Origin: Pseudotamlana agarivorans
GTDB taxonomy: Bacteria > Bacteroidota > Bacteroidia > Flavobacteriales > Flavobacteriaceae
Assembly: GCF_001642835.1 (NCBI RefSeq)
Contig: NZ_LXEI01000013.1
Coordinates: 1 to 64,000 of the forward strand
Length of the DNA stretch: 64,000 nt
Direction of reading: 5' to 3'
Shown: in pieces, positions 1-64,000 of the stretch
Layout of the letters: the number at the start of each line of letters is the position of its first letter
Position numbering within the stretch: position 1 is the first letter of the stretch
Position numbers and translations under genes: made by a program
Notes under the pieces: model-generated
What the model saw: only the letters and a program-made list of their open reading frames with translations
What the model was told of the DNA's origin: nothing
Database searches by the model: none

Positions 1-381
1 TTTTTAGGGAAGGCTACAGTAGGTAAGCGGTATAAACAAAATCTCTAATAAAAAAAAGATAGAAAAATCTATTTAGGCGCATTCTACAAAAAAGGTAAAC
101 AGGGAGACATACAAATAAAGCTAATAAACTTTAAGTAATAATGACATTGATTCGGCAGCTTAATCAAGATCTTTTTATACCATATTTTTAAAACTGTTAC
201 TACAACTATTTATAGTCTCGGTGGTTATCGATAATTCCATGGTGAGTTGAGTACCCTAGAAACATTAATTAATATACAGCGCTCTTAAACATTAAAATTA
301 TTTACACTTTTATGATTAGCATATCCATATATCGTTAAAAACGAAAATAAAACAACAACCTACTAAATCAAAAATTTAAAC
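1..381. other. intergenic region, left edge
   Basis: AT-rich stretch before the stop of the Fnr-type regulator gene. I see no open reading frame of convincing length, no TAnnTTTG promoter element on either strand and no clear terminator hairpin. It may be the 5' or 3' flank of a gene lying outside the window. Confidence 0.5.
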
Positions 382-1059
382 CTACTCAACACGCTCCAAA
401 CCAGCGAAGTCGATAATTCGAATGTATTTCCCAACCGATTCGATTAAACCTTCTTTTTTAAATTGAGAAAGAACGCGAATAGCCGATTCTGTAGCGGTTC
501 CTACAATACCTGCATAGTCTTCTCGAGACAGGAGAATACTTAAGGTGTCATCTGGATTGGTTCCAAAATTCTCATGAATATACAGTAAAGTTTCAGCCAA
601 ACGTTGACGAACTGATTTTTGAGCCATGTTCACGATAATATCATCAGAATCACGTAAATCGTGCGCCATGTCTTTTAATACCTCGAATGAAAACTTCGGG
701 TTTTTCTGTAAATCGGCAATAATTTCACTCTTAGGTATGAAGCATACTTCCATATCATTCAAGGCCGTAGCTTGTAAATTAGAACTTTCTTCGCTAATTA
801 GCGAACGCTGCCCCAATAACTGTCCCTTAACCACCATTTTTACAATTTGATCTTTGCCGTTTTCACTAAGTTTCGATAACTTACAAATACCATCTTTTAT
901 ACAGTAAACACCGTTTAAAACTTCGCCTTCTTCAAAAATTACTTCGCCTTTTTTTATAGAATGTGATGTTTTGCACGCAGATATACGCACCAACTCATCT
1001 TTTGTTAATGCTTTTAAAGAGTTAAACTGTTTAATTATACACTGTTCGCACTTGCCCAT
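382..1059 (-). CDS. Crp/Fnr-family oxygen-responsive regulator
   Basis: Probable cytoplasmic Fnr-like activator controlling the neighbouring cbb3 oxidase genes. The reading frame is open to 1134, but the ATG at 1059 is preferred because the protein then begins MGKCEQC, as usual for flavobacterial homologs; this gives 225 residues. Cys4, Cys7 and Cys29, with later Cys53 and Cys59, could hold an Fe-S cluster, although the spacing differs from E. coli FNR. A cyclic-nucleotide-type beta roll (about residues 20-130) is followed by a winged helix whose recognition helix contains ESAIR. This matches the ExxxR pattern by which FNR reads TGA-N6-TCA. A palindrome of exactly that type lies at 1096-1109 between this gene and ccoI. 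Oxygen sensing is inferred from family and context. Confidence 0.88.
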   Translation of the reverse strand: MGKCEQCIIKQFNSLKALTKDELVRISACKTSHSIKKGEVIFEEGEVLNGVYCIKDGICKLSKLSENGKDQIVKMVVKGQLLGQRSLISEESSNLQATALNDMEVCFIPKSEIIADLQKNPKFSFEVLKDMAHDLRDSDDIIVNMAQKSVRQRLAETLLYIHENFGTNPDDTLSILLSREDYAGIVGTATESAIRVLSQFKKEGLIESVGKYIRIIDFAGLERVE

Positions 1060-1095
1060 ACTTATAAATTTGTATTTTGTAAAAGTAATTAAATC

Positions 1096-1139
1096 ATGAC
1101 AATTATCATATGCTGTAAATTGTTGAATTTTCATTTTTG
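1096..1139 (+). promoter_or_regulatory. Fnr-type box and -7 element of ccoI
   Basis: The palindrome ATGACAATTATCAT (1096-1109) has the TGA-N6-TCA core of Crp/Fnr operators. A CATTTTTG element (1132-1139; consensus TAnnTTTG with one mismatch) begins 29.5 bp from the box centre. This predicts a transcript start near 1143 and the box near -41, typical of class II activation. The same spacing recurs upstream of ccoS and hemN. Confidence 0.7.
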
Positions 1140-1152
1140 TTAATAAGAATTA

Positions 1153-3561
1153 ATGAACGAACTTTCTATGGAACATAAAACGTGTTTCCACTGTGGATTA
1201 GATGCTACCGAAGCTGATATCACATTTGACGAAAAACCCTTTTGCTGCAACGGTTGTAAAACCGTTTACGAGATTTTCTCTGAAAATGATTTAACGTCAT
1301 ACTACGATTTACAACAGGCTCCCGGAGCAACACCTAAAGACGTTGAAGGCAAATACAATTTCCTAGACAATGCTAAAATTGTAGAAAATCTACTCGAATT
1401 TAACGATGATAATACTCAAATTGTAAGTCTATACATACCCCACATTCACTGTAGCTCATGCATATGGGTTTTAGAAAACTTGCACAAGCTTAATCCTGCT
1501 GTATCATCGTCCATGGTGAATTTCGGAAAGAAAACGGCTCGTATTACTTATAATGCTCACGAACTATCATTAAAAAACTTAGTTCAGCTACTAAGTCGTA
1601 TAGGTTATGAACCATTTATTAGCTTAGACGATTATTCAGTTGGCAAAAAAAATGTAGATCGCTCGCTAATATACAAACTTGGAGTAGCAGGGTTTGCCTT
1701 TGGAAACATCATGTTTTTATCTTTTCCGGAATATTTTCAAGTAGAAGAATTTTGGCTCGAACAGTTCAAACACCTTTTTAGATGGTTGATGTTTGCATTT
1801 TCATTACCCGTTGTTTTCTATTCGGCACAGGATTATTTTATTTCAGCTTACAAAGGGTTAAAATCACGAATTTTAAATATTGATGTCCCTATAGCTCTCG
1901 GTGCAGCTGTCCTTTTTATTAGAAGTACTGCTGAGATTATTTTAGATATTGGCACGGGCTTTTTTGATAGCCTTGCGGGACTTATCTTTTTTCTCCTTCT
2001 CGGCAAGTTTTTTCAGCAAAAAACATATAGCTTTTTATCGTTTGAACGCGATTATAAATCCTATTTCCCTATCGGAATAACAAAAATATCTGCTGATGGC
2101 GATGAATCATCTATTCAGGTTTACGATATTGAAAAAGGCGATCGTTTACTAATTAGAAACGAAGAACTCATTCCTGTTGATAGCATTTTAATAAAAGGAA
2201 AAGCACGAATTGATTATAGTTTTGTAACCGGTGAATCTGAAGCCGTATCAAAAAAATCGGGCGACAAACTTTACGCTGGCGGCAAACAAGTAGAAGGTAG
2301 CATCGAAATTGAAGTTTTAAAAAGTGTAGAACAGAGCTATTTAACACAGTTATGGAGTAACGATGTGTTTAACAAAAACAAAGAGGATGCTTTTACCACA
2401 TTAACCAACGCGATAAGCAAACGGTTTACCGTAGCGATTTTAAGCATTGCATTTCTAGCCACGAGCTATTGGCTTTTCACCGACTCGTCCAAAGCCTTAA
2501 ATGTGTTTACAGCCGTACTTATTATTGCTTGTCCTTGTGCTATTGCCCTAGCTGCCCCTTTCACATTAGGCAATATGCTTCGTATTTTCGGACGCCAAAA
2601 GTTTTATGCAAAAAACGCATCGGTTATTGAACAATTAGCCAATATAAACACCATTATTTTTGATAAAACAGGCACCATAACAGCCAATAAAGAAACCGCC
2701 ATTTCCTATGAAGGTTCACAGCTTTCTAATGCCGAGGAAGATTTCTTAAAAAGTACTTTACGGAATTCCAACCACCCCTTAAGCCGTTCGTTATATACCT
2801 TATTAAAGGAGAACAATATTGTACCTATAGAAAATTATGAAGAACATATAGGGAAAGGCATTGAAGCCCAATACAATGAGAGTTTTATGAAAATTGGCTC
2901 GGCACCCTTTGTTGGTTTACAGTCGGATGTCAAAAATTTAAATACCGAAGTTCACGTAAGCACCAATAACACCTACAAAGGCAAGTTTACCTTCTATAAT
3001 CGCTACCGCAAAGGGCTTTCAAAGCTCTTCAATCAGCTTAAAGCGACATATGATTTGGTGATATTATCTGGAGACAACGCCGGAGAACAAGAAAATCTCA
3101 CCAAATTACTTCCTGCTAAAACCAAATTGCTTTTTAACCAGAAACCAGAAGACAAACTGGAGTACATTAAACATCATCAAAATTCGGGCGCAAAGGTTTT
3201 AATGGTAGGCGACGGATTAAATGATGCTGGTGCTTTAGCACAGAGTGATGTAGGTATTGCCATTTCAGAAAATGTGAATGTATTCTCTCCAGCTTGTGAT
3301 GCTATTTTAGATGCGTCAAATTTTAATAGCCTATATTATTTCATAAAAGCATCAAAATCAGCTATAACCATTATAAAATGGAGTTTTCTTCTATCTTTAG
3401 TATATAATTCCATAGGCCTTTATTTTGCGGTTACCGGACAATTAGCACCAGTGATAGCCGCTATTTTGATGCCATTAAGTTCAATAAGCATAGTTGTATT
3501 TACGACAATTAGTACTAACTTAGTAGGAAAAAAAATTCAACAGAAGGTTGAAAAAACATGA
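1153..3561 (+). CDS. ccoI: cbb3 oxidase copper-transporting P-type ATPase CcoI/FixI
   Basis: Inner-membrane P1B ATPase expected to supply copper for cbb3 oxidase maturation. The N-terminus carries an extra metal-binding region (Cys11, Cys14 and a CCNGC motif at 31-35) typical of this subfamily, then a heavy-metal-associated domain with Cys100-x-x-Cys103. The membrane CPC motif is at 460-462, the phosphorylation motif DKTGT starts at Asp504, an HP dipeptide follows (SNHPLS), and the hinge motif is GDGLNDAG. At 802 residues it is full length. An alternative ATG at 1168 gives a start (MEHKTCFHCG) that fits the predicted promoter better. It is divergent from the Fnr-type gene and followed by ccoS, whose Fnr-type box overlaps this stop codon. 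Confidence 0.93.
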   Translation: MNELSMEHKTCFHCGLDATEADITFDEKPFCCNGCKTVYEIFSENDLTSYYDLQQAPGATPKDVEGKYNFLDNAKIVENLLEFNDDNTQIVSLYIPHIHCSSCIWVLENLHKLNPAVSSSMVNFGKKTARITYNAHELSLKNLVQLLSRIGYEPFISLDDYSVGKKNVDRSLIYKLGVAGFAFGNIMFLSFPEYFQVEEFWLEQFKHLFRWLMFAFSLPVVFYSAQDYFISAYKGLKSRILNIDVPIALGAAVLFIRSTAEIILDIGTGFFDSLAGLIFFLLLGKFFQQKTYSFLSFERDYKSYFPIGITKISADGDESSIQVYDIEKGDRLLIRNEELIPVDSILIKGKARIDYSFVTGESEAVSKKSGDKLYAGGKQVEGSIEIEVLKSVEQSYLTQLWSNDVFNKNKEDAFTTLTNAISKRFTVAILSIAFLATSYWLFTDSSKALNVFTAVLIIACPCAIALAAPFTLGNMLRIFGRQKFYAKNASVIEQLANINTIIFDKTGTITANKETAISYEGSQLSNAEEDFLKSTLRNSNHPLSRSLYTLLKENNIVPIENYEEHIGKGIEAQYNESFMKIGSAPFVGLQSDVKNLNTEVHVSTNNTYKGKFTFYNRYRKGLSKLFNQLKATYDLVILSGDNAGEQENLTKLLPAKTKLLFNQKPEDKLEYIKHHQNSGAKVLMVGDGLNDAGALAQSDVGIAISENVNVFSPACDAILDASNFNSLYYFIKASKSAITIIKWSFLLSLVYNSIGLYFAVTGQLAPVIAAILMPLSSISIVVFTTISTNLVGKKIQQKVEKT

Positions 3562-3601
3562 TAAATGTCATATTTTAGGATGGCATTTAAAAATATTTTT
3601 G
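3558..3601 (+). promoter_or_regulatory. Fnr-type box and promoter of the ccoS-ccoN operon
   Basis: ATGATAAATGTCAT (3558-3571) overlaps the ccoI stop codon. A perfect TAnnTTTG element, TATTTTTG, occupies 3594-3601 and starts 29.5 bp from the centre of the box. The predicted start is near 3605, 26 bp before the ccoS ATG. The box suggests a second, internal Fnr-dependent promoter for the structural genes. Confidence 0.75.
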
Positions 3602-3630
3602 ATTTCTAAACTTTAATCGAGCACGCCTAA

Positions 3631-3822
3631 ATGAGTGTTATTTATATTCTACTAGCAATCAGTATCCTAGTTGCCATAAGCTTCTTCATCGCATTTGTTG
3701 TTGCCGTAAAAAGCGGTCAGTACGACGACAGCTATACCCCTTCAGTGCGCATGCTCTTTGAAGATGAACTTGTAAAAGAAAAACCAAAAAAAATAAGCAC
3801 TAACCAAAAGACTAATTCTTAA
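3631..3822 (+). CDS. ccoS: cbb3 oxidase maturation protein CcoS
   Basis: Small single-pass membrane protein of 63 residues needed for cofactor insertion in the cbb3 oxidase of other bacteria. It begins MSVIYILLAISILVA, a hydrophobic segment spanning about residues 3-26, and the short cytoplasmic tail is rich in Lys. Size, topology and position between ccoI and ccoN fit the CcoS family. It is separated from ccoN/O by only two bases, so the two are probably co-translated. The predicted Fnr-dependent promoter starts just upstream. Confidence 0.9.
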   Translation: MSVIYILLAISILVAISFFIAFVVAVKSGQYDDSYTPSVRMLFEDELVKEKPKKISTNQKTNS

Positions 3823-3824
3823 CT

Positions 3825-6017
3825 ATGGAAATGCAACAGTTTCATTACGATAACAAAATCGTTACTAAATTTATCTACGCTACAATAGTTTTCGGTGTAG
3901 TTGGCATGGCAGTAGGTTTACTACTTGCCTTTTTGTTTTTATTCCCTAATCTAACCGACGGTATTTCATGGTTAAGTTTTGGGCGATTAAGACCTCTACA
4001 CACCAATGCAGTTATTTTTGCCTTTGTGGGTAATGCCATGTTTGCAGGTATTTATTATTCACTTCAGCGTTTATTAAAAGCGCGTATGGCCAGTGATTTA
4101 CTTAGTAATATTAATTTCTGGGGCTGGCAGCTTATTATCGTTGCTGCTGCGATATCACTGCCTTTAGGCTACACATCATCTAAGGAATATGCCGAATTGG
4201 AATGGCCTATCGATATTGCCATAGCAGTCATTTGGGTGGTTTTTGGTATCAATATGATCTGGACCATTTTAAAACGTAGACAGCGTCATTTATATGTAGC
4301 CATTTGGTTTTATATTGCCACATTCGTAACCGTTGCTGTGCTTCATATATTTAATAATATTGAGTTACCGGTTAGCGCTATGAAAAGTTACTCAGTTTAT
4401 GCCGGAGTTCAAGATGCCTTAGTACAATGGTGGTACGGCCACAATGCGGTAGCATTCTTTTTAACGACGCCGTTTTTAGGATTAATGTATTACTTTGTTC
4501 CTAAAGCGGCTAATAGACCTGTATACTCTTACAGACTTTCTATTGTTCACTTTTGGTCTTTAATCTTTATCTATATCTGGGCAGGGCCTCACCACTTATT
4601 ATATACCGCTTTACCTGAATGGGCTCAAAATTTAGGTGTTGCCTTTTCGGTAATGTTACTTATGCCTTCTTGGGGTGGTATGATAAACGGACTTCTAACC
4701 CTTCGTGGTGCTTGGGATAAGGTACGTACCGATCCTGTTTTAAAATTTATGGTAGTCGCCATAACAGGTTATGGTATGGCCACCTTTGAAGGTCCGATGC
4801 TATCATTAAAAAATGTAAACGCCGTGGCCCACTTTACCGATTGGATTATTGCCCACGTTCACGTAGGTGCACTAGCATGGAACGGTTTCATGGCTTTTGG
4901 TATTATTTACTACCTCATCCCACGATTATTTAAAACGAAACTTTATTCTTTAGCTCTTGCAAATCTTCATTTTTGGTTAGGAACTTTAGGTATTATCATG
5001 TATGCCTTACCGTTATATGTTGCTGGATTTACACAGTATTCTATGTGGCAACAATTTAACCCTGATGGCACTTTAGTTTACGGAAACTTCTTAGAAACCG
5101 TTACCGAAATTATGCCAATGTACTGGATGCGTGCCATTGGTGGTAGTTTATACATTATAGGCATGTTTGTTTTGGTTTACAATATTATTGTAACCATTAA
5201 GCAAGGAACGCCTGTTGAGGATGAATTGGCCCAAGCTCCTGCTTTAGAAAAAGTAACCAACAAAAGAACAGCTAATGAAGGATGGCACACATGGTTAGAG
5301 CGTAGACCAATTCAACTTACCATTTTAGCCACCGTAGCTATTTTAATTGGAGGTATCATTCAAATTGTACCTACGATTATGGTGAAATCAAATATTCCTA
5401 CCATTGCCAGCGTAAAACCTTATACACCTTTAGAACTAGAAGGTCGTGATATCTATATTAGAGAAGGTTGTGTGAGCTGTCACTCTCAAATGATTCGTCC
5501 GTTTAGACACGAAGTAGAGCGTTACGGTGAATACTCTAAAGCGGGTGAATATGTTTACGATCACCCATTCCTATGGGGAAGTAAACGTACTGGACCGGAT
5601 TTACATCGTATTGGTCAAAAGTACTCCGACAACTGGCACTTTAACCATATGTACGACCCACAAAGTACATCTTCGGGTTCTATCATGCCACGTTACCCTT
5701 GGTTAATTACTGGTGAAAGCAGCCGATTAGACAAATCGATGACTGAGACTAAAATGAAAGCCATGGTGTCTCTAGGGGTACCTTACACCGAAGAAGAGAT
5801 TGCCAATGCGCAACAACACATGAATGAACAAGGTGCTCAAATTGAAAAGAATTTATATTCCGATCCTGACTTTGTAACAGCCTATGAAGCTGATAAAAAA
5901 TCGGCCGCCCAAAACGGAGAAGATTTTATAGAAATGAAAGACAGAGAAATTGTTGCTATGATTGCTTATTTACAGCGATTAGGAACCGACATTAAAGTGG
6001 AAACCACACAACAATAA
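3825..6017 (+). CDS. ccoNO: cbb3-type cytochrome c oxidase, fused subunits I and II (CcoN-CcoO)
   Basis: Catalytic heme-copper oxidase plus monoheme cytochrome in a single 730-residue chain, an arrangement common in Bacteroidota. Residues 1 to about 480 form the CcoN part, with multiple membrane helices and His ligands visible in HTNAVIF, WWYGHNAVAF, AGPHHLLY and HVHVGALAW. A membrane anchor then leads to the CcoO part, which holds the heme c motif CVSCH (Cys549, Cys552, His553) followed by SQMIRPF. The enzyme reduces oxygen with high affinity and pumps protons. The gene follows ccoS directly and precedes ccoQ and ccoP. A second ATG lies two codons inside the start. Confidence 0.95.
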   Translation: MEMQQFHYDNKIVTKFIYATIVFGVVGMAVGLLLAFLFLFPNLTDGISWLSFGRLRPLHTNAVIFAFVGNAMFAGIYYSLQRLLKARMASDLLSNINFWGWQLIIVAAAISLPLGYTSSKEYAELEWPIDIAIAVIWVVFGINMIWTILKRRQRHLYVAIWFYIATFVTVAVLHIFNNIELPVSAMKSYSVYAGVQDALVQWWYGHNAVAFFLTTPFLGLMYYFVPKAANRPVYSYRLSIVHFWSLIFIYIWAGPHHLLYTALPEWAQNLGVAFSVMLLMPSWGGMINGLLTLRGAWDKVRTDPVLKFMVVAITGYGMATFEGPMLSLKNVNAVAHFTDWIIAHVHVGALAWNGFMAFGIIYYLIPRLFKTKLYSLALANLHFWLGTLGIIMYALPLYVAGFTQYSMWQQFNPDGTLVYGNFLETVTEIMPMYWMRAIGGSLYIIGMFVLVYNIIVTIKQGTPVEDELAQAPALEKVTNKRTANEGWHTWLERRPIQLTILATVAILIGGIIQIVPTIMVKSNIPTIASVKPYTPLELEGRDIYIREGCVSCHSQMIRPFRHEVERYGEYSKAGEYVYDHPFLWGSKRTGPDLHRIGQKYSDNWHFNHMYDPQSTSSGSIMPRYPWLITGESSRLDKSMTETKMKAMVSLGVPYTEEEIANAQQHMNEQGAQIEKNLYSDPDFVTAYEADKKSAAQNGEDFIEMKDREIVAMIAYLQRLGTDIKVETTQQ

Positions 6018-6036
6018 TGATCTAAAACAAGCAACC

Positions 6037-6225
6037 ATGTTAAAATATATAAAAAACCATATGGAGAGTATTGCCGGTATAGAAATATACCCAATCATCT
6101 CTTTATTAATCTTTTTCATCTTTTTTGTAGCCTTATTTTGGTGGGTTATTACCGCTAAAAAAGATTACATTAATAGAGTGAGTAATTTACCTTTAGACAA
6201 CCACCAAAACGACGACATATTATGA
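6037..6225 (+). CDS. ccoQ: cbb3 oxidase small subunit CcoQ
   Basis: Sixty-two residues with one membrane helix (about residues 15-40, rich in Ile and Phe, followed by WWVITAKK). Position between ccoN/O and ccoP and the length match CcoQ, which stabilises the complex in other bacteria. Sequence conservation in this family is low, so the name rests mostly on position and topology. The last codons overlap the ccoP start in an ATGA arrangement. Confidence 0.8.
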   Translation: MLKYIKNHMESIAGIEIYPIISLLIFFIFFVALFWWVITAKKDYINRVSNLPLDNHQNDDIL

Positions 6226-7208
6226 GAAATTTAGTACCATCTTGGATTCGAGTTCCACTCCTATTTTTTATCGTAGCTGGAACTGTTGAATTCTTTGTAG
6301 ATTCTGGAAATCAGCCGGCCTTTATTAAATACCCAGCCGTTTTAATGTTCTTACTTCTGGTGTTGTTTATATTAATTTCCATTGAAGGTATTGTGGGCTC
6401 GCTAGAGAATGTCATGTTTCAAAAACTGGATCCTGAAGCAAAGGCGCGTTTTATTGCCGACAAAGAAAAAGCATCACAGTTTCCATGGTTAAAGAAAACC
6501 TACCTGAAACTATTAGGTTCAAAACCTTTAGAGAAAGAAGATGAAATTATTTTAGACCATAGTTACGATGGCATTAAAGAATTAGATAATGATTTACCAC
6601 CATGGTGGAAATATGCCTTCTACATATCTATTGTTTTTGCTGTTATTTACCTTTTAAGATACGAAGTGTTTAGTGGCCCATCACAAATTGAAGAATTTGA
6701 CACTGAATTGGCTGAAGCTAAAGTCGCGATTGAAGCTTATAAGAAAACAGCCAAAGGTTTGGTTGATGTAAATACCGTAACCGTACTTACTGAAACAGCC
6801 GATTTAGCCGCAGGTAAAACCATTTTTGAAACCAACTGTGTGGCCTGTCATATGGCCGATGGCGGCGGTGGTATTGGTCCGAATTTAACCGATAATCACT
6901 GGATTCTAGGTGGCGATATTAAAAGCATTTTCCATACCGTTTCTGAAGGTGGTCGTGCAGGAAAAGGGATGATTGCTTGGAAAGCACAATTAAAACCTTT
7001 AGAAATTGCACAGGTAGCCAGTTATGTACTAACATTTCAAGGTACGACACCGGCAAATCCTAAAGCACCTGAAGGCGATATTATTGTAGACCATACAGCT
7101 GAAGCCGTAGAAGCAGTAACAGATACCACTGAAACAACAGCATCAGAAGTGAAAGCTGATAGCATCGCTTTACCCGATGCTACACCAGCTGATATGCCTA
7201 CGGAATAA
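6222..7208 (+). CDS. ccoP: cbb3 oxidase cytochrome c subunit CcoP (monoheme)
   Basis: Membrane-anchored cytochrome c that passes electrons to the oxidase core. The N-terminal third has three hydrophobic segments (about residues 8-26, 34-58 and 124-146) in the FixP N-terminal pattern. The periplasmic part has one heme motif, Cys206-x-x-Cys209-His210, followed by GGGGIGPNLTD. Proteobacterial CcoP usually has two CXXCH motifs; only one is present here. The tail after residue 290 is acidic and rich in Thr, Ala and Glu. It overlaps ccoQ by four bases. Confidence 0.93.
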   Translation: MRNLVPSWIRVPLLFFIVAGTVEFFVDSGNQPAFIKYPAVLMFLLLVLFILISIEGIVGSLENVMFQKLDPEAKARFIADKEKASQFPWLKKTYLKLLGSKPLEKEDEIILDHSYDGIKELDNDLPPWWKYAFYISIVFAVIYLLRYEVFSGPSQIEEFDTELAEAKVAIEAYKKTAKGLVDVNTVTVLTETADLAAGKTIFETNCVACHMADGGGGIGPNLTDNHWILGGDIKSIFHTVSEGGRAGKGMIAWKAQLKPLEIAQVASYVLTFQGTTPANPKAPEGDIIVDHTAEAVEAVTDTTETTASEVKADSIALPDATPADMPTE

Positions 7209-7233
7209 ACGCATTGATTGTAAAAATTAAATT

Positions 7234-7262
7234 GACCTCTTGAGTTATCAAACCAGGAGGTC
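7234..7262 (+). promoter_or_regulatory. hairpin upstream of the TTG-initiated ccoG
   Basis: GACCTCTTG (7234-7242) can pair with CAGGAGGTC (7254-7262), giving nine base pairs with one G-T wobble and an 11-base loop. The 3' arm contains AGGAGG, but it lies 17 bases from the TTG start, too far for a standard ribosome site. There is no T-run, so it is not an obvious terminator; an mRNA processing or attenuation role is possible. Confidence 0.4.
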
Positions 7263-7277
7263 TTAAATACTAAAACC

Positions 7278-8702
7278 TTGGAAACCCCAGACAACGAAAC
7301 ATTTAGAGATTCAATTGGAACGGTAACCAAAGAAGGTAAACGTGCTTGGGTATTTCCTAAAAAACCAAACGGAAAATTTTACAAATACCGTAAGTACGTC
7401 AGTTATGTATTATTGATATTTTTACTGGTTTCGCCTTTTATAAAAGTAAACGGCAATCAGTTTTTAATGTTCAATGTTTTAGAACGCCGCTTTAATATTT
7501 TCGGGTTTCCTTTTTGGCCTCAAGATTTTTATTTGTTTGTAATTTCCATGCTTATCGGGGTCATCTTCATTGCCCTCTTTACCGTGGCTTTTGGTAGGAT
7601 TTTTTGCGGATGGATTTGTCCGCAAACCATTTTCATGGAAATGGTATTTCGTCGTATAGAATTTTGGATTGAAGGCGATCGCGGAAAACAAATGCGCTTG
7701 GCCAAGCAACCTTGGAATGCCGAAAAAATAAGAAAGAAGGGATTAAAACTTATCATTTTTTTAGCCATCTCGTTTATTATCGCTAATGTTTTTCTTGCTT
7801 ATCTTATTGGTAGCGATAAGCTTTTAAGCTATATCAAATCAGGCCCAACCGACCATCTAAGCACACTGGTTTCGTTAATTATTTTTACCGCTGTATTTTA
7901 TTTTGTTTTTGCTTGGTTTAGAGAGCAAGTCTGTATTATAGCTTGCCCCTACGGCAGATTGCAAGGCACCCTTTTAGATAACAAATCTATAGTTGTAGCT
8001 TACGACCATAAACGTGGTGAAGCTGAAAATGGCAGAAAAAAATTCAAGAAAAATGAAGATCGCGAAGCCCTAGGTTTTGGCGATTGTATTGATTGCAAGC
8101 AGTGTGTAAACGTGTGCCCTACTGGTATTGATATTCGAAATGGCACCCAATTAGAATGTGTTAATTGTACGGCATGTATTGACGAATGCGATCATATCAT
8201 GGAAAGCGTCAATTTACCAAAAGGACTTATTCGATATGCTAGTGAAGAAGAAATAGAAAATAAAGCGACCTTTAAGCTAACACCAAGAATGAAAGGCTAC
8301 GCGGCCGTTTTAGTCATATTAGTAGGCTTACTTACAGGCATGTTGTTCTTAAGAAACGATATTGAAGCCAATGTTTTAAGGCTACCAGGACAACTTTACG
8401 AACATAAAGACAACAACATCATTAGTAATGTGTTCACTTATAAACTCGTGAATAAAACTACACACGATTTTAATAACGTCACGCTAAAACTGATGTCACA
8501 TAAGGGTACTTTAAAAATCGTAGCGACTAGCGACACCCTTTTTGTGCCAAGCCAAGGTCTTGCGGAAGGCACTTTATTTGTTGAGATTAACAATAATGAC
8601 TTATCAGGAGATCGCAATAAAATTGAAATTGGCGTTTATAAAGACAACGATTTAATTGAAACGACTACAGCAAACTTTTTAGGACCAAGAAGCTTTAAGT
8701 AG
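7278..8702 (+). CDS. ccoG: cbb3 oxidase assembly ferredoxin-like protein CcoG/RdxA/FixG
   Basis: Membrane-bound iron-sulfur protein that helps deliver copper to the cbb3 oxidase in other bacteria. It has five or so membrane helices, CGWICPQ and CIIACPYG membrane Cys motifs, and two [4Fe-4S] sites (CIDCKQCVNVCP and CVNCTACIDECD). The C-terminal part is an Ig-like FixG domain. The start is a TTG codon: the family-typical N-terminus (PDNETFRDSIG) begins right there and the next Met is about 65 residues inside. At 474 residues it is full length. It follows ccoP by 69 bases containing a hairpin. Confidence 0.93.
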   Translation: METPDNETFRDSIGTVTKEGKRAWVFPKKPNGKFYKYRKYVSYVLLIFLLVSPFIKVNGNQFLMFNVLERRFNIFGFPFWPQDFYLFVISMLIGVIFIALFTVAFGRIFCGWICPQTIFMEMVFRRIEFWIEGDRGKQMRLAKQPWNAEKIRKKGLKLIIFLAISFIIANVFLAYLIGSDKLLSYIKSGPTDHLSTLVSLIIFTAVFYFVFAWFREQVCIIACPYGRLQGTLLDNKSIVVAYDHKRGEAENGRKKFKKNEDREALGFGDCIDCKQCVNVCPTGIDIRNGTQLECVNCTACIDECDHIMESVNLPKGLIRYASEEEIENKATFKLTPRMKGYAAVLVILVGLLTGMLFLRNDIEANVLRLPGQLYEHKDNNIISNVFTYKLVNKTTHDFNNVTLKLMSHKGTLKIVATSDTLFVPSQGLAEGTLFVEINNNDLSGDRNKIEIGVYKDNDLIETTTANFLGPRSFK

Positions 8703-8729
8703 GATAACTAAGAAGGAATTAAACACAGG

Positions 8730-8747
8730 TTCTCGTTCTCACGAGAA
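8730..8747 (+). other. short hairpin between ccoG and ccoH
   Basis: TTCTCGT and ACGAGAA form a seven-pair stem around TCTC, followed by a run of A. On the plus strand there is no T-run, so read-through into ccoH is expected. It may stabilise the upstream transcript. Confidence 0.35.
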
Positions 8748-8767
8748 AAAAAAAACAAAGAACAGCG

Positions 8768-9214
8768 ATGAAAATAAATTGGGGAACAGGCATTGTATTA
8801 GCATTCATAGGATTCATTTCCTTTATCATGTACTTTATCGTGACTATGAATGTGAACAAAGATTTTGAACACGAATTGGTCACAGAAGATTATTATGGTG
8901 TCGAATTAGCCTATCAGAATGATATCGATAAGCTAAACAACGCGAATACACTTTCAGAAAATATTAGCTACACAAAAACCAAAGAAGGTCTGCTTATTAC
9001 TTTTCCAAAAGACCTTAATTATAAAAATATAACAGGCAAAGTCATCCTATACAGACCTTCAAATAAAAAATTAGATTTTGAAGAACCCATTGCCTTAAAA
9101 GATTCCAAAATGTTTATAGTAAATGAACGCTTAATTGACGGACGTTGGAACCTGAGGATAGACTGGAACTACAACGGTACTTCATACTTGTTTAAAGAAG
9201 CCGTACATTTTTAA
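8768..9214 (+). CDS. ccoH: FixH/CcoH family protein
   Basis: Inner-membrane protein of 148 residues needed for cbb3 assembly or stability in other bacteria. One N-terminal membrane helix (GTGIVLAFIGFISFIMYFIV, about residues 6-25) is followed by the conserved segment LVTEDYYGVELAYQ, a hallmark of FixH, and a beta-rich periplasmic domain ending in WNLRIDWNYNG. It sits directly downstream of ccoG and one base before the next gene, as in other flavobacterial cco clusters. Confidence 0.9.
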   Translation: MKINWGTGIVLAFIGFISFIMYFIVTMNVNKDFEHELVTEDYYGVELAYQNDIDKLNNANTLSENISYTKTKEGLLITFPKDLNYKNITGKVILYRPSNKKLDFEEPIALKDSKMFIVNERLIDGRWNLRIDWNYNGTSYLFKEAVHF

Positions 9215-9215
9215 T

Positions 9216-9917
9216 ATGCTTGCTTCAGCATTCATATTAGGGTTATTAGGAAGTTTTCACTGTGTGGGCATGTGTGGCCCCATTGCTTTTATGCTACCCG
9301 TTGACCATAACAATTCCTTAAAAAAAGTATCTCAAATCTTTATTTATCATGTTGGTCGTCTGCTCTCTTATGCTATAATCGGACTCATTTTCGGTTTCAT
9401 TGGGAAGCAATTCTACCTTTTTGGATTTCAGCAACAGCTATCTATTGTTATTGGAATCCTTATGATATTAATTGCTATAATTCCTCAAAAAACACTTAAT
9501 AGCTACTCCATTTCAAAACCTATTTATAGAATTATTTCAAAAGTAAAATCATCGTTAGGCAAGGCCTTTAAAAAGAAAACCTACGACACCTTTTTAACCA
9601 TCGGTTTTTTGAATGGTTTTTTGCCTTGCGGATTAGTTTACGTCGCTGTTTTTGCCGCTATAGCCAGCGGAAATACCGCTTCAGGAAGTTTGTACATGGC
9701 TGTATTTGGATTAGGTACCATTCCGTTAATGACTACGGCTATATATTTCAGTCAGTTTTTAAAAGGAAAAGCCAGACAACGCATTCAAAATTTAATACCC
9801 GTTTTCATAGTCATTATAGGTCTTCTATTTATCATTCGAGGCCTCGGATTAGGTATACCTTACCTCTCTCCCAGCCCTATACACGATCATGTTTCGAGTG
9901 AAATTGAATGTCATTGA
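9216..9917 (+). CDS. UreH/TauE-SafE-like membrane protein of the cco cluster
   Basis: Polytopic inner-membrane protein of 233 residues with about six hydrophobic segments. The N-terminus has the LGSFHCVGMCGP motif of the UreH-like (sulfite exporter TauE/SafE superfamily) proteins that end many cbb3 clusters. A second half repeats the pattern with GFLNGFLPCGLVYVA. The Cys residues in the membrane suggest metal handling, perhaps copper, but the transported substrate is not known. It is one base after ccoH and is the last gene of the apparent operon. The C-terminus is His-rich (HDHVSSEIECH). Confidence 0.85.
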   Translation: MLASAFILGLLGSFHCVGMCGPIAFMLPVDHNNSLKKVSQIFIYHVGRLLSYAIIGLIFGFIGKQFYLFGFQQQLSIVIGILMILIAIIPQKTLNSYSISKPIYRIISKVKSSLGKAFKKKTYDTFLTIGFLNGFLPCGLVYVAVFAAIASGNTASGSLYMAVFGLGTIPLMTTAIYFSQFLKGKARQRIQNLIPVFIVIIGLLFIIRGLGLGIPYLSPSPIHDHVSSEIECH

Positions 9918-9990
9918 TTCAATCATATTCATTTAGCATATCATATTTAATTTTGAAGATAGATTAAATCTATGTTAAGGCAATCACTTT

Positions 9991-10013
9991 TAATAGTAAT
10001 ACTATTATATTTG
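9991..10013 (+). promoter_or_regulatory. tetR promoter -7 element with overlapping candidate TetR operator
   Basis: TAATAGT-AAT-ACTATTA (9991-10007) is a perfect inverted repeat with seven-base arms. It overlaps TATATTTG (10006-10013), a perfect TAnnTTTG element. The predicted start near 10017 lies 15 bases before the ATG at 10032. The position fits self-repression by the encoded TetR protein. No good -33 TTG was found at the expected distance. Confidence 0.6.
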
Positions 10014-10031
10014 CAACCAAAATATACAAGC

Positions 10032-10712
10032 ATGTATAGTTTACTATCAAATGTAAAAATTTCTGTACCTGAAAAAATCTATGTGAAAGACCCTGAGTCA
10101 TCAGATTTAGGTAAACGCATCATCCAAGAAAGTATTTTATTAATACATGACATTGGCTTTGAAGCTTTCACTTTTAAAAAACTAGGATCTAAAATAGGAT
10201 CTAATGAAAGTTCGGTATACAGATATTTTGAAAACAAACATAAATTACTGCTATACCTTTCATCTTGGTACTGGGCTTGGATTGAGTACCAGATTGTATT
10301 AGAAACGCATAGTATTCAAGATAATAAAGAAAAATTAATCAAAGCCATTGAGGTTTTATGTCGTACTATTGAAGAAGACTCTAATTTTTCACATATTAAT
10401 GAGGTGGTTTTAAACGCCATTATCATCAACGAAAATTCAAAGTCATTTTTAACCAAAGCTGTTGACGCACAAAATAAAGAAGGTTATTTCAACATTTACA
10501 AACGTGTTGTAAACCGCCTAAAAGACATCATTGTAGAGAATGCACCTATTTATAAATACCCTGCCTCTTTAGCTAGTACCATTATAGAAGGCAGTTTACA
10601 TCAGCATTATTTAAAAGATCATTTTTGGTCTATTACCGATTGTAAAGAAAATGTATCACCTGCATCTTTTTTTAAAAACCTAACCCTTAACGTTTTAAAC
10701 TTACACGAATGA
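10032..10712 (+). CDS. TetR-family transcriptional regulator
   Basis: Predicted cytoplasmic repressor of the export operon that follows. The frame is open from 9972, but the ATG at 10032 is chosen because a promoter element lies at 10006-10013, inside the longer version; this gives 226 residues. The N-terminal helix-turn-helix is visible around residues 28-75, with FEAFTFKKLGSKIGSNESSV and YRYFENKHKLLLYL, typical of TetR. The ligand-binding part shows no close family I can name. It overlaps the ABC gene by four bases (ATGA). Confidence 0.85.
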   Translation: MYSLLSNVKISVPEKIYVKDPESSDLGKRIIQESILLIHDIGFEAFTFKKLGSKIGSNESSVYRYFENKHKLLLYLSSWYWAWIEYQIVLETHSIQDNKEKLIKAIEVLCRTIEEDSNFSHINEVVLNAIIINENSKSFLTKAVDAQNKEGYFNIYKRVVNRLKDIIVENAPIYKYPASLASTIIEGSLHQHYLKDHFWSITDCKENVSPASFFKNLTLNVLNLHE

Positions 10713-12367
10713 ATCAACCCGAAATAACGCCGTGGCAGCGCCTTTTAGGCTTGTTAGAATTAGATAAAAAAGAAATCTTCCAAGTTTTTTATTACGCCAT
10801 TTTCTCGGGAATCATTTCCTTAACGCTTCCCTTGGGAATCCAAGCGATTATCAACCTCATTCAAGGGGCTCAAGTGAGTACATCTTGGATCGTCCTTATC
10901 GTTTTAGTAACTTTAGGTGTGGCATTTGATGGTGGTTTAAAACTCATGCAACTTCGTATTATTGAAACCATACAACAACGTATTTTTACGCGTACTTCAT
11001 TCGAGTTAAGTTTTAGGTTTCCAAAAATTAAAATGTCAGAATTACGAAATAACTATCCACCAGAATTGGCCAATCGTTTTTTTGACACCTTAACCATTCA
11101 AAAAAGTTTATCTAAAATACTTATTGATGTACCTTCGGCGGTACTTCAAATTATTTTTGCGCTTATTTTACTTTCGTTTTACCACGCATTCTTTATCATA
11201 TTTGGACTATTATTACTACTTCTTATTTTCATAGTATTCAAATTTACCGCTAAAAAGGGTTTAGACACCAGTTTATATGAGTCCAAATACAAGTATAAAG
11301 TAGCGCACTGGATACAGGAAATTGCTAGATCTGTTATTAGTTTTAAACTATCTGGAAGCACTAATTTAGGAGTTACTAAAAATGATAATTTAGTTGACGA
11401 TTACCTTAATGCTAGAGAAAGTCATTTTAAAATTTTAATGCTTCAATTTATTCAAATGGTAAGTTTTAAGGTGATTGTAACTGCCAGCTTACTGCTTATT
11501 GGAGGTGCGTTAGTACTTAATCAGGAGATGAATATTGGACAGTTTGTCGCTGCAGAAATCATTATTCTACTTATCATTGCTTCGGTAGAAAAACTAATTA
11601 TTGGGTTAGAATCCTTTTATGACACCCTAACTTCTTTAGAAAAAATAGGTCAAATAGCTGATAAGGATATCGAAAACCAAACTGGTGAAACACCAACATT
11701 TAAAAACGGTATTCATATTGAATTAGACAACGTTTCGTATAATGTTTCCGACCGAGAAAAACATATTTTACACGATATTTCATTAAAAATAAACCCAGAT
11801 AGCCGTATTCTTATTAGAGGAGAAAGTGGTTCTGGTAAATCAACTTTACTTCGTTTAATTTCGGGTGTTATTGAACCTACCTCAGGAAATATCTATGTTA
11901 ATGATATGGCGATTCAAAGTTTACAACTAAATTTCTATCGATCGAAGTTAGGATTATCACTTTCCGATGAAACACCGTTTGAAGGTACTATCAAGGAAAA
12001 CTTAACATTTGGAAACCCATCAATAACCGATGAAGACATCCATGAGGTATTAAATACCGTAGGATTAAAATCTTTTTTAAAGGAACAACCCGAAGGACTT
12101 AACACCATATTATACCCCGACGGCAAACAAATGTCCTTTACCATTTCTAAAAAAATAGTACTTGCTAGAGCCATTTTAAAGAAACCACATGTACTCATTC
12201 TAGAAGATGCATTAGATCGCTTTAACATGGAGGAAACCACAGAGATCATTAGTTATTTAACCGACAAAAAACGTCCGTGGGCCCTGGTTGTAGTTGGACA
12301 TAATAAACGTTGGATTGGCCAATGTGACGAGGTAGTTATTCTAGAAAAAGGTAAAATTCAAAAATAA
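10709..12367 (+). CDS. ABC exporter, fused membrane and ATPase domains, degenerate ATPase motifs
   Basis: Type I-secretion-like half transporter (552 residues) without an N-terminal peptidase domain. Residues 20-310 hold the membrane helices and 335-552 the nucleotide-binding domain. Walker A is intact (GESGSGKST, 371-379), but the Q-loop Gln is replaced (LSLSD, Ser419), the LSGGQ signature is not recognisable (MSFTIS, 475-480), and Walker B reads VLILED with the usual Asp-Glu pair inverted. The H-loop His531 is kept. As a homodimer it would have two altered ATP sites. It is in an operon with TetR, HlyD and TolC genes. Export of a hydrophobic compound, peptide or protein is possible; the cargo is unknown. 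Confidence 0.85.
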   Translation: MNQPEITPWQRLLGLLELDKKEIFQVFYYAIFSGIISLTLPLGIQAIINLIQGAQVSTSWIVLIVLVTLGVAFDGGLKLMQLRIIETIQQRIFTRTSFELSFRFPKIKMSELRNNYPPELANRFFDTLTIQKSLSKILIDVPSAVLQIIFALILLSFYHAFFIIFGLLLLLLIFIVFKFTAKKGLDTSLYESKYKYKVAHWIQEIARSVISFKLSGSTNLGVTKNDNLVDDYLNARESHFKILMLQFIQMVSFKVIVTASLLLIGGALVLNQEMNIGQFVAAEIIILLIIASVEKLIIGLESFYDTLTSLEKIGQIADKDIENQTGETPTFKNGIHIELDNVSYNVSDREKHILHDISLKINPDSRILIRGESGSGKSTLLRLISGVIEPTSGNIYVNDMAIQSLQLNFYRSKLGLSLSDETPFEGTIKENLTFGNPSITDEDIHEVLNTVGLKSFLKEQPEGLNTILYPDGKQMSFTISKKIVLARAILKKPHVLILEDALDRFNMEETTEIISYLTDKKRPWALVVVGHNKRWIGQCDEVVILEKGKIQK

Positions 12368-12376
12368 GCGAGGTTT

Positions 12377-13726
12377 ATGTTAAATATTTCAAACAACAAA
12401 TTAAATAGTTCGATAGACCTAAACAAGTTTAAATCTGGTAAAAAGGTGATGAATAAAACCTATTTCAAGTATTTTAATAGGTTTTTACTGGGTGCAGCCA
12501 TCATTTTTTTCATCGTGCTTTTTTTACCATGGACACAAAACATCACCGGACAAGGAGTGGTTACTACTTTAAAGCCTAACCAGCGTCCGCAACACATCAT
12601 GTCGCAAATTCCAGGACGTATTGAAGCCTGGTATGTTCAAGAAGGTGACCTCGTTAATGCAGGTGATACGATTTTACGTATCTCTGAGGTTAAAAGTGAA
12701 TATTTTGATGATCAACTTGTATCACGAACTCAGGATCAAATAGATGCTAAAAGCGCATCGGCAAAAGCATACCTCAATAAAATTGATGCTTTAAACCGCC
12801 AAATAGTGGCTTTACGAAATGAACAACGTCTTAAGTTACAACAAACAGAAAACAAATTGATACAAGCCGAACTAAAGGTTAAAAGCGACAGTATCGATTT
12901 GGAGGCTTCAAAAACAAATTTAACCATTGCCGAACGCCAGCATGAGCGAACATTGACTTTACAAGAAGAAGGTTTAAAGGCGATGAAAGATGTGGAAGAA
13001 AAACGTTTAAAACTTCAAGAAACTCAAGCTAAGTTAATCGCTCAAGAGAATAAGTTTATTGCAAGTAAAAATGAAGTTCTCAATGCACAAATTGAGTTAT
13101 CACGTGTTAATGCGACCTTTTCCGATAAAATCTCAAAGGCACAAAGTGATATGCACACGGCGCAATCTAACAGCTTTGAAAACGACGTGCAAGTCTCTAA
13201 ACTTGAAAACAGCTATAGTAATTACAAGAAACGTAGCAGTTTACTTTACGTTACTGCGCCACAAAAAGGCTACATAAACAAGGTGATTACCGATGGTATT
13301 GGTACGACTTTTAAAGAGGGTGCCGAGTTGGTTGGTATCATGCCTGCTGACTACCAATTAGCCGTTGAAACCTATGTAGAACCAATAAACCTGCCGCTAC
13401 TACATATAGGAGAAAAAGCCCGTGTTCAATTTGATGGGTGGCCTGCGATTGTTTTTAGTGGATGGCCTAATGTGTCATACGGTACCTACGGCGCCCAAGT
13501 AATCGCAATTGAGCAATTTATTAGTCCGAATGGAAAGTATAGAATTCTCCTTGTTCCCGATGAAAGCGAGCATCCATGGCCTGATGCAATTCGCGTTGGT
13601 TCTGGTGCAAGAACGATGGCACTTTTACAAGATGTGCCTATTTGGTTTGAAATTTGGCGTCAAATTAATAGTTTCCCTCCAAACTACTACCAACCTCAAA
13701 GTGGGAGCAAAAAAGATAAAAAATGA
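12377..13726 (+). CDS. HlyD-family membrane fusion protein
   Basis: Periplasmic adaptor linking the ABC protein to the TolC-like channel. One membrane helix (about residues 35-53) follows a 34-residue cytoplasmic segment; a second ATG at 12449 would shorten this. A lipoyl/barrel-sandwich part (GRIEAWYVQEGDLVNAGDT) flanks a long coiled-coil hairpin at about residues 105-300, and a second beta segment follows (VTAPQKGYINKVI). The length of 449 residues is normal. It lies nine bases after the ABC gene and overlaps the TolC gene by four. Confidence 0.92.
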   Translation: MLNISNNKLNSSIDLNKFKSGKKVMNKTYFKYFNRFLLGAAIIFFIVLFLPWTQNITGQGVVTTLKPNQRPQHIMSQIPGRIEAWYVQEGDLVNAGDTILRISEVKSEYFDDQLVSRTQDQIDAKSASAKAYLNKIDALNRQIVALRNEQRLKLQQTENKLIQAELKVKSDSIDLEASKTNLTIAERQHERTLTLQEEGLKAMKDVEEKRLKLQETQAKLIAQENKFIASKNEVLNAQIELSRVNATFSDKISKAQSDMHTAQSNSFENDVQVSKLENSYSNYKKRSSLLYVTAPQKGYINKVITDGIGTTFKEGAELVGIMPADYQLAVETYVEPINLPLLHIGEKARVQFDGWPAIVFSGWPNVSYGTYGAQVIAIEQFISPNGKYRILLVPDESEHPWPDAIRVGSGARTMALLQDVPIWFEIWRQINSFPPNYYQPQSGSKKDKK

Positions 13727-15117
13727 AACGTATCATATTAAGTTTAATATTAATAGCTACTTGTAATTTATACGCACAAGATAGCTTATCGACCATTAGT
13801 TTGGCTGAATACTTAGGGTATGTTAAATCGTTTCACCCCATTGTAAAACAGGCCAATCTAATTTTAACTGAAAGTGAAGCGAAGCTTTTAAAATCGAGAG
13901 GCGCTTTCGATCCAAAATTGGGTGTGGATTATGGAAGAAAAAAGTTTAAAGGCACCGAATATTACGATAAGCTTAATGCCAGTTTTAAAATACCAACATG
14001 GTATGGTATAGAACTTAAAGGAAACTTTGAAGAAAACACAGGTCAGTATCTTAACCCAGAATCGAACGTACCTATCGACGGACTCTATAGTGCTGGGGTT
14101 TCTGTCTCTCTTGCTAAAGGCCTCCTGATTAATGAACGCATGGCCACTTTAAAGCAAGCCAAATTATTTGTTAACCAAGCCAAAGCAGATCGTACCCTTT
14201 TAGTTAACGATATTGTATTTCAAGCCTCTGTAAGCTATTTCGAATGGCTAAAAAGCTATAATGAAAAGCGTATTTATGAAAACTTTTTAGACAATGCTCA
14301 AGAGCGATTAGATGGTATTAAAACAAGCTTTGAAGTTGGCGAAAGACCGGCCATTGACACTGTAGAAGCACGTATCACCCTAAATACGAGAAGATTAAAC
14401 TTAGAAAAAGCCAGAATAAAATACATTAAAGCGACTCTAGAACTGTCTAATTATTTATGGCTAAATGAAAATACGCCTATTGAATTAAAGGATAATATTA
14501 TTCCAGATATTAGCACCATCGATCACATTGATGAGATTTTCAAAACCAGTGATTTAAATATTGAAAGCATCAATTTAGAAGAACACCCGAAGATGCTATC
14601 ACTTCAAAATAAATATAAAAGTTTAGAAGTTGAAAAAAGGCTTAAAACAAACAACCTATTACCTAAAATAGATTTACAATACAACTTTTTGTCACAAACG
14701 CCAGATCAAATAAATACATTTAATACAGCTAATTATAAAAGCTATGTTAATGTGAGTTTTCCTTTATTTCTAAGAAAAGAACGTGGTGATTTACAATTGG
14801 CTAAAATGAAGCTTCAAAACACCAATCTAGATATTAGTGCGACACGAGTAACGCTTCAAAATAAAATTAATGCGGTAAATCAGGAAATTGAATCGTATGA
14901 CATTCAAACCATGCATACTTCAGAGATTATTTCCGATTATAAAATCATGCTTAATGCCGAAGAACGAAAATTTTCATTAGGTGAAAGCTCTTTGTTTTTA
15001 GTGAACTCCCGAGAATCTAAATTGATTGATGCCGAATTAAAAGGCGTGTCTATCGAATACGATTTATTACAAACTAAGGCTAGACTTTCTAATATTTTAG
15101 CCTCTGAAATAGACTAA
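13723..15117 (+). CDS. TolC-family outer membrane efflux protein
   Basis: Outer membrane channel of the tripartite exporter, 464 residues. The signal peptide is MKRIILSLILIATCNLYAQ. The rest has the alternating helical repeats of the outer membrane efflux protein family, with two similar halves (for example EARITLNTRRLNLEKARI and KMKLQNTNLDISATRVTL). It overlaps the HlyD gene (ATGA) and ends the operon. It is convergent with hemN. Confidence 0.92.
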   Translation: MKRIILSLILIATCNLYAQDSLSTISLAEYLGYVKSFHPIVKQANLILTESEAKLLKSRGAFDPKLGVDYGRKKFKGTEYYDKLNASFKIPTWYGIELKGNFEENTGQYLNPESNVPIDGLYSAGVSVSLAKGLLINERMATLKQAKLFVNQAKADRTLLVNDIVFQASVSYFEWLKSYNEKRIYENFLDNAQERLDGIKTSFEVGERPAIDTVEARITLNTRRLNLEKARIKYIKATLELSNYLWLNENTPIELKDNIIPDISTIDHIDEIFKTSDLNIESINLEEHPKMLSLQNKYKSLEVEKRLKTNNLLPKIDLQYNFLSQTPDQINTFNTANYKSYVNVSFPLFLRKERGDLQLAKMKLQNTNLDISATRVTLQNKINAVNQEIESYDIQTMHTSEIISDYKIMLNAEERKFSLGESSLFLVNSRESKLIDAELKGVSIEYDLLQTKARLSNILASEID

Positions 15118-15201
15118 AACAGGATAATATCAATTTAGCTTAGAGTTTTTTCTTCTGTCGTTTCTCATTCTTTCGAAATGACAAATGCAAAAAAAAGAAA
15201 A

Positions 15202-15221
15202 AGGCTTTCCGTCAAAAGCCT
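15202..15221 (-). terminator. terminator between tolC-like gene and hemN
   Basis: AGGCTTT (15202-15208) and AAAGCCT (15215-15221) form a seven-pair stem. The run of A at 15189-15201 on the plus strand becomes a T-run for transcripts from the minus strand, so it best serves hemN. It could also slow transcription from the left. Confidence 0.65.
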
Positions 15222-15253
15222 CTTTCCAAGGTAGTCCAGTAGTTATTAGATTG

Positions 15254-16618
15254 TTAGATCGTCATAGAAAACAACTGGGTGTGCGGCTTATTTCTTTGTA
15301 ATAACACATCAAAAGCCATACAAATATTACGGACAAATGGTTGACCTTTTTGCGTGACTTCAACACTATTTTTTGTTCTTATAAGCAATCCATCCTGTTC
15401 CATTTCTTCTAATTTAATAAGCATATCTGGCAAGTCATCAAAGTACAAATGCGTTGCTGTCCATGAGGTTTTAAAACGACACATTAAATTGAGTATATGC
15501 TGACGTACCACTAAATCTTCTTCATTTAAAATATGACCACGGTAAACCGGAATAGTGTCACTGTCAAGTAATTTATAGTACGCTTCAATAGACTTCACAT
15601 TCTGTGCAAAACCAAACCAACTATCACTTATAGCGGATACGCCCAAACCAATCATAGCCAAAGTTTTGGAATCGGAATACCCCATGAAATTCCGATGTAA
15701 ATCACCAGAAATCATGGATTTGTATAGACTATCTGATTTCAATGCGAAATGATCCATGCCAATTTCTTCATAACCAACATCAGATAACAATTGCTTTCCT
15801 ATTTCGTACTGTTTTCTTTTTAATTCCCCGGAAGGCACATCGGAATCTTTAAATCCGCGTTGCCCATTCCCTTTTACCCATGGCACATGTGCATAACTAT
15901 AAAAAGCCAAGCGATCTGGTAAAAGCGATTTGGTTTTTAAAATCGTTTCTTTAACATGTTCCAAACTCTGAAAAGGTAAACCATAAATAATATCATGACT
16001 CACCGAGGTGTAACCTATTGCTCTGGCCTGTTCGGTAACACGTTTTACATTTTCAAAAGGTTGAATGCGGTGAATCGCTTTTTGAACCGTGTCATTATAA
16101 TCCTGAACCCCATAACTTACACGTCTAAAGCCTACATCGTATAGGGCTTGTAAATGTTCCTTGGTGGTATTATTAGGGTGACCTTCAAAGCTAAATTCAT
16201 AATTTTCGGCAACAATTGCATGCTCCAAAATACCATTTATGAGCGTTTTTAAGTTTTGCGGACTGAAAAACGTGGGTGTACCGCCTCCAAGATGAAGCGC
16301 TTTAATAACAGGTTTTTCATCAAACATATTTAAATACAGTTGCCATTCCTTTAAAACCGCATTGATGTATGGAGATTCTACACTATGTTGCTTCGTAATG
16401 CGCTTATTACAACCACAAAAGGTGCATAAACTTTCGCAAAATGGCAGGTGAATGTAGAGACTAATTCCTTCTTCGGAGTTACTAGAACTAAAGGCCTTGT
16501 GCAAAGATTTTTTCCAATCGTTTAACGAGAAAGACGTATTATCCCAGTAAGGTACCGTTGGGTAACTCGTGTATCGTGGCCCTGGAATGTTATATTTATT
16601 TACTAAAGCGTTTGACAT
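15254..16618 (-). CDS. hemN: oxygen-independent coproporphyrinogen III oxidase
   Basis: Radical SAM enzyme that converts coproporphyrinogen III to protoporphyrinogen IX without oxygen. The cluster motif is visible in HLPFCESLCTFCGCNK (CxxxCxxC), followed by LHLGGGTPTFF and SYGVQDYN. The frame stays open to 16720, but ATG at 16618 is chosen because the protein then starts MSNALVNKYNIPGPRYTSYP, as in homologs; this gives 454 residues. The preferred start falls at or next to the predicted transcript start, so the message may be leaderless. An Fnr-type box at 16652-16665 fits expression at low oxygen. Confidence 0.95.
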   Translation of the reverse strand: MSNALVNKYNIPGPRYTSYPTVPYWDNTSFSLNDWKKSLHKAFSSSNSEEGISLYIHLPFCESLCTFCGCNKRITKQHSVESPYINAVLKEWQLYLNMFDEKPVIKALHLGGGTPTFFSPQNLKTLINGILEHAIVAENYEFSFEGHPNNTTKEHLQALYDVGFRRVSYGVQDYNDTVQKAIHRIQPFENVKRVTEQARAIGYTSVSHDIIYGLPFQSLEHVKETILKTKSLLPDRLAFYSYAHVPWVKGNGQRGFKDSDVPSGELKRKQYEIGKQLLSDVGYEEIGMDHFALKSDSLYKSMISGDLHRNFMGYSDSKTLAMIGLGVSAISDSWFGFAQNVKSIEAYYKLLDSDTIPVYRGHILNEEDLVVRQHILNLMCRFKTSWTATHLYFDDLPDMLIKLEEMEQDGLLIRTKNSVEVTQKGQPFVRNICMAFDVLLQRNKPHTQLFSMTI

Positions 16619-16621
16619 ACC

Positions 16622-16665
16622 CAAAAATACCTCAATTCGCGATTGTAAAATATGACATTTGTCAT
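16622..16665 (-). promoter_or_regulatory. Fnr-type box and promoter of hemN
   Basis: ATGACATTTGTCAT (16652-16665) is a perfect palindrome. On the minus strand TATTTTTG (16629 to 16622) matches TAnnTTTG and begins 29.5 bp from the palindrome centre, the same distance as at ccoI and ccoS. The predicted transcript start is about 16618, the first base of the hemN ATG. Confidence 0.75.
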
Positions 16666-16673
16666 AACTGTTA

Positions 16674-16704
16674 TTGGGATATTCTTTAATAATCACTAAC
16701 TTTC
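16674..16704 (+). promoter_or_regulatory. candidate promoter of the yceI-like gene
   Basis: TTG (16674-16676), a 20-bp spacer and TAACTTTC (16697-16704) fit the Bacteroidota pattern TTG-N19-21-TAnnTTTG with one mismatch. Start would be near 16708. The Fnr-type box of hemN lies just upstream, but not at the activating distance. Confidence 0.5.
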
Positions 16705-16726
16705 GGAGAAATAAAAACATTTTAAA

Positions 16727-17356
16727 ATGAAAAAAATAAGCTTATTTTTTATTGCTATAGCGCTTAGTTTAACAGCTTGTAAACAAGAGAAAAAGGAATC
16801 AAAAACAGAAACTGCTACTGAAGTGGCATCCACTGCAAAATTTGTGGTAAAACCAGAAGCTACTTCTGTAAAATTTACCGCTTACAAAACCACCGATAAA
16901 GTTGGGGTTGGCGGAGAATTTACCTCTGTTAAGTTTGAAGAGCAATCGGGAGACACACCAGAAGAAGCTTTAAACAACTTGAATTTTTCAATTCCAGTAA
17001 GTAGTTTATTTACTAATGATCCAACAAACACGCGCGATGCCAAAATTAAAGCAGCGTTTTTTGGAGCGATGTTAGATACCGAATTAATTTCAGGAACGCT
17101 AAAGTTTGTAAATGGCTCTGCTATTGCTACTGTTAAAATGAATGGCGAAACACAAAACTTACCTATGGATGTTACCATTACAGACGAAAGACGCGTAACA
17201 CTAACGGGTGTTATGAATCTTGCCGAATGGAACGCACTAGAGGCTTTAGCTTCATTAAACAAAGCTTGTGAAGCTTTACATACCGGAGCTGATGGTGTTA
17301 GTAAAACTTGGGAAGATGTTGCTATTGAAGTGAGTACATTTCTTCGTGAAAACTAG
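16727..17356 (+). CDS. YceI-family lipoprotein
   Basis: Secreted lipoprotein of 209 residues with lipobox LTAC (Cys18) after a hydrophobic signal. The rest follows the YceI lipocalin-like fold: KFVVKPEATSVKFTAYKT, SIPVSSLFT and NLPMDVTITDERRVTLTGVM. YceI proteins bind isoprenoid or other apolar ligands, but the ligand here is unknown. It is divergent from hemN and followed by an inverted repeat. Confidence 0.85.
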   Translation: MKKISLFFIAIALSLTACKQEKKESKTETATEVASTAKFVVKPEATSVKFTAYKTTDKVGVGGEFTSVKFEEQSGDTPEEALNNLNFSIPVSSLFTNDPTNTRDAKIKAAFFGAMLDTELISGTLKFVNGSAIATVKMNGETQNLPMDVTITDERRVTLTGVMNLAEWNALEALASLNKACEALHTGADGVSKTWEDVAIEVSTFLREN

Positions 17357-17393
17357 TTCAATTAACGCTCATATTTATAAAATGAATTAATCC

Positions 17394-17464
17394 TGTCATA
17401 TTGAGCTTGTCGAAATATTTATACTATAAAAATTAGCAAAAGCTTCGACAAGCTCAGCCTGACA
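17394..17464. repeat. inverted repeat of the TGTCA...TTCGACAAGCTCA type
   Basis: TGAGCTTGTCGAA (17402-17414) is repeated inverted as TTCGACAAGCTCA (17444-17456), and outer TGTCA (17394-17398) / TGACA (17460-17464) close the element. It lies 3' of the YceI gene and probably forms a long hairpin. Fragments with the same words occur at 27626-27650 and in the array at 48435-48775. Confidence 0.75.
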
Positions 17465-17527
17465 AATAAAATTTAAATCTCCATACAAACAATTTAACTA
17501 TTAAGCATTGTAAACATCCTTCCATAT

Positions 17528-18058
17528 ATGGATTTAGACATTCTTGTTGAAAATTTTAAGAAAAAAGATGAGAAAGCTTTTGAGGCTTTATATAATATGT
17601 ATAAAGACAGTATGCTAGGTGTTATCTACAATATAGTAAGGGATCATGATATTGCTGAAGAAGTGATGCAGGATGTTTTTATAAAAGCCTGGCATAAATC
17701 GGATACCTATTCTAGTCAAAAAGGGCGGTTTTTCACATGGATTTTAAACATTTCAAGAAACGCCGCCATTGATAAAACACGCTCCAAAAACTTTAAAAAT
17801 TCCAAACAAAACCTAGATTCTAATTTTTTCGTAGATATACTTGAAACCAGTGAAAATTTAAATGATTCAACGGATGCCATTGGTATCTCTCAATATGTGG
17901 GTAAGCTTGCTAAAAAGTGTATTGAAGTTATAGAACTTCTCTATTTTAAAGGCTATACCCAAAATGAAGCGTCCGAAACCCTTGATATGCCTATTGGCAC
18001 AATAAAAACACGAAATAGAAATTGTATTAAGGAACTTAGAAACATGGTTTTAAATTGA
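17528..18058 (+). CDS. ECF-type RNA polymerase sigma factor
   Basis: Sigma-70 family protein of 176 residues with region 2 (FEALYNMYKDSMLGVIYNIV, then DHDIAEEVMQDVFIKAW) and region 4 (YFKGYTQNEASETLDMPIGT). The following gene encodes an RskA-type anti-sigma factor, so the pair is likely a membrane-controlled stress switch. Its stop codon lies two bases before the anti-sigma ATG. The target promoters are not evident in the window. Confidence 0.92.
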   Translation: MDLDILVENFKKKDEKAFEALYNMYKDSMLGVIYNIVRDHDIAEEVMQDVFIKAWHKSDTYSSQKGRFFTWILNISRNAAIDKTRSKNFKNSKQNLDSNFFVDILETSENLNDSTDAIGISQYVGKLAKKCIEVIELLYFKGYTQNEASETLDMPIGTIKTRNRNCIKELRNMVLN

Positions 18059-18060
18059 TT

Positions 18061-18864
18061 ATGGATATTAATGCATACATAGAATCCGGAATTTTAGAGC
18101 TATATGTAGCTGGAACCCTTTCTGAAAAAGAAAATCAAGAGGTTTATGCGCTTATGCAAAAACATCCTGAAATTCGTCAAGAAGTTTTAAATATTGAAGC
18201 CGCTATTGTTAAACTTACGGCAGCGACTTCACAAGGAAGTAATAACTTGAGTTATCAAAATATTAAACAAAAACTAGGTTTTGATGATTCTGAAACCCAA
18301 GTTATTCCTATTAGCAAACCAAAAAACAACTGGATTAGTTATTCTGGCTGGGCAGCAGCGCTTGTGTTGGGTGTTGGTTTACTATGGCTTATCAACCAGA
18401 ATAATCAATTAAAATCTAGTATTCAAACCGCTGAAACACAGCAATCATTATTAGAAACTCAAATTGAAAATTCTAAAAATAATTTAGAAGAAGCCCATAC
18501 GTTAATCTCTGTTTTACGTGATGATAATATTGCCAGAATTCCACTAAACGGACAAGGGAATTTTTCTAACACGTACGCCAAAGTATATTGGGATAAAAAT
18601 GAGAATCGTATCTTTTTAGATGCTCAAGGCTTACCTGAACCTCCTGAAGGCAAAGTTTACCAGGTTTGGTCCTTAAAAATGAGTCCGCTAACCCCAACAA
18701 GTTTAGGTACTATTGACAGCTTTAAAACAGACGACAATAAGATTTTTGAAATAGAAAACAGCCACGAAAGTGAAGCGTTTGGTATTACTTTAGAACCTGC
18801 TGGCGGAAGCAAAACGCCAACCATGGAACAACTATATACCCTTGGTGTTGTTAATGCCACTTAA
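18061..18864 (+). CDS. RskA-like anti-sigma factor
   Basis: Inner-membrane anti-sigma protein (267 residues). A cytoplasmic N-terminal segment (IESGILELYVAGTLSEKE, the zinc-finger-like region) is followed by one membrane helix at about 95-112 (GWAAALVLGVGLLWLI), a coiled-coil linker and the periplasmic RskA domain (VYWDKNENRIFLDAQGLPEP, then GKVYQVW). ATG at 18061 is preferred over an upstream TTG overlapping the sigma stop. It should hold the adjacent sigma factor inactive until a signal is sensed. Confidence 0.9.
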   Translation: MDINAYIESGILELYVAGTLSEKENQEVYALMQKHPEIRQEVLNIEAAIVKLTAATSQGSNNLSYQNIKQKLGFDDSETQVIPISKPKNNWISYSGWAAALVLGVGLLWLINQNNQLKSSIQTAETQQSLLETQIENSKNNLEEAHTLISVLRDDNIARIPLNGQGNFSNTYAKVYWDKNENRIFLDAQGLPEPPEGKVYQVWSLKMSPLTPTSLGTIDSFKTDDNKIFEIENSHESEAFGITLEPAGGSKTPTMEQLYTLGVVNAT

Positions 18865-19207
18865 TATCTTTTTGTAGTTTCCATTTAGGAAATAGGAATA
18901 AAAATTCTGTTTAAAACAGGATGAACCACTAAAGTAGTGTTTGCCTACTAAGTATCCTATTTTACTGAATAAGATACACCTAAGCGAAACCAAAAAATAG
19001 GATACGCCCTGTTCTTACGATCTCTGGATTGCCCCCTTGAACCTTATAATTTAATTGTTGAAGGAACCGAATTGAACATCCAGCAATGAAAATAGAAAAT
19101 AAAATAAAGTCTATTTCACTGCGAGAATCAAGCTTCATTCATAAACAATCGGCGAATAGCAAAAGTACTTATAATCGTTTTTAAATCTTATTCAAAAAAA
19201 GTGATCT
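18865..19207. other. intergenic region with degenerate repeat
   Basis: A 343-bp gap with no coding frame. The right part (about 19111-19206) resembles 23761-23857: AGAATCAAG is followed 60 bases later by AATCTTATTCAAAAAAAGTG, and in the other copy 61 bases later. The rest has no structure I can name. Confidence 0.6.
19111..19206 (+). repeat. degenerate ~95-bp repeat, copy 1
   Basis: Shares AGAATCAAG near the left end and AATCTTATTCAAAAAAAGTG at the right end with 23761-23857, at nearly equal spacing (60 and 61 bp). The middle is diverged. It lies just before the aldehyde dehydrogenase start. Confidence 0.6.
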
Positions 19208-20575
19208 ATGGACATTAACAACTTACTAAAACAACAGCAAGCTTTTTTTAATGCCAATAGCACTAAAAATATCGCCTTTAGAATTGAGCAGCTCAAAAAA
19301 ATAGAATCCCTTTTACGCTCCAACGAAGCCTTACTTTACGAAGCCATTTATGAAGATTTCGGCAAATCGGAATTTGAAACCTATGCCACAGAACTAGCTC
19401 TCGTTTATCATGAACTAGCAAATTTCATTAAGAATATTGGTAAATGGAGTAAAAAACAAAACGTCTCCACTGGTTTTGTAAACTGGCCAGGAAGAAGCTA
19501 CGTTATTCCCGAACCTTTAGGTAACGTATTAGTTATAGGTGCCTGGAATTACCCTTATCAATTATCATTATTACCCGCCATAACAGCCTTGGCAGCAGGA
19601 AACACGGTTATTTTAAAGCCAAGTGAACTTCCTAAGAAAACCTCGGAAGTGATGGCCAATCTCATTAACAATAATTTTCCAAGTAATTATTTTTGCGTCG
19701 TTGAAGGTGGTGTAGAAGAAACCACGGCATTACTAAAACACCGCTTTGATAAAATTTTCTTTACAGGAAGTACTACTGTTGGAAAAATAATTTATAAAGC
19801 TGCTGCTGAAAATTTAACGCCTGTAACACTCGAACTGGGAGGCAAAAGCCCCACGTTTGTGATGGCCGATGCCGATATAAAAATGACTGCTAAACGTATG
19901 GTTTGGGCCAAATTTTTAAATGCCGGACAAACCTGTGTGGCTCCAGATTATGTTTTGGTAGAAAAAGCGATTGAAGCTGAACTTCTTGAAGCTATAAAAA
20001 CTGAAATTACCGAACACTATAACAGTGATTCAATCGAGGACAATTATTTACAAATTATAAATACGGCTAATTATGAACGCCTTGTTAAACTTCTGAATAC
20101 CGATAACATTTATTTCGGCGGACAAACCAATAGTGAAAACAGGTTTATTAGTCCGAGTATTTTACACCAAGTCACCTTTGAAGACGAAGTGATGCAAGAT
20201 GAGATATTTGGCCCCATTTTACCCGTTATCGCATTCACAAATCTGGATGATGCCATAAAAAAAGTTAAGGAACGCCCGAAGCCTTTATCTTGTTATATCT
20301 ATTCAAAAAACAAGAAAACCATTAATAAAATACTTCATGAAGTCTCATTTGGTGGCGGTGCCATTAATGATAGTCTCATGCATTTATCAAACAGTCATTT
20401 ACCATTTGGAGGAGTTGGTTTAAGTGGTATAGGAGCTTATCATGGAAAAACTGGTTTCGATACTTTTACGCATCAAAAAAGCATTTTACAAAAACCCTTT
20501 TGGCTAGAGCCCAATTTAAAATATGCGCCCTACTCCGATTTTAAATTGAAAATTATTAAATGGCTTATGGGATAA
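19208..20575 (+). CDS. aldehyde dehydrogenase family protein
   Basis: NAD(P)-dependent oxidation of aldehydes to acids; 455 residues, similar to class 3 aldehyde dehydrogenases. Visible motifs are the cofactor region GAWNYPYQLSLLPAI, KPSELPKKTSE, FTGSTTVGK, the general-base segment LELGGKSP, and the nucleophile in NAGQTCVAPDY (Cys243). The C-terminus has SHLPFGGVGLSGIGAYHGK, normal for the class. The natural substrate cannot be told; fatty or lipid-derived aldehydes are common for the group. Confidence 0.93.
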   Translation: MDINNLLKQQQAFFNANSTKNIAFRIEQLKKIESLLRSNEALLYEAIYEDFGKSEFETYATELALVYHELANFIKNIGKWSKKQNVSTGFVNWPGRSYVIPEPLGNVLVIGAWNYPYQLSLLPAITALAAGNTVILKPSELPKKTSEVMANLINNNFPSNYFCVVEGGVEETTALLKHRFDKIFFTGSTTVGKIIYKAAAENLTPVTLELGGKSPTFVMADADIKMTAKRMVWAKFLNAGQTCVAPDYVLVEKAIEAELLEAIKTEITEHYNSDSIEDNYLQIINTANYERLVKLLNTDNIYFGGQTNSENRFISPSILHQVTFEDEVMQDEIFGPILPVIAFTNLDDAIKKVKERPKPLSCYIYSKNKKTINKILHEVSFGGGAINDSLMHLSNSHLPFGGVGLSGIGAYHGKTGFDTFTHQKSILQKPFWLEPNLKYAPYSDFKLKIIKWLMG

Positions 20576-20626
20576 ATACTTAACTTTAAAAAATCTGAAA
20601 AGCCAACCACAATCATAAAAAACACC

Positions 20627-20914
20627 ATGAATTACATCATAAACCCTTTAGTAAAAGTCTTTGATTTTAACGGAAAAGCGACTTTAAAAGAGTTTTGGCT
20701 GTTCTTTTTATTTTACTTGATTTCTGGTTTCATCGCTGTTATTCTGTCAGCCGAATTTCATATTGAAGCGTTAAAAACCACCTACCGATATCTCATTCTT
20801 ATTCCTTTAACTAGTTTAGGTTTTAGGCGATTAAATGATGCTGGTTTTAATAAGTGGTTGTTTTTAGTTCCGTTTGTAAACTTAATTTTAGCTGGAATTA
20901 ACCGAAACAACTAA
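20627..20914 (+). CDS. DUF805 membrane protein
   Basis: Small membrane protein of 95 residues. It shows FNGKATLKEFWLFFLFYLI and a later PLTSLGFRRLNDAGFNKWL, the conserved signatures of DUF805. Three hydrophobic segments are visible. It is shorter than many members (110-130 residues) because it lacks part of the membrane region. The stop codon lies in the left copy of a direct repeat that bounds a cassette-like insert, so the 3' end may be the insertion point. Function is unknown. Confidence 0.8.
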   Translation: MNYIINPLVKVFDFNGKATLKEFWLFFLFYLISGFIAVILSAEFHIEALKTTYRYLILIPLTSLGFRRLNDAGFNKWLFLVPFVNLILAGINRNN

Positions 20915-21039
20915 ACGGTATCGTATAACTTTCAGTTTCGGTTATATTAGGTTTTATTTTTGGTTTATCACAAGCCTTAGCAATTCCGAATGGATTCGGA
21001 CGTAGTCGAATCTGCCGTAATTGCGGTTATACATTGTTG
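20906..21039. repeat. attC-like folded element, 3' flank of the lipoprotein gene
   Basis: Nested inverted repeats span about 130 bases: GTATAAC (20923-20929) with GTTATAC (21026-21032), GCAATT (20980-20985) with AATTGC (21019-21024), and the palindrome CCGAATGGATTCGG (20986-20999). CAAC at the left and GTTG at the right end are complementary. Size, imperfect palindromy and its place just 3' of a single gene recall integron attC sites. No integrase is seen. Confidence 0.5.
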
Positions 21040-21052
21040 AAAAACGTTTTTT

Positions 21053-21448
21053 TTATTTTATTCGAACAAATTTTCCAGAATGAGAAATTACGTGCAAATT
21101 CACGCGCATGGTAAAGTCAATCGTATCTTTTTTGCAATCAGTAATTACATAATATGGTTTTCCGTTTGACATTAATGCTTTTTGAAATTCCGTTAGCGAG
21201 TCAGTTTGTTTTTCAATTGATTTAAGTCGAAAAGAATTCTCTCCGAATGTTTCAATCGTGTATTTCCGATTCGAGTCAGAATTTATTTCCGTCAAATTTT
21301 GTCCATTTATTACAAATTCAAATTTTGGATAATCCGTAAACTTTTTGTCATAAACAACTTTATATTTTCCGTTTTCTAATAGGCAATTATTATTCGCGCA
21401 TTTAAATCCGAAACTTACCAAAATCAGTATGTAGAGTATTTTTTTCAA
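21053..21448 (-). CDS. hypothetical lipoprotein, possible gene cassette
   Basis: Predicted lipoprotein of 131 residues, signal MKKILYILILVSFGFKC with lipobox Cys17. It starts with TTG; no ATG is available upstream in frame. The rest is a small beta-rich domain that I do not recognise. The gene is alone on the minus strand between two convergent neighbours and lies between direct repeats sharing GGTATCGT (20917-20924 and 21466-21473, 549 bp apart). A folded element follows its stop. The arrangement suggests a mobile single-gene cassette. No function can be assigned. Confidence 0.7.
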   Translation of the reverse strand: MKKILYILILVSFGFKCANNNCLLENGKYKVVYDKKFTDYPKFEFVINGQNLTEINSDSNRKYTIETFGENSFRLKSIEKQTDSLTEFQKALMSNGKPYYVITDCKKDTIDFTMRVNLHVISHSGKFVRIK

Positions 21449-21454
21449 ATGTTT

Positions 21455-21484
21455 TACAACAAAGAGGTATCGTTATTTAACTTC
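21455..21484. repeat. right direct repeat of the cassette-like insert
   Basis: The segment with ACAAC, GGTATCGT and AACTT resembles 20906-20932, which has AACAAC, GGTATCGT and AACTT in the same order. The two copies bound a 549-bp unit with one gene. Confidence 0.5.
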
Positions 21485-21494
21485 ATAACATCAT

Positions 21495-21836
21495 TCACTT
21501 CAGCAAAACCGTATTCTTAACCATCACTATTTTAGCATCTTGAAGAAAAGCTTGTTCTTCTTCTAAAAATTGATTGATTTTCTCTTCGGAGTCCATGATT
21601 TCAATAAGATGTGGATGTTTATGATGTTTGATTTCATGTTTCCCCCAATGCACACTTTGGTCGTTTAAATAACCTTTATTCACATTTAGGTGTAAAACCT
21701 GTTGCAGTCTGAAATTTTTAGCTCGTTTCATCAATTCTTCCGAAAAATCGGCACCAAAATGACGCTTCCAAAACGAACTATTCCTCATTTTTTGTCCGTA
21801 TTCAAAATAAATTCGAAGTGTGGTTAATGTCTTCAT
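21495..21836 (-). CDS. DUF190 (UPF0166) family protein
   Basis: Cytoplasmic PII-like protein of 113 residues, with LRIYFEYGQKMRNSSFWKRH near the start and KHPHLIEIMDSEEKINQFL later. DUF190 proteins often sit beside CrcB or CLC ion transporters, and this one overlaps the CLC gene by four bases (ATGA), so the two are translationally coupled. A regulatory role for the transporter is likely, based on the family context; it has not been shown by the sequence itself. Confidence 0.8.
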   Translation of the reverse strand: MKTLTTLRIYFEYGQKMRNSSFWKRHFGADFSEELMKRAKNFRLQQVLHLNVNKGYLNDQSVHWGKHEIKHHKHPHLIEIMDSEEKINQFLEEEQAFLQDAKIVMVKNTVLLK

Positions 21837-23137
21837 TTTTTAGTCCGTTTATTTTTTATTTCAGATAAATGCAAGCCTTTTTCCTTTATAAAGACGTTAT
21901 TCTTAGGGCTTCCAATAATTTGAGAAGCATATACCCCCGAGTGTCCCGAAAACAGATAGGCTGTAGAACAAGCTAAGGCGATAAAAACACCAGATTCAAT
22001 ACCAAAAAGCTCAATACCCATAACAGTACAGGCAATAGGTGTATTGGTGGCTCCGGCAAAAACTGCCACAAACCCCATACCCGCGAGTAACCCCATAGGT
22101 AAAGGTATAAACCAAATTAAAACATTCCCTAAAGTTGCTCCAATAAAAAACAAAGGTGTGACTTCGCCACCTTTAAATCCGGCGCCAAGCGTAAAGGATG
22201 TAAAAAGTAATTTTAAGAGAAAATCGTAGGAATTCAAGTCTACGTTAAAGGCATCAACGATGGTGGGAATCCCCAAACCAATGTATTTTGTGGTTCCCAT
22301 AAGGTAGATCGTAATCGCTAATATAACCCCACCTACAACAGGTCGTAATGGCGGATATTTAATAAACTTACCAAAAAGATGTCCCCAAAAATGTGTTGAT
22401 TTGGAAAACAGCATCGCCACTAATCCGAAAATAATCCCAGCCAACAAACACCAAAGTAAATTTACTGGGGTCATTTCGGCAACTTCGTTAATGTTATAAT
22501 GTGTGTGAGACACGTTCCAAATTTCACAAAAATAGTTTGAAAAAACGGCTGCCATAAAACTAGGAATAATGGCATCTAAGCGAATACGCCCTAAAACCAG
22601 TACTTCTAAAGCAAAAATTCCGCCTGCTAAAGGCGTTCCAAAAACCGAAGCAAAACCAGCACTAATTCCCGCAATTAAAACGATTTTTCTATCGCGGCTA
22701 GAAAGTTTTAAAACTTTAGTAAATCGATCGGCAATAGCCCCACCAATTTGCACCGCGGTCCCCTCTCGCCCAGCCGATCCACCAAACAAATGGGTTAAAA
22801 TGGTCCCGAAAAGCACCAAAGGCGCCATCCGAAAAGGAATGATTTTTTTAGGCGAATGAAATTCTTCAAGCAACAAATTATTGCCCTTCACGACGCTATT
22901 GCCATAAAGGTGGTAGGACAAGCCAATAATAAATCCTCCAAGAGGTAAAAACCAAATAATCCATTGGTGCGATTCCCTATAATCGGTGGCCCAATTTAAA
23001 CTTATTAGAAAAAAGGCAGAAACACCCCCTACAATAACGCCTAAAACCAGACAGATTAACACCCACTTCATGAGGTACAACAAAGATGGAATTTGCTCTA
23101 CGGACAACAAAAAATCTTTGATTTCATTTTTTTCCAT
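21833..23137 (-). CDS. CLC-family chloride/fluoride channel or antiporter
   Basis: Polytopic membrane protein of 434 residues with the CLC fold. The gating glutamate is in GGSAGREGTAVQIGG, and a later signature is GFKGGEVTPLFFIGATLGN. In place of the chloride selectivity motif GSGIP the aligned region reads KGNNLLLEEFH, so it is not a standard chloride antiporter; the fluoride-type CLC clade is a possible home but was not tested. Coupling with a DUF190 gene is consistent with an ion-stress role. I found no fluoride riboswitch upstream. Confidence 0.88.
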   Translation of the reverse strand: MEKNEIKDFLLSVEQIPSLLYLMKWVLICLVLGVIVGGVSAFFLISLNWATDYRESHQWIIWFLPLGGFIIGLSYHLYGNSVVKGNNLLLEEFHSPKKIIPFRMAPLVLFGTILTHLFGGSAGREGTAVQIGGAIADRFTKVLKLSSRDRKIVLIAGISAGFASVFGTPLAGGIFALEVLVLGRIRLDAIIPSFMAAVFSNYFCEIWNVSHTHYNINEVAEMTPVNLLWCLLAGIIFGLVAMLFSKSTHFWGHLFGKFIKYPPLRPVVGGVILAITIYLMGTTKYIGLGIPTIVDAFNVDLNSYDFLLKLLFTSFTLGAGFKGGEVTPLFFIGATLGNVLIWFIPLPMGLLAGMGFVAVFAGATNTPIACTVMGIELFGIESGVFIALACSTAYLFSGHSGVYASQIIGSPKNNVFIKEKGLHLSEIKNKRTKK

Positions 23138-23240
23138 ATAGATTATATGATCGACTTATTTATTTTAACATGCTGTAAAACAACCATTAAAATCATCTAA
23201 CAGATTCGTTACATGTAAAACGTATGGCTTACTTGTAAGA

Positions 23241-23248
23241 CAAATATA
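23241..23248 (-). promoter_or_regulatory. candidate -7 element of the CLC-DUF190 operon
   Basis: On the minus strand this reads TATATTTG, a perfect TAnnTTTG element. No TTG was seen at the usual 19-21 bp upstream. It lies about 100 bp before the CLC start. Confidence 0.4.
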
Positions 23249-23339
23249 GGCTAAATAAATATTTTCGCTGAACACTAAAATTAGGCTGCTATTCTATTTT
23301 AAAATAAAGAACCTTACATTCGAATTAAATTGTTTAGCT

Positions 23340-23347
23340 TAATTTTG
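23340..23347 (+). promoter_or_regulatory. candidate -7 element of the DUF1801 gene
   Basis: TAATTTTG matches TAnnTTTG and lies 19 bp before the ATG at 23367. TTA at 23314 is the nearest -33-like word. Confidence 0.4.
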
Positions 23348-23366
23348 GCTATAATAGGATATCACA

Positions 23367-23729
23367 ATGAACAACCAAAACTTCTTTCTTAATCAAAACG
23401 AACCAAACAAAGCCTGCTTAATCGCCATGCGCGATATCGTACTAAATTTTGATAAAGACATAACAGAAACTACAAAATACGGCATGCCTTGTTATTGCTA
23501 TAGAGGCAAAATGTTCTGTTATATTTGGACTGATAAAAAAACTTCAGAACCATATTATTTGGTCGTTGAGGGGAAACGTATTGATCATCCGGAATTAGAA
23601 ACCGGAAGTCGTTCTCGCATGAAAATATTACGAATAAATCCGAACAAAGATCTCCCCATAAACACCATAAAAGACATTATGACTATAGCTTTAGATTTAT
23701 ACAAAAATGGTATTATAAAAATTAAGTAG
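23367..23729 (+). CDS. DUF1801 domain protein
   Basis: Cytoplasmic protein of 120 residues. The TTKYGMPCYCYRGKMFCYIW segment and the later PYYLVVEGKRIDHPELE are typical of the DUF1801 (YdhG-like, SRPBCC-adjacent) family. Function is unknown in this family. The gene stands alone, divergent from the CLC operon; it is followed by a repeat copy and the terminator of the next minus-strand operon. Confidence 0.8.
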   Translation: MNNQNFFLNQNEPNKACLIAMRDIVLNFDKDITETTKYGMPCYCYRGKMFCYIWTDKKTSEPYYLVVEGKRIDHPELETGSRSRMKILRINPNKDLPINTIKDIMTIALDLYKNGIIKIK

Positions 23730-23760
23730 AAACTATATTTCGCTTAGAAAGATTAAAGAC

Positions 23761-23857
23761 CACTTCTCTGTAAGAATCAAGACTTGATTATCAATAAATG
23801 ATAAAAGAGCATCATATTTACTAAAAACTATAAAATCTTATTCAAAAAAAAAGTGCT
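23761..23857 (+). repeat. degenerate ~95-bp repeat, copy 2
   Basis: Matches 19111-19206 at AGAATCAAG and AATCTTATTCAAAAAAA with nearly the same spacing. It lies 3' of the DUF1801 gene. Confidence 0.6.
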
Positions 23858-23884
23858 CAACACTTTTCAGCATTGAACACTTTT
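23849..23884 (-). terminator. terminator of the TonB-dependent receptor operon
   Basis: AAAAGTGCTCAA (23849-23860) pairs with TTGAACACTTTT (23873-23884) with one mismatch. The plus-strand A-run to its left gives a T-run for minus-strand transcripts. It lies about 90 bp after the receptor stop codon. Confidence 0.65.
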
Positions 23885-23974
23885 CCACCTAACAAAAACC
23901 CTAAAAACAAACACAATAATTAAGGTTTAGTAATATTTTTATTTTAACAGAATCCCGTTTTCACGGAAATGGAA

Positions 23975-26218
23975 TTAAAAACGATATGTTACAGTGCCTT
24001 TAGCATAAAATGGTGTTCCTGGTGTGAAATGAATTTCGGTAACCGACTGTGGTTCATTTTGAAGTCTAGATTCTGTAGCAAACTGTGTTTCATTCCAGTC
24101 AACATCAAAAAGATTCTCTATTGCAACACCTAAGGAAACTTTACCAATCGTATAATTCAGGTTAAAATCGGTTACAAAATAGCCTTCAGCTACAATACTA
24201 TTATCTTCATTAGCTGGTCTATCATCAATAAATCGGTATCGAATGGCGCCAGAAAACCCTTTCCAGTTATTTAGCGCAAGCCCTCCTGTAAGCGTAAAGC
24301 TAGGTGCTAAAGGAATATAATCTTCTCCTTTAGGTTCATCAATACTTCTGGCTTTTGTTAGCGTGGCATCGGTATCGAAAAATAAAAAGTCATTGAACTG
24401 GTAACGCAAACCAAAATCCAAACCGTAGCGCTCTGTTCTTCCGCTAGGCTCCACAATTCCAGCATCTCCAACATACACAAATTCTTGCTCTAAAAATAAA
24501 TACCACAGCGCCGTATTTAATACAAATTTAGAAGTAGGCTTCCAAATATGCCCCACATCAACGCCATAAGCTCTTGGTAAGATATCTTCAACTTGATTGC
24601 TTAACACCACTCTGCTGTCGTTTGAATGAAAACCTAATCCCGATTTCACGTATAACTGTAAATTATCTTTCGCTGCGTAGAAAAAATTAAGCTTTGGTGA
24701 CGCTATGGTTTTTGTATCAGCAAGCGTTTGGTAATTTGTTTGAAGTTCATCATTATACATAAACTTAAAGTAATCGAATCGTAAAGCAGGAGCTATAGTT
24801 AGTTTACCAAACTCGAAATCGGCATTTACAAAAGCGCTAATATTGGTTTGATTGATATCGCCCAGTTGGATATATTTCAATGTAGTCGTTCGGTTTAAGG
24901 TATGAGACAACTCGGTATCGTTAGTAATATCTTGTCTCAAAGCAAAGCCCGATTCAAGTTTAACATCGGTATCACCTAGACGGGTATCATGATTTAAAGC
25001 TGCATTAAATCCGAAGACATCCCTGTTCTCCACTTGCTTAATTTGATCACCATTGATAGGATCTTCAAGAAAAAAAGTAAAGTTAGAATATAGTTCAAAA
25101 GCATTTCTTAAGTAGAACGCGTTCGTTTTTAACAGACTGTTATCTGAAAGTTGTTTGCTATATTCAACATTGATATTGGTACGTTGTGTATTTCCGCCTT
25201 CGGTATCGTCTATAGCGCCAAAACGGGTGATGTTACCATTATCAACTTCACGCTGTGGAATTTGTCCAGAAGCATCCCAACGGCTTGTGAAATGAGAAAC
25301 GGTTAACGATAATTTATCGTTTTCAGGCGAAAACATCACGTACTTTCCAAAAACATTAAGGCGGTTAAAATTTTGAGGAGACTCAAAAGGGCCATCTGTT
25401 GCTAAATATTCTACCGCCATGTAAGCATTTTGATTTTTGGTACCCTCCATCAAATCGAACATTCCTAAGGTTCTTAAGGAGTTGAATTGCCCAACCGATA
25501 AGGTTACCGAGCTGTCCCCTAAATAATCTTTAGTTGAAAAATCGATATAACCCGCGGTATCAAAATCACCTTTATCACCGTAATACGGTCCTTTGCCAAA
25601 ATCTACTCCTTTTACGGTTTCTGGAATTAAAAAATGTAAATCGCTGTAACCTTGTCCGTGTGCATGTGACACCATATTTACCGGCATTCCATCGACTGAA
25701 ATAGCCACATCGGTACCATGATCGATATCAAACCCTCTTAAAAATATTTGTTCTGCCTTTCCACCGCCGGCATGCTGACCAATTATTAACCCTGGAACTT
25801 TACGCAAAATCTCTTGTGATGAATTTACAGGATTGATATTCAAATCTAACCGAGCTATGGTATTTAATGGATTTAATTCCTCTCGGATAACCAATTCCTC
25901 CAATTGAAACAATTTTTCTTTTAAAACTATCTGTAATTTGGCATCAAAGGAAGCAGGTGCTAAAACTAAAATCTGATTTTGATAGCCTAATAATCCAAAT
26001 TTAATAGAGTCGCCAACCTTCGTGTTTTCTAAGATAAAACTACCTGTTTCAGAAGAATGCGCATGACTTTTAGAATTCAAATTATAAATATAAGCGGCTT
26101 CAAGAGGCTGTTTTGATTCGTTGATAACAAAACCCTTAACTTGCTGAGCATGCAGCTTATTAAAAATTAAAATAACAACTAAAAAAACAAATGCGTTTAG
26201 GGTTTTCATACAATTCAA
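23975..26218 (-). CDS. TonB-dependent outer membrane receptor
   Basis: Outer-membrane transporter of 747 residues. The signal peptide ends near LHAQQ; a carboxypeptidase-regulatory-like domain follows (about residues 27-105, GFVINESKQPLEAAYIYNL), then a plug domain (ILRKVPGLIIGQHAGGG, with IFLRGFDIDHGTD), and a beta barrel ending in the aromatic GTVTYRF. The start may be the third Met codon (MKTLNAF). It is the last gene of a minus-strand operon with a TPR lipoprotein and two DUF4331 proteins. The substrate is unknown; no SusD partner is present. Confidence 0.9.
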   Translation of the reverse strand: MNCMKTLNAFVFLVVILIFNKLHAQQVKGFVINESKQPLEAAYIYNLNSKSHAHSSETGSFILENTKVGDSIKFGLLGYQNQILVLAPASFDAKLQIVLKEKLFQLEELVIREELNPLNTIARLDLNINPVNSSQEILRKVPGLIIGQHAGGGKAEQIFLRGFDIDHGTDVAISVDGMPVNMVSHAHGQGYSDLHFLIPETVKGVDFGKGPYYGDKGDFDTAGYIDFSTKDYLGDSSVTLSVGQFNSLRTLGMFDLMEGTKNQNAYMAVEYLATDGPFESPQNFNRLNVFGKYVMFSPENDKLSLTVSHFTSRWDASGQIPQREVDNGNITRFGAIDDTEGGNTQRTNINVEYSKQLSDNSLLKTNAFYLRNAFELYSNFTFFLEDPINGDQIKQVENRDVFGFNAALNHDTRLGDTDVKLESGFALRQDITNDTELSHTLNRTTTLKYIQLGDINQTNISAFVNADFEFGKLTIAPALRFDYFKFMYNDELQTNYQTLADTKTIASPKLNFFYAAKDNLQLYVKSGLGFHSNDSRVVLSNQVEDILPRAYGVDVGHIWKPTSKFVLNTALWYLFLEQEFVYVGDAGIVEPSGRTERYGLDFGLRYQFNDFLFFDTDATLTKARSIDEPKGEDYIPLAPSFTLTGGLALNNWKGFSGAIRYRFIDDRPANEDNSIVAEGYFVTDFNLNYTIGKVSLGVAIENLFDVDWNETQFATESRLQNEPQSVTEIHFTPGTPFYAKGTVTYRF

Positions 26219-26220
26219 GG

Positions 26221-27513
26221 TTATATTTTATTTATGTTTACAGCCATTAGTGGGCCTAGTTCAAAAGTGCTTTCTAACAGTTCCTTTTTTAATGCTTTAG
26301 CTTCACTTAATTTTCCGTTAGCTTTATAAATTTGGGCTAAATGAAACAATATATTAGGCTCTGAAGTTTTCATTACGATATGGTTTTCGGCAACCGTTAA
26401 TGCATTTTTATAATCGCCTTGGTTAAAATAAGTCCAAGCCAATAAATCGTAAGACTCTGGCGTTGGTCTATTTTCAATTTCATGTAAAGCCATTAATAAA
26501 GCTTCGGCGTTTTTTTCGGGAACTTCAGCAAATAGCAAAGCATTGTAAGCATTATACATATCACCATACAACGGGTTTTTAACCGCTTGTTTATACAAGT
26601 CTAGCTGCTGTTTTTCAAGCGTAGAATCTGCTTTAAACTGAGCAATTTCAGATTTCAACAAATAATAATCTGGCGCCATATAATGTGCTGTAATACTGTT
26701 TAATATGCGTAATGCTTCGTCTGGTCTTTTTTCATGGGAATACACAATCCACGCAATGCCTTTTTTGGCATATGCATCATTCGCATCAATTTTTAATGCT
26801 TTTAGGTAGTACTTGTAAGCTATTTCCACCTCCCCTGCATGTCCGTAAAAGTCGGCTAAATTAGTATAAATCCATTTATTTTTAAAAGGAATATTAGAAG
26901 ATTCTATAATAGTTTTGGCTTGTTCCAAATATTTTATGGCGGCATCTAAATTTCCTTTGTGATCGGACCATTTTGAGAGTCGGATTAAATAATCGAAATC
27001 GGATGCTTTTCTAATCTTTTCAAGGTAAACCATTGCTTGATCATACTCGCCCAATTCCATATACACATCGAATAGCATTTTTTCTGAAGCTTTTAAATCT
27101 TCACCCTGCGATTCTGCTTGCTTTAATAACTCAAGCGCTTCTTTAAATTTGTGCTGAGAAATGTAATTTCTAGCCAAAGCCCTTAAATATCCTGCTTTAG
27201 AATAATGGGTAGCCTCATTAGCTTTTATTAAATAATTTTCGGCTGCAACTAAGGCTTCAATGCGTCCTGTTTTTTGAAATATTTGAGATTGTGATGCTGA
27301 AGCTTTTACTAAATAAGGAAACTGATTCGGGGCTTTTTCCAGCTTTGTTTCCCAAAAGTTGAAATCCTGAATCGTTTTTTCCAACATTTTATTCTCATCC
27401 GTTTCTAAATAGGCTTGATAGTCTTTTGTGCTGGTTATTTGCTTAGGTTGCATGTTACAGCTAAATTGAAGTAGCAGTAAAAATGCAAAGCCAGTAAGTT
27501 GAAAAGGTTTCAT
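26221..27513 (-). CDS. tetratricopeptide-repeat lipoprotein
   Basis: Surface or periplasmic lipoprotein of 430 residues (lipobox LQFSC, Cys19). Helical TPR units are visible throughout, for example FKEALELLKQAESQG, YDQAMVYLEKIRKASD, NLDAAIKYLEQAKTI and EIAYKYYLKALKIDANDAYA, and again near the end as DYKNALTVAENHI. It probably acts as a scaffold in the operon. It ends two bases before the TonB-dependent receptor. A 130-bp repeat element sits between it and the upstream gene. Confidence 0.85.
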   Translation of the reverse strand: MKPFQLTGFAFLLLLQFSCNMQPKQITSTKDYQAYLETDENKMLEKTIQDFNFWETKLEKAPNQFPYLVKASASQSQIFQKTGRIEALVAAENYLIKANEATHYSKAGYLRALARNYISQHKFKEALELLKQAESQGEDLKASEKMLFDVYMELGEYDQAMVYLEKIRKASDFDYLIRLSKWSDHKGNLDAAIKYLEQAKTIIESSNIPFKNKWIYTNLADFYGHAGEVEIAYKYYLKALKIDANDAYAKKGIAWIVYSHEKRPDEALRILNSITAHYMAPDYYLLKSEIAQFKADSTLEKQQLDLYKQAVKNPLYGDMYNAYNALLFAEVPEKNAEALLMALHEIENRPTPESYDLLAWTYFNQGDYKNALTVAENHIVMKTSEPNILFHLAQIYKANGKLSEAKALKKELLESTFELGPLMAVNINKI

Positions 27514-27551
27514 AATGTTTGTGTTTTAAGTTTTTGTATAGGTTAAAAAAA

Positions 27552-27681
27552 AGAGGCCATCTGAAAAGTATTTCTTCTACCATTTTAAGCCATTCGAAAA
27601 AAGCAAGTTGTAGAAAACCAGTAACAGTTTCAACAAGCTCATCTTGACAAATCAAATTAAAATGGTATTCAGACAGCCTCT
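27552..27681. repeat. ~130-bp element with inverted ends, copy A
   Basis: Ends AGAGGC-CA-TCTGAA and TTCAGACAGCCTCT are inverted; further in, TACCATTTTAA is matched by TTAAAATGGTA. Its length (130 bp) equals the elements at 45723-45851 and 54930-55060, and the terminal words AGAGGCTG/CAGCCTCT are shared, but the interior is not. It lies within the minus-strand operon between the DUF4331 and TPR genes. Confidence 0.65.
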
Positions 27682-27688
27682 ACCTTAT

Positions 27689-28243
27689 TTAGTGAGGAGA
27701 TGCTAAATAAGGGAATGAGGACAAAAAGGCTTTGTCGTTGGCATCAACATTATCATTAGACAAACCTGGATTTTCCATAAAATCTTCACCACCAAAAATT
27801 AATAGCAGTTCAACAGTGATTACATCGTCGGCCAAGGCTCTACCAGTTAACACATTGGTTCCATCGTAAAAAGTAGTGGTTCCGTCTAAAGACACATTTA
27901 AAACATCGGTTGCTAATAATCCTGTAAATGCAGCAGCATCTTGACCTAAGGCATTCATGTCGCCATCGTTTGCAAAGGCTGGACTTAAAGCCATTAAGTT
28001 GGCTTGAAATTTACTTTGAAATGCCGCATCTTGGTTAGACGGGACCGTAACATTAAACATATCTTTGTCGGCCGAAGCTACAAACACCGTGTTTACAGCA
28101 GGGCGTCCCATTTGATCCTCTTGAGTAAAGGTTCCAGAAAAATCAGGTCCAGGAGTTATAGATTGATTATCATCGTCGTTAGAACAATTGAATGCTGCTA
28201 GCGAAACGACTAAAGTTGCTAATACTATTTTTAAAGTTTTCAT
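27689..28243 (-). CDS. DUF4331-type lipoprotein, C-terminal half
   Basis: Lipoprotein of 184 residues (signal ending AAFNC, then an Asp-rich SNDDDN). It contains MGRPAVNTVFVASADKDMFN and ends in FPYLASPH, which look like the C-terminal part of DUF4331 proteins. The neighbouring gene encodes the N-terminal part, with its own signal, so the domain is split over two secreted chains and not broken by a frameshift (26 bases between the genes). Role unknown; it belongs with the TPR protein and TonB-dependent receptor. Confidence 0.75.
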   Translation of the reverse strand: MKTLKIVLATLVVSLAAFNCSNDDDNQSITPGPDFSGTFTQEDQMGRPAVNTVFVASADKDMFNVTVPSNQDAAFQSKFQANLMALSPAFANDGDMNALGQDAAAFTGLLATDVLNVSLDGTTTFYDGTNVLTGRALADDVITVELLLIFGGEDFMENPGLSNDNVDANDKAFLSSFPYLASPH

Positions 28244-28269
28244 TTTAGTATATTTTTAAGTTGTTGTTA

Positions 28270-28920
28270 TTATTTTCTTTTAGATTCTACCCAAGTATTG
28301 ATTGAACCCGAGTTTCCAATCATTGCTTTTGGAACTTCTACTACTATAGACATTACATTAGTTCCTGCGAAAGTATCTGCTCCAGGCGTGTTGAAACTTG
28401 ATGCGTTACCTGCAATAATTTCTGAGTACTGTGCAAAATCCATAAAAAACGGATCGTCACGTGGCCCTGCGAAAAAAGACATGCCTGCATTTGATGTTAT
28501 TTTCGGACTAGACCCATAAGCTGAAATATCAACTACGCCACCTGTAATAGCATTGGTTTGAATGGTACTTTTTAATCCTGTTTGAGAGGGTGCTACCGGA
28601 CCAAAAAACCACATTTTACCATCTTTTGGAATGGCCTGAATAACGAGGTCTTCAACAAAATCGTTGTTGGTATCGATATTAAATTCTACCAATACATTTT
28701 CATCAAACATGGCTGTATCTGTCATAGCCGGACTCAATAAGCCTTGAAGGTTAGCTACAAAAACCAAATTATCTGTATTCTCGCCTTGAAAGGCATAAAA
28801 ATCGGTAATGTCGCTATTACCACCTTGTACCGCAGGCGCATCAATATGATCGGCTGCAATAATGAAGAAACCAGCTATTGCGATGACTCCAATTCCTAAT
28901 ACTACTTTTAAATTTTTCAT
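28270..28920 (-). CDS. DUF4331 family secreted protein, N-terminal half
   Basis: Exported protein of 216 residues. The N-terminal hydrophobic segment (VVLGIGVIAIAGFFIIA) leads into ADHIDAPAVQGGNSDITDFY, the conserved DUF4331 start, and ASGIDDP-like text is replaced by FFAGPRDDPFFMDF. The C-terminus ends at NTWVESKRK, where longer family members continue. First gene of the apparent operon DUF4331-N, DUF4331-C, TPR, receptor. No metal or heme site is clear. I cannot give a function. Confidence 0.82.
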   Translation of the reverse strand: MKNLKVVLGIGVIAIAGFFIIAADHIDAPAVQGGNSDITDFYAFQGENTDNLVFVANLQGLLSPAMTDTAMFDENVLVEFNIDTNNDFVEDLVIQAIPKDGKMWFFGPVAPSQTGLKSTIQTNAITGGVVDISAYGSSPKITSNAGMSFFAGPRDDPFFMDFAQYSEIIAGNASSFNTPGADTFAGTNVMSIVVEVPKAMIGNSGSINTWVESKRK

Positions 28921-29025
28921 AATTTGTTGAGATTTTTAAGGTTATTTTTTCACTCTCAAGCATACCTACGAAAAAAAGGAAATAGCGGTTTTGTTAAAAT
29001 TATGTTAAAGAAATTACTTCGGTGA

Positions 29026-29033
29026 TAATTTTG
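29026..29033 (+). promoter_or_regulatory. candidate -7 element of the LETM1-related gene
   Basis: TAATTTTG matches TAnnTTTG; the gene starts 40 bp later. A -33 element is not clear (TTA at 29005). Confidence 0.4.
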
Positions 29034-29073
29034 AAAAGCCTTACTTTTACAGCAAAATAGATTGTAGCAAACC

Positions 29074-30246
29074 ATGAACCCATCATCTGCAGGCTGGATA
29101 AATAAATTACTTAAAGAGCTTTCTAAATTCAACCTCTTTTTAAAATATGATGAAGAGGAATTTTACATGACGTTAAGGTCTTGTGGATTTATTTATGGAA
29201 ATAACCTAGATGTTGTTGCACAAAGTCTTCCCAAGCGCGATTTAACTGAAGAAGAAGTTTGTAAAACCAACTTGGTTTTAGCCTTGCTATATGCGCATGA
29301 AAATTCTAAAAGCAAGCAACTTTTTATTGAAAGTGTTATTAATTTTTACACCGACATTAATGAAATAAAAACATCTTTATTTCAAGATATTTTAGGTGGA
29401 AAAAAGTCTAGCGAACAACTGGAACGCCTCATCCATAAACGCATCCATATTAACGACAATATCCTGACTAAAAACTTCAACTATTTTGTTATTAATGCGT
29501 TATTATATGTTGATGTTTTAGCCTATACCGAATATTTAAAAAACAACCGTATTTCTGTTGAATACCTAAAAGATATTGAAGCTTCTATTGTGGCCATAAC
29601 TTTGGGCGTTTTAAATTCTAAAGAAATTAAAAACAAATATGATGCGAGTTTGATCAAGCTGTTTGAATCTTCACTTAGATATCATGATAACAGCCATATT
29701 GATTACAACAAAGCCTTAAATCATCTTCATACCATCCGAGAAAAGCAGTATATTCTAGATTTAGCTTGTATGGCTACATGGGCAGATGAAATGATTGATA
29801 CCGACGAACACTTATTTTTAGAAAAATTAGGTTTGGATATGGGGTTGCGATTATCTTTTATCCACCAATCTATAAAATCTGTAAATCAATTTTACACAAA
29901 AAACAAAGCTCATATTGCCCTTTTAGCGTCTTCCAATATTGTACAGACCTTTTACAACAACTCGAGTAAAATGGTTTTCAAACTCATTACTAGAAACAGC
30001 AAGCGTTTATACCATGAAATAAGAGAAAGCAAGGAACTTATGGTACTCATTACCCAGTCTACGGTTAGAGATTTAACCAAGGAAGAGCAAAAAAAGGTTC
30101 AGGAACAGCTTTTAGATATTTTTAAATCCATACCAAGTTTAGCTATATTTTTATTGCCTGGAGGCGCTATTTTACTTCCCTTAGTGATTAAATTCATCCC
30201 TAATTTATTGCCCTCTGCCTTTGATGAAAATAGGATTGAAGAGTAA
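29074..30246 (+). CDS. LETM1-related biofilm-associated protein
   Basis: Protein of 390 residues. The C-terminus, FKSIPSLAIFLLPGGAILLP followed by LVIKFIPNLLPSAF, is the LETM1-like signature, and the central part is a TerB-like helical region (ILDLACMATWADEMIDTDEH). Flavobacterial homologs carry this name, but the biofilm link is a family label and is not evident from sequence. It is followed by lpxD with 63 bases between. Confidence 0.75.
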   Translation: MNPSSAGWINKLLKELSKFNLFLKYDEEEFYMTLRSCGFIYGNNLDVVAQSLPKRDLTEEEVCKTNLVLALLYAHENSKSKQLFIESVINFYTDINEIKTSLFQDILGGKKSSEQLERLIHKRIHINDNILTKNFNYFVINALLYVDVLAYTEYLKNNRISVEYLKDIEASIVAITLGVLNSKEIKNKYDASLIKLFESSLRYHDNSHIDYNKALNHLHTIREKQYILDLACMATWADEMIDTDEHLFLEKLGLDMGLRLSFIHQSIKSVNQFYTKNKAHIALLASSNIVQTFYNNSSKMVFKLITRNSKRLYHEIRESKELMVLITQSTVRDLTKEEQKKVQEQLLDIFKSIPSLAIFLLPGGAILLPLVIKFIPNLLPSAFDENRIEE

Positions 30247-30309
30247 ATAGTCGCCATAATCGAAATTTTTCGTTTAGATTTACGGCAACAAGTAAACTAA
30301 ATCGAACAC

Positions 30310-31302
30310 ATGGCCTCATACACTATTCAAGAAATTAATGCTATTATTAAAGGCGAATTAATTGGTAACACGGATATCCTTATTGAAGGTCCGGAGCAAT
30401 TAAAAAATGCCAAAAATCATCATATTACTTTTATTGGAAGTGCAAAATACGCTAAACTTTGGGAAACTACGGAAGCAAGTGCTGCCGTTATAAATGACAA
30501 TTTAAACATTGAACCGGGCGATAATCGGGCGTTAATTAAAGTTCCTAATGCCGATTTGGCTATGGCTAAAATATTAGAGATGTTTAGTCCGCCAACACCA
30601 GAATTTGAAGTTGAAATACACCCAACAGCGGTAATACATGAAACTGTAGTTATTGGTGGTGGTTGTAAAATTGGAGCGAACTGTTATATTGGTCCTAATG
30701 TGGTTTTAGGTGATAGCGTAACTTTATACCCTAACGTTTGTATTTTCGACGAAACCATTATTGGAGATTCTACAACCATTTGGTCTGGAACGGTTATTAG
30801 AGAGCGTTGTATTATAGGAAGTCATTGTATTTTCCATACCAACGTAAGCATTGGTGCCGACGGATTTGGTTACCGACCAAGTGACGATGGCCGCGGATTG
30901 ACTAAAATCCCACAAATTGGAAACGTTATTATTGGTCATTATGTAGAAATTGGAGCCAATTCTTGTGTCGATCGTGCCAAATTTAGTGCTACGATTATTG
31001 GCGATGGTTGTAAAATAGACAATTTAGTACAAATTGCTCATAACAGCGTTATGGGACGTTCTTGTATTATGGCTGGACATAGTGGCCTTGCAGGTTCGGT
31101 TACCCTTGGAGATGGTGTTATTATTGGAGGTAGTGCTTCTATTAAAGACCATACCACTATAGAATCTGGAGCAACTGTTGGTGCTGGTTCTGGGGTTATT
31201 GGTGATGTTAAAGCGGGTCAAACCGTATTAGGTTACCCTGCACAAGACTCTAGAGAAATGCTAAAACAGTGGGTTGCTTTGAAAAGACTTACTAAAAAAT
31301 AG
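30310..31302 (+). CDS. lpxD: UDP-3-O-(3-hydroxyacyl)glucosamine N-acyltransferase
   Basis: Lipid A biosynthesis enzyme adding the N-linked acyl chain; cytoplasmic, 330 residues. The N-terminal uridine-binding domain (about 1-100, HHITFIGSAKYAKLWE) leads to a left-handed beta helix of hexapeptide repeats (IGANCYIGPNVVLGD, IGDGCKIDNLVQIAHN). His in QIAHNSVMG is the expected catalytic base. It lies apart from lpxC-fabZ, at least in this window. No close signs of transfer. Confidence 0.93.
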   Translation: MASYTIQEINAIIKGELIGNTDILIEGPEQLKNAKNHHITFIGSAKYAKLWETTEASAAVINDNLNIEPGDNRALIKVPNADLAMAKILEMFSPPTPEFEVEIHPTAVIHETVVIGGGCKIGANCYIGPNVVLGDSVTLYPNVCIFDETIIGDSTTIWSGTVIRERCIIGSHCIFHTNVSIGADGFGYRPSDDGRGLTKIPQIGNVIIGHYVEIGANSCVDRAKFSATIIGDGCKIDNLVQIAHNSVMGRSCIMAGHSGLAGSVTLGDGVIIGGSASIKDHTTIESGATVGAGSGVIGDVKAGQTVLGYPAQDSREMLKQWVALKRLTKK

Positions 31303-31334
31303 AAAACTACCCTATTAGTATAAACAAAAAAAAA

Positions 31335-31364
31335 CCGTTTAAGATGATAATCCATCCTAAACGG
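31335..31364 (-). terminator. terminator between lpxD and the TlpA-type gene
   Basis: CCGTTTAAGATG (31335-31346) pairs with CATCCTAAACGG (31353-31364) with one mismatch. The plus-strand A-run before it makes a good T-run for minus-strand transcripts, and the shorter TTTT after it may serve lpxD. Confidence 0.7.
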
Positions 31365-31409
31365 GGCTATTTTCATAGTGACTAACTACAAAATTTTTAT
31401 AAAACTTAA

Positions 31410-32792
31410 TTAAAGTTCTAGGGTTTCAAGCATGGTTACCAAGCTCGGTTCTGATGGTCTTGGCGCATTAGATGTTACGATACGTCCTTGTGGATCTAAC
31501 AGAATGAACTTTGGTATCGCTTTTATAAAATAATCTTGAATAAATTGTGATTCAAAATCCTTATCGGCCATAATTTGAACCCCTTCTAATTCCATATCCT
31601 TAACCATTTTCTCCCATTTGTGGGTGTTTTTGGCTTGATCTACAGAAATACTAACAAATTCGATGTTTTTATCATGGTATTTCTTTTCAATTTCCTTTAA
31701 AAAAGGAATTTCAGCTTTACATGGCGCACACCAAGTCGCCCAAACATCGATGTAAACATATTTCCCTTTAAAATCGTCTAAGGAAGTGGTGCTTCCATCA
31801 ATATTTTTATAATTTGTGAATTTTGGAGATGGATTTCCACTAGCTACTTTCAATTGTAATTCATAACTTTTTCTAACATTTTCATTGTTAGCTTCATTGG
31901 TACTTGCTTTTAAGTACTCTGAAAAATACTGCTCCAAGTCTGCCGTAATAGTGATACCAAACTCTGCCTTTTTATAACTTACAATGTTTTTAATTTTTTG
32001 ATTCTCTAAAGTATTTAAGGCTTTCATGTAAGCCACATCCTGCTCTATACCAAGGGAATCAGCTATTTTTTTAGCTTCTTTGTCTAAATGCTTATATAGT
32101 AAATTTGAATAACTATAAGAAAAAACAAAATCTGTAAAATTATTATAATCTATGTCTTCCAACCCGTTTAAAAACGAACTAGTAACCTTATAATCGGCAT
32201 TTTTAGTATAGTGCCCATGATTAGACTCGTAGTCGTTTAACTGCTTTAAATACCCATATTTTATATTTCTTTCCTCTCTTTTAATATATTCTTGAGGTAA
32301 ATTTTTAGTGTTACTTAATAACTCAAGTAATTTAGCCTCTTGTTTTTCGCTGACAATTTTATACTCACTTTCATTTAATAAATAGATATTATCATATTCA
32401 GCCATACCCTCTTTTATGAGTGCCGATTTCTCTAACAAATAGGTATTATAGGCAGCACCTTTTCCTGAAAATTTAATACTGTTATTAAAGTCTTCCATAT
32501 CAAAAGAAACATTGATATCATCTCCAGCTTCTAAATACATATATAACAATCTACCTCCATGGAAAAGCATGACATTTTCGGCGTCTACATGTAGTGTATC
32601 TATAAAAGTCCCATCTTCATTTACAGGGATATTACTTCGATTTCCATAACACAAACTACTAAGTTGTACTTTGTCTTTATCTTTATCTTTATTTAAAATT
32701 TTTCCTCGCAATACAATATAATCTGGCTTGGACTCGGTAGTACAAGACATCACAGATACCAGTATGGTAAGGAGTAGGATGATTTTTTTCAT
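31410..32792 (-). CDS. TlpA-type thiol:disulfide lipoprotein with DUF4369-like region
   Basis: Periplasmic or surface lipoprotein with a thioredoxin-fold C-terminal domain: WATWCAPCKAEIPFL holds the redox Cys pair. The N-terminal half (about 20-180) is the DUF4369-like beta region and a helical middle follows. ATG at 32792 is chosen because it gives a normal signal with lipobox SVMSC; 460 residues. The longer frame begins at 32831. It is the last gene of the SusC/SusD-type locus. A thiol reductase role is likely; the partner is unknown. Confidence 0.87.
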   Translation of the reverse strand: MKKIILLLTILVSVMSCTTESKPDYIVLRGKILNKDKDKDKVQLSSLCYGNRSNIPVNEDGTFIDTLHVDAENVMLFHGGRLLYMYLEAGDDINVSFDMEDFNNSIKFSGKGAAYNTYLLEKSALIKEGMAEYDNIYLLNESEYKIVSEKQEAKLLELLSNTKNLPQEYIKREERNIKYGYLKQLNDYESNHGHYTKNADYKVTSSFLNGLEDIDYNNFTDFVFSYSYSNLLYKHLDKEAKKIADSLGIEQDVAYMKALNTLENQKIKNIVSYKKAEFGITITADLEQYFSEYLKASTNEANNENVRKSYELQLKVASGNPSPKFTNYKNIDGSTTSLDDFKGKYVYIDVWATWCAPCKAEIPFLKEIEKKYHDKNIEFVSISVDQAKNTHKWEKMVKDMELEGVQIMADKDFESQFIQDYFIKAIPKFILLDPQGRIVTSNAPRPSEPSLVTMLETLEL

Positions 32793-32827
32793 TAGTCTAT
32801 ATTTTAGAGTTATCAACGGATTACAAA

Positions 32828-34051
32828 TCAATTATTAGGGTTAGAGAAAATAGAGTCTAACATTTTGTACATGTCTTTTTTCTCTGGGTTTTTGGAACTG
32901 TAAATCATTTTCCCTTCTGGATCTATCACTATCTTTGTTGGGAATGACTGTACATTGAAAGGGATTAATAGATTGTTTTCTTTTGTGGTCTGGATATGCG
33001 TCCAATTGTAGTTATTATCAGCGATAACTTTTTTCCATCTTAGGGCTGTATCTCCAGAGTTTACACCAACCACTACAAAGTTTTTATCGGCATACTTATC
33101 GTTATAAGCTTTTATTTTAGGAATTTCGGACATACACGGTCCACACCAAGTACCCCAGTAATCTAAAAGCACATAATTGCCTTTTAAAGCAGAGAGGTCA
33201 AACGTAGAACCATCTAATGTGTTGGTGGTTTTTAATTCTGGTACAAGACCTCCAAGAGTTGCTTTCGACTCAGCATCCAAACGCAACTTTACTTCATCAT
33301 AAAACGGAGTTCCTGCTAATGTGGTACTGTCTAAATTATCAAATAAAACTTGAGACTCTGCTCCTGTAAAGTAGTGACGATAGTATGAATCCTTTAAAAC
33401 ATAGGATGCAGCAATAGATTTTGGATGACTTTCAACAAAGCTACGTTTTATCTCTACAGTTTTTTTATGAATTTCTGATCTATAGGCATTCAATTCTTTA
33501 CGTTCTTCAGGGCTATAATCATTGGTTGCCGAAGCAACTGTAATAGAATCAACTTTATTAACTAATGGAAAGATTTGTTTATGAATTTTAGCTAAATCGT
33601 TATTTATGCCATCCGTATCGCTAGGATAGGCATCAACCATAAACTCATCGACTTTTCCATTATAGATGATTTCGGCACCTGGATATCCTATGAACCACAT
33701 TCTGCTTAAGAAGGCTTTTACTGAAACTTTAAATTCTTTACCTCCAGCCTTTGCCATATAACTCCTATTCGCTTCAGGAATCGTGATATAATACATTTTA
33801 TAGTCGGTAATAGAATCGGTAAAAGTGAATTTACCTTGATCTACCCATAAAGTATCTCTTCTATATCCATTGGCAAAACTATCGTCCTTTTCTGTATAAA
33901 TTAGATATTTTGCGTTTAGACCGTTTAAATCTGCTTTTAAAGTAAACGTATTTGCAGGCTCAGCCTTAATACTGTGTTCTTCTTTAGTTTTACAGCCTAA
34001 AATAAGGGCAGAAACTGCCATTATAAAAACCATTTTATACATGTTTTTCAT
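32828..34051 (-). CDS. TlpA-type thiol:disulfide lipoprotein
   Basis: Second lipoprotein with thioredoxin fold in the locus, 407 residues (lipobox LILGC, Cys20). The redox motif is WGTWCGPCMSEIP, and later text includes FPTKIVIDPEGKMIY. The N-terminal 180 residues are beta-rich, like the neighbouring protein. It stands 36 bases before the previous gene and behind the SusD-linked lipoprotein by about 116 bases. Paired TlpA-like lipoproteins often accompany Bacteroidota SusC/D loci without glycoside hydrolases. Confidence 0.87.
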   Translation of the reverse strand: MKNMYKMVFIMAVSALILGCKTKEEHSIKAEPANTFTLKADLNGLNAKYLIYTEKDDSFANGYRRDTLWVDQGKFTFTDSITDYKMYYITIPEANRSYMAKAGGKEFKVSVKAFLSRMWFIGYPGAEIIYNGKVDEFMVDAYPSDTDGINNDLAKIHKQIFPLVNKVDSITVASATNDYSPEERKELNAYRSEIHKKTVEIKRSFVESHPKSIAASYVLKDSYYRHYFTGAESQVLFDNLDSTTLAGTPFYDEVKLRLDAESKATLGGLVPELKTTNTLDGSTFDLSALKGNYVLLDYWGTWCGPCMSEIPKIKAYNDKYADKNFVVVGVNSGDTALRWKKVIADNNYNWTHIQTTKENNLLIPFNVQSFPTKIVIDPEGKMIYSSKNPEKKDMYKMLDSIFSNPNN

Positions 34052-34167
34052 TCAATAAAATTTAGTAAAGTTTAATAATATGCCTTAATGGAAGTATTTT
34101 TTGCTTACTGATATAGACTCATAATAGTCTATATCAGTAACAAAAAATGTGATTTTAGTTATATCAA

Positions 34168-35136
34168 TTATTCGGTGTGAATATTTGCAGGCCAGTCTTG
34201 ACCATCGGTTCTCGTAAGTGTAAATGTTCCATACTCATCATAACCTGCAGAATAGCTATAGCTAAAGTCTATGGTTAATGTTGGGCCATCTACTTTGGTG
34301 ATATCCCATTTTTGAGCATCTATTCCTGATATTTTTACTAAACCTGTTTCATAATTATAGTCGAGTGTTCCTCCACTTCCATAAAAGTAATCTGCCGACA
34401 AGTGACTCACATCGTAAATAGTAAAATACCCTGGTTTAAGCGTCATAGTCATGGTTCCTACTTGTCCTACGGATATTCTACCGTAAATTTCGGCATTGGT
34501 AGTCGCAGCAATCCACTCATAATTAAAGGTTCCTTCCCAAATTGGTGGCGCTACATAAATAATATTTGTTCCTATACCGTAAGTACAAGTAAAACCTAAA
34601 CAATCCCTTCTAGTATCTACTACTGAACCGTCTTTTGCTGTTATTACCCATTTTAATTCAAAAAAATCATCGGCAAGCACCATACCGTTATGGTTTGAGG
34701 AAAAATCGTTAGTAAATAAACTTTCTAATTTATCTTTAGATAGATGTAACATCATCGTATCTGAAACATCAGTGAATGTATCATATAATTTACCTTCTTC
34801 GCCGCCTATATATTTATAGCTATCGCCATGAGTTTCTTCTGCAAAGGCATAAAACTCTATTTTAGCAATTTGTGATAAATCGGCATCATCTAGATTAAAC
34901 GCCACATTAAAATCTACATCGGTAGAATTCCAATACTCCTGTCCGCCAGCTCCCGACTCGATGTAATATTCGAAAGCTCTTACATCTGGTACCGCTGGTG
35001 TAAAGATAAGGGCTACCTCATCTTTCCAAGTTTCAGTATAGGCATCAGGAACTACAATTTCATCTTCTTCTACACATGAAACAAACACGGGAAGAAACAG
35101 TAGAAAACTTAAGTAATACAATATTATTTTTTTCAT
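34168..35136 (-). CDS. SusD-linked lipoprotein of unknown family
   Basis: Lipoprotein of 322 residues, signal ending PVFVSC (lipobox). It contains many Asp and aromatic residues in beta-strand-like segments (VALIFTPAVPDVRAFEYYIE, DFNVAFNLDDADL, TMTMTLKPGYFTIYDVSHL). No catalytic motif is seen. Its position directly after susD is that of the surface glycan- or ligand-binding proteins of such loci (SusE-like), so a binding role is inferred. The family was not recognised. Confidence 0.65.
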   Translation of the reverse strand: MKKIILYYLSFLLFLPVFVSCVEEDEIVVPDAYTETWKDEVALIFTPAVPDVRAFEYYIESGAGGQEYWNSTDVDFNVAFNLDDADLSQIAKIEFYAFAEETHGDSYKYIGGEEGKLYDTFTDVSDTMMLHLSKDKLESLFTNDFSSNHNGMVLADDFFELKWVITAKDGSVVDTRRDCLGFTCTYGIGTNIIYVAPPIWEGTFNYEWIAATTNAEIYGRISVGQVGTMTMTLKPGYFTIYDVSHLSADYFYGSGGTLDYNYETGLVKISGIDAQKWDITKVDGPTLTIDFSYSYSAGYDEYGTFTLTRTDGQDWPANIHTE

Positions 35137-35209
35137 ATTTCCATATATTTTGAACTAAAAAGCTTGAGTTATCATCAAACTAAAGCTTTTTAGTAAGTTT
35201 GATTAATAA

Positions 35210-36613
35210 TTATAAGTTAGGATTTTGATCTCTTACCGCTGGTGCTATATTCACCACATAGCCATCGTCTCCAGGACTTAATGTAAACGTTTCATTTGTT
35301 ACAGGGTTAACGCGCGTATAAGTTGGAACCACATCTCCATATACATGATATCTTTTTTGATCAAATAGATTAAGTGAAGACCCTGCTAACTCTTTGCGTC
35401 TTTCATCTTTTACTAACTTTAAAGTAGTCGCATCATCGTTATGTGTAAGCGGCGTAAATGTTGCCAATCTTTTTTCTAGAAGTTTATTCAAGTTGCTCAC
35501 TGCTCCAGCACCATCACCAGTTCTAACTTTAGCTTCGGCATTGGTTAATAATAACCTTGGTACCGTTAAACCATTACAACGATATGCTCTTGAATACACA
35601 TAAATATAATCTGGAGCGACATCAACGCCGGCATTTGACTCTTGAGTAGAAAACAAATACCATCTTCTGTCATTAGACTTATCATACAAGGCAGTTAAAT
35701 CTGGAGAATACAATTGAAAAGGATTAGAAAATCCCCACTCTATATATCGGTTCCAAAGCACTTCCTTGTTTAGTGTATTAACAGCCCAATCAGGATTATC
35801 GTATCCACTCCATTTATTTGAAGGGTCTACAAAATCTACGGTATTATAATCTTCTATGTAATCGTATAAAGCAAGTGCGCTATTCGAATAACTTAAGGCC
35901 TGATCAAAATCACCCTTATACAAGTAAATTTCTGCTAAAAGAGCATAAATAGATGCTCTTCCTGGTTTAAAATTAGCATAAGAATTAACTGCAGGAAATG
36001 AGTTATCCACCAAACTAAGTGCACTATTTAAATCCTCTATAATTTGGTCGTATACCTGAACTACCGAAGATCGGGGAGTGTGCGCTTGTAAATCTACTGT
36101 TAAAGGCATGGCAACCCCTGGTAGATCTGTATTTGCAGGATCGTAATGGTGCGCATATTCATTCACTGTTAAAAAGTACTCATAAGCTCGTTGAGCTAAG
36201 GCTTCGGCTTTAAGTGTATTTCTTTTTGATTCGCTAAAATTTCCTGTATCAGCATTATCAACATCACTTAAAACATAATTCATAACATGAATGTAATAGT
36301 AAAAGTTGTTATAGTCTAAATCAGTCGTAGCTGGATCAAACAAATCGTATTGCCATGTATAAGCATTCACACTAGGCGTATATCCAGAGATTGTACTAAA
36401 ACTAGCTGAATTATGATATACATCTGGATCCATATAGCGCACATTAGTTCCTACAGCACGCAGAATGGCATAATCCATTAACAGTTTATCATAATCTTCT
36501 AAAGTTGATGGAATAATAAATCCCGTAGGCTCTACATCTAAAAAGTCGTCTGGACTTTGGCAAGAAGCCAAAACCAAAAGCGGTAATAATAAATAATATA
36601 TATATGTTCTCAT
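35210..36613 (-). CDS. RagB/SusD-type outer membrane lipoprotein
   Basis: Surface nutrient-binding lipoprotein, 467 residues, lipobox LASC then QSPDDFLDVEPTGF, as in SusD proteins. The C-terminal KDERRKELAGSSLNLFDQKR is a typical SusD signature. It is followed by the unknown lipoprotein and preceded by SusC, 27 bases away. The substrate cannot be told; the locus holds no glycoside hydrolase, polysaccharide lyase or sulfatase. Confidence 0.93.
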   Translation of the reverse strand: MRTYIYYLLLPLLVLASCQSPDDFLDVEPTGFIIPSTLEDYDKLLMDYAILRAVGTNVRYMDPDVYHNSASFSTISGYTPSVNAYTWQYDLFDPATTDLDYNNFYYYIHVMNYVLSDVDNADTGNFSESKRNTLKAEALAQRAYEYFLTVNEYAHHYDPANTDLPGVAMPLTVDLQAHTPRSSVVQVYDQIIEDLNSALSLVDNSFPAVNSYANFKPGRASIYALLAEIYLYKGDFDQALSYSNSALALYDYIEDYNTVDFVDPSNKWSGYDNPDWAVNTLNKEVLWNRYIEWGFSNPFQLYSPDLTALYDKSNDRRWYLFSTQESNAGVDVAPDYIYVYSRAYRCNGLTVPRLLLTNAEAKVRTGDGAGAVSNLNKLLEKRLATFTPLTHNDDATTLKLVKDERRKELAGSSLNLFDQKRYHVYGDVVPTYTRVNPVTNETFTLSPGDDGYVVNIAPAVRDQNPNL

Positions 36614-36639
36614 CGTATATTCTTTTTTTAATATGGTTA

Positions 36640-39600
36640 TTAAAATGAAGCTCTTAACCCTAAGGTATAACGCGTTAAATTTGTATAAGCCTCTGTAGTT
36701 GGTGCTAGTGGGTCAACCCCCAAATCGTTAGCAACCCAAAGGAAAGGATTTGCTACCTGCATGGTTAAACGTAAACTTTTAAAGAAGGTAGAATCTAGCA
36801 CTTTAGATGGCATGGTATATCCTAAAATGATATCCTGCACTCTTATATAATCCCCTTTATGTACATTTCTAGTAGATTGGTTCCATATACGATGCATAGC
36901 AGCTGTATCGAATCTATTTTCCGTAGTTCCCGTTGTTGGATTTAAGCCGCTATAAAATATTTTAGGAACATCGGTAACGGCTTCGTCTCCTGGTTGCATC
37001 CAACGATTTGCCCACTCACTATGTAGTCTAATATTTGAAAATTCGTTTTCGAAATTATTGTAAGTACCATTACCAACAGATGCATAGTTGTAAGACATTT
37101 TAAACACATAATCTGCTTGGTAGTTCATGTTAACCGTTAAGTCTAATGCTTTGTATTTAAATGTGGTAGACAAACCGCCATAATGTTGTGGTGTTCTAGG
37201 ACCTACATATTCTAACTCTTCGATTGGCACATTACCTTTCCAAGATCTAGTATTACCGTCTGCATCATAAAGCATCACTTCACCATTGTTATCTAAACCA
37301 GCAAACTTATAAGCATATGTTGCTCCAATAGGTAAGCCTTCTTCATAACCATTCCCTGACGTATAAGTATCGGCTGAAGGTGTAGTATTGATTTTTGCAG
37401 TGGCTAAAATGTTTTTATTATGGTTCACATTCGCGCGCAGGGTCCAATTAAAATCCTTCGTTTTAACAAGCTCTGCATTTAACTGCAGCTCAATACCTTT
37501 ATTATCGATATCGGCATAATTAACATTACCATATGCCCATCCTACAGTCGGATCTAAGGGTCTAGACGTATAAACATCGGTACTCTTTTTAATATAATAA
37601 TCAAAACTACCTGATAGTCTATTATTTAAAAATGCAAAATCAAGCCCAAAATTTGTTGTTGCGGTTTCTTCCCATTTTAAATCTGGGTTAGCAGGCTGAT
37701 TTAATACGAGACTTTTATAATTATTTCCCCAATTAACATTACGAACACGAGCTGTAGCTTCTGGGTAAACCCCCACTAGGCTATTTCCACCTAATCCATA
37801 TGTTCCTCTTAATCTTAAACGGTTAACCCAGTTTGCATTATCCATAAAAGATTCGTTTGAAATATCCCAAGAACCTCCTACAGACCATAATGGCTTGTAC
37901 CTAAAGTCTGGATTACTACCAAAAATATTGGCTTGATCAACTCTAAAACTTCCATTAAAAGTATATTTTTCTTTAAAGGTGTAAGCCATGTTTGAAAAAT
38001 AACTCACAAATCTATTATCTTGATTTTCTACATCAAAAATCTGTCTATCATTGTACCTTCTAAATCTATCTCCAACCCAGTTTATTAATCCATAGTTTAC
38101 CAAATCGATTTCATTAATCGGAACGTATGTAGTAGATTCTTGATCGTATCCAAAAGTTCTATTCCTAGTCAATTCGTTAAACCTTCTTGAATATTCACCA
38201 CCAGCGAATGCTGTAAGTTGATGATCTCCCCAAACTTTATCCCAAGAAATGGTGTTTTTAAATACCCAACCTTCAGTATAGCTATATTCTTGTAAATATT
38301 CATCACCAGGAGGAATACCATACTCATAATCCATTGAAATTGGATCTTGTACATAATGATCGTTAACCATATTCCTCCAAGACGGCATATTCATAGATTT
38401 AAATGCATTTAAATCGTCGGTGTTTCTTTCATATCTAAATGAACTACTAGCTAATAGTCCTTCAACTATCTCTACATCCAATTTAATATCGGCTCTAATA
38501 TCTACAAGCTTGCTTGTATTTTTCATATTTCTTTGCTCTTCTAAAGCATTGTAGGTGTATGGAGAATCAACTAAAGCTTCTCTATCTTGAGACATCCAAG
38601 GATTCCATTGGTAATACTTTTGAATATATTGTCCGTTTTCATCTATAAGTTGATCGTAAGGTTGTGCTAGTGTAACCATGTCAATAGGGTTACCTGCACC
38701 ATACTGACCTACTAAAACGTTATTTTTTTCATTTCTTATTATAGCATTCATCCCTGTGGTGAATGATATCTTATCATTGAAATCGAATACATTACGTACG
38801 TTCATCGTAATACGATCATCTTCTTCTCCAATCAATTGTCCTTCACGATCTACATAAGATAATGAACCAAAAAATGAATTTCTTTCTCCTCCACCTGACA
38901 GCGATAAGTTATACGTGTTTTGCATAGCACTTCGTAACAAATATTTCTCCCATTGATCGTTGATATTTCTGTTTTTAAGTGCATTAATATAAGTATCGAA
39001 AGTATTTTGAGACCACTTTACACCATCTGGGCCTAAACCATTTTTATAAATGTGAGCCATATGGAAATCGTTTATACTTCTAGTATCTGACACCAATGCA
39101 TTGATGTCGGTCCATGACTTATCAATATACTCTTGGTCTAAATCTAATTCTTGTGCTGTAGACATCAGATTCATATCATCTAAATCTACTTTTCTTTCCA
39201 TCTCCACAAACGTAGATAGATTTACTCTTAGAGGTGTATTTTTCCCTCCCTTTTTGGTAGTGACTACAACAACGCCATTCGCTGCTCTAGACCCCCAAAT
39301 TGAAGAAGCGGCAGCATCTTTAAGTATCGTTATGGTTTCAACATCTTCAGGGTTTATGGACTCTATATTAGTTTGATCGGCTAAAGGAAATCCATCTACA
39401 ACAATAAGTGGCTGAGAGTAAATGTTTAGAATAGAATTTCGTCCTCTAATTTCAAAAGTTCCTCCAAAAGCTGGATTTACATTTAAACCTGTAGTTTGCC
39501 CTAGCATTCGGTCAATAATGTTAGTACTACTTGGTCGTTGTTGCAGTTGATCTTCCCCTACTTGATCGAAAGACCCTGTTACACGTTCTTTAGAAAGTTC

Positions 39601-40263
39601 CTGATATCCAGTTACGACAACCTCATCTAATAAATTACTATCTTCTTTTAAGGCAATATTAACATTGGTATAATATACTAAATCGGTTACATTTACTAGT
39701 TCATCCTTAAAACCAAGAAAAGAAAACTCTAATACAGCATTGCTTTTTACTGAAATGGTATATACCCCATCGATGTTGGTTGAAACACCGTGAGTCGTCC
39801 CTTTTTCCAGCACCGTTACTCCAGGCATTGGCATACCAGATTCGTCGGTAACAGTTCCCGATATTTCAACTTTTTGTTGGCGTCTTTTATATACCGGAGT
39901 AGCCTTTCTTATTAAGATGGTATTATTTTCATCAACATCAAACTCGAGGTTGCTATTTGTTAACACTTTCTCTAATAAGCTGATTGCTAAGACCTCTCCT
40001 TTTTCCAAAGTGATATTAGGAGCATCTACAAACAATTTCTTAGGAAAAATAAAATGATACTGTGTTTGCTGTTGAATTAGGTTAAATACCTCGTCGATAG
40101 TGACGGTTTGATTATAGTTTATCATGACTTTTTCTTGCGAAAAAGAAGCTTTAGTTGATAAACCAAATACTGTGGTACACAATAGAAATACAATTACTCG
40201 CATAAGTAATAAGGATACCCGCTTAAACAAAAGGCAGCGGAGGTTAGTTAATTTAATTTTCAT
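36640..40263 (-). CDS. SusC/RagA TonB-linked outer membrane transporter with STN domain
   Basis: Outer-membrane receptor of 1207 residues. Signal region to about residue 45, then an STN domain (about 60-115, DEVFNLIQQQTQYHFIFP) that signals to FecR, a carboxypeptidase-like domain (ISGTVTDESGMPMPGVTVLE), a plug (VVVDGFPLADQTNIESIN) and the C-terminal beta barrel. The STN domain together with adjacent FecR and ECF genes marks cell-surface signalling control. Other features are of normal length. Confidence 0.95.
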   Translation of the reverse strand: MKIKLTNLRCLLFKRVSLLLMRVIVFLLCTTVFGLSTKASFSQEKVMINYNQTVTIDEVFNLIQQQTQYHFIFPKKLFVDAPNITLEKGEVLAISLLEKVLTNSNLEFDVDENNTILIRKATPVYKRRQQKVEISGTVTDESGMPMPGVTVLEKGTTHGVSTNIDGVYTISVKSNAVLEFSFLGFKDELVNVTDLVYYTNVNIALKEDSNLLDEVVVTGYQELSKERVTGSFDQVGEDQLQQRPSSTNIIDRMLGQTTGLNVNPAFGGTFEIRGRNSILNIYSQPLIVVDGFPLADQTNIESINPEDVETITILKDAAASSIWGSRAANGVVVVTTKKGGKNTPLRVNLSTFVEMERKVDLDDMNLMSTAQELDLDQEYIDKSWTDINALVSDTRSINDFHMAHIYKNGLGPDGVKWSQNTFDTYINALKNRNINDQWEKYLLRSAMQNTYNLSLSGGGERNSFFGSLSYVDREGQLIGEEDDRITMNVRNVFDFNDKISFTTGMNAIIRNEKNNVLVGQYGAGNPIDMVTLAQPYDQLIDENGQYIQKYYQWNPWMSQDREALVDSPYTYNALEEQRNMKNTSKLVDIRADIKLDVEIVEGLLASSSFRYERNTDDLNAFKSMNMPSWRNMVNDHYVQDPISMDYEYGIPPGDEYLQEYSYTEGWVFKNTISWDKVWGDHQLTAFAGGEYSRRFNELTRNRTFGYDQESTTYVPINEIDLVNYGLINWVGDRFRRYNDRQIFDVENQDNRFVSYFSNMAYTFKEKYTFNGSFRVDQANIFGSNPDFRYKPLWSVGGSWDISNESFMDNANWVNRLRLRGTYGLGGNSLVGVYPEATARVRNVNWGNNYKSLVLNQPANPDLKWEETATTNFGLDFAFLNNRLSGSFDYYIKKSTDVYTSRPLDPTVGWAYGNVNYADIDNKGIELQLNAELVKTKDFNWTLRANVNHNKNILATAKINTTPSADTYTSGNGYEEGLPIGATYAYKFAGLDNNGEVMLYDADGNTRSWKGNVPIEELEYVGPRTPQHYGGLSTTFKYKALDLTVNMNYQADYVFKMSYNYASVGNGTYNNFENEFSNIRLHSEWANRWMQPGDEAVTDVPKIFYSGLNPTTGTTENRFDTAAMHRIWNQSTRNVHKGDYIRVQDIILGYTMPSKVLDSTFFKSLRLTMQVANPFLWVANDLGVDPLAPTTEAYTNLTRYTLGLRASF

Positions 40264-40362
40264 AAATTTGTTGTGTGTTAGTTAGACATTCATTTTAATT
40301 AATACGTGATAGAGGGAGCAAGTTTGTACACCGCCAAATGTTTTACTTAACTCCCTTTTTTT

Positions 40363-41508
40363 TTATTCAATAATGATCTTTTTTCCATCGAATTGATAGC
40401 TATTTAAAACTTTCAACTCTTTTAAATTTTCTAAAATATCTTCAATTTTTTCGTGTTTACCAAGGGTTCCTACAAATTGCTCGTTGGCAACTTTCTTATT
40501 TTTGAAGTCCACTTCAAAATCGTACCACCTCGATAATACTTGCATAATCTCACTTAAAGATTTATTGTTAAAGCTAAACTGCCCACTTTTCCATGATATA
40601 TCATGAAAAACATCGACATTATTAACCGTAACAGTATGCGTTTCTTTATTTAAAATGGATTGTTGGTTTGGTTCCAGGCTATATGCATTTTCCTGAAAAT
40701 TTATTTGAACCTTACCTTCTACTAAGGTGGTTTTAATAACTGATTCTTCTTTATAAGATTTCACATTAAACTCTGTACCTAGCACCTCAACCTCTTGGTT
40801 ATCGCTAACTACAATAAAGGATGCTCCGTTATGCTGAGTACTAGGAGATACATCGAAGTAAGCCTCACCATAAACAAGCTCAACAACTCTACGTTCTCCT
40901 TCTGGAAACTCTACTGGAAATTTAAGCTGCGAATCGGAATTTAGCCACACTTGTGTGCCATCCGCCAAAACCACAGCATACTCTCCGCCACGAGGAACCG
41001 TTAAATAATTATATGAAACTTCTTTATTCTTTTGGGAATTCGATTGATAAACCAACTTCCCTTCTTGATTCACTACATTTGGTTTCTGAAATGTATTGCC
41101 GGTTAAAGCTACTGTAGAACCATCTTCCAAGGTCAAGCTTGCTTTTTCTGCTCCTATTTCTATAACACTATTAACTGTTACCTGAGAAGCATTACCGCCA
41201 AAAGAATTGTGATTTGCAAAAAACACGCCTAAAGAAACAAACAATAATACTGAAGCTGCAACGACCCACTTAAAGACAGGTCTTTTATGTAAAGGTATTA
41301 TCTTTACAGGTGTGTTGGCGATCTCTTCTTTTATTTTAGTAAATAAGCTTGCTTCAATTTTATCTTTATCTAATGCTTCTGGCCAATCTTTATTTTTTTG
41401 ATTGTTAAGAAAGAAATTAAATAATTTATCGCGATCTCGATTTTTTATCGAACCATCGAAAAGCTTATCAATTAACAATAAAAGATATTGTTTTTCTTTT
41501 TTACTCAT
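40363..41508 (-). CDS. FecR-family anti-sigma factor
   Basis: Inner-membrane anti-sigma regulator of 381 residues: cytoplasmic N-terminal region to about 88, one membrane helix (WVVAASVLLFVSLGVFF), a FecR domain (VPRGGEYAVVLADGTQVWLN and GEAYFDV) and a C-terminal DUF4974 part (GQFSFNNKSLSEIMQVLSRW). It should receive the signal from the STN domain of the adjacent SusC protein and release the neighbouring ECF sigma factor. Its leader shows a 12-base inverted repeat overlapping the start codon. Confidence 0.93.
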   Translation of the reverse strand: MSKKEKQYLLLLIDKLFDGSIKNRDRDKLFNFFLNNQKNKDWPEALDKDKIEASLFTKIKEEIANTPVKIIPLHKRPVFKWVVAASVLLFVSLGVFFANHNSFGGNASQVTVNSVIEIGAEKASLTLEDGSTVALTGNTFQKPNVVNQEGKLVYQSNSQKNKEVSYNYLTVPRGGEYAVVLADGTQVWLNSDSQLKFPVEFPEGERRVVELVYGEAYFDVSPSTQHNGASFIVVSDNQEVEVLGTEFNVKSYKEESVIKTTLVEGKVQINFQENAYSLEPNQQSILNKETHTVTVNNVDVFHDISWKSGQFSFNNKSLSEIMQVLSRWYDFEVDFKNKKVANEQFVGTLGKHEKIEDILENLKELKVLNSYQFDGKKIIIE

Positions 41509-41615
41509 GTGTCTTTTAGGTGTCTTTATATATTAAGACTACATAATTTTAAAATACACCTGCTCAAAAACAACTTTTTTTAAAAAAAAGTTTAAATTCA
41601 TGTTAAAAGACACAT
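41507..41615 (-). promoter_or_regulatory. long-range inverted repeat masking the fecR start
   Basis: TAAAAGACACAT (41518 to 41507 on the minus strand) includes the first two bases of the fecR ATG. It is perfectly complementary to ATGTGTCTTTTA at 41615 to 41604, with an 85-base loop that holds a second symmetric stretch (AACTTTTTTT / AAAAAAAGTT, 41572-41591). Pairing would hide the translation start. Confidence 0.45.
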
Positions 41616-41706
41616 AAAACATAGGGATATAAACAAAAAAAACACTAAACGAAAACACATTTATCTCAATAAATACAGGTAAACTGTGTGAGTTAAAAAA
41701 ACAGTT

Positions 41707-42294
41707 TTATTTATTTTTTATGAGGAAGAAGATGAAATCAATACTTAAAGACACACTTAGCGACATTCTTAAAAATCGCAATGCCTTACTAATATGGCCT
41801 TCTACAGTGCGTAGTGAAATATTAAGTTGAGCAGCTATCGCTTTATTGCTTAGTCCCTCTTCTCTACTTAACCTAAACACCTCTTTACATTTTTCGGGAA
41901 GTGCATCAATAACCGACTCGACATGCTGAATCAGTTCTTTATGCATCAATTGGGTTTCTGGTGTAAGCGCTTGAATTTTTTCATTGAAGTTGGTTACCAG
42001 TTCAACTTCTATCATATTTTTATTTTTTCTAAAAAAATCGTACACCTTATATATAGTACTTGTATATAAATAACTTTTAAGTGAGGTTTTAACCAACAGT
42101 TTATCTCTTTTATTCCATAGGTTAACAAATACATCCTGCACAATATCTTCGGAAATCTCTTTATTTTTCACTAAATTATAGGCAGCCACATACATAACCT
42201 CCCAATATTCTTTATAAATAAGGGACAGTGCTAGTTCATCACCATCATGGAGGAGCTGTATTAAATAATCGTCGTTTTGTGATAGTCCTGACAA
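41707..42294 (-). CDS. ECF sigma-70 factor of the Bacteroidota FecR-linked type
   Basis: Sigma factor of 195 residues with region 2 (ALSLIYKEYWEVMYVAAYNL and EDIVQDVFVNLW) and region 4 (LSREEGLSNKAIAAQLNISL then RTVEGHISKALRFLR). It forms a pair with FecR and is expected to drive expression of the SusC/SusD locus. A 198-bp gap separates it from fecR, which is longer than normal. Confidence 0.93.
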   Translation of the reverse strand: MSGLSQNDDYLIQLLHDGDELALSLIYKEYWEVMYVAAYNLVKNKEISEDIVQDVFVNLWNKRDKLLVKTSLKSYLYTSTIYKVYDFFRKNKNMIEVELVTNFNEKIQALTPETQLMHKELIQHVESVIDALPEKCKEVFRLSREEGLSNKAIAAQLNISLRTVEGHISKALRFLRMSLSVSLSIDFIFFLIKNK

Positions 42295-42524
42295 TATTTA
42301 TGATTTTGGATTCTGTAAAAAATCAAATAGAAGTATTTTAATTGTAATTTCATACTAAAAGTAACATTTTTTTATAAAAATCTTAGCCTTTAGAGCCAAT
42401 TACAACAAGAAAAACAACATAACAATATTATAACAGGATTTATCTCAGTAGCTAAGAATCAGAATGTTTTAGAAAACACATTTTTATGTTTAAATACAAA
42501 AACAAATTTAAAGCTTATAAAAAC
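42295..42524. other. intergenic region
   Basis: AT-rich 230-bp gap between the sigma gene and the LytTR regulator gene (stop at 42525). No promoter or terminator that I can support. Confidence 0.4.
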
Positions 42525-43280
42525 CTATTCTAGCCACAACTTAAAATCCTTAACACGTTCTCTGGCCACTATAACCTCTTGATCATGATAACTGTTTAGT
42601 TTTATTTGTAGTCGGGAATTGGTATAACTTACCATATCTTTAATGGCGTTAATGTTTACAAAGAATTTGCGATTAATGCGGAAGAAGCTTTCAGGTTCTA
42701 ATTCGTTTTCCAAGAAATCTAGGGTGTGGTCTAACAAATAATTCCGGCCTTCGGTGGTATGAATATAAGTGCCTTTATTTTCGCTGTAGATACATTCAAT
42801 ATCTTCTACTTGAATAAGCTTTATGTGCTGCCCCACTTTTACCGAAAACCTTTTTTTATAAGCCCGATCTATTGGGTTTATAAGTAACTTTTTGATATCA
42901 TTAAAATCTAAGGTTACATCCTGAGACCGGGTAGTTCGGTTTTTAAATTTTTCTACGGCTAGTAATAGCTCATCCTCATCGATGGGTTTTAACAAATAAT
43001 CGATACTATTTAATTTGAAGGCTTTAAGCGCATATTCATCGTAAGCCGTGGTGAAGATAATAGCTGACTTGATATCGACCGTTTCAAAAATCTCAAATGA
43101 GAGTCCGTCGCTTAATTGAATATCCAAAAATATTAAATCGGGATGCGGATTATTTTGAAACCATGTTATAGACTCTTCAACCGAATGTAAAAGCACATGA
43201 GCTTCAAGATTACAACCTTCTAACAAACGTTGTAAACGTCGTGCCGATGGTTTTTCGTCTTCTATAATAATAATGTTCAT
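42525..43280 (-). CDS. LytTR-family response regulator
   Basis: Two-component regulator, 251 residues. Receiver domain (1-120) with phosphoacceptor Asp in DLIFLDIQLSDG, followed by a LytTR DNA-binding domain (about 145-250: FSVKVGQHIKLIQVEDIECI, YIHTTEGRNYLL, FFRINRKFFVNINAIKDM). It belongs with the LytS-type kinase encoded upstream at 44149-45489; the two 2TM genes lie between them. Confidence 0.93.
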   Translation of the reverse strand: MNIIIIEDEKPSARRLQRLLEGCNLEAHVLLHSVEESITWFQNNPHPDLIFLDIQLSDGLSFEIFETVDIKSAIIFTTAYDEYALKAFKLNSIDYLLKPIDEDELLLAVEKFKNRTTRSQDVTLDFNDIKKLLINPIDRAYKKRFSVKVGQHIKLIQVEDIECIYSENKGTYIHTTEGRNYLLDHTLDFLENELEPESFFRINRKFFVNINAIKDMVSYTNSRLQIKLNSYHDQEVIVARERVKDFKLWLE

Positions 43281-43316
43281 TGTGTAAAACTATAAATTAA
43301 ACAGGGACTAGGCTTT

Positions 43317-43464
43317 GCGTTAGGCCTGCCGGCAGGCAGGGATTACTCATTGCTTTTTAATTTTGTCTTTTGGAAATCGTGAATGCACAGCATTTGCAGT
43401 GGAAATCCTTTTTTTTATTTCTAAAAAAAGATTGTAACGTAAAGCCCGACCCTTGTGGTAACGC
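43317..43464. repeat. ~148-bp interspersed repeat with GCGTTA / TAACGC ends
   Basis: The element begins GCGTTAGGCCTGCC and ends GGTAACGC, with inverted ends GCGTTA / TAACGC. It contains the palindrome GCCTGCCGGCAGGC (43324-43337) and, read on the minus strand, CGGGCTTTACGTTACAATC and GGATTTCCACTGCAA. These words recur in flavobacterial intergenic repeats I know. GC content in the palindrome is far above the neighbourhood. It separates the 2TM gene from the LytTR gene. Confidence 0.6.
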
Positions 43465-43481
43465 CCTTATAAGATCCAAAC

Positions 43482-43799
43482 TTATTCCCATCGTTTTATT
43501 TGGTTGTCGGTTTCCATGAATTCGCGTATTTTTTTGGATTCCCAATCTTTTTTAAAGAAGATTTTACCTCTAAACACGTTCCAACCATGTATAACTATAA
43601 AGGCTGTCCAAGCCACTAAAATACAAATATCAAACCATTGAAAAAATGGTTTATAGGGACCTGACATGATGTATAAATTATAACTAAGGAGCGCAACAAC
43701 TACAAAATACCCAACCAAATGAATGTAGAATATTTTTAGGTTTCTAAGCTTTTTCTTGGCTTCAAATAATAACAGTTCATTTTTGTCTTCTGGTTTCAT
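43482..43799 (-). CDS. 2TM domain protein
   Basis: Small membrane protein, 105 residues, with two hydrophobic helices (about 25-45 and 55-75). LRNLKIFYIHLVGYFVVVAL, then FIVIHGWNVFRGKIFFKKDW and IREFMETDN, matches the flavobacterial 2TM pattern. It is the third 2TM copy in a row: the histidine kinase C-terminus and 44137 carry the others. Probably membrane sensing or complex assembly; not known. Confidence 0.85.
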   Translation of the reverse strand: MKPEDKNELLLFEAKKKLRNLKIFYIHLVGYFVVVALLSYNLYIMSGPYKPFFQWFDICILVAWTAFIVIHGWNVFRGKIFFKKDWESKKIREFMETDNQIKRWE

Positions 43800-43810
43800 G
43801 TGCCTATAAA

Positions 43811-44137
43811 TTAAAAGTTTTGTCGTTCCTTATCCATGTACTCCTTAATTTTTCGCTCTTCCCAAGCTTTCCCGAAAAGCAAGTCTACGCCAAACACGGT
43901 CATGGCGTGGAATGCGAGTCCTATACCCCAAAACAAAGGGGTTGCGAAAGTGCCAAAACTAAAGAAATCACCGCCATTAAATACAATCATACAAATGATA
44001 AAAACATTTACTACGATGTACCAGAAGGCGTGCCAGTAAAAGCCTTTAAGTTCTTTTAAGCGCTTTTCCGCTCGTAAATAAGCCTCCTCACGACGAAATT
44101 TTTCGCTCCTATAATCCTGTGGGTTTTGTGTTTCCAT
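43811..44137 (-). CDS. 2TM domain protein
   Basis: Small membrane protein of 108 residues from the ATG at 44137; an upstream ATG at 44158 would overlap the kinase stop codon by ten bases. RLKELKGFYWHAFWYIVVNV, GIGLAFHAMTVFGVDLLFGK and EERKIKEYMD match the other 2TM copies. It lies directly downstream of the kinase gene. Confidence 0.85.
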   Translation of the reverse strand: METQNPQDYRSEKFRREEAYLRAEKRLKELKGFYWHAFWYIVVNVFIICMIVFNGGDFFSFGTFATPLFWGIGLAFHAMTVFGVDLLFGKAWEERKIKEYMDKERQNF

Positions 44138-44148
44138 AATGTTTTGAT

Positions 44149-45489
44149 TTATTGCCATTTATTTTCATCTTCTTGCATAAACTGCTCAATTTTACGCTTT
44201 TCCCAGTTGCGCCCAAAGGCGCCATCGTCTACAAAAACACGAAAGGCCTGAACAACTAAACCTATACCCCAGCCAAACATGGGGAACCAAAACCACTGGA
44301 AGCCCCAATAGGTTTTAAAGTTTACAAAAATTAAAAAAGGAATAACTACGAGATAAGAGCCTAGGCTATAATAAAATCCTTTAAGTTCCTCGACGTGCTT
44401 GCGTGCGCGTACGTAACTGTCGTCTAAATGTGATTGTGATGTATGTGTTCTCATGATTGATATTTGTTTGGTAAGCATTGGTATTGCTACAGCAAAACGG
44501 TTTGCTTCTTTAATGATATTTATTTTTCTATGGGTAAGTAAGTTGTAGCGTTGGTTGATGTTATTTAAACCTACACCACTACTCTTTTTTACAATTTGTT
44601 TTGGCTGAAAGTTATTTTCGACCACCAAATCGTTTCCGTCTTCAAAAATGGTTATATGCAAAGGTTTACTTGGCGTAACCATATTGTGTTTTACCGCATT
44701 TTCTAGTAACAATTGCAGCGATAAAGGCACGACTTTACTTTCGGGGTTTGTAGCTTGCTCTGGCATATTGAATACGATGCTATCTTCGAAACGCATTTTT
44801 AATAAAGACATGTAGGTTTTGGCAAACTGCAACTCCTCGTCTACCGTTACCAATTCTTTATTTTTTTGTTCTAAAACATAACGATAGACTTTGGATAGAC
44901 CCGTTGTAAATTTTTGTGCGTTTTTCGGATTTTCTTCAATTAAACTAGTTAGTACATTTAAACTATTGAATAGAAAATGTGGGTCTAATTGATTTTTTAA
45001 AGCATCGAATTTCGCACTTGCAGTGCCCGCGATAACCTTTTGTTCTTTAAGCTTGTTTTGCTGATACCTATTGTAGTAATAAATAACATTAAAAACCGCG
45101 ATGATGCTTAAGGTTATCCAAAGTCCAAATTGATAATATTCCAGTTTTTCACGCTCCAAAAAGGTACTAAAATCTACCCCATAATACAGAGTAGCCGTAA
45201 TGGCTCTAAGCAGAAAAAGCCCAACTATAGTAATAAGGACAGCGCCTATGACACTTATTGCAATACGTTTTTTCCATTTTCCCTCTTTCCAATTTACGCG
45301 GTCTAAATATGCAAAGAAATATATATTTGAAAACCCTAGTACAAAAGCATACAATTGATAAAACACAAAATCTATAAAGATTTCACTAGTATTATTTCCA
45401 TCAAAACCACCAGAAATTAAAGTGCCCATTACAAAAACGACACTACCTATTACAAAGGTTAGAATGATATTTTTTAGGAGTTTTGACAT
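44149..45489 (-). CDS. LytS-type sensor histidine kinase fused to a C-terminal 2TM domain
   Basis: Membrane sensor kinase, 446 residues. Four N-terminal helices (to about residue 140), the LytS-type phosphoacceptor region (DPHFLFNSLNVLTSLIEENP), and ATP-binding text (LLLENAVKHN, GVGLNNINQRYNLL). After residue about 345 the chain continues with MRTHTSQSHLDDSYVRARKH, VEELKGFYYSLGSYLVVIPF and a second helix, which is a full 2TM domain like the two separate 2TM genes downstream. No stop lies between. Partner of the LytTR regulator at 42525. Confidence 0.88.
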   Translation of the reverse strand: MSKLLKNIILTFVIGSVVFVMGTLISGGFDGNNTSEIFIDFVFYQLYAFVLGFSNIYFFAYLDRVNWKEGKWKKRIAISVIGAVLITIVGLFLLRAITATLYYGVDFSTFLEREKLEYYQFGLWITLSIIAVFNVIYYYNRYQQNKLKEQKVIAGTASAKFDALKNQLDPHFLFNSLNVLTSLIEENPKNAQKFTTGLSKVYRYVLEQKNKELVTVDEELQFAKTYMSLLKMRFEDSIVFNMPEQATNPESKVVPLSLQLLLENAVKHNMVTPSKPLHITIFEDGNDLVVENNFQPKQIVKKSSGVGLNNINQRYNLLTHRKINIIKEANRFAVAIPMLTKQISIMRTHTSQSHLDDSYVRARKHVEELKGFYYSLGSYLVVIPFLIFVNFKTYWGFQWFWFPMFGWGIGLVVQAFRVFVDDGAFGRNWEKRKIEQFMQEDENKWQ

Positions 45490-45878
45490 GGATAAAGAAT
45501 GGTATATAAAAATTGGACGTTTAAATTTAGTAAAAAGAAAATTGGAAGCTTGAATTGGCTAAAAGTTTCAATTTAAATGATCATGTGTTCTTGTTTCATA
45601 TTTTAAGTTTTAAAGGTTAATATGAGACAAATATCTAAACGAAGGGGGCTTTTAAAAAAAAACAAGTACCCAATTGTAAAATAAAGGAGATGAACTGTTG
45701 ATGGTTGATATTTTAATCACAAAAGCTGCCTTAAAAGTCGGTTTTTCGTCAATCTGAAATAATTTCAGATCCTCATCATCATGGCCATTCCATGTGATGA
45801 GATTCAGTGTCAAGCAAAGCATGACGATTGTTTTAACTTTTCAGACAGCTTCTTACTATTGAGTACAACCAGCTTTTA
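45490..45878. other. intergenic region containing repeat element B
   Basis: A 389-bp gap between the tonB stop and the kinase start. The middle is a 129-bp repeat element (separate entry). GATATTTG on the minus strand at 45635-45628 is a weak candidate -7 element for the kinase operon. Confidence 0.45.
45723..45851. repeat. ~130-bp element with inverted ends, copy B
   Basis: Ends AAGCTGCCTTAAAAGT and ACTTTTCAGACAGCTT are inverted. The interior (TTTTTCGTCAATCTGAAAT, TTTCAGAT, GATGAGAT, GCATGACGATTGTTTTAAC) matches the reverse complement of the element at 54926-55065 along most of its length. A 129-bp unit; not coding. Confidence 0.75.
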
Positions 45879-46613
45879 CTATTTTGATCTATACTTAAAA
45901 AAGATAGGTACGGCATATGATACTTTTACAGGCACACCGCGTTGCGTTCCAGGGGTCATTTTCGGCAACAAACTAATAATACGCTCAGCTTCATTCTCTA
46001 AAATCTTATCGGGTCCTCTTGATTTTATGGATGAGATACGCCCTTGACTATCAATAACAAAAATAACAGAAACACGCCCCTGAATCTCTAAATCTAAAGC
46101 GGCTTGGGGATACCTAAAGTTTTTCGTGACGTGCTCTGTTACCTTATTTTTAAAACAATCTATGGCAGCCTGTTTAGTAAGACCTTCGCAACCAGGAAAC
46201 ACAGGAACCTTCTCGATAACAGCAAAAGGCACTTCAACCTCTTCTTCTACTTCCTCTACTTCTACGGCTTGAACAGCAACAGGAATGGACTCTACACTAA
46301 CAGCATCTTCGAGCCCAATTTCAGAGCTTTCGACAACAGTTTCTTCTACCTCAACAACATCTTCAACTATTTTAATAGCCTCTGTTATAGATGCTGGAGG
46401 TGGTGGTGGCGGTGGGGTATTCAATTGTACAATTGGGATGTCTTCCTCAAATTGTTTTTCAACAACCAAAGCTTCGATACTTACTTCCTTAGAATCGTAA
46501 GTCTTATACTCTAAAGCTTGCCAAGTAAAAAACAACATCAAATTTAATCCTATAGCAAAATAAATGCTGCTATGTCTCCCAATTTCGATCTCAGGATTCT
46601 TCTTAGCTTTCAT
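45879..46613 (-). CDS. TonB-family energy transducer
   Basis: Inner-membrane protein, 244 residues, coupling the proton gradient to outer-membrane receptors. One membrane helix (SSIYFAIGLNLMLFF), a proline run (PPPPPPP) and a long acidic linker, then the C-terminal TonB domain (VTKNFRYPQAALDLEIQGRV, SVIFVIDSQGRI, PGTQRGVPVKVSYAVPI). Alone in its operon and with a candidate Fnr-type promoter. TonB should serve the SusC and receptor proteins in this region. Confidence 0.92.
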   Translation of the reverse strand: MKAKKNPEIEIGRHSSIYFAIGLNLMLFFTWQALEYKTYDSKEVSIEALVVEKQFEEDIPIVQLNTPPPPPPPASITEAIKIVEDVVEVEETVVESSEIGLEDAVSVESIPVAVQAVEVEEVEEEVEVPFAVIEKVPVFPGCEGLTKQAAIDCFKNKVTEHVTKNFRYPQAALDLEIQGRVSVIFVIDSQGRISSIKSRGPDKILENEAERIISLLPKMTPGTQRGVPVKVSYAVPIFFKYRSK

Positions 46614-47062
46614 GACGATATAGTTTAGAAATTACTTTTTAACCTTCTTAAAGCTAGTAAATAACCTCTAAAAAAACCATGACAAAAATCATAATAACAA
46701 ACTATTTCACAAGTATTTACACTAATCACCAATTAACTTTATCCCTTATAAAAACAAGCCTATTTGCTTAAGGTGCTTTCCTTAATTTATGGCATCAATT
46801 CTGGCCATGAAACAAACATTTTAAAAGCCAAACCCTGCCTTTAAACAAAAAAAACAGCCTGTGTAGCATTATAAAAACACTCTAAATCTTACCTTTAATG
46901 CTATCATAAATAGAATTCAAAAAAATATTTTTACGAAAGTGTAACAAATTAAAAGTTTCTGCATCTTATCTATTGAACTGATTTAAACCTTTTGCGTTTA
47001 TGTAATAATTGGTTTTTAGCAAACGAAAAAATGTAAACCAGTTCAAAAACTAATCCAATCCA
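46614..47062. other. intergenic region, tonB / ECF gene
   Basis: A 449-bp gap between two divergent genes. Apart from the candidate tonB promoter at 46649-46692, it shows no conserved element I can support. A clear TAnnTTTG promoter for the ECF gene was not found. Confidence 0.4.
46649..46692 (-). promoter_or_regulatory. candidate Fnr-type box and promoter of tonB
   Basis: ATGACAAAAATCAT (46679-46692) matches ATGAY-N4-RTCAT. On the minus strand TAGCTTTA (46656 to 46649) fits TAnnTTTG with one mismatch and begins 29.5 bp from the box centre, the spacing seen at ccoI, ccoS and hemN. The predicted start is near 46645, 32 bp before the tonB ATG. Confidence 0.5.
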
Positions 47063-47557
47063 TTGAATAAAGAACTCGAACATAATTTTGTAGAATTACT
47101 GGAAAAGCATCAAAATATTGTGCACAAGGTATGCCGTTTATACACCAATAATTATGATGCGCATAACGATCTATTTCAAGAAATTACGATTCAATTGTGG
47201 AAAGCCTATCCAAAATTTAGAGGCGATGCTAAATTTAGTACTTGGATGTACCGCGTTGGGTTAAATACAGCGATTACCCTCTATAGAAAATCGAAGCGCA
47301 CCATAAACACACAAGATTTTGATGGTGTGGCTTTCAAAATAAAAGCTGATTACTACGACGATACAGAAGAGCAACAATTAAAGATCCTCTACCAAGCCGT
47401 ACACCAATTGAATGACATTGAAAAAGCATTGGTGTTTTTGTACTTAGAAGACAAAGATTACAGAGAAATAAGTGAAACTTTAGGTATAAGTGAAGTGAAT
47501 GCCAGAGTGAAGATGAATAGAATTAAAACGAAACTTAAAACCATTTTAAATCCGTAA
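47063..47557 (+). CDS. ECF sigma-70 factor
   Basis: RNA polymerase sigma factor of 164 residues. Starts with TTG; no ATG precedes it in frame and the next Met is too far inside. Region 2 (CRLYTNNYDAHNDLFQEITI, then KFSTWMYRVGLN) and region 4 (YLEDKDYREISETLGISEVN) are clear. It is followed after four bases by a membrane protein gene that probably regulates it. Confidence 0.9.
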   Translation: MNKELEHNFVELLEKHQNIVHKVCRLYTNNYDAHNDLFQEITIQLWKAYPKFRGDAKFSTWMYRVGLNTAITLYRKSKRTINTQDFDGVAFKIKADYYDDTEEQQLKILYQAVHQLNDIEKALVFLYLEDKDYREISETLGISEVNARVKMNRIKTKLKTILNP

Positions 47558-47561
47558 ACCT

Positions 47562-48194
47562 ATGGATGAATTAGATTTATTAAAAAAGGACTGGAACAAA
47601 AAGTCTGATAGCACTAAAATTTCTGCTAAAGAAATTTACGCTATGCTGCATAAAAAATCGTCTTCTATAGTTAAAACCTTGTTTTACATTAGTATAGGCG
47701 AACTTGTGTTTTGGATACTTATAAACGTGCTACCCTATTTTTTTTCGCAGGCATACAACAACCAGATAGACCTTGTTTACAGTGATAAAAACGTATTGAC
47801 GCTCATAAACGTTTTTAGCTATTCCATAATCCTCATTTTTGTTTATTTACTTTTTAAAGCTCACAAAAGCATTTCGGTAACCGATAACGCAAAAAAACTG
47901 ATGGAAAGCATTTTAAAAACCCGAAAAATCATAAAATATTATGTTTTATATAACCTTATCGTGGCTTCTATTGCCATGTTAATGGGACTGTATTTCGGAA
48001 TTAAATTTACCCCAGAAGTATCAGATAAGCTAGCCGATGCTAGCAGCACCGAATTATTTATCATTTATGGAGTATGTTTTTTAATGACCGCTATTTTTGT
48101 GCTTTGTTTTTGGTTGTTTTACAAGCTCCTTTACGGCCTATTATTAAAACGTTTGAATAGAAATTACAAGGAATTGAAGGAGTTGGAGGTTTGA
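47562..48194 (+). CDS. ECF-linked membrane protein of unknown family
   Basis: Membrane protein of 210 residues with about four helices (near 40-60, 80-102, 125-145 and 160-188). The N-terminus is polar (MDELDLLKKDWNKKSD). It directly follows the ECF gene, a position typical of anti-sigma partners in flavobacteria. No zinc-binding motif is seen. The gene ends one or two bases before a heptamer microsatellite. Confidence 0.65.
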   Translation: MDELDLLKKDWNKKSDSTKISAKEIYAMLHKKSSSIVKTLFYISIGELVFWILINVLPYFFSQAYNNQIDLVYSDKNVLTLINVFSYSIILIFVYLLFKAHKSISVTDNAKKLMESILKTRKIIKYYVLYNLIVASIAMLMGLYFGIKFTPEVSDKLADASSTELFIIYGVCFLMTAIFVLCFWLFYKLLYGLLLKRLNRNYKELKELEV

Positions 48195-48771
48195 AGTTAA
48201 GAATTAAGAATTAAGAATTAAGAATTAAGAATTAAGAATTAAGAATTAAGAATTAAGAATTAAGAGAAAACTACAAATTGAAAATTGTACCTCGCGATAA
48301 TATAAATAAACATATCAACAATTTCTCTACTATTTTGAAGACGATAAACTCTAAGCAGGAAGCTATTTAAACCATGTGTAATCTTTGAAACTTTGAAGCT
48401 TAGCAACTTTGAGGCTTTTATACCTTGACTTCCCGATTACACAATTAAACCATTCAACGATTAAACATTTACCTCATCTACCTTTCTGTCATGTCGAACG
48501 TAGTGAGACATCTTTTAAACTATAACCTTATTTGGTGAGATACCTCCTATCGTCGGTATGACAAACCTACGCAAGTGAAACCTTCGATTACACAGTTAAA
48601 CAATTCAACGATTAAACATTTACCTCATCTACCTCTCTGTCATGTCGAACGCAGTGAGACATCTTTAAAGCGACATTCTTATTTGGTGAGATACCTCTAA
48701 TCGTCGGTACGACAAGTCTACGCAAGTGAAAACCCTCGATTAAACAATTCAACGATTAAACATTAACACAT
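48195..48771. other. repeat-rich gap without genes
   Basis: A 577-bp stretch with a heptamer microsatellite at 48197-48265 and a tandem array at 48435-48775. No coding frame of note. Convergent genes lie on either side. Confidence 0.7.
48197..48265. repeat. (TTAAGAA)n microsatellite
   Basis: Nine perfect TTAAGAA units and a partial tenth begin three bases after the TGA of the ECF-linked membrane gene. Copy number is likely to vary through slippage. It is outside the coding frame. Confidence 0.95.
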
Positions 48772-48775
48772 TTAA
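48435..48775. repeat. tandem array, period 151-152 bp, 2.25 copies
   Basis: Copies begin at 48435, 48586 and 48738 (GATTACAC / GATTACAC / GATTAAAC). Each full copy carries CAACGATTAAACATTTACC, then GTCATGTCGAACG-AGTGAGACATC, TTATTTGGTGAGATACCTC and CGCAAGTGAAA. The two full copies are nearly identical, so duplication is recent. The GTCGAAC / GTCGGTA words relate to the inverted repeat at 17394-17464. Confidence 0.85.
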
Positions 48776-49362
48776 ACCCTCAAATCATCAACCTCAACAA
48801 CATCACCAGGCTGCATCTTATTTAAAAGAATATCACCTACACGAACACGTACTAAACGCAATGTGGGATGCCCAACGGCTGAAGTCATTTTTCGAACTTG
48901 ACGAAATTTCCCTTCCTTTAAGGTTACTGAAATCCATGGCGCTGGTCCGTGGCGCTCGTCTCTTATTTTTTTCGAGCGGGTGGGTAATTCTGGAATACCT
49001 TCTAAAGCAAAAACTTTACAGGGCTTGGTTTGGTATTTTTTTCCATTAAAACCAATTTCGACACCTTCACTCATTTTTGTTATCGCTTCCGCGGAAATAG
49101 CGCCGTCTACTTGAGCATAATATTCCTTTTCCACTTTGCGACTGTTTATATAATCGCTCATTTTTCCATCGGTGGTAAGTAATAGCAAGCCTTCCGACTT
49201 CTCATCTAACCTTCCAATAGCCATAATACCCTCTGGAAAATCGTGAAGCGCACCCAAGAAATTTTTAGATTGCTGTTTTGAGTCATGACTTTTAAACTGA
49301 CTCAAAAAACCGTAGGGTTTGTAGATGATAAAGTGTCTATGATGCGTTTTAGATGCTTCCAT
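48772..49362 (-). CDS. 23S rRNA pseudouridine synthase, RluE-like
   Basis: RNA-modifying enzyme of the RsuA/RluB/E/F family, 196 residues, no S4 domain, so closest in build to RluE. The catalytic Asp is in GRLDEKSEGLLLLTTDG; KEGKFRQVRKMTSAVGHPTL follows in the usual place. Its start codon overlaps the topB gene by 14 bases, so both are probably translated together. Target uridine is not known from sequence. Confidence 0.88.
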   Translation of the reverse strand: MEASKTHHRHFIIYKPYGFLSQFKSHDSKQQSKNFLGALHDFPEGIMAIGRLDEKSEGLLLLTTDGKMSDYINSRKVEKEYYAQVDGAISAEAITKMSEGVEIGFNGKKYQTKPCKVFALEGIPELPTRSKKIRDERHGPAPWISVTLKEGKFRQVRKMTSAVGHPTLRLVRVRVGDILLNKMQPGDVVEVDDLRV

Positions 49363-51652
49363 TTAATATTTGATGCACCAAGGCTTTGGTAGGTTTTTGG
49401 CCGTTCATAGCGGTTCTCACGGCATCGAAAGTCATTTTAAAATCACAACCTGTCTTGTACGCACTGCAACCGTAGGCTGTTTTGCCTTTTAGTACCGTGC
49501 CCTTTTTACATTTCGGACATACCAATTCATCTGAACTTGGTTTAGGTGTCGCTTTCGCGGAAGTTTTTTTAGGCTCTAATTTTAATTTGAAATTATCATC
49601 AAAACGTAACAAACCTTCAACCGAAGCGCCGTCTATTTTAAAACCTTTTAAATTCACAGTAGAACCTTTTTGAAGCAAGCGTATCCACTGTTTTTCAGAG
49701 ATTTTTTTATCAGCAAAATTAAAGGGCAACACAAAATCGCATCCAGCTTTATAACCGCTACAACCATAAGCAGTTTTCCCCTTTAAAAGTTTTGCTTTTT
49801 TACATTTCGGACAATCTTCATTCAAAATGCCTGCAACTTTTTTCTTGGCAGCTTTAGCTTCACGGTTTTTAACGGCAACAAATTGTGAAATATTAGCGCG
49901 TTTGGTTTCGCTACGCACTTCATACACTAAAGCATCCACCATCTGCTTCATATTTCTAATAAAAGCAGCTGCACTAAACTCGCCTTTCTCAATATCTTTG
50001 AGTTGTTTTTCCCAAGACCCTGTCAATTCTGCCGATTTCAATAAATCATTCTGAATCGTATCTATCAACTGAATGCCTGTAACCGTTGGTAAAACTTGTT
50101 TTTTATTTCGTTTTATATATTTTCTTCTAAAAAGGGTTTCAATAATATTGGCTCGAGTAGAAGGTCGTCCAATACCATTTTCCTTCATTAAATCACGTAA
50201 CTCTTCATCGTCCACCTGCTTACCTGCGGTTTCCATAGCTCGAAGTAACGAAGCTTCTGTATATTGATTTGGCGGCTTGGTTTCCTTTTCTAAAAATGAA
50301 GGTTCGTGTGGCCCTTTTTCCCCTTTTACAAAAGTTGGTAAAATACCCGATTCTTTTTCTTTAGCATTTGGATTTTCAAAAACAACACGCCAACCTTTTT
50401 CTATAATTTCTTTACCTGTAGTTTTAAACACAATTTTAGCTGCGTTTCCTAAAACGGTGGTGTTCGAAACCGTACAATCGTCATAAAAAACAGCAATAAA
50501 TCGTTTTACAATAATATCGTAAACCTGCTGCTGGTTGTATTGCAAATTGGTTTGCATACCCGTTGGAATAATGGCATGGTGATCGGTTACTTTTTTATCG
50601 TTAAAAACCTTAGACGATTTTTTAATTTTTTTTCCTAAAAGCGGTTGTGTTAAAGCTGCATAATTAGTTAGCTTCTGAAGAATCCCAGGTACTTTCGGAT
50701 AAATATCGTTTGGTAAAAAAGTGGTATCTACTCTAGGGTAAGTCACCACTTTTCGTTCATATAAGGCCTGAACAATTTTTAAAGTTTCATCGGCCGAAAA
50801 TCCGAATTTGGTATTACAATACACTTGCAACCCTGTTAAATCGAATAATTTTGGCGCGTATTCTTTTCCTTTCTTTTTGGTGATGGAATCAATTTCAAAG
50901 TCACTTTCCTTAACTTTATTAGCCAAAGCTTCACCGTCTTCTTTCTTTAAAAAACGCCCTTCTTCATAACTAAAAAGCGTATCGCGATATAAGGTTTGTA
51001 GCTCCCAATACGGCTGTGGTTTAAAGTTTTCAATTTCCTTAAAACGATTTACCACCATCGCCAAAGTTGGAGTTTGAACACGACCTACCGATAAGACTTG
51101 TTTATATCCACCGTGTTTCACTGTGTATAACCGTGTGGCATTCATACCGAGTAACCAGTCGCCAATCGCTCTTGAAAACCCAGCGTAGTACAAATTATCA
51201 TAATCTGACGCTGGTTTTAAACTTTCAAAACCTTCTTTAATGGCTTCAGTGGTTAACGACGAAATCCACAAACGCTGTACTTCGCCTTTGTAGTTGGCCT
51301 CATTCATCACCCATCGCTGAATAAGTTCTCCCTCCTGCCCGGCATCGCCACAATTTATAACCAATTCGGCTTTATCAAATAAACTTTTTACAATCTTAAA
51401 TTGCTTCTGAATCCCTGAATTAGAAACCACTTTGGTTTCAAACTTTTCTGGAAGCATGGGGAGGTTATTTAAATCCCAACTTTTCCAATAAGGCTTATAA
51501 TCGTTGGGTTCTTTTAGCGTGCATAAATGTCCGAATGTATAAGTTACCGCATAACCGTTACCTTCATAATAACCATCACGCTGAGTATTTGCTCCTAAAA
51601 CAGAAGCAATTTCTCTGGCAACACTAGGTTTTTCAGCAATACAGACTTTCAT
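49349..51652 (-). CDS. topB: DNA topoisomerase III
   Basis: Type IA topoisomerase of 767 residues. Toprim domain (MKVCIAEKPSVAREIASVLG, and NCGDAGQEGELIQRW), catalytic Tyr305 in VVTYPRVDTTFLP, and two C-terminal zinc-ribbon-like copies: CPKCKKAKLLKGKTAYGC and CPKCKKGTVLKGKTAYGC. It relaxes and decatenates DNA. Overlaps the downstream pseudouridine synthase gene. Confidence 0.95.
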   Translation of the reverse strand: MKVCIAEKPSVAREIASVLGANTQRDGYYEGNGYAVTYTFGHLCTLKEPNDYKPYWKSWDLNNLPMLPEKFETKVVSNSGIQKQFKIVKSLFDKAELVINCGDAGQEGELIQRWVMNEANYKGEVQRLWISSLTTEAIKEGFESLKPASDYDNLYYAGFSRAIGDWLLGMNATRLYTVKHGGYKQVLSVGRVQTPTLAMVVNRFKEIENFKPQPYWELQTLYRDTLFSYEEGRFLKKEDGEALANKVKESDFEIDSITKKKGKEYAPKLFDLTGLQVYCNTKFGFSADETLKIVQALYERKVVTYPRVDTTFLPNDIYPKVPGILQKLTNYAALTQPLLGKKIKKSSKVFNDKKVTDHHAIIPTGMQTNLQYNQQQVYDIIVKRFIAVFYDDCTVSNTTVLGNAAKIVFKTTGKEIIEKGWRVVFENPNAKEKESGILPTFVKGEKGPHEPSFLEKETKPPNQYTEASLLRAMETAGKQVDDEELRDLMKENGIGRPSTRANIIETLFRRKYIKRNKKQVLPTVTGIQLIDTIQNDLLKSAELTGSWEKQLKDIEKGEFSAAAFIRNMKQMVDALVYEVRSETKRANISQFVAVKNREAKAAKKKVAGILNEDCPKCKKAKLLKGKTAYGCSGYKAGCDFVLPFNFADKKISEKQWIRLLQKGSTVNLKGFKIDGASVEGLLRFDDNFKLKLEPKKTSAKATPKPSSDELVCPKCKKGTVLKGKTAYGCSAYKTGCDFKMTFDAVRTAMNGQKPTKALVHQILNGSI

Positions 51653-51852
51653 TTATACCATTTAAAACAGGCATGCAAAATAGAACTTTATAATAGCTTT
51701 TAAAAAGGATATTATGAGTAGTTATTAACGGTCTTTAAACCCTTTAATTTAAATAAAACGACATTGAATTTTACTATTTGGGCTGAATATCTTATAGTCA
51801 GCCATATTAACTTTAAACTTCTCATTGACATTTTGTGTTCACTTCAGGTAAA

Positions 51853-52797
51853 TTATGCTTTTACCAGTAAAACATCAGAGAAATAATGTTTACAATCTAA
51901 AAAATGTTTTTCAACCTTTAAATTTGAATGTTTTGCCAGGGCTTCAATTTCTTCGAAATCGTACTTTTTGGAAACTTCTGTCCAAATCAATTCATTGTAA
52001 TCAAAATTAAAACTCTTATTTAACTTATTTAAAACTACGGTTTGCTTTCGCAGGCTAACCATATAACTTCTCACCTCTCCATTTGTTGGATTGTAATGGC
52101 AATAAAAGTCAAAGTCGTCAATTTTAAAATCACCATCAAATGTTGTATTAATGCGATGCAAAAGATTTAAGTTAAACCGCTTTGTTATATTTTGTGCATC
52201 ATCATAAGCCTTTTGTATGGTTATTGGATTTTTCTTCAAATCCATGCCTAATAACAGTTTGTCTTGCGGTTTCATGTTCTGATTTAAAAGGCGCAACAAA
52301 TCTTTAGCTTCTTCTTTAGCATAATTACCAATGTTACTCCCCAAAAACAATAATAAACTCGGTATATTAGTTTGTAGATTTTCTTTGGAAAGCACTTCAA
52401 AATAGTCCCCAACCCGAGGATGAATGGAAAGACTAGGCAAACGCTCCTTTAATCGCTCTAATAAACTATTCATAGCGCCTTGACAAATATCAATAGGAAC
52501 GTAATGAAAATCGATATCATTATTCACCAAATATTCCAACAATTTAAATGTTTTAAAGCCATCACCTGCTCCTAGTTCTACGATATTAAAAGGCTCTTTA
52601 AAATTTACAGTATCTATAATTTGTTTAGGTTGAAGGGATAATATTTCAAATTCACTATCGGTTAAGTAATACTCTGGCATATGCATAATTTCTTGAAAAA
52701 TTTTACTACCATTAGCATCATAAAAATATTTAGAAGAAAGATATTTATCCTGGGCCGTTAACCCTTCAATGATGTCGTTTGCAAATGTTTTATTCAT
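51853..52797 (-). CDS. egtD: L-histidine N(alpha)-methyltransferase
   Basis: Trimethylates histidine to hercynine, first step of ergothioneine formation; 314 residues. SAM-binding text is NIVELGAGDGFKTFKLLEYL; other conserved stretches are KYFYDANGSKIFQEIMHMPE and FLGSNIGNYAKEEAK. It lies downstream of egtB on the same strand (116 bases between). A separate EgtD rules out the fused ovothiol enzyme. Ergothioneine is the expected product. Confidence 0.88.
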   Translation of the reverse strand: MNKTFANDIIEGLTAQDKYLSSKYFYDANGSKIFQEIMHMPEYYLTDSEFEILSLQPKQIIDTVNFKEPFNIVELGAGDGFKTFKLLEYLVNNDIDFHYVPIDICQGAMNSLLERLKERLPSLSIHPRVGDYFEVLSKENLQTNIPSLLLFLGSNIGNYAKEEAKDLLRLLNQNMKPQDKLLLGMDLKKNPITIQKAYDDAQNITKRFNLNLLHRINTTFDGDFKIDDFDFYCHYNPTNGEVRSYMVSLRKQTVVLNKLNKSFNFDYNELIWTEVSKKYDFEEIEALAKHSNLKVEKHFLDCKHYFSDVLLVKA

Positions 52798-52913
52798 CTT
52801 GGCTTTTCATTTAATTTAAAAACTGTACTCAAACCGTTATACACCATACCTTTGTGTTTTCGATTGCGATGTATACCCTACCAAAAAAGTGGACATGTGT
52901 TTTAGTAATAAAC

Positions 52914-54095
52914 TCACTTTACTAGTCTTACTCCAGAAAACAGCCAACGCATATCGGTCTGGAAGAAGTTCCTATACGTATGTCGTTTGTGGTTTTTTGC
53001 GGTTGCTATCGAAGCACCTCTAAGCACCTGCTGGTTTACCATAAACTTTCCATTGTATTCACCCAATGCCCCTTTCGCTGTTTTAAAATTAGGGTAAGGC
53101 AAATACGCACTGCTCGTCCACTCCCAGAGCTGCCCCCAGTTAAAATACTTAGAAGCCACTTCCCACTCAAACTCTGTAGGCAAACGCATACCAGCCCATT
53201 GCGCATAAGCATAAGCCTCAAAATAACTAATGTGAGTTAGCGGTTTATTTTTGTCCACTGGTAAAAATCCATTATAAGTGTAATAATGATAAACACCTTC
53301 AATGTCGTGCCAATACATAGGTGCAGAAATTTGATTTTCGTTTATAAAATCCCAACCATCTGCATGCCATAAATTAAAATTTTTATATCCTCCAGATTCT
53401 ATAAATGCCATATACTCCCCATTGGTAATGAGTTTATTTGATATTTCAAACGGCTGTATATAGGTTTTATGAACGCCTAATTCATTATCAAAACAAAAGG
53501 AGTCTTTTTGATGACCAATGGTATATACGCCTTCTTCAATAGCAATAAACTCTTGTTTCTGTGTTTCTTCTTCTAATAAAAGATCAAGTTGTATGGTTGG
53601 TTGGGTCGCTTGGTTACCTAAAATGTATTTTATATCATAAGCCAGTAATTCTTGATGCTGTTGCTCATGATTAATACCTATCTCGACTACGTCTAGTAAT
53701 TCTTTTTTGTTAGTCTCGTCAAGCAATTTTTCAACATTTGTGGTAACATACTTTCTATACTGGAGCACATCGTTAACCGTTGGCCGTGTCATTAAACCAC
53801 GATTAGGCCGTAAAACACGTTCTCCAACATTATTGTAGTAACTATTGAATAAGTAAGCATAATCCGCATTGAATAATTTATAATGTATATCAAAATCCTT
53901 TAAAACAAATTGTTCGAAAAACCAAGTAGAATGGGCCAAATGCCATTTTGGAGGCGAAACGAAATCAGCCGGTTGCACCGAAAAATCTTCAATTTCTAAA
54001 TTTTGAATTAGCTTTTCAGATTGGCGTCTAGTTTCAAGAAATTTTTGCTTCATTTTACTCATTAACAAAGAAATTTGCTTTTCGTTAGCACACAT
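52914..54095 (-). CDS. egtB: ergothioneine sulfoxide synthase EgtB
   Basis: Non-heme iron enzyme of 393 residues joining a thiol donor to hercynine. N-terminal DinB-like part with WHLAHSTWFFEQF (His52/His55) and the iron-site pattern H143-x3-H147-x-E149 in NHEQQHQELL, then an FGE-like sulfatase-modifying domain ending MRWLFSGVRLVK. No egtA or egtC is next to it, so it may use free cysteine, but this is not proven. Met12 or Met15 could be the start. Confidence 0.88.
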   Translation of the reverse strand: MCANEKQISLLMSKMKQKFLETRRQSEKLIQNLEIEDFSVQPADFVSPPKWHLAHSTWFFEQFVLKDFDIHYKLFNADYAYLFNSYYNNVGERVLRPNRGLMTRPTVNDVLQYRKYVTTNVEKLLDETNKKELLDVVEIGINHEQQHQELLAYDIKYILGNQATQPTIQLDLLLEEETQKQEFIAIEEGVYTIGHQKDSFCFDNELGVHKTYIQPFEISNKLITNGEYMAFIESGGYKNFNLWHADGWDFINENQISAPMYWHDIEGVYHYYTYNGFLPVDKNKPLTHISYFEAYAYAQWAGMRLPTEFEWEVASKYFNWGQLWEWTSSAYLPYPNFKTAKGALGEYNGKFMVNQQVLRGASIATAKNHKRHTYRNFFQTDMRWLFSGVRLVK

Positions 54096-54452
54096 TGATA
54101 AATTACTTTTGACAGGCCTAAAACGCTACCAACAACTGTAGCAATTCCCTTTAATTATTGCCTCAACTTTTTGATACATCTTGCAGGAGATACTAGAAAT
54201 TCAGAGGAAATACAGCTTTATGACACCTACCAATACGCCAATTTAAAGAGTATAAAACAGAGATGTTTACTTATATAATCTTTTTTTGAACTCAATCCAT
54301 CTTAGACAAGATGAATCTTAAGAAAAACACTCCATAAATCAATATAAAACAACGACTTACACACAAATAACTTCTTAATTATTCAAAAAATAATGTAAAT
54401 TTATATCAGTATACTATTAAACATTTGTCTAACCTAAATTATCCTAATTATT
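54096..54452. other. intergenic region
   Basis: A 357-bp gap between divergent egtB and a lipoprotein gene. No conserved element beyond a weak TAAATTTA near 54391. Nothing else supported. Confidence 0.4.
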
Positions 54453-54869
54453 ATGAAACGACTGATTCCTCTTATCTTAATCACTTTTTTAGCATTTAGC
54501 TGTAGTAATGATGACGATTCTTACTACCACGATTACCATTTAGAATATATTGGTGCCGTTGATGCAAACGTACCTTCTGAGTTCGTTTTTGGAAGAACTT
54601 ATCGCATAGAAGTCACTATCGAGTTACCAAATAGCTGTTACTTTTACTATAATCAATACGATTATTTCTATGAAGGAACTTCCAGGCTAATTTATCCTAT
54701 TGCGCACGTAGATGATGGTGTGTCTTGTACTGAAGACATTCGAGAAGTTACATTCTCTATCCCTGTACAAGCCTTGCAGCAAGAAACTTATACTTTTAAA
54801 TTTTATCAAGGACAAGATTCAAGCGGTCAAGACACCTTCTTTACTATTGATGTTCCTGTGGTTAATTAG
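54453..54869 (+). CDS. small hypothetical lipoprotein
   Basis: Lipoprotein of 138 residues, signal MKRLIPLILITFLAFSC with lipobox Cys17 and an Asp-rich start (SNDDDSYYHDYH). The rest is beta-rich with Tyr and Asp (RTYRIEVTIELPNSCYFYYN, then FFTIDVPVVN). I do not recognise the family. Convergent with the next gene, with a ~130-bp repeat element between them. Confidence 0.75.
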   Translation: MKRLIPLILITFLAFSCSNDDDSYYHDYHLEYIGAVDANVPSEFVFGRTYRIEVTIELPNSCYFYYNQYDYFYEGTSRLIYPIAHVDDGVSCTEDIREVTFSIPVQALQQETYTFKFYQGQDSSGQDTFFTIDVPVVN

Positions 54870-54925
54870 TTATCCTAGAAACACTAAACAGGTATAAATT
54901 ATAAAACTTAGTCATAATCTAAAAT

Positions 54926-55065
54926 AAAAAGAGGCTGTTTAAAAGTTGAAACAATCGTCACGCTGTGCTCGACACAACATCTCATTCAGTGACATGCGGT
55001 GATTATGAGAATCTGAAATAAATTCAGATTGACGAAAAAGTAACTTTTTAAACAGCCTCTTTTTT
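54926..55065. repeat. ~130-bp element with inverted ends, copy C
   Basis: AAAAAGAGGCTGTTTAAAAGTT (54926-54947) is inverted at 55043-55065 as AACTTTTTAAACAGCCTCTT. Between AGAGGC (54930) and GCCTCT (55060) lie 131 bp. Its reverse complement matches 45723-45851 along most of the interior (TTCGTCAATCTGAA, GACGATTGTTTCAAC). It sits between convergent genes and should also end transcription. Confidence 0.8.
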
Positions 55066-55078
55066 ACTATTAAAACCT

Positions 55079-56554
55079 TTACTCAATACACTTAAGTTTA
55101 TCTATAAAGAATTCTGAATAATCTACTTCTGACATTTGAACACTCCCTTTTGTCCCTTTTAGTTTTATGGATGCTATAGGCGACTCTTGCAACATGAGTA
55201 TTTGAGTTTTAGACAAGTTGCCTTTAAACTCAAAACTACCACACTCCATATTCCAAGAATGATAAAAAACGACATTTTTTCCATTTTCTAAAGTAACCTT
55301 TACCGACGAACGATTATGTGAATAATGACTAACACAGCCTAAATCTTCTTTCGCATTAAAAAACACATTAACCTTGTGACCTTGTCGGTACAACTCCACG
55401 GTTAGCACATCATTAAGCACATATTTACTGGTTCTCATAGTATGCACATTGTAAAACACATCAAAATCGTTAATCTCATAACTGCAAGAATCTTTAAACT
55501 TGATGCGTTCAAGTTTTAGTCTTTCTTTTTTACCCATTTCCTCGCTTGCTTCAACAACATTTGTGACGCTTTTCTTTTCTGCAGATAACACTCGAATTAA
55601 GGAGTCTTTGATACGTTTTTCATACTGCCTTTTTTGAATAGCCATACTTCTAACTAAAGAATCCTTTATTTGTTTTTCATATAAGGCTTGAGGATTATTT
55701 GCTTCTAAATTCTGTTGCACTGTTAAGGATTTCTGCTTTGCTAAATAAACCTCATTCTGTCGTTTTATCTGTAGAGCAGCTTCAATTTCTTTTTGCTTAG
55801 CTAAATTTTTCTGGATAGTATCTTTTACCCGCTGCTCCTCAAAAGCTTTCTCTTTGGCCACAATTAAAGCTATGGAATCTTGTTTTTGTTGCTCTTTCAA
55901 GGCCTTTTGTTTGGCAAAATAAACTTCATTCTGATGCTTAATCGCTAGAGCGGATTCAATTTGCTTTTGATTAGCTAAACGTTTCTCAATGGAATCTTTT
56001 ACACGCTGTTCCTTAATCGCTTCCGCTTTAGCCTCGATTACAGCTATGGAATCTTTTTTTCGCTGCTCTTCCAAAACCTTTTGCTTGGCAAAATAAACTT
56101 CATTTTGATGTTTAATTGCTAGAGCGGATTCAATCTGCTTTTGATTGGCTAAACGTTTTTCAATGGAATCTTGTTTTCTCTGATCTATTTCGCCTTTTTC
56201 CGAAATTTGATACACCTTATTTTTCCGCGCTTCTTCTGCCTGAATTAATTTCAATCTTTCCTCCTCCTGATAGGCATAATACAAGTCCATCATACCCTCG
56301 GTGACCTCTAAATCATCCATTTTCACAATACCAACCTGATCATTATATTTTATTTTATAATTATCACGTCCTAAGAAATCCACTACTTCACAAGGTTCAT
56401 TTTCGGAAAATTGACCTATGGGATTTGTAAGCTCGTTTAAATTTTCATTCAATTCTTTATAAATTTTTCCGTCTTGAAAAAACTGAGTGGATATTTGAGC
56501 GTTTTGAGAAAATAAGCTTAATGAAAATAAAAATAAATAACAATATTTTATCAA
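55079..56554 (-). CDS. secreted coiled-coil protein with 58-residue repeats
   Basis: Exported protein of 491 residues. Signal peptide about 1-18; an SH3-like part at 25-85 (CEVVDFLGRDNYKIKYNDQV); then charged coiled coil. Three 58-residue repeats begin at 129, 187 and 245 (DSIEKRLANQKQIESALAIK, the same again, then DTIQKNLAKQKEIEAALQIK) followed by degenerate copies (KDSLVRSMAIQK, KDSLIRVLSAEK). The C-terminal third (about 350-491) is a beta domain with several Cys residues. Function is not known. Confidence 0.78.
   Translation of the reverse strand: MIKYCYLFLFSLSLFSQNAQISTQFFQDGKIYKELNENLNELTNPIGQFSENEPCEVVDFLGRDNYKIKYNDQVGIVKMDDLEVTEGMMDLYYAYQEEERLKLIQAEEARKNKVYQISEKGEIDQRKQDSIEKRLANQKQIESALAIKHQNEVYFAKQKVLEEQRKKDSIAVIEAKAEAIKEQRVKDSIEKRLANQKQIESALAIKHQNEVYFAKQKALKEQQKQDSIALIVAKEKAFEEQRVKDTIQKNLAKQKEIEAALQIKRQNEVYLAKQKSLTVQQNLEANNPQALYEKQIKDSLVRSMAIQKRQYEKRIKDSLIRVLSAEKKSVTNVVEASEEMGKKERLKLERIKFKDSCSYEINDFDVFYNVHTMRTSKYVLNDVLTVELYRQGHKVNVFFNAKEDLGCVSHYSHNRSSVKVTLENGKNVVFYHSWNMECGSFEFKGNLSKTQILMLQESPIASIKLKGTKGSVQMSEVDYSEFFIDKLKCIE
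55649..56170 (-). repeat. three 174-bp coding repeats
   Basis: DNA encoding residues 129-302 of the coiled-coil protein is a tandem array of three 174-bp units. Units one and two are nearly identical, including the DNA words for NQKQIESALAIKHQNEVYFA. Unit three has diverged. Homologous recombination could change the copy number in frame. Confidence 0.8.
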
Positions 56555-56717
56555 AGTCTTGGGGTTTAATAAAGTTTAGAATTAAGGCCTAAAAAGCCTT
56601 TTATATAGGTTATGTGACCAAAATATATTTATATTAAAATTTTTAAAAATTTATTGGATTAAATTCTTTATTATTAGGTTTAACGTCCTATTTAAGGATA
56701 AATACATAACCCAAAAT

Positions 56718-57077
56718 ATGACCATCGAAGCGTTAGTCGGCAACTACACTATAACTGGACACAATCAAAATGCGGAAAAAAGCCCCTATAAAGGAAAGCT
56801 AAGTTTAAGTCTAGACTCTTATAAGCGGATAAAGGCCGAATGGATTATAAATGATGAACAACTTCAATGGGGCGTGGGCGTTTATCAAGACCATATCCTT
56901 GTTATTAATTTTCATTATGAAGGAGACCAAGGCGCTATTTATAATGGTGTAGTGGTTTACAAATGCATTACTGAAAATATCCTTGAAGGCTTTTGGTACG
57001 AAGAACATGGTGATCCTGAATACCTGGGGCATGAACAATGCATAAAAACCATCTCAACAAACACTTTGTTCAATTAA
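56718..57077 (+). CDS. hypothetical small protein
   Basis: Protein of 119 residues, no signal peptide and no membrane helix. Beta-strand-rich with GNYTITGHNQN, GVGVYQDHILVINFHYEGDQ and LEGFWYEEHGDPEYLGHEQC. The motif pattern resembles lipocalin-like or avidin-like small barrels, but I cannot place it. It stands alone, upstream of the pectate lyase gene by 117 bases. Confidence 0.55.
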   Translation: MTIEALVGNYTITGHNQNAEKSPYKGKLSLSLDSYKRIKAEWIINDEQLQWGVGVYQDHILVINFHYEGDQGAIYNGVVVYKCITENILEGFWYEEHGDPEYLGHEQCIKTISTNTLFN

Positions 57078-57152
57078 AGCTTCGGATTCTACTCCGCTAA
57101 TCAAAGTCTGAAAAATTTAGTTAAAAAAATATCACCGTAACACCCTAAACTG

Positions 57153-57160
57153 TATTTTTG
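57153..57160 (+). promoter_or_regulatory. candidate -7 element of the PL9 gene
   Basis: TATTTTTG matches TAnnTTTG; the start would be near 57164, about 30 bp before the ATG. No -33 TTG was found and no Fnr-type box lies at the spacing seen elsewhere. Confidence 0.45.
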
Positions 57161-57194
57161 TTATCGATTACATTTTTAACTTAACTAACATCTT

Positions 57195-58670
57195 ATGACT
57201 ACAAAAACCACACAATGCAACCTTATTTTAGCATGTTTTATGCTTTGGCAAATTAGCTGTTTTGCCTTTACTGATATTACGGTAAATAATGCTTCACAAT
57301 TTAACACAGCCGTATCAAGTGCCAGTGCTGGCGACAACATTTATGTTCGCGGTGGCCATTACAGTTTCAATACTGTGGTAAGCATCAATAACAGCGGCAC
57401 AAGCTCAAACCTTATTTCTATCCTACCTCACCCTGACAACACTTCTAGACCTGTTTTTGATTTTTCTAGTATGATTGAACATAGTAGTAATCGTGCCATA
57501 TCCTTACAAGGCAGTTATTGGCATATTAAAGGCATTGATATTTTTGGTGCTGGCGATAATGGGATGCACATTCGAGGTCATAATAATTTAATCGAATATT
57601 GCACCTTTAGCGAGTGTAGTGATTCTGGATTACAAATAGACAACGGCGGTTCGTTTAACACCATTCTAAATTGTGACTCCTATAACAATGCCGATTCTTC
57701 TATTGAAAATGCCGATGGTTTTGCCTGTAAATTGACTGCTGGTACTGGCAATAAATTTATAGGTTGTCGTGCTTGGAACAATTTAGATGATGGCTGGGAT
57801 GGTTACCTTAGAGGCATCGACAACATTACCACCACCTACGAAAACTGTTGGGCTATTAATAATGGCTATTTAAAAGATGGTACTGCAGGAGGCGGCGATG
57901 GTAACGGTTTTAAGACTGGTGGTAGTGACGACAAAGACTTAAAACACCATGCCGTTTTTAAAAATTGTATTGCTGCTGGAAACATTGTTGATGGCTTTGA
58001 TCATAATAGTAATAGAGGCACCATCACCATGTATAATTGTGGTGCATACCAAAATGGTAGAAACATAAACTTTAGCAGCTCTAATATTGCTGAAAAACTG
58101 GAAATTAAAAACACCATTAGTTATGATGGAAATAGTAATGATAGCTTTAGAGCAACAACCCTTATCATAGAAAACAACAGTTGGCAAAACGGATTGACTA
58201 CAAATGCTAATGATTTTGAAAGTCTGGACATCAATTCATTGCTAGCAAATAGAAAAACCGATGGTAGTCTTCCTGATGTTCAATTTTTTAAGCTTGTTGC
58301 TGGTAGTGATTTAATAGATGCTGGCGTAGATGTTGGAATATCATTTAACGGCTCTGCTCCCGACATAGGGCCTTTTGAAACGGCCGCCCTAAGTATTAAC
58401 GATTTTGTTTTTGAAAACGGTGTAGCTAATTATCCGAATCCATTTTCAGAAGAAACTCAAATTGTTTTCAACTTAAAACAAGAAGCAAACTTAAATGTAG
58501 CCATTTACAGTTTAACAGGAGCAAAACTGATGGAATTTAAAGAAAACAAATATAATTCTGGTAAAAACACCTTAACCCTAAAGCGTCACAGTTTAGCTTC
58601 TGGGAATTACCTACTTACCATAAGTGGACCAAATAACTTAAGTACAAGTAAATTAATTACTGTAAACTAA
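57195..58670 (+). CDS. PL9-like pectate lyase with T9SS sorting domain
   Basis: Secreted right-handed beta-helix enzyme, 491 residues, signal ending near CFAF. The segment ENADGFACKLTAGTGNKFIG (171-190), with Lys179 as probable base and Asp174 as probable calcium ligand, then GCRAWNNLDDGWDGY and GNGFKTGGSDDKDLKHHAVF, resembles family 9 polysaccharide lyases (Pel9A). Cleavage of polygalacturonate is expected from the family. Residues 405-491 (NYPNPFSEETQIVF) are a type IX secretion C-terminal sorting domain. The next gene encodes an esterase. Confidence 0.82.
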   Translation: MTTKTTQCNLILACFMLWQISCFAFTDITVNNASQFNTAVSSASAGDNIYVRGGHYSFNTVVSINNSGTSSNLISILPHPDNTSRPVFDFSSMIEHSSNRAISLQGSYWHIKGIDIFGAGDNGMHIRGHNNLIEYCTFSECSDSGLQIDNGGSFNTILNCDSYNNADSSIENADGFACKLTAGTGNKFIGCRAWNNLDDGWDGYLRGIDNITTTYENCWAINNGYLKDGTAGGGDGNGFKTGGSDDKDLKHHAVFKNCIAAGNIVDGFDHNSNRGTITMYNCGAYQNGRNINFSSSNIAEKLEIKNTISYDGNSNDSFRATTLIIENNSWQNGLTTNANDFESLDINSLLANRKTDGSLPDVQFFKLVAGSDLIDAGVDVGISFNGSAPDIGPFETAALSINDFVFENGVANYPNPFSEETQIVFNLKQEANLNVAIYSLTGAKLMEFKENKYNSGKNTLTLKRHSLASGNYLLTISGPNNLSTSKLITVN

Positions 58671-58693
58671 ATTAATTGCTGGTTATCATCTAT

Positions 58694-58741
58694 AAAAAAA
58701 GGAAGGCCCATTTTTCATAAAAGGCTTTCCTTTTTGTTTTT
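58694..58741 (+). terminator. terminator after the PL9 gene
   Basis: AAAAAGGAAGGCC (58696-58708) pairs with GGCTTTCCTTTTT (58723-58735) with one wobble, followed by GTTTTT. A strong intrinsic terminator between the lyase and the esterase gene, so the esterase probably has its own promoter or relies on read-through. Confidence 0.85.
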
Positions 58742-58784
58742 CGATACAATTTCAAATAACTTCAACAAATAAAACGCTTAAACT

Positions 58785-59729
58785 ATGGGCTTAAAAAAAA
58801 TCATATTAAAAATCATTTTCATGGGGAGCATTTTTGGTAGTTCAGTGATTACAAATGGTCAAGAACACGACATTGAACTTTGGGCAACAGTTCCAAATGC
58901 GATTGAAAATAAAGATTATCAAGAAGAATTTCGATTAAATAATAAAGGTGTTGCTACAGGTATTAGAAAAGTAACCGAGCCCACTATAAAAGTTTATTTA
59001 GCGAAACACCATGATGCAGAGACTACTCCAGCCATTATTATTTGTCCTGGAGGCGGCTACAAACATTTGTCTCATGTAAAGGAAGGCGAAAAAGTTGCAG
59101 AATGGCTTAATTCTATAGGCATTTCAGCATTTGTACTTAAATACAGATTACCCAGTGATGCTATCATGGTTAATAAAACCATTGGGCCTTTGCAAGACGC
59201 TCAAGAAGCCATTAGAACAGTAAGACGCCGATCGAAAGAATGGCACATCGACCCTAACAAAATTGGTGTTATGGGCTTTTCGGCAGGCGGACATCTAGCA
59301 GCAACACTATCAACCCATTATAAGGATTCTATTTACAACCACGACAATACTTCGGCACGACCAGATTTTTCTATATTAATCTACCCAGTTATTTCGATGA
59401 AAGATGATATAACACACCAAGGCTCGAAAACTAACCTACTGGGTGAAACGCCATCGCAAAATTTAATAAACCAATATTCTAATGAAGATCAAGTGACTCC
59501 ATCCACTCCACCCACGTTTTTAATCCATGCTACCGACGACCAATCGGTTCCTGTTGAAAACAGCATCAATTACTACCTGGGATTAAAGGAAAATAACGTC
59601 CCCGTTGAAATGCACATATATGAAAATGGTGGTCATGGCTTCGGACTTGGTACAACAGGCACAAATGCAAATTGGCCTAGAGTCTGTGAAGCTTGGCTTA
59701 ATGTTCAGGTCTCAAATTCTCAACCATAG
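58785..59729 (+). CDS. alpha/beta-hydrolase esterase, BD-FAE/acetylesterase-like
   Basis: Secreted serine esterase, 314 residues, signal about 1-25 (SVITNGQ). Oxyanion-hole text CPGGGYKHLS, nucleophile Ser166 in GFSAGGH, acidic residue near Asp251/252 (HATDDQSVP) and His284 (NGGHGFGLG) complete the triad. The family removes acetyl or feruloyl groups from plant polysaccharides. Beside a pectate lyase it may deacetylate pectin, an inference. It ends at a strong bidirectional terminator. Confidence 0.85.
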   Translation: MGLKKIILKIIFMGSIFGSSVITNGQEHDIELWATVPNAIENKDYQEEFRLNNKGVATGIRKVTEPTIKVYLAKHHDAETTPAIIICPGGGYKHLSHVKEGEKVAEWLNSIGISAFVLKYRLPSDAIMVNKTIGPLQDAQEAIRTVRRRSKEWHIDPNKIGVMGFSAGGHLAATLSTHYKDSIYNHDNTSARPDFSILIYPVISMKDDITHQGSKTNLLGETPSQNLINQYSNEDQVTPSTPPTFLIHATDDQSVPVENSINYYLGLKENNVPVEMHIYENGGHGFGLGTTGTNANWPRVCEAWLNVQVSNSQP

Positions 59730-59746
59730 TTTAAATAGCTTACAAA

Positions 59747-59778
59747 AAAGCCCATGTATACTGATATACATGGGCTTT
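59747..59778. terminator. bidirectional terminator, esterase / 59804 gene
   Basis: AAAGCCCATGTATA (59747-59760) and TATACATGGGCTTT (59765-59778) pair perfectly over 14 bases with a CTGA loop. A-run before and T-rich after. The genes on both sides are convergent. Confidence 0.9.
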
Positions 59779-59803
59779 GATACGAGGTTAATAAAATAAA
59801 TTA

Positions 59804-60073
59804 TTAACTTACTTTTTGGCTCTCTTTCATTTCTTTCAATAGCTTCAATTCTCTCTGAATTTCTTCACTTCTTTTAGCTATCTTATTAACTTTTTCATCT
59901 ATGACCGCTTGATGTCTAAGCCGACGCTCACGTCGAAGTTCTTCTTTTTCTTTACGCATCTGGCGTTCCTTCATCATCTTCGCCTTTTCTTGAGCTACAG
60001 ATATATATGAATAGCCATACATGCTTAAAAACAATAAAGCCACAATTCCTAATACTACAAAACCGTATTCCAT
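59804..60073 (-). CDS. small single-pass coiled-coil membrane protein
   Basis: Protein of 89 residues: one helix (FVVLGIVALLFLSMYGYSYI, about 5-24) followed by a charged coiled coil (RQMRKEKEELRRERRLR, then EEIQRELKLLKEMKES). No known family. It is alone between a terminator and an intergenic gap. Coding is supported by length, membrane segment and codon regularity. Confidence 0.65.
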   Translation of the reverse strand: MEYGFVVLGIVALLFLSMYGYSYISVAQEKAKMMKERQMRKEKEELRRERRLRHQAVIDEKVNKIAKRSEEIQRELKLLKEMKESQKVS

Positions 60074-60309
60074 TTTAAAATGCTATTAATTAAGTTCTAT
60101 TATAAACCTAAAATTATTAAATCACCAATATTTTGGCAAACTTTATAATAAAGGTATAAAAAGACCCCACTTATTTTAAAATAAAAAAGACGAAAGACTT
60201 AAAAAACAGTTAAACGTTTAACAAACAACATTTAGGCTACGGTGCAGTAAAAATTAATTATTCTGTTCGAAGTAAAATTATCTCTAGAAAAATCATAAAA
60301 ATAAAGTCG

Positions 60310-60708
60310 CTACTCGTTAACTTTATAAGGCAAACCGTTGGACTTCCAACCTAAAAAACCATCTTTTAGATTATAAATGGTAGTAAATCCTGCTTTTTTA
60401 AAATAAGGAACACTTTTTTTGCTTCGCTTTCCTGTACGACAATAGATATAAACAGGTTTATCGGAGTTTAGTTTTTCTATATTGTTCAAAAAGTCATCGG
60501 ATTTAAAATCGACATTAATGGCGTGGTATAAATGGCCTTCATCAAATTCTTTAGGCGTACGAACATCTATAAGTTGAACAAAGTCATGACTCACATCCAT
60601 TTGAAATTGTTTTGCTGGCATAAGAACATAATCATCTGACACACATTGATTACAGCCGCTTAAAACAACACTTAAAAAACATAATAGATATAATGGATAA
60701 TACTTCAT
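60310..60708 (-). CDS. rhodanese-like lipoprotein
   Basis: Periplasmic lipoprotein of 132 residues, lipobox LSGC (Cys19). The rhodanese loop is YIYCRTGKRS with catalytic Cys90; LIDVRTPKEFDEGHL marks the conserved Asp-Arg site. Follows the cytoplasmic rhodanese by eight bases, so the two form an operon. Substrate is unknown. Confidence 0.88.
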   Translation of the reverse strand: MKYYPLYLLCFLSVVLSGCNQCVSDDYVLMPAKQFQMDVSHDFVQLIDVRTPKEFDEGHLYHAINVDFKSDDFLNNIEKLNSDKPVYIYCRTGKRSKKSVPYFKKAGFTTIYNLKDGFLGWKSNGLPYKVNE

Positions 60709-60716
60709 AGGAGTGT

Positions 60717-61031
60717 TTATTTTTCAACCACATCTCCTGTCCACTCCAGCATACCGCCTTCAAGGTTATAAGCGTTTTCGAAACCTAACTGTTCCATGAT
60801 CTGACAAGCTTTCCCAGAGCGATTACCAGAACGGCAATACACATAATAATTTTTCGACTTATCTAAAGCTTCAATCTCATCAACAAACTCTTGCCCCTTA
60901 TAAATATCGATATGAATGGCATTTTCTATAATACCTTCAGCTACTTCTGCATCGGTTCTTACATCTAAAACAACAGCATTATCATCGTTTGCTAATTGTT
61001 CTACCCATTCTTCTTGTGTTAAATCTTCCAT
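60717..61031 (-). CDS. rhodanese-like protein
   Basis: Cytoplasmic sulfurtransferase-like protein, 104 residues, one rhodanese domain: VVLDVRTDAEVAEGIIENAI, catalytic loop YVYCRSGNRSGKA with Cys66 and NLEGGMLEWTGD. Paired with a secreted copy downstream. Both copies keep the active-site Cys. Role in sulfur or redox metabolism is not shown. Confidence 0.9.
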   Translation of the reverse strand: MEDLTQEEWVEQLANDDNAVVLDVRTDAEVAEGIIENAIHIDIYKGQEFVDEIEALDKSKNYYVYCRSGNRSGKACQIMEQLGFENAYNLEGGMLEWTGDVVEK

Positions 61032-61154
61032 AGTTATAAATATAAAATGTTTAGCGCATCTACATTAAAATTAAATCTCCTCAATATATAAGGATATGCT
61101 TTAAGTTTTAATGTTAGTGATTATACAAAATTAAGGCTTATAAAATTATAGACG

Positions 61155-61192
61155 AAAAAAAATCCGAAGAATTAGCTCCTCGGATTTTTTTT
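61155..61192 (-). terminator. terminator of the redoxin/TlpA operon
   Basis: AAAAAAAATCCGA (61155-61167) pairs with TCGGATTTTTTTT (61180-61192), 13 perfect pairs with T-runs on both strands. It lies after the redoxin stop codon and may work in both directions. Confidence 0.85.
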
Positions 61193-61208
61193 GAAAACGC
61201 ATATTCCT

Positions 61209-61826
61209 TTAGACTTTTATAGAACACCCTATGGCTTTGGTTTCTGTTTCTGGCACCGGATTACCTTTCAATAAAGCATCGACAGCGGCTTCTACATACT
61301 TCGTGGTCACAGCCGATGGATCTTTATAATTGTCATCGATAGCGCCAATATACTTAACAACATTCCCCTTGTTAGTTTTCTCTAAAACAAATATATGTGG
61401 TGTTTTAGTCGCACCAAATTTTGGGTATACCGACTGTTTTTCATCTATTAAATAAGGAAAGTTGAATCCTTTTTCTTCGGCACGTTTTTTCATTTCTGGT
61501 AAGGCATCACCAGGCTTAACGGCTATATTATTAGGCATAATAGCAATAACAGGATAGCCTTTTGGGGCGTATTTTTTATTTAACTCTACAATGCGATCCT
61601 CATACATCACTGCATACGGACAGGTATTACAGGTAAACGTTATAATGTATCCTTTGGCTTTTTTATAATCGGCCATGGATACCATCTTTCCATCTATATT
61701 TTTAAGCGAAAAATCTTCGGCGACATCACCAATTTTATAACCGTCGCTAATGGTTTTGTTTACGGTAAAAGCACTTACTAAAAGTATTAATAAGCCTCCT
61801 GAAATAAATTTGACTACTTTTTTCAT
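61209..61826 (-). CDS. thioredoxin-fold redoxin, secreted
   Basis: Protein of 205 residues with a signal (LLILLVSAFTV) and an AhpC/TSA-like fold. FTCNTCPYAVMYEDRIVELN carries Cys66 and Cys69 in a CxxC pattern, not the usual WCxPC. Also APKGYPVIAIMPNNI and FGATKTPHIFVLE. It resembles the thioredoxin-family redoxins of flavobacteria. It is ten bases after the TlpA-type gene on the same strand, so the pair may act on the same substrate. Confidence 0.85.
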   Translation of the reverse strand: MKKVVKFISGGLLILLVSAFTVNKTISDGYKIGDVAEDFSLKNIDGKMVSMADYKKAKGYIITFTCNTCPYAVMYEDRIVELNKKYAPKGYPVIAIMPNNIAVKPGDALPEMKKRAEEKGFNFPYLIDEKQSVYPKFGATKTPHIFVLEKTNKGNVVKYIGAIDDNYKDPSAVTTKYVEAAVDALLKGNPVPETETKAIGCSIKV

Positions 61827-61836
61827 AATGTTTGGT

Positions 61837-62388
61837 TTATTTTAAAAATGGTTTGATTTCTTTTTCTAAAGATTCGAAAGTGAAAGATTGCTCAAAAAAG
61901 GCGCTTTGATCATTTTTATAGATTATAGTGGCGGGAAGCGCTCCAGACCATGTAGGGTCTACTTTTGGAATCCATGTGTTCATATCGGGATCATCTAAAG
62001 CAATGACTTTCGATTTTAATTTTTTATCCTTTATAAAAGGTTTCAGTTTAGAGTCGTATTGATGAGGAAAATCTAAACTTACTAATAACACTTCTACATT
62101 TTTATCTTTATAGGTTTCGTGTATTTTTTCAAAGTACGGGAGCTCCTTGACACAAGGCCCGCACCAAGTTGCCCAAAAATTTATCACATGAATTTTACCA
62201 TCCTTTTGATTTAAAAACTTTTCGAAACCATCAAAATCATAAATCTTAAGATCGTTATTTTTAATTTGAGTTTTCTTTTGAACAGATTCATTAATGGCCA
62301 ATTGAGATAGGCCTTCTTTCTTTTTAACTTTCGAACAACTCGCCATTATCAAAATAGCAAAGAATAGGACTTTTAACTTCATAAGCAT
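61837..62388 (-). CDS. TlpA-type thioredoxin lipoprotein
   Basis: Membrane-attached thiol reductase of 183 residues, lipobox IMASC (Cys18). The redox motif is WATWCGPCVKELPYF (Cys76, Cys79); also LPATIIYKNDQSAFF. ATG at 62388 and the ATG two codons inside are both possible. Co-transcribed with the redoxin gene. The upstream region is shared with the divergent trp promoter. Confidence 0.88.
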   Translation of the reverse strand: MLMKLKVLFFAILIMASCSKVKKKEGLSQLAINESVQKKTQIKNNDLKIYDFDGFEKFLNQKDGKIHVINFWATWCGPCVKELPYFEKIHETYKDKNVEVLLVSLDFPHQYDSKLKPFIKDKKLKSKVIALDDPDMNTWIPKVDPTWSGALPATIIYKNDQSAFFEQSFTFESLEKEIKPFLK

Positions 62389-62459
62389 AAAACTAATTAA
62401 TACTTCATTGAATTTCTTTTAGTTTAACAAACTTTTAATTAAAAAATTGTTTTAAAGTT

Positions 62460-62489
62460 TTGCGTAATGGGTTATCATTTTTATATTTG
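62460..62489 (+). promoter_or_regulatory. trp operon promoter
   Basis: TTG (62460-62462), a 19-bp spacer and TATATTTG (62482-62489) fit TTG-N19-21-TAnnTTTG exactly. The start is expected near 62493, 16 bp before the leader peptide ATG. Confidence 0.8.
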
Positions 62490-62508
62490 GTCAGATAAAA
62501 ATAAGAAA

Positions 62509-62556
62509 ATGAATACTTTTTTAAACAATACTTGGTGGTGGTGCTTTCGAAACTAA
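62509..62556 (+). CDS. trpL: trp operon leader peptide
   Basis: Fifteen residues, MNTFLNNTWWWCFRN, with three Trp codons in a row (TGG at 62533-62541). It is followed by a stop and an intrinsic terminator before trpE, the layout of transcription attenuation: when Trp-tRNA is scarce the ribosome stalls at the Trp codons. Too short for ordinary gene finding, but codon content and position are clear. Confidence 0.9.
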   Translation: MNTFLNNTWWWCFRN

Positions 62557-62600
62557 TCTTCGTGAAGTAAAATCCTAGTATATTTAAAACTCAAAATATC

Positions 62601-62632
62601 AAAAGGCTTGTCATTCACGACAAGCCTTTTTT
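62601..62632 (+). terminator. trp attenuator
   Basis: AAAAGGCTTGTC (62601-62612) pairs with GACAAGCCTTTT (62619-62630), 12 perfect pairs and a T-run, ten bases before the trpE ATG. A weak competing fold uses ATATTT / AAATAT at about 62581-62599. It is the expected termination hairpin of a leader-peptide attenuator. Confidence 0.88.
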
Positions 62633-62641
62633 ATGTCATAT

Positions 62642-64000
62642 ATGAAAAAATTTAGCCTTTATACCCATCACAAAAGAATTTTAACCGATACCATTACACC
62701 TGTAACCGTGTACTATAAAATTCGTGATAAATACCCTAATAGTATCCTGCTGGAAAGTGGTGATTACCATAGAAGTCATAAAAACTTCTCGTACATCTGC
62801 TTCAACCCTATTGCAAGCATTAAAGTTGAAAATGAAGTGATTTCTGAAACCTACCCCGATGGTAGTACTACCCATATTAATATAGACGAAAATGTCAATG
62901 TGGTAGATGAAATCCATAACTTCACAAAGCGTTTTGATGTAAACACTGATGAAGATTTCAAGTTTATAAACAATGGTATTTTCGGTTATACAGCCTATGA
63001 TGCTGTACGTTATTTTGAAGATATTCAAATTAGCAAAAAAGATGATTCGGTAACGGTTCCAGACATGTATTATGCGGTTTACAAGAATATTATCGCTATT
63101 AATCATTATAAAAATGAAGCTTACATTTTCGCGCATTGTTATGAAGATCAAGAAAACAACATTGATGCTATTGATAAGCTTATTAATACTCAAAACTTTG
63201 CTGAATATGACTTCAGCTCAAAAGGAGATATTCACTCTAATTTAACAGATGATGAATTCAGAAAACAAGTTGAAGTAGCGAAAAAACACGCTGGCCGTGG
63301 CGACGTTTTTCAACTGGTATTATCACGTCGTTTTTCTCAAGAATTTACCGGTGATGATTTTAATGTTTATCGCGCCTTAAGAAGTATTAATCCTTCACCA
63401 TATTTATTCTATTTTGATTATGGTGATTTTAGAATCTTTGGAAGTTCGCCAGAAGCACAACTTGTGGTTACTGAAGGTCTTGCCGAAATCCACCCTATTG
63501 CTGGTACATTTAAACGTACTGGAAACGATGAACAAGACGAAAAATTAGCAGAAGAATTAAAAGCCGACGATAAAGAAAATGCCGAGCATGTGATGCTTGT
63601 CGACCTAGCAAGAAACGATTTAAGTCGTCATGGTAGCGGCGTCAAAGTGGTTACCTATCGTGAAGTCCAATTCTTTTCTCACGTGATTCACTTAGTAAGT
63701 AAAGTTACAGGTAACAAGCATGATACAACACCAACCATGCAGGTGGTTGCCGATACTTTTCCAGCAGGTACTTTAAGTGGTGCGCCTAAACATATGGCGA
63801 TGCAACTTATTGAAAAATATGAAAAAACAAGTCGTGGCTACTACGGTGGTGCTATTGGTTTCATGGATTTCGACGGAAACTTTAATCACGCCATTATGAT
63901 ACGAACATTTTTAAGCAAAGACTATAAATTAAATTGGCAAGCCGGAGCAGGCATGGTTTCTAAATCGGATGCCGAAAGTGAATTGCAAGAGGTTTTTAAC
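62642..64000 (+). CDS. trpE: anthranilate synthase component I, partial
   Basis: First enzyme of tryptophan synthesis. It begins MKKFSLYTHHKRILTDT at 62642 and stays open for 453 codons to the window end. Conserved segments include QLVLSRRFSQEFTGDD, FGSSPEAQLVV, HPIAGTFKRT, VMLVDLARNDLSR, FPAGTLSGAPKHMAMQ and YYGGAIGFMD. Only about ten to fifteen residues should be missing at the end. Transcription is controlled by trpL and the attenuator. Other trp genes probably follow outside. Confidence 0.96.
   Translation, partial: MKKFSLYTHHKRILTDTITPVTVYYKIRDKYPNSILLESGDYHRSHKNFSYICFNPIASIKVENEVISETYPDGSTTHINIDENVNVVDEIHNFTKRFDVNTDEDFKFINNGIFGYTAYDAVRYFEDIQISKKDDSVTVPDMYYAVYKNIIAINHYKNEAYIFAHCYEDQENNIDAIDKLINTQNFAEYDFSSKGDIHSNLTDDEFRKQVEVAKKHAGRGDVFQLVLSRRFSQEFTGDDFNVYRALRSINPSPYLFYFDYGDFRIFGSSPEAQLVVTEGLAEIHPIAGTFKRTGNDEQDEKLAEELKADDKENAEHVMLVDLARNDLSRHGSGVKVVTYREVQFFSHVIHLVSKVTGNKHDTTPTMQVVADTFPAGTLSGAPKHMAMQLIEKYEKTSRGYYGGAIGFMDFDGNFNHAIMIRTFLSKDYKLNWQAGAGMVSKSDAESELQEVFN

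What the first reader, a model, noticed from the sequence alone, without database searches (positions are those of the whole stretch)
1096..46692. One Fnr-type box with identical geometry at ccoI, ccoS, hemN and possibly tonB
ATGAY-N4-RTCAT palindromes occur at 1096-1109, 3558-3571, 16652-16665 and 46679-46692. Each is centred exactly 29.5 bp before a TAnnTTTG-like element pointing to ccoI, ccoS, hemN and tonB. The regulator beside ccoI has ExxxR in its recognition helix, the residues that read TGA-N6-TCA. Oxygen limitation thus appears to drive respiration, copper supply, heme synthesis and perhaps TonB-dependent uptake.
Basis: partly seen in the sequence, partly recalled or inferred. Interest (0 to 1): 0.75.

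Follow-up and report, generated by a model that had tools for sequence, protein, structure and literature searches.

The report
Low-oxygen (Fnr-type) regulon of flavobacteria
Four gene switches in this marine bacterium carry the same short DNA signal at exactly the same distance from the presumed start of transcription, and the same arrangement recurs in many related bacteria before genes for breathing at low oxygen, which points to a shared oxygen-response control system.

Summary
All four ATGAY-N4-RTCAT boxes exist (0.26 expected), each centred 29.5 bp before a TAnnTTTG-like element. As flavobacterial TAnnTTTG lies at -12 to -5 (PMC9723704), the boxes would sit at -41.5, the classical class II FNR/CRP position. 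In 99 related genomes box-N22-TAnnTTTG occurs 255 times against 1 reversed control. Of 150 listed free-spacing hits, 86 have exactly this spacing. Boxes follow the regulator beside ccoI: 49 of 58 genomes with it, 13 of 41 without. Boxes lie at ccoI in 73/77 loci, ccoS in at least 64/77, hemN in 23/30, tonB in 15/30, all among the 17 best matches. Cytochrome c, pta and hemE join; nrdJ and nap probably. New here: the regulator conserves CxxC + C53 + C106 rather than E. coli FNR's full Cys set; the ccoI box probably also represses fnr; ccoI and tonB keep their own off-consensus -7 elements; a TonB paralogue belongs to the regulon; four copies of a ~90-nt putative small RNA share box and spacing. 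Oxygen sensing is inferred, and paralogues may read some boxes.

The parts
382..1059 (-). fnr: Crp/Fnr-type regulator, 225 aa (MGKCEQC...)
   Evidence: best NCBIfam match is Fnr, below its cut-off; CxxC, C53, C106 and helix E191-x-x-I194-R195 conserved
1080..1087 (-). putative -7 element of fnr itself (TACTTTTA), 8 bp from box 1, so that box 1 would cover fnr's upstream promoter region
   Evidence: element at gap 8 (5/6 or better) in 58 of the 66 loci with a box near fnr, 11 of them 6/6; 14 of 80 loci had no such box there
1096..1109 (.). Fnr-type box 1 (ccoI activation, probable fnr autorepression)
   Evidence: box with gap-22 element at ccoI in 73 of 77 named loci
1132..1139 (+). ccoI -7 element CATTTTTG
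   Evidence: first base is not the consensus T in 72 of 73 loci
1153..3561 (+). P-type ATPase, CcoI by place
3558..3571 (.). Fnr-type box 2 (ccoS-ccoNOP); overlaps the ccoI stop codon
3594..3601 (+). ccoS -7 element TATTTTTG
   Evidence: first base T in 64 of 64 recognised loci
3631..3822 (+). 63-aa ORF, CcoS-like by position and size
   Evidence: read directly; name recalled, not tested by profile
3825..6017 (+). ccoN/ccoO fusion
6222..7208 (+). ccoP-like cytochrome c subunit
   Evidence: TIGR00782, below cut-off
7278..8702 (+). ccoG
15254..16615 (-). hemN, oxygen-independent coproporphyrinogen III oxidase
16622..16629 (-). hemN -7 element TATTTTTG
16652..16665 (.). Fnr-type box 3 (hemN)
   Evidence: gap-22 box at 23 of 30 hemN orthologues (15 with outer A, 8 with outer C or G)
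45879..46613 (-). tonB paralogue
46649..46656 (-). tonB -7 element TAGCTTTA
   Evidence: last base not G in all 15 loci that have the box
46679..46692 (.). Fnr-type box 4 (tonB)
   Evidence: box in 15 of 30 tonB loci, all among the 17 best matches (own genome included)

Best explanation
The boxes are operators of an FNR-like activator encoded by the gene beside ccoI. Active when oxygen is scarce, its dimer binds ATGAY-N4-RTCAT centred at -41.5 and activates the flavobacterial sigma-A promoter (TAnnTTTG at -12 to -5) as a class II activator. It switches on the cbb3 oxidase, its copper supply, oxygen-independent heme synthesis and accessory functions including a TonB paralogue. The ccoI box also covers fnr's own promoter and probably feeds back negatively. 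Shown by sequence: boxes, exact spacing, conservation, co-occurrence with the regulator, gene content. Inferred: the transcript starts, binding by this protein, activation, repression of fnr, an oxygen-labile Fe-S cluster held by C4, C7, C53 and C106.
For: Spacing: 8 of 10 in the own genome; 86 of the 150 listed hits at N22; 255 against 1 control in 99 genomes. Regulator co-occurrence: family genomes with the orthologue 38 of 39 with boxes, mean 5.0; order genomes outside the family without a homologue 0 of 17. Regulator and ccoN: 54 both, 4 and 14 one only, 27 neither, p 3e-10. Low-oxygen type genes downstream: cco, hemN, cytochrome c, thioredoxin-like, Usp, PFL-like, nirK-like in relatives, hemE in the own genome. 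Footprints at ccoI, ccoS, hemN, tonB. C4, C7, C53 and C106 each in 30 of 31 diverse orthologues, and the exception lacks all four. F. psychrophilum induces cbb3 and heme genes on oxygen limitation (PMC9723704, one section and passages read).
Against: No binding or expression data. Of 10 genomes with ccoN and a REC-type Crp/Fnr but no close Fnr, 9 have boxes; G053 has ccoN, 6 boxes and neither regulator (82% complete); G031 has a close Fnr and no box; outside the family only 10 of 17 genomes with a homologue under 1e-40 have boxes. The NCBIfam Fnr score is 92 bits against a cut-off of 228. E. coli FNR's C29 has no Cys counterpart. The one sequence without the four Cys (L246) comes from a genome with 17 Crp/Fnr hits and may be a paralogue. 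In F. psychrophilum hypoxia genes also rise under iron scarcity, not the simplest expectation for an Fe-S sensor. Model residues 1-4 have pLDDT below 50, so a cluster site could not be examined.
Confidence: 0.82

Rival explanations
1. The boxes are shared: the second FNR-like protein of this genome (contig 7, about 7 kb from the nap box) or, in relatives, REC-CNB-HTH response regulators read all or part of them, so the regulon integrates several signals.
For: E-x-x-I-R in the contig-7 protein and in the six REC-type proteins read. 9 of 10 genomes with ccoN, REC type and no close Fnr have boxes; the 14 genomes with Fnr, ccoN and REC type all have boxes, with the highest mean, 6.36. Gap-22 boxes lie within 100 bp of REC-type genes in at least G054, G018, G033, G045 and G042.
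Against: The own genome has no REC-type hit at 1e-60. G017 has a single hit to the regulator at E 0.001, the Fnr itself, and still has one box. The ccoI box is next to fnr in most named loci.
Confidence: 0.35
2. The regulator is FNR-like in DNA recognition but senses another redox or nitrosative signal through its cysteines (thiol switch, NO, heme), not O2 by a [4Fe-4S] cluster.
For: The Cys layout differs from E. coli FNR. nirK-like genes are downstream of boxes in two relatives. P. gingivalis PgRsp, another Bacteroidota Crp/Fnr protein, binds heme (PMC6955866, abstract in listing and passages).
Against: CxxC and C106 align with FNR C20, C23 and C122. The four Cys are absent together in the one exception. 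Core targets are low-O2 genes.
Confidence: 0.2
3. It is a carbon-sensing MalR-like regulon, as predicted for Flavobacteriales Crp/FNR homologues in PMC8510549.
For: Published prediction (passages read).
Against: That prediction rested on clustering near MalR and gave mostly hypothetical targets. The recurrent targets here are respiratory, heme and redox genes, and CxxC plus C106 are conserved.
Confidence: 0.04
4. Chance palindromes.
For: TGA-N6-TCA alone is only slightly enriched in the window (26 against 16.8).
Against: Spacing, controls and footprints.
Confidence: 0.01

Closest known systems
FNR/Anr/FnrL regulons of Proteobacteria (details recalled)
   Same: Crp/Fnr fold, E and R of the recognition helix, TGA-N6-TCA core, class II position -41.5, targets such as cco, hemN, denitrification genes, Usp
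   Different: Promoter is the Bacteroidota TAnnTTTG type; outer base A instead of T with Ile where E. coli FNR has Ser212; Cys set CxxC-C53-C106; a TonB paralogue and a multi-copy putative sRNA are members
P. gingivalis Crp/Fnr protein of known structure (2gau)
   Same: Best sequence match in the PDB, 2e-43
   Different: No Cys opposite C53 or C106; C4 and C7 lie outside the aligned part
E. coli FnrS small RNA (recalled)
   Same: Short noncoding RNA with an intrinsic terminator under an FNR-type box
   Different: No Rfam match at its places; four copies; targets unknown; transcription unproven

Membership tests
FNR (E. coli type) | CNB domain plus HTH_Crp_2, CRP/FNR fold | tested here: met
FNR (E. 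coli type) | NCBIfam Fnr subfamily cut-off (228 bits) | tested here: not met
   92.3 bits, though the best of the 13 families listed
FNR (E. coli type) | Cys ligands C20, C23, C29, C122 (recalled) | tested here: not met
   three of four align (C4, C7, C106); C29 has no Cys counterpart and C53 is conserved instead
FNR (E. coli type) | Recognition helix E-x-x-S-R (recalled) | tested here: not met
   E and R invariant, Ile in place of Ser in 31 of 31
FNR (E. coli type) | Half-site TTGAT (recalled) | tested here: not met
   168 hits for outer pair A..T against 67 (5 control hits) for the nine pairs with neither, same 60 genomes; mixed pairs not searched. TTGAY sites do occur, for example 4 in G071
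FNR (E. coli type) | Class II activator site at -41.5 | tested here: met
   29.5 bp before an element placed at -12 in F. psychrophilum; transcript starts of this organism not mapped
FNR (E. coli type) | O2-labile [4Fe-4S] cluster | not testable with these tools
   needs purified protein
MalR-like carbon regulator | Carbon-metabolism regulon | tested here: not met
   recurrent target clusters are respiratory, heme and redox genes; pta (4 members) is the one central-carbon cluster

The most novel reading that the evidence does not exclude
Bacteroidota have their own FNR: a class-wide oxygen switch whose cluster is held by CxxC + C53 + C106, acting from exactly -41.5 on TAnnTTTG promoters, with output tuned gene by gene through conserved off-consensus -7 elements. 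It controls, beside respiration, a dedicated TonB for low-oxygen nutrient uptake (perhaps B12 or copper) and a multi-copy FnrS-like small RNA.
Probability: 0.45. Interest if true: 0.78.

Novelty: new variant of a known kind. Interest (0 to 1): 0.64.

Why it matters
In the listings of my searches (open-access full text, lists capped) I saw no paper that defines an oxygen regulon for flavobacteria, although they are major marine and soil heterotrophs and F. psychrophilum is known to induce cbb3 and heme genes at low oxygen. This gives a regulator, a site, an exact promoter geometry and a gene list testable in any flavobacterium with genetics. The cysteine pattern suggests a different way to hold an oxygen-sensing cluster. 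The TonB paralogue and the small RNA extend the response to nutrient uptake and possibly post-transcriptional control.

Tried and rejected
Chance: rejected by shuffles, reversed-pattern controls and spacing. Regulation of fnr from the same 22-bp spacing: no element there (ACAAATTT); instead an element at gap 8. Activation of the lipoprotein gene divergent from hemN: no element at gap 22 (AATAATCA). C29 as a ligand: kept in only 19 of 31. The model (pLDDT 83, pTM 0.61) could not show a cluster site: residues 1-4 are below 50 and no coordinates were given. The fold comparison was dominated by cyclic-nucleotide domains; 2gau was the best-ranked row that spans nearly the whole model (213 residues, rmsd 11.5); A. 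fischeri FNR was not among the 50 rows, which says nothing. Intergenic boxes without a 5/6 element at gap 22: nap (4/6), multiheme cytochrome (2/6), nrdJ (4/6) and L022; the first three may be weaker or different promoters.

Limits of counts. The named loci are the best 80 of 386, so close relatives. Searches allowed any outer base. The tonB cut at 17 was drawn after seeing which of the 30 loci have boxes; of the 15 boxes 11 have outer A, and 10 elements match 5/6 and five 4/6; of the two misses L264 starts 15 bases from a contig end, so its promoter was not visible. In one search, 3 of 80 loci were too short; my gene-name expression missed ccoS in 13 of 77, and in 10 of these a gap-22 TAnnTTTG box is nevertheless listed at that place; four loci lack the ccoI hit. 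E-value limits for 'has Fnr' (1e-60, 1e-40) were chosen after seeing the hits. The 31 aligned orthologues were picked by me; further fetched ones (L218-L220, L222-L226 and others) were left out. In one search two pairs of regions with overlapping boxes (L129/L130, L189/L190) were not told apart. and row lists were cut by the tool; the per-genome counts were not.
Full report
OBSERVATION. All four palindromes are in place and above chance. Each box centre is 29.5 bp before a TAnnTTTG-like element oriented to the named gene. The whole genome (3.83 Mb, 50 contigs) has 37 such palindromes against 17 for the reversed pattern. With TAnnTTTG added at any of 31 spacings there are 10 hits, 8 of them with 22 bp between box and element. 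I read all 37 sites: 16 of 20 intergenic sites have an element (5/6 or better) at that spacing, against 2 of 17 inside ORFs.

POSITION. In F. psychrophilum the sigma-A element TAnnTTTG lies at -12 to -5 (PMC9723704, passages). A box centred 29.5 bp before -12 is centred at -41.5, the classical class II site of CRP and FNR (recalled).

RELATIVES. The best named matches to the regulator are Tamlana species, 96% identical. In 99 relatives of 79 genera, own genome included, the free-spacing pattern gave rows of which 150 were listed: 86 at gap 22, then 8 at gap 23 and 7 at gap 34. The fixed pattern gave 255 hits against 1 control, in 62 of 99 genomes. In 198 genomes of the class 78 have it, with 2 control hits. 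The outer A and T matter: in the same 60 genomes 168 hits with A..T against 67 (5 controls) for the nine pairs with neither.

REGULATOR. Boxes follow the regulator. Family genomes with a close orthologue (E below 1e-60): 38 of 39 have boxes, mean 5.0. Weaker homologue only: 11 of 14. None or very weak: 2 of 7, one of them (G053, 82% complete) with 6 boxes. Order genomes outside the family: 10 of 17 with E below 1e-40, 1 of 5 weaker, 0 of 17 without; many of the last are small genomes. With the limit 1e-40 for all: 49 of 58 against 13 of 41, and 9 of those 13 carry a REC-CNB-HTH regulator. Regulator and ccoN co-occur: 54 both, 4 regulator only, 14 ccoN only, 27 neither. The own genome has four Crp/Fnr proteins above the PF13545 cut-off. 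Two have E-x-x-I-R: this one and one on contig 7 with C-x2-C-x4-C. So the box may be read by more than one protein.

CYSTEINES. In 31 orthologues chosen by me for diversity, C4, C7, C53 and C106 are each present in 30, and the one exception lacks all four; C29 is in 19 and C59 in 25. The exception comes from a genome with 17 Crp/Fnr hits and may be a paralogue. Six further orthologues all show the four (read by eye). HMMER aligns C4, C7 and C106 with FNR C20, C23 and C122 and leaves C29 without a Cys partner (FNR numbers recalled). I infer that C53 replaces C29 as the fourth ligand. The model could not test this.

FOOTPRINTS. Named loci, 77 of 80 long enough: gap-22 box at ccoI in 73; at ccoS in 64 recognised, plus 10 with a box at the right place whose gene my expression missed. 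hemN: 23 of the 30 best-matching loci (15 with outer A), 20 of 25 with and 3 of 5 without the regulator. tonB: 15 of 30 loci, all among the 17 best matches, which span the genus and 11 other genera; the 13 lower matches (57% identity or less) have none, and I take them for other TonB types.

PROMOTER TUNING. The ccoI element lacks the first consensus T in 72 of 73 loci; ccoS has it in 64 of 64. All 15 tonB elements lack the final G. Such conserved departures suggest that promoter strength is set gene by gene (inference).

AUTOREGULATION. On the fnr strand an element (5/6 or better) lies 8 bp from the box in 58 of the 66 loci with a box near fnr; no other gap reaches more than 21. The box would then block fnr's own promoter: negative feedback (inference).

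REGULON. Downstream of the listed gap-22 boxes in relatives (85 of 86 regions fetched) and of own sites, proteins cluster as: cytochrome c, 14 members including own L004 and, without a gap-22 element, the multiheme own L009; ccoN, 12; hemN, 10; thioredoxin-like, 8; pta, 4; Usp, 4; pairs that include NadA, ribosome-hibernation-like and nirK-like (copper oxidase plus cytochrome c) proteins; and a PFL-like single. A pair that looks like norC is named by eye only. Many other members are singletons, and four regions gave no gene. Own sites add hemE and two YceI proteins (5/6 elements) and, with weak elements, a napA-containing cluster, NrdJ (B12-dependent RNR) and the multiheme cytochrome. One relative has a gap-22 box 5' of a cobalamin riboswitch (L159). 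With NrdJ this makes B12 a candidate cargo for the TonB; copper is another (a copper TonB-dependent transporter tied to oxidases in Bordetella, PMC12914433, passages). Both are speculation.

SMALL RNA. Four own-genome boxes (three on contig 12, one on contig 33) stand 22 bp before GAACTTTG, followed by a near-identical stretch that ends in a strong hairpin and a T run. Flanks diverge. Two of the four, folded as 90-mers, give -21 and -18.5 kcal/mol, z -3.4 and -2.8, mostly from the terminator hairpin. No ORF of note by eye, and no Rfam match at these places. I read it as a multi-copy small RNA under FNR-type control, unproven.

LITERATURE. A meta-regulon study predicted Flavobacteriales Crp/FNR homologues to be MalR-like carbon sensors (PMC8510549, passages). 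F. psychrophilum raises cbb3 and heme genes at low oxygen, with no regulator named in the section that I read. The same section says that hypoxia genes also rise in iron scarcity, which does not fit a simple Fe-S switch.

VERDICT. Real, conserved and best explained as a class II FNR-like regulon; a new variant of a known kind. Oxygen sensing, binding and the RNA await experiments.

Noticed in passing
L008 (own contig 12) 2268, 2560, 4051 and L012 (own contig 33) 2135: Four copies of a ~90-nt putative small RNA with an intrinsic terminator, each with the same box and spacing; no Rfam match.
   Followed up: partly
L159 (relative G019): Gap-22 box and TATTTTTG upstream of a cobalamin riboswitch (Rfam RF00174, 122 bits).
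   Followed up: partly
L138 (relative G038): Gap-22 box and TACTTTTG with a terminator-like hairpin about 125 nt downstream before the next gene: another candidate box-driven small RNA.
   Followed up: no
L227-L232 (relatives G054, G018, G047, G045, G059, G032): REC-CNB-HTH response regulators of about 350 aa with the same E-x-x-I-R helix; in G054 and G018 a Usp-cluster gene with a gap-22 box lies beside them.
   Followed up: partly
L003 141-1946 (-) and L128: A 602-aa protein without Pfam or NCBIfam match has a gap-22 box in the own genome and in another genus.
   Followed up: no
L014 (own contig 47) and L015 (own contig 1): Two YceI-like genes, each with a box and GATATTTG at gap 22.
   Followed up: no
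window 43394-43444 and L012 2514-2663: Flavo-1 RNA motif (RF01705), the second one about 240 nt after a putative small RNA copy.
   Followed up: no
window 62489-62612: Bacteroid-trp leader RNA (RF01692).
   Followed up: no
window 42525-45489 (-): Gene run downstream of tonB: histidine kinase with 2TM domain, two 2TM proteins and a LytTR response regulator.
   Followed up: no
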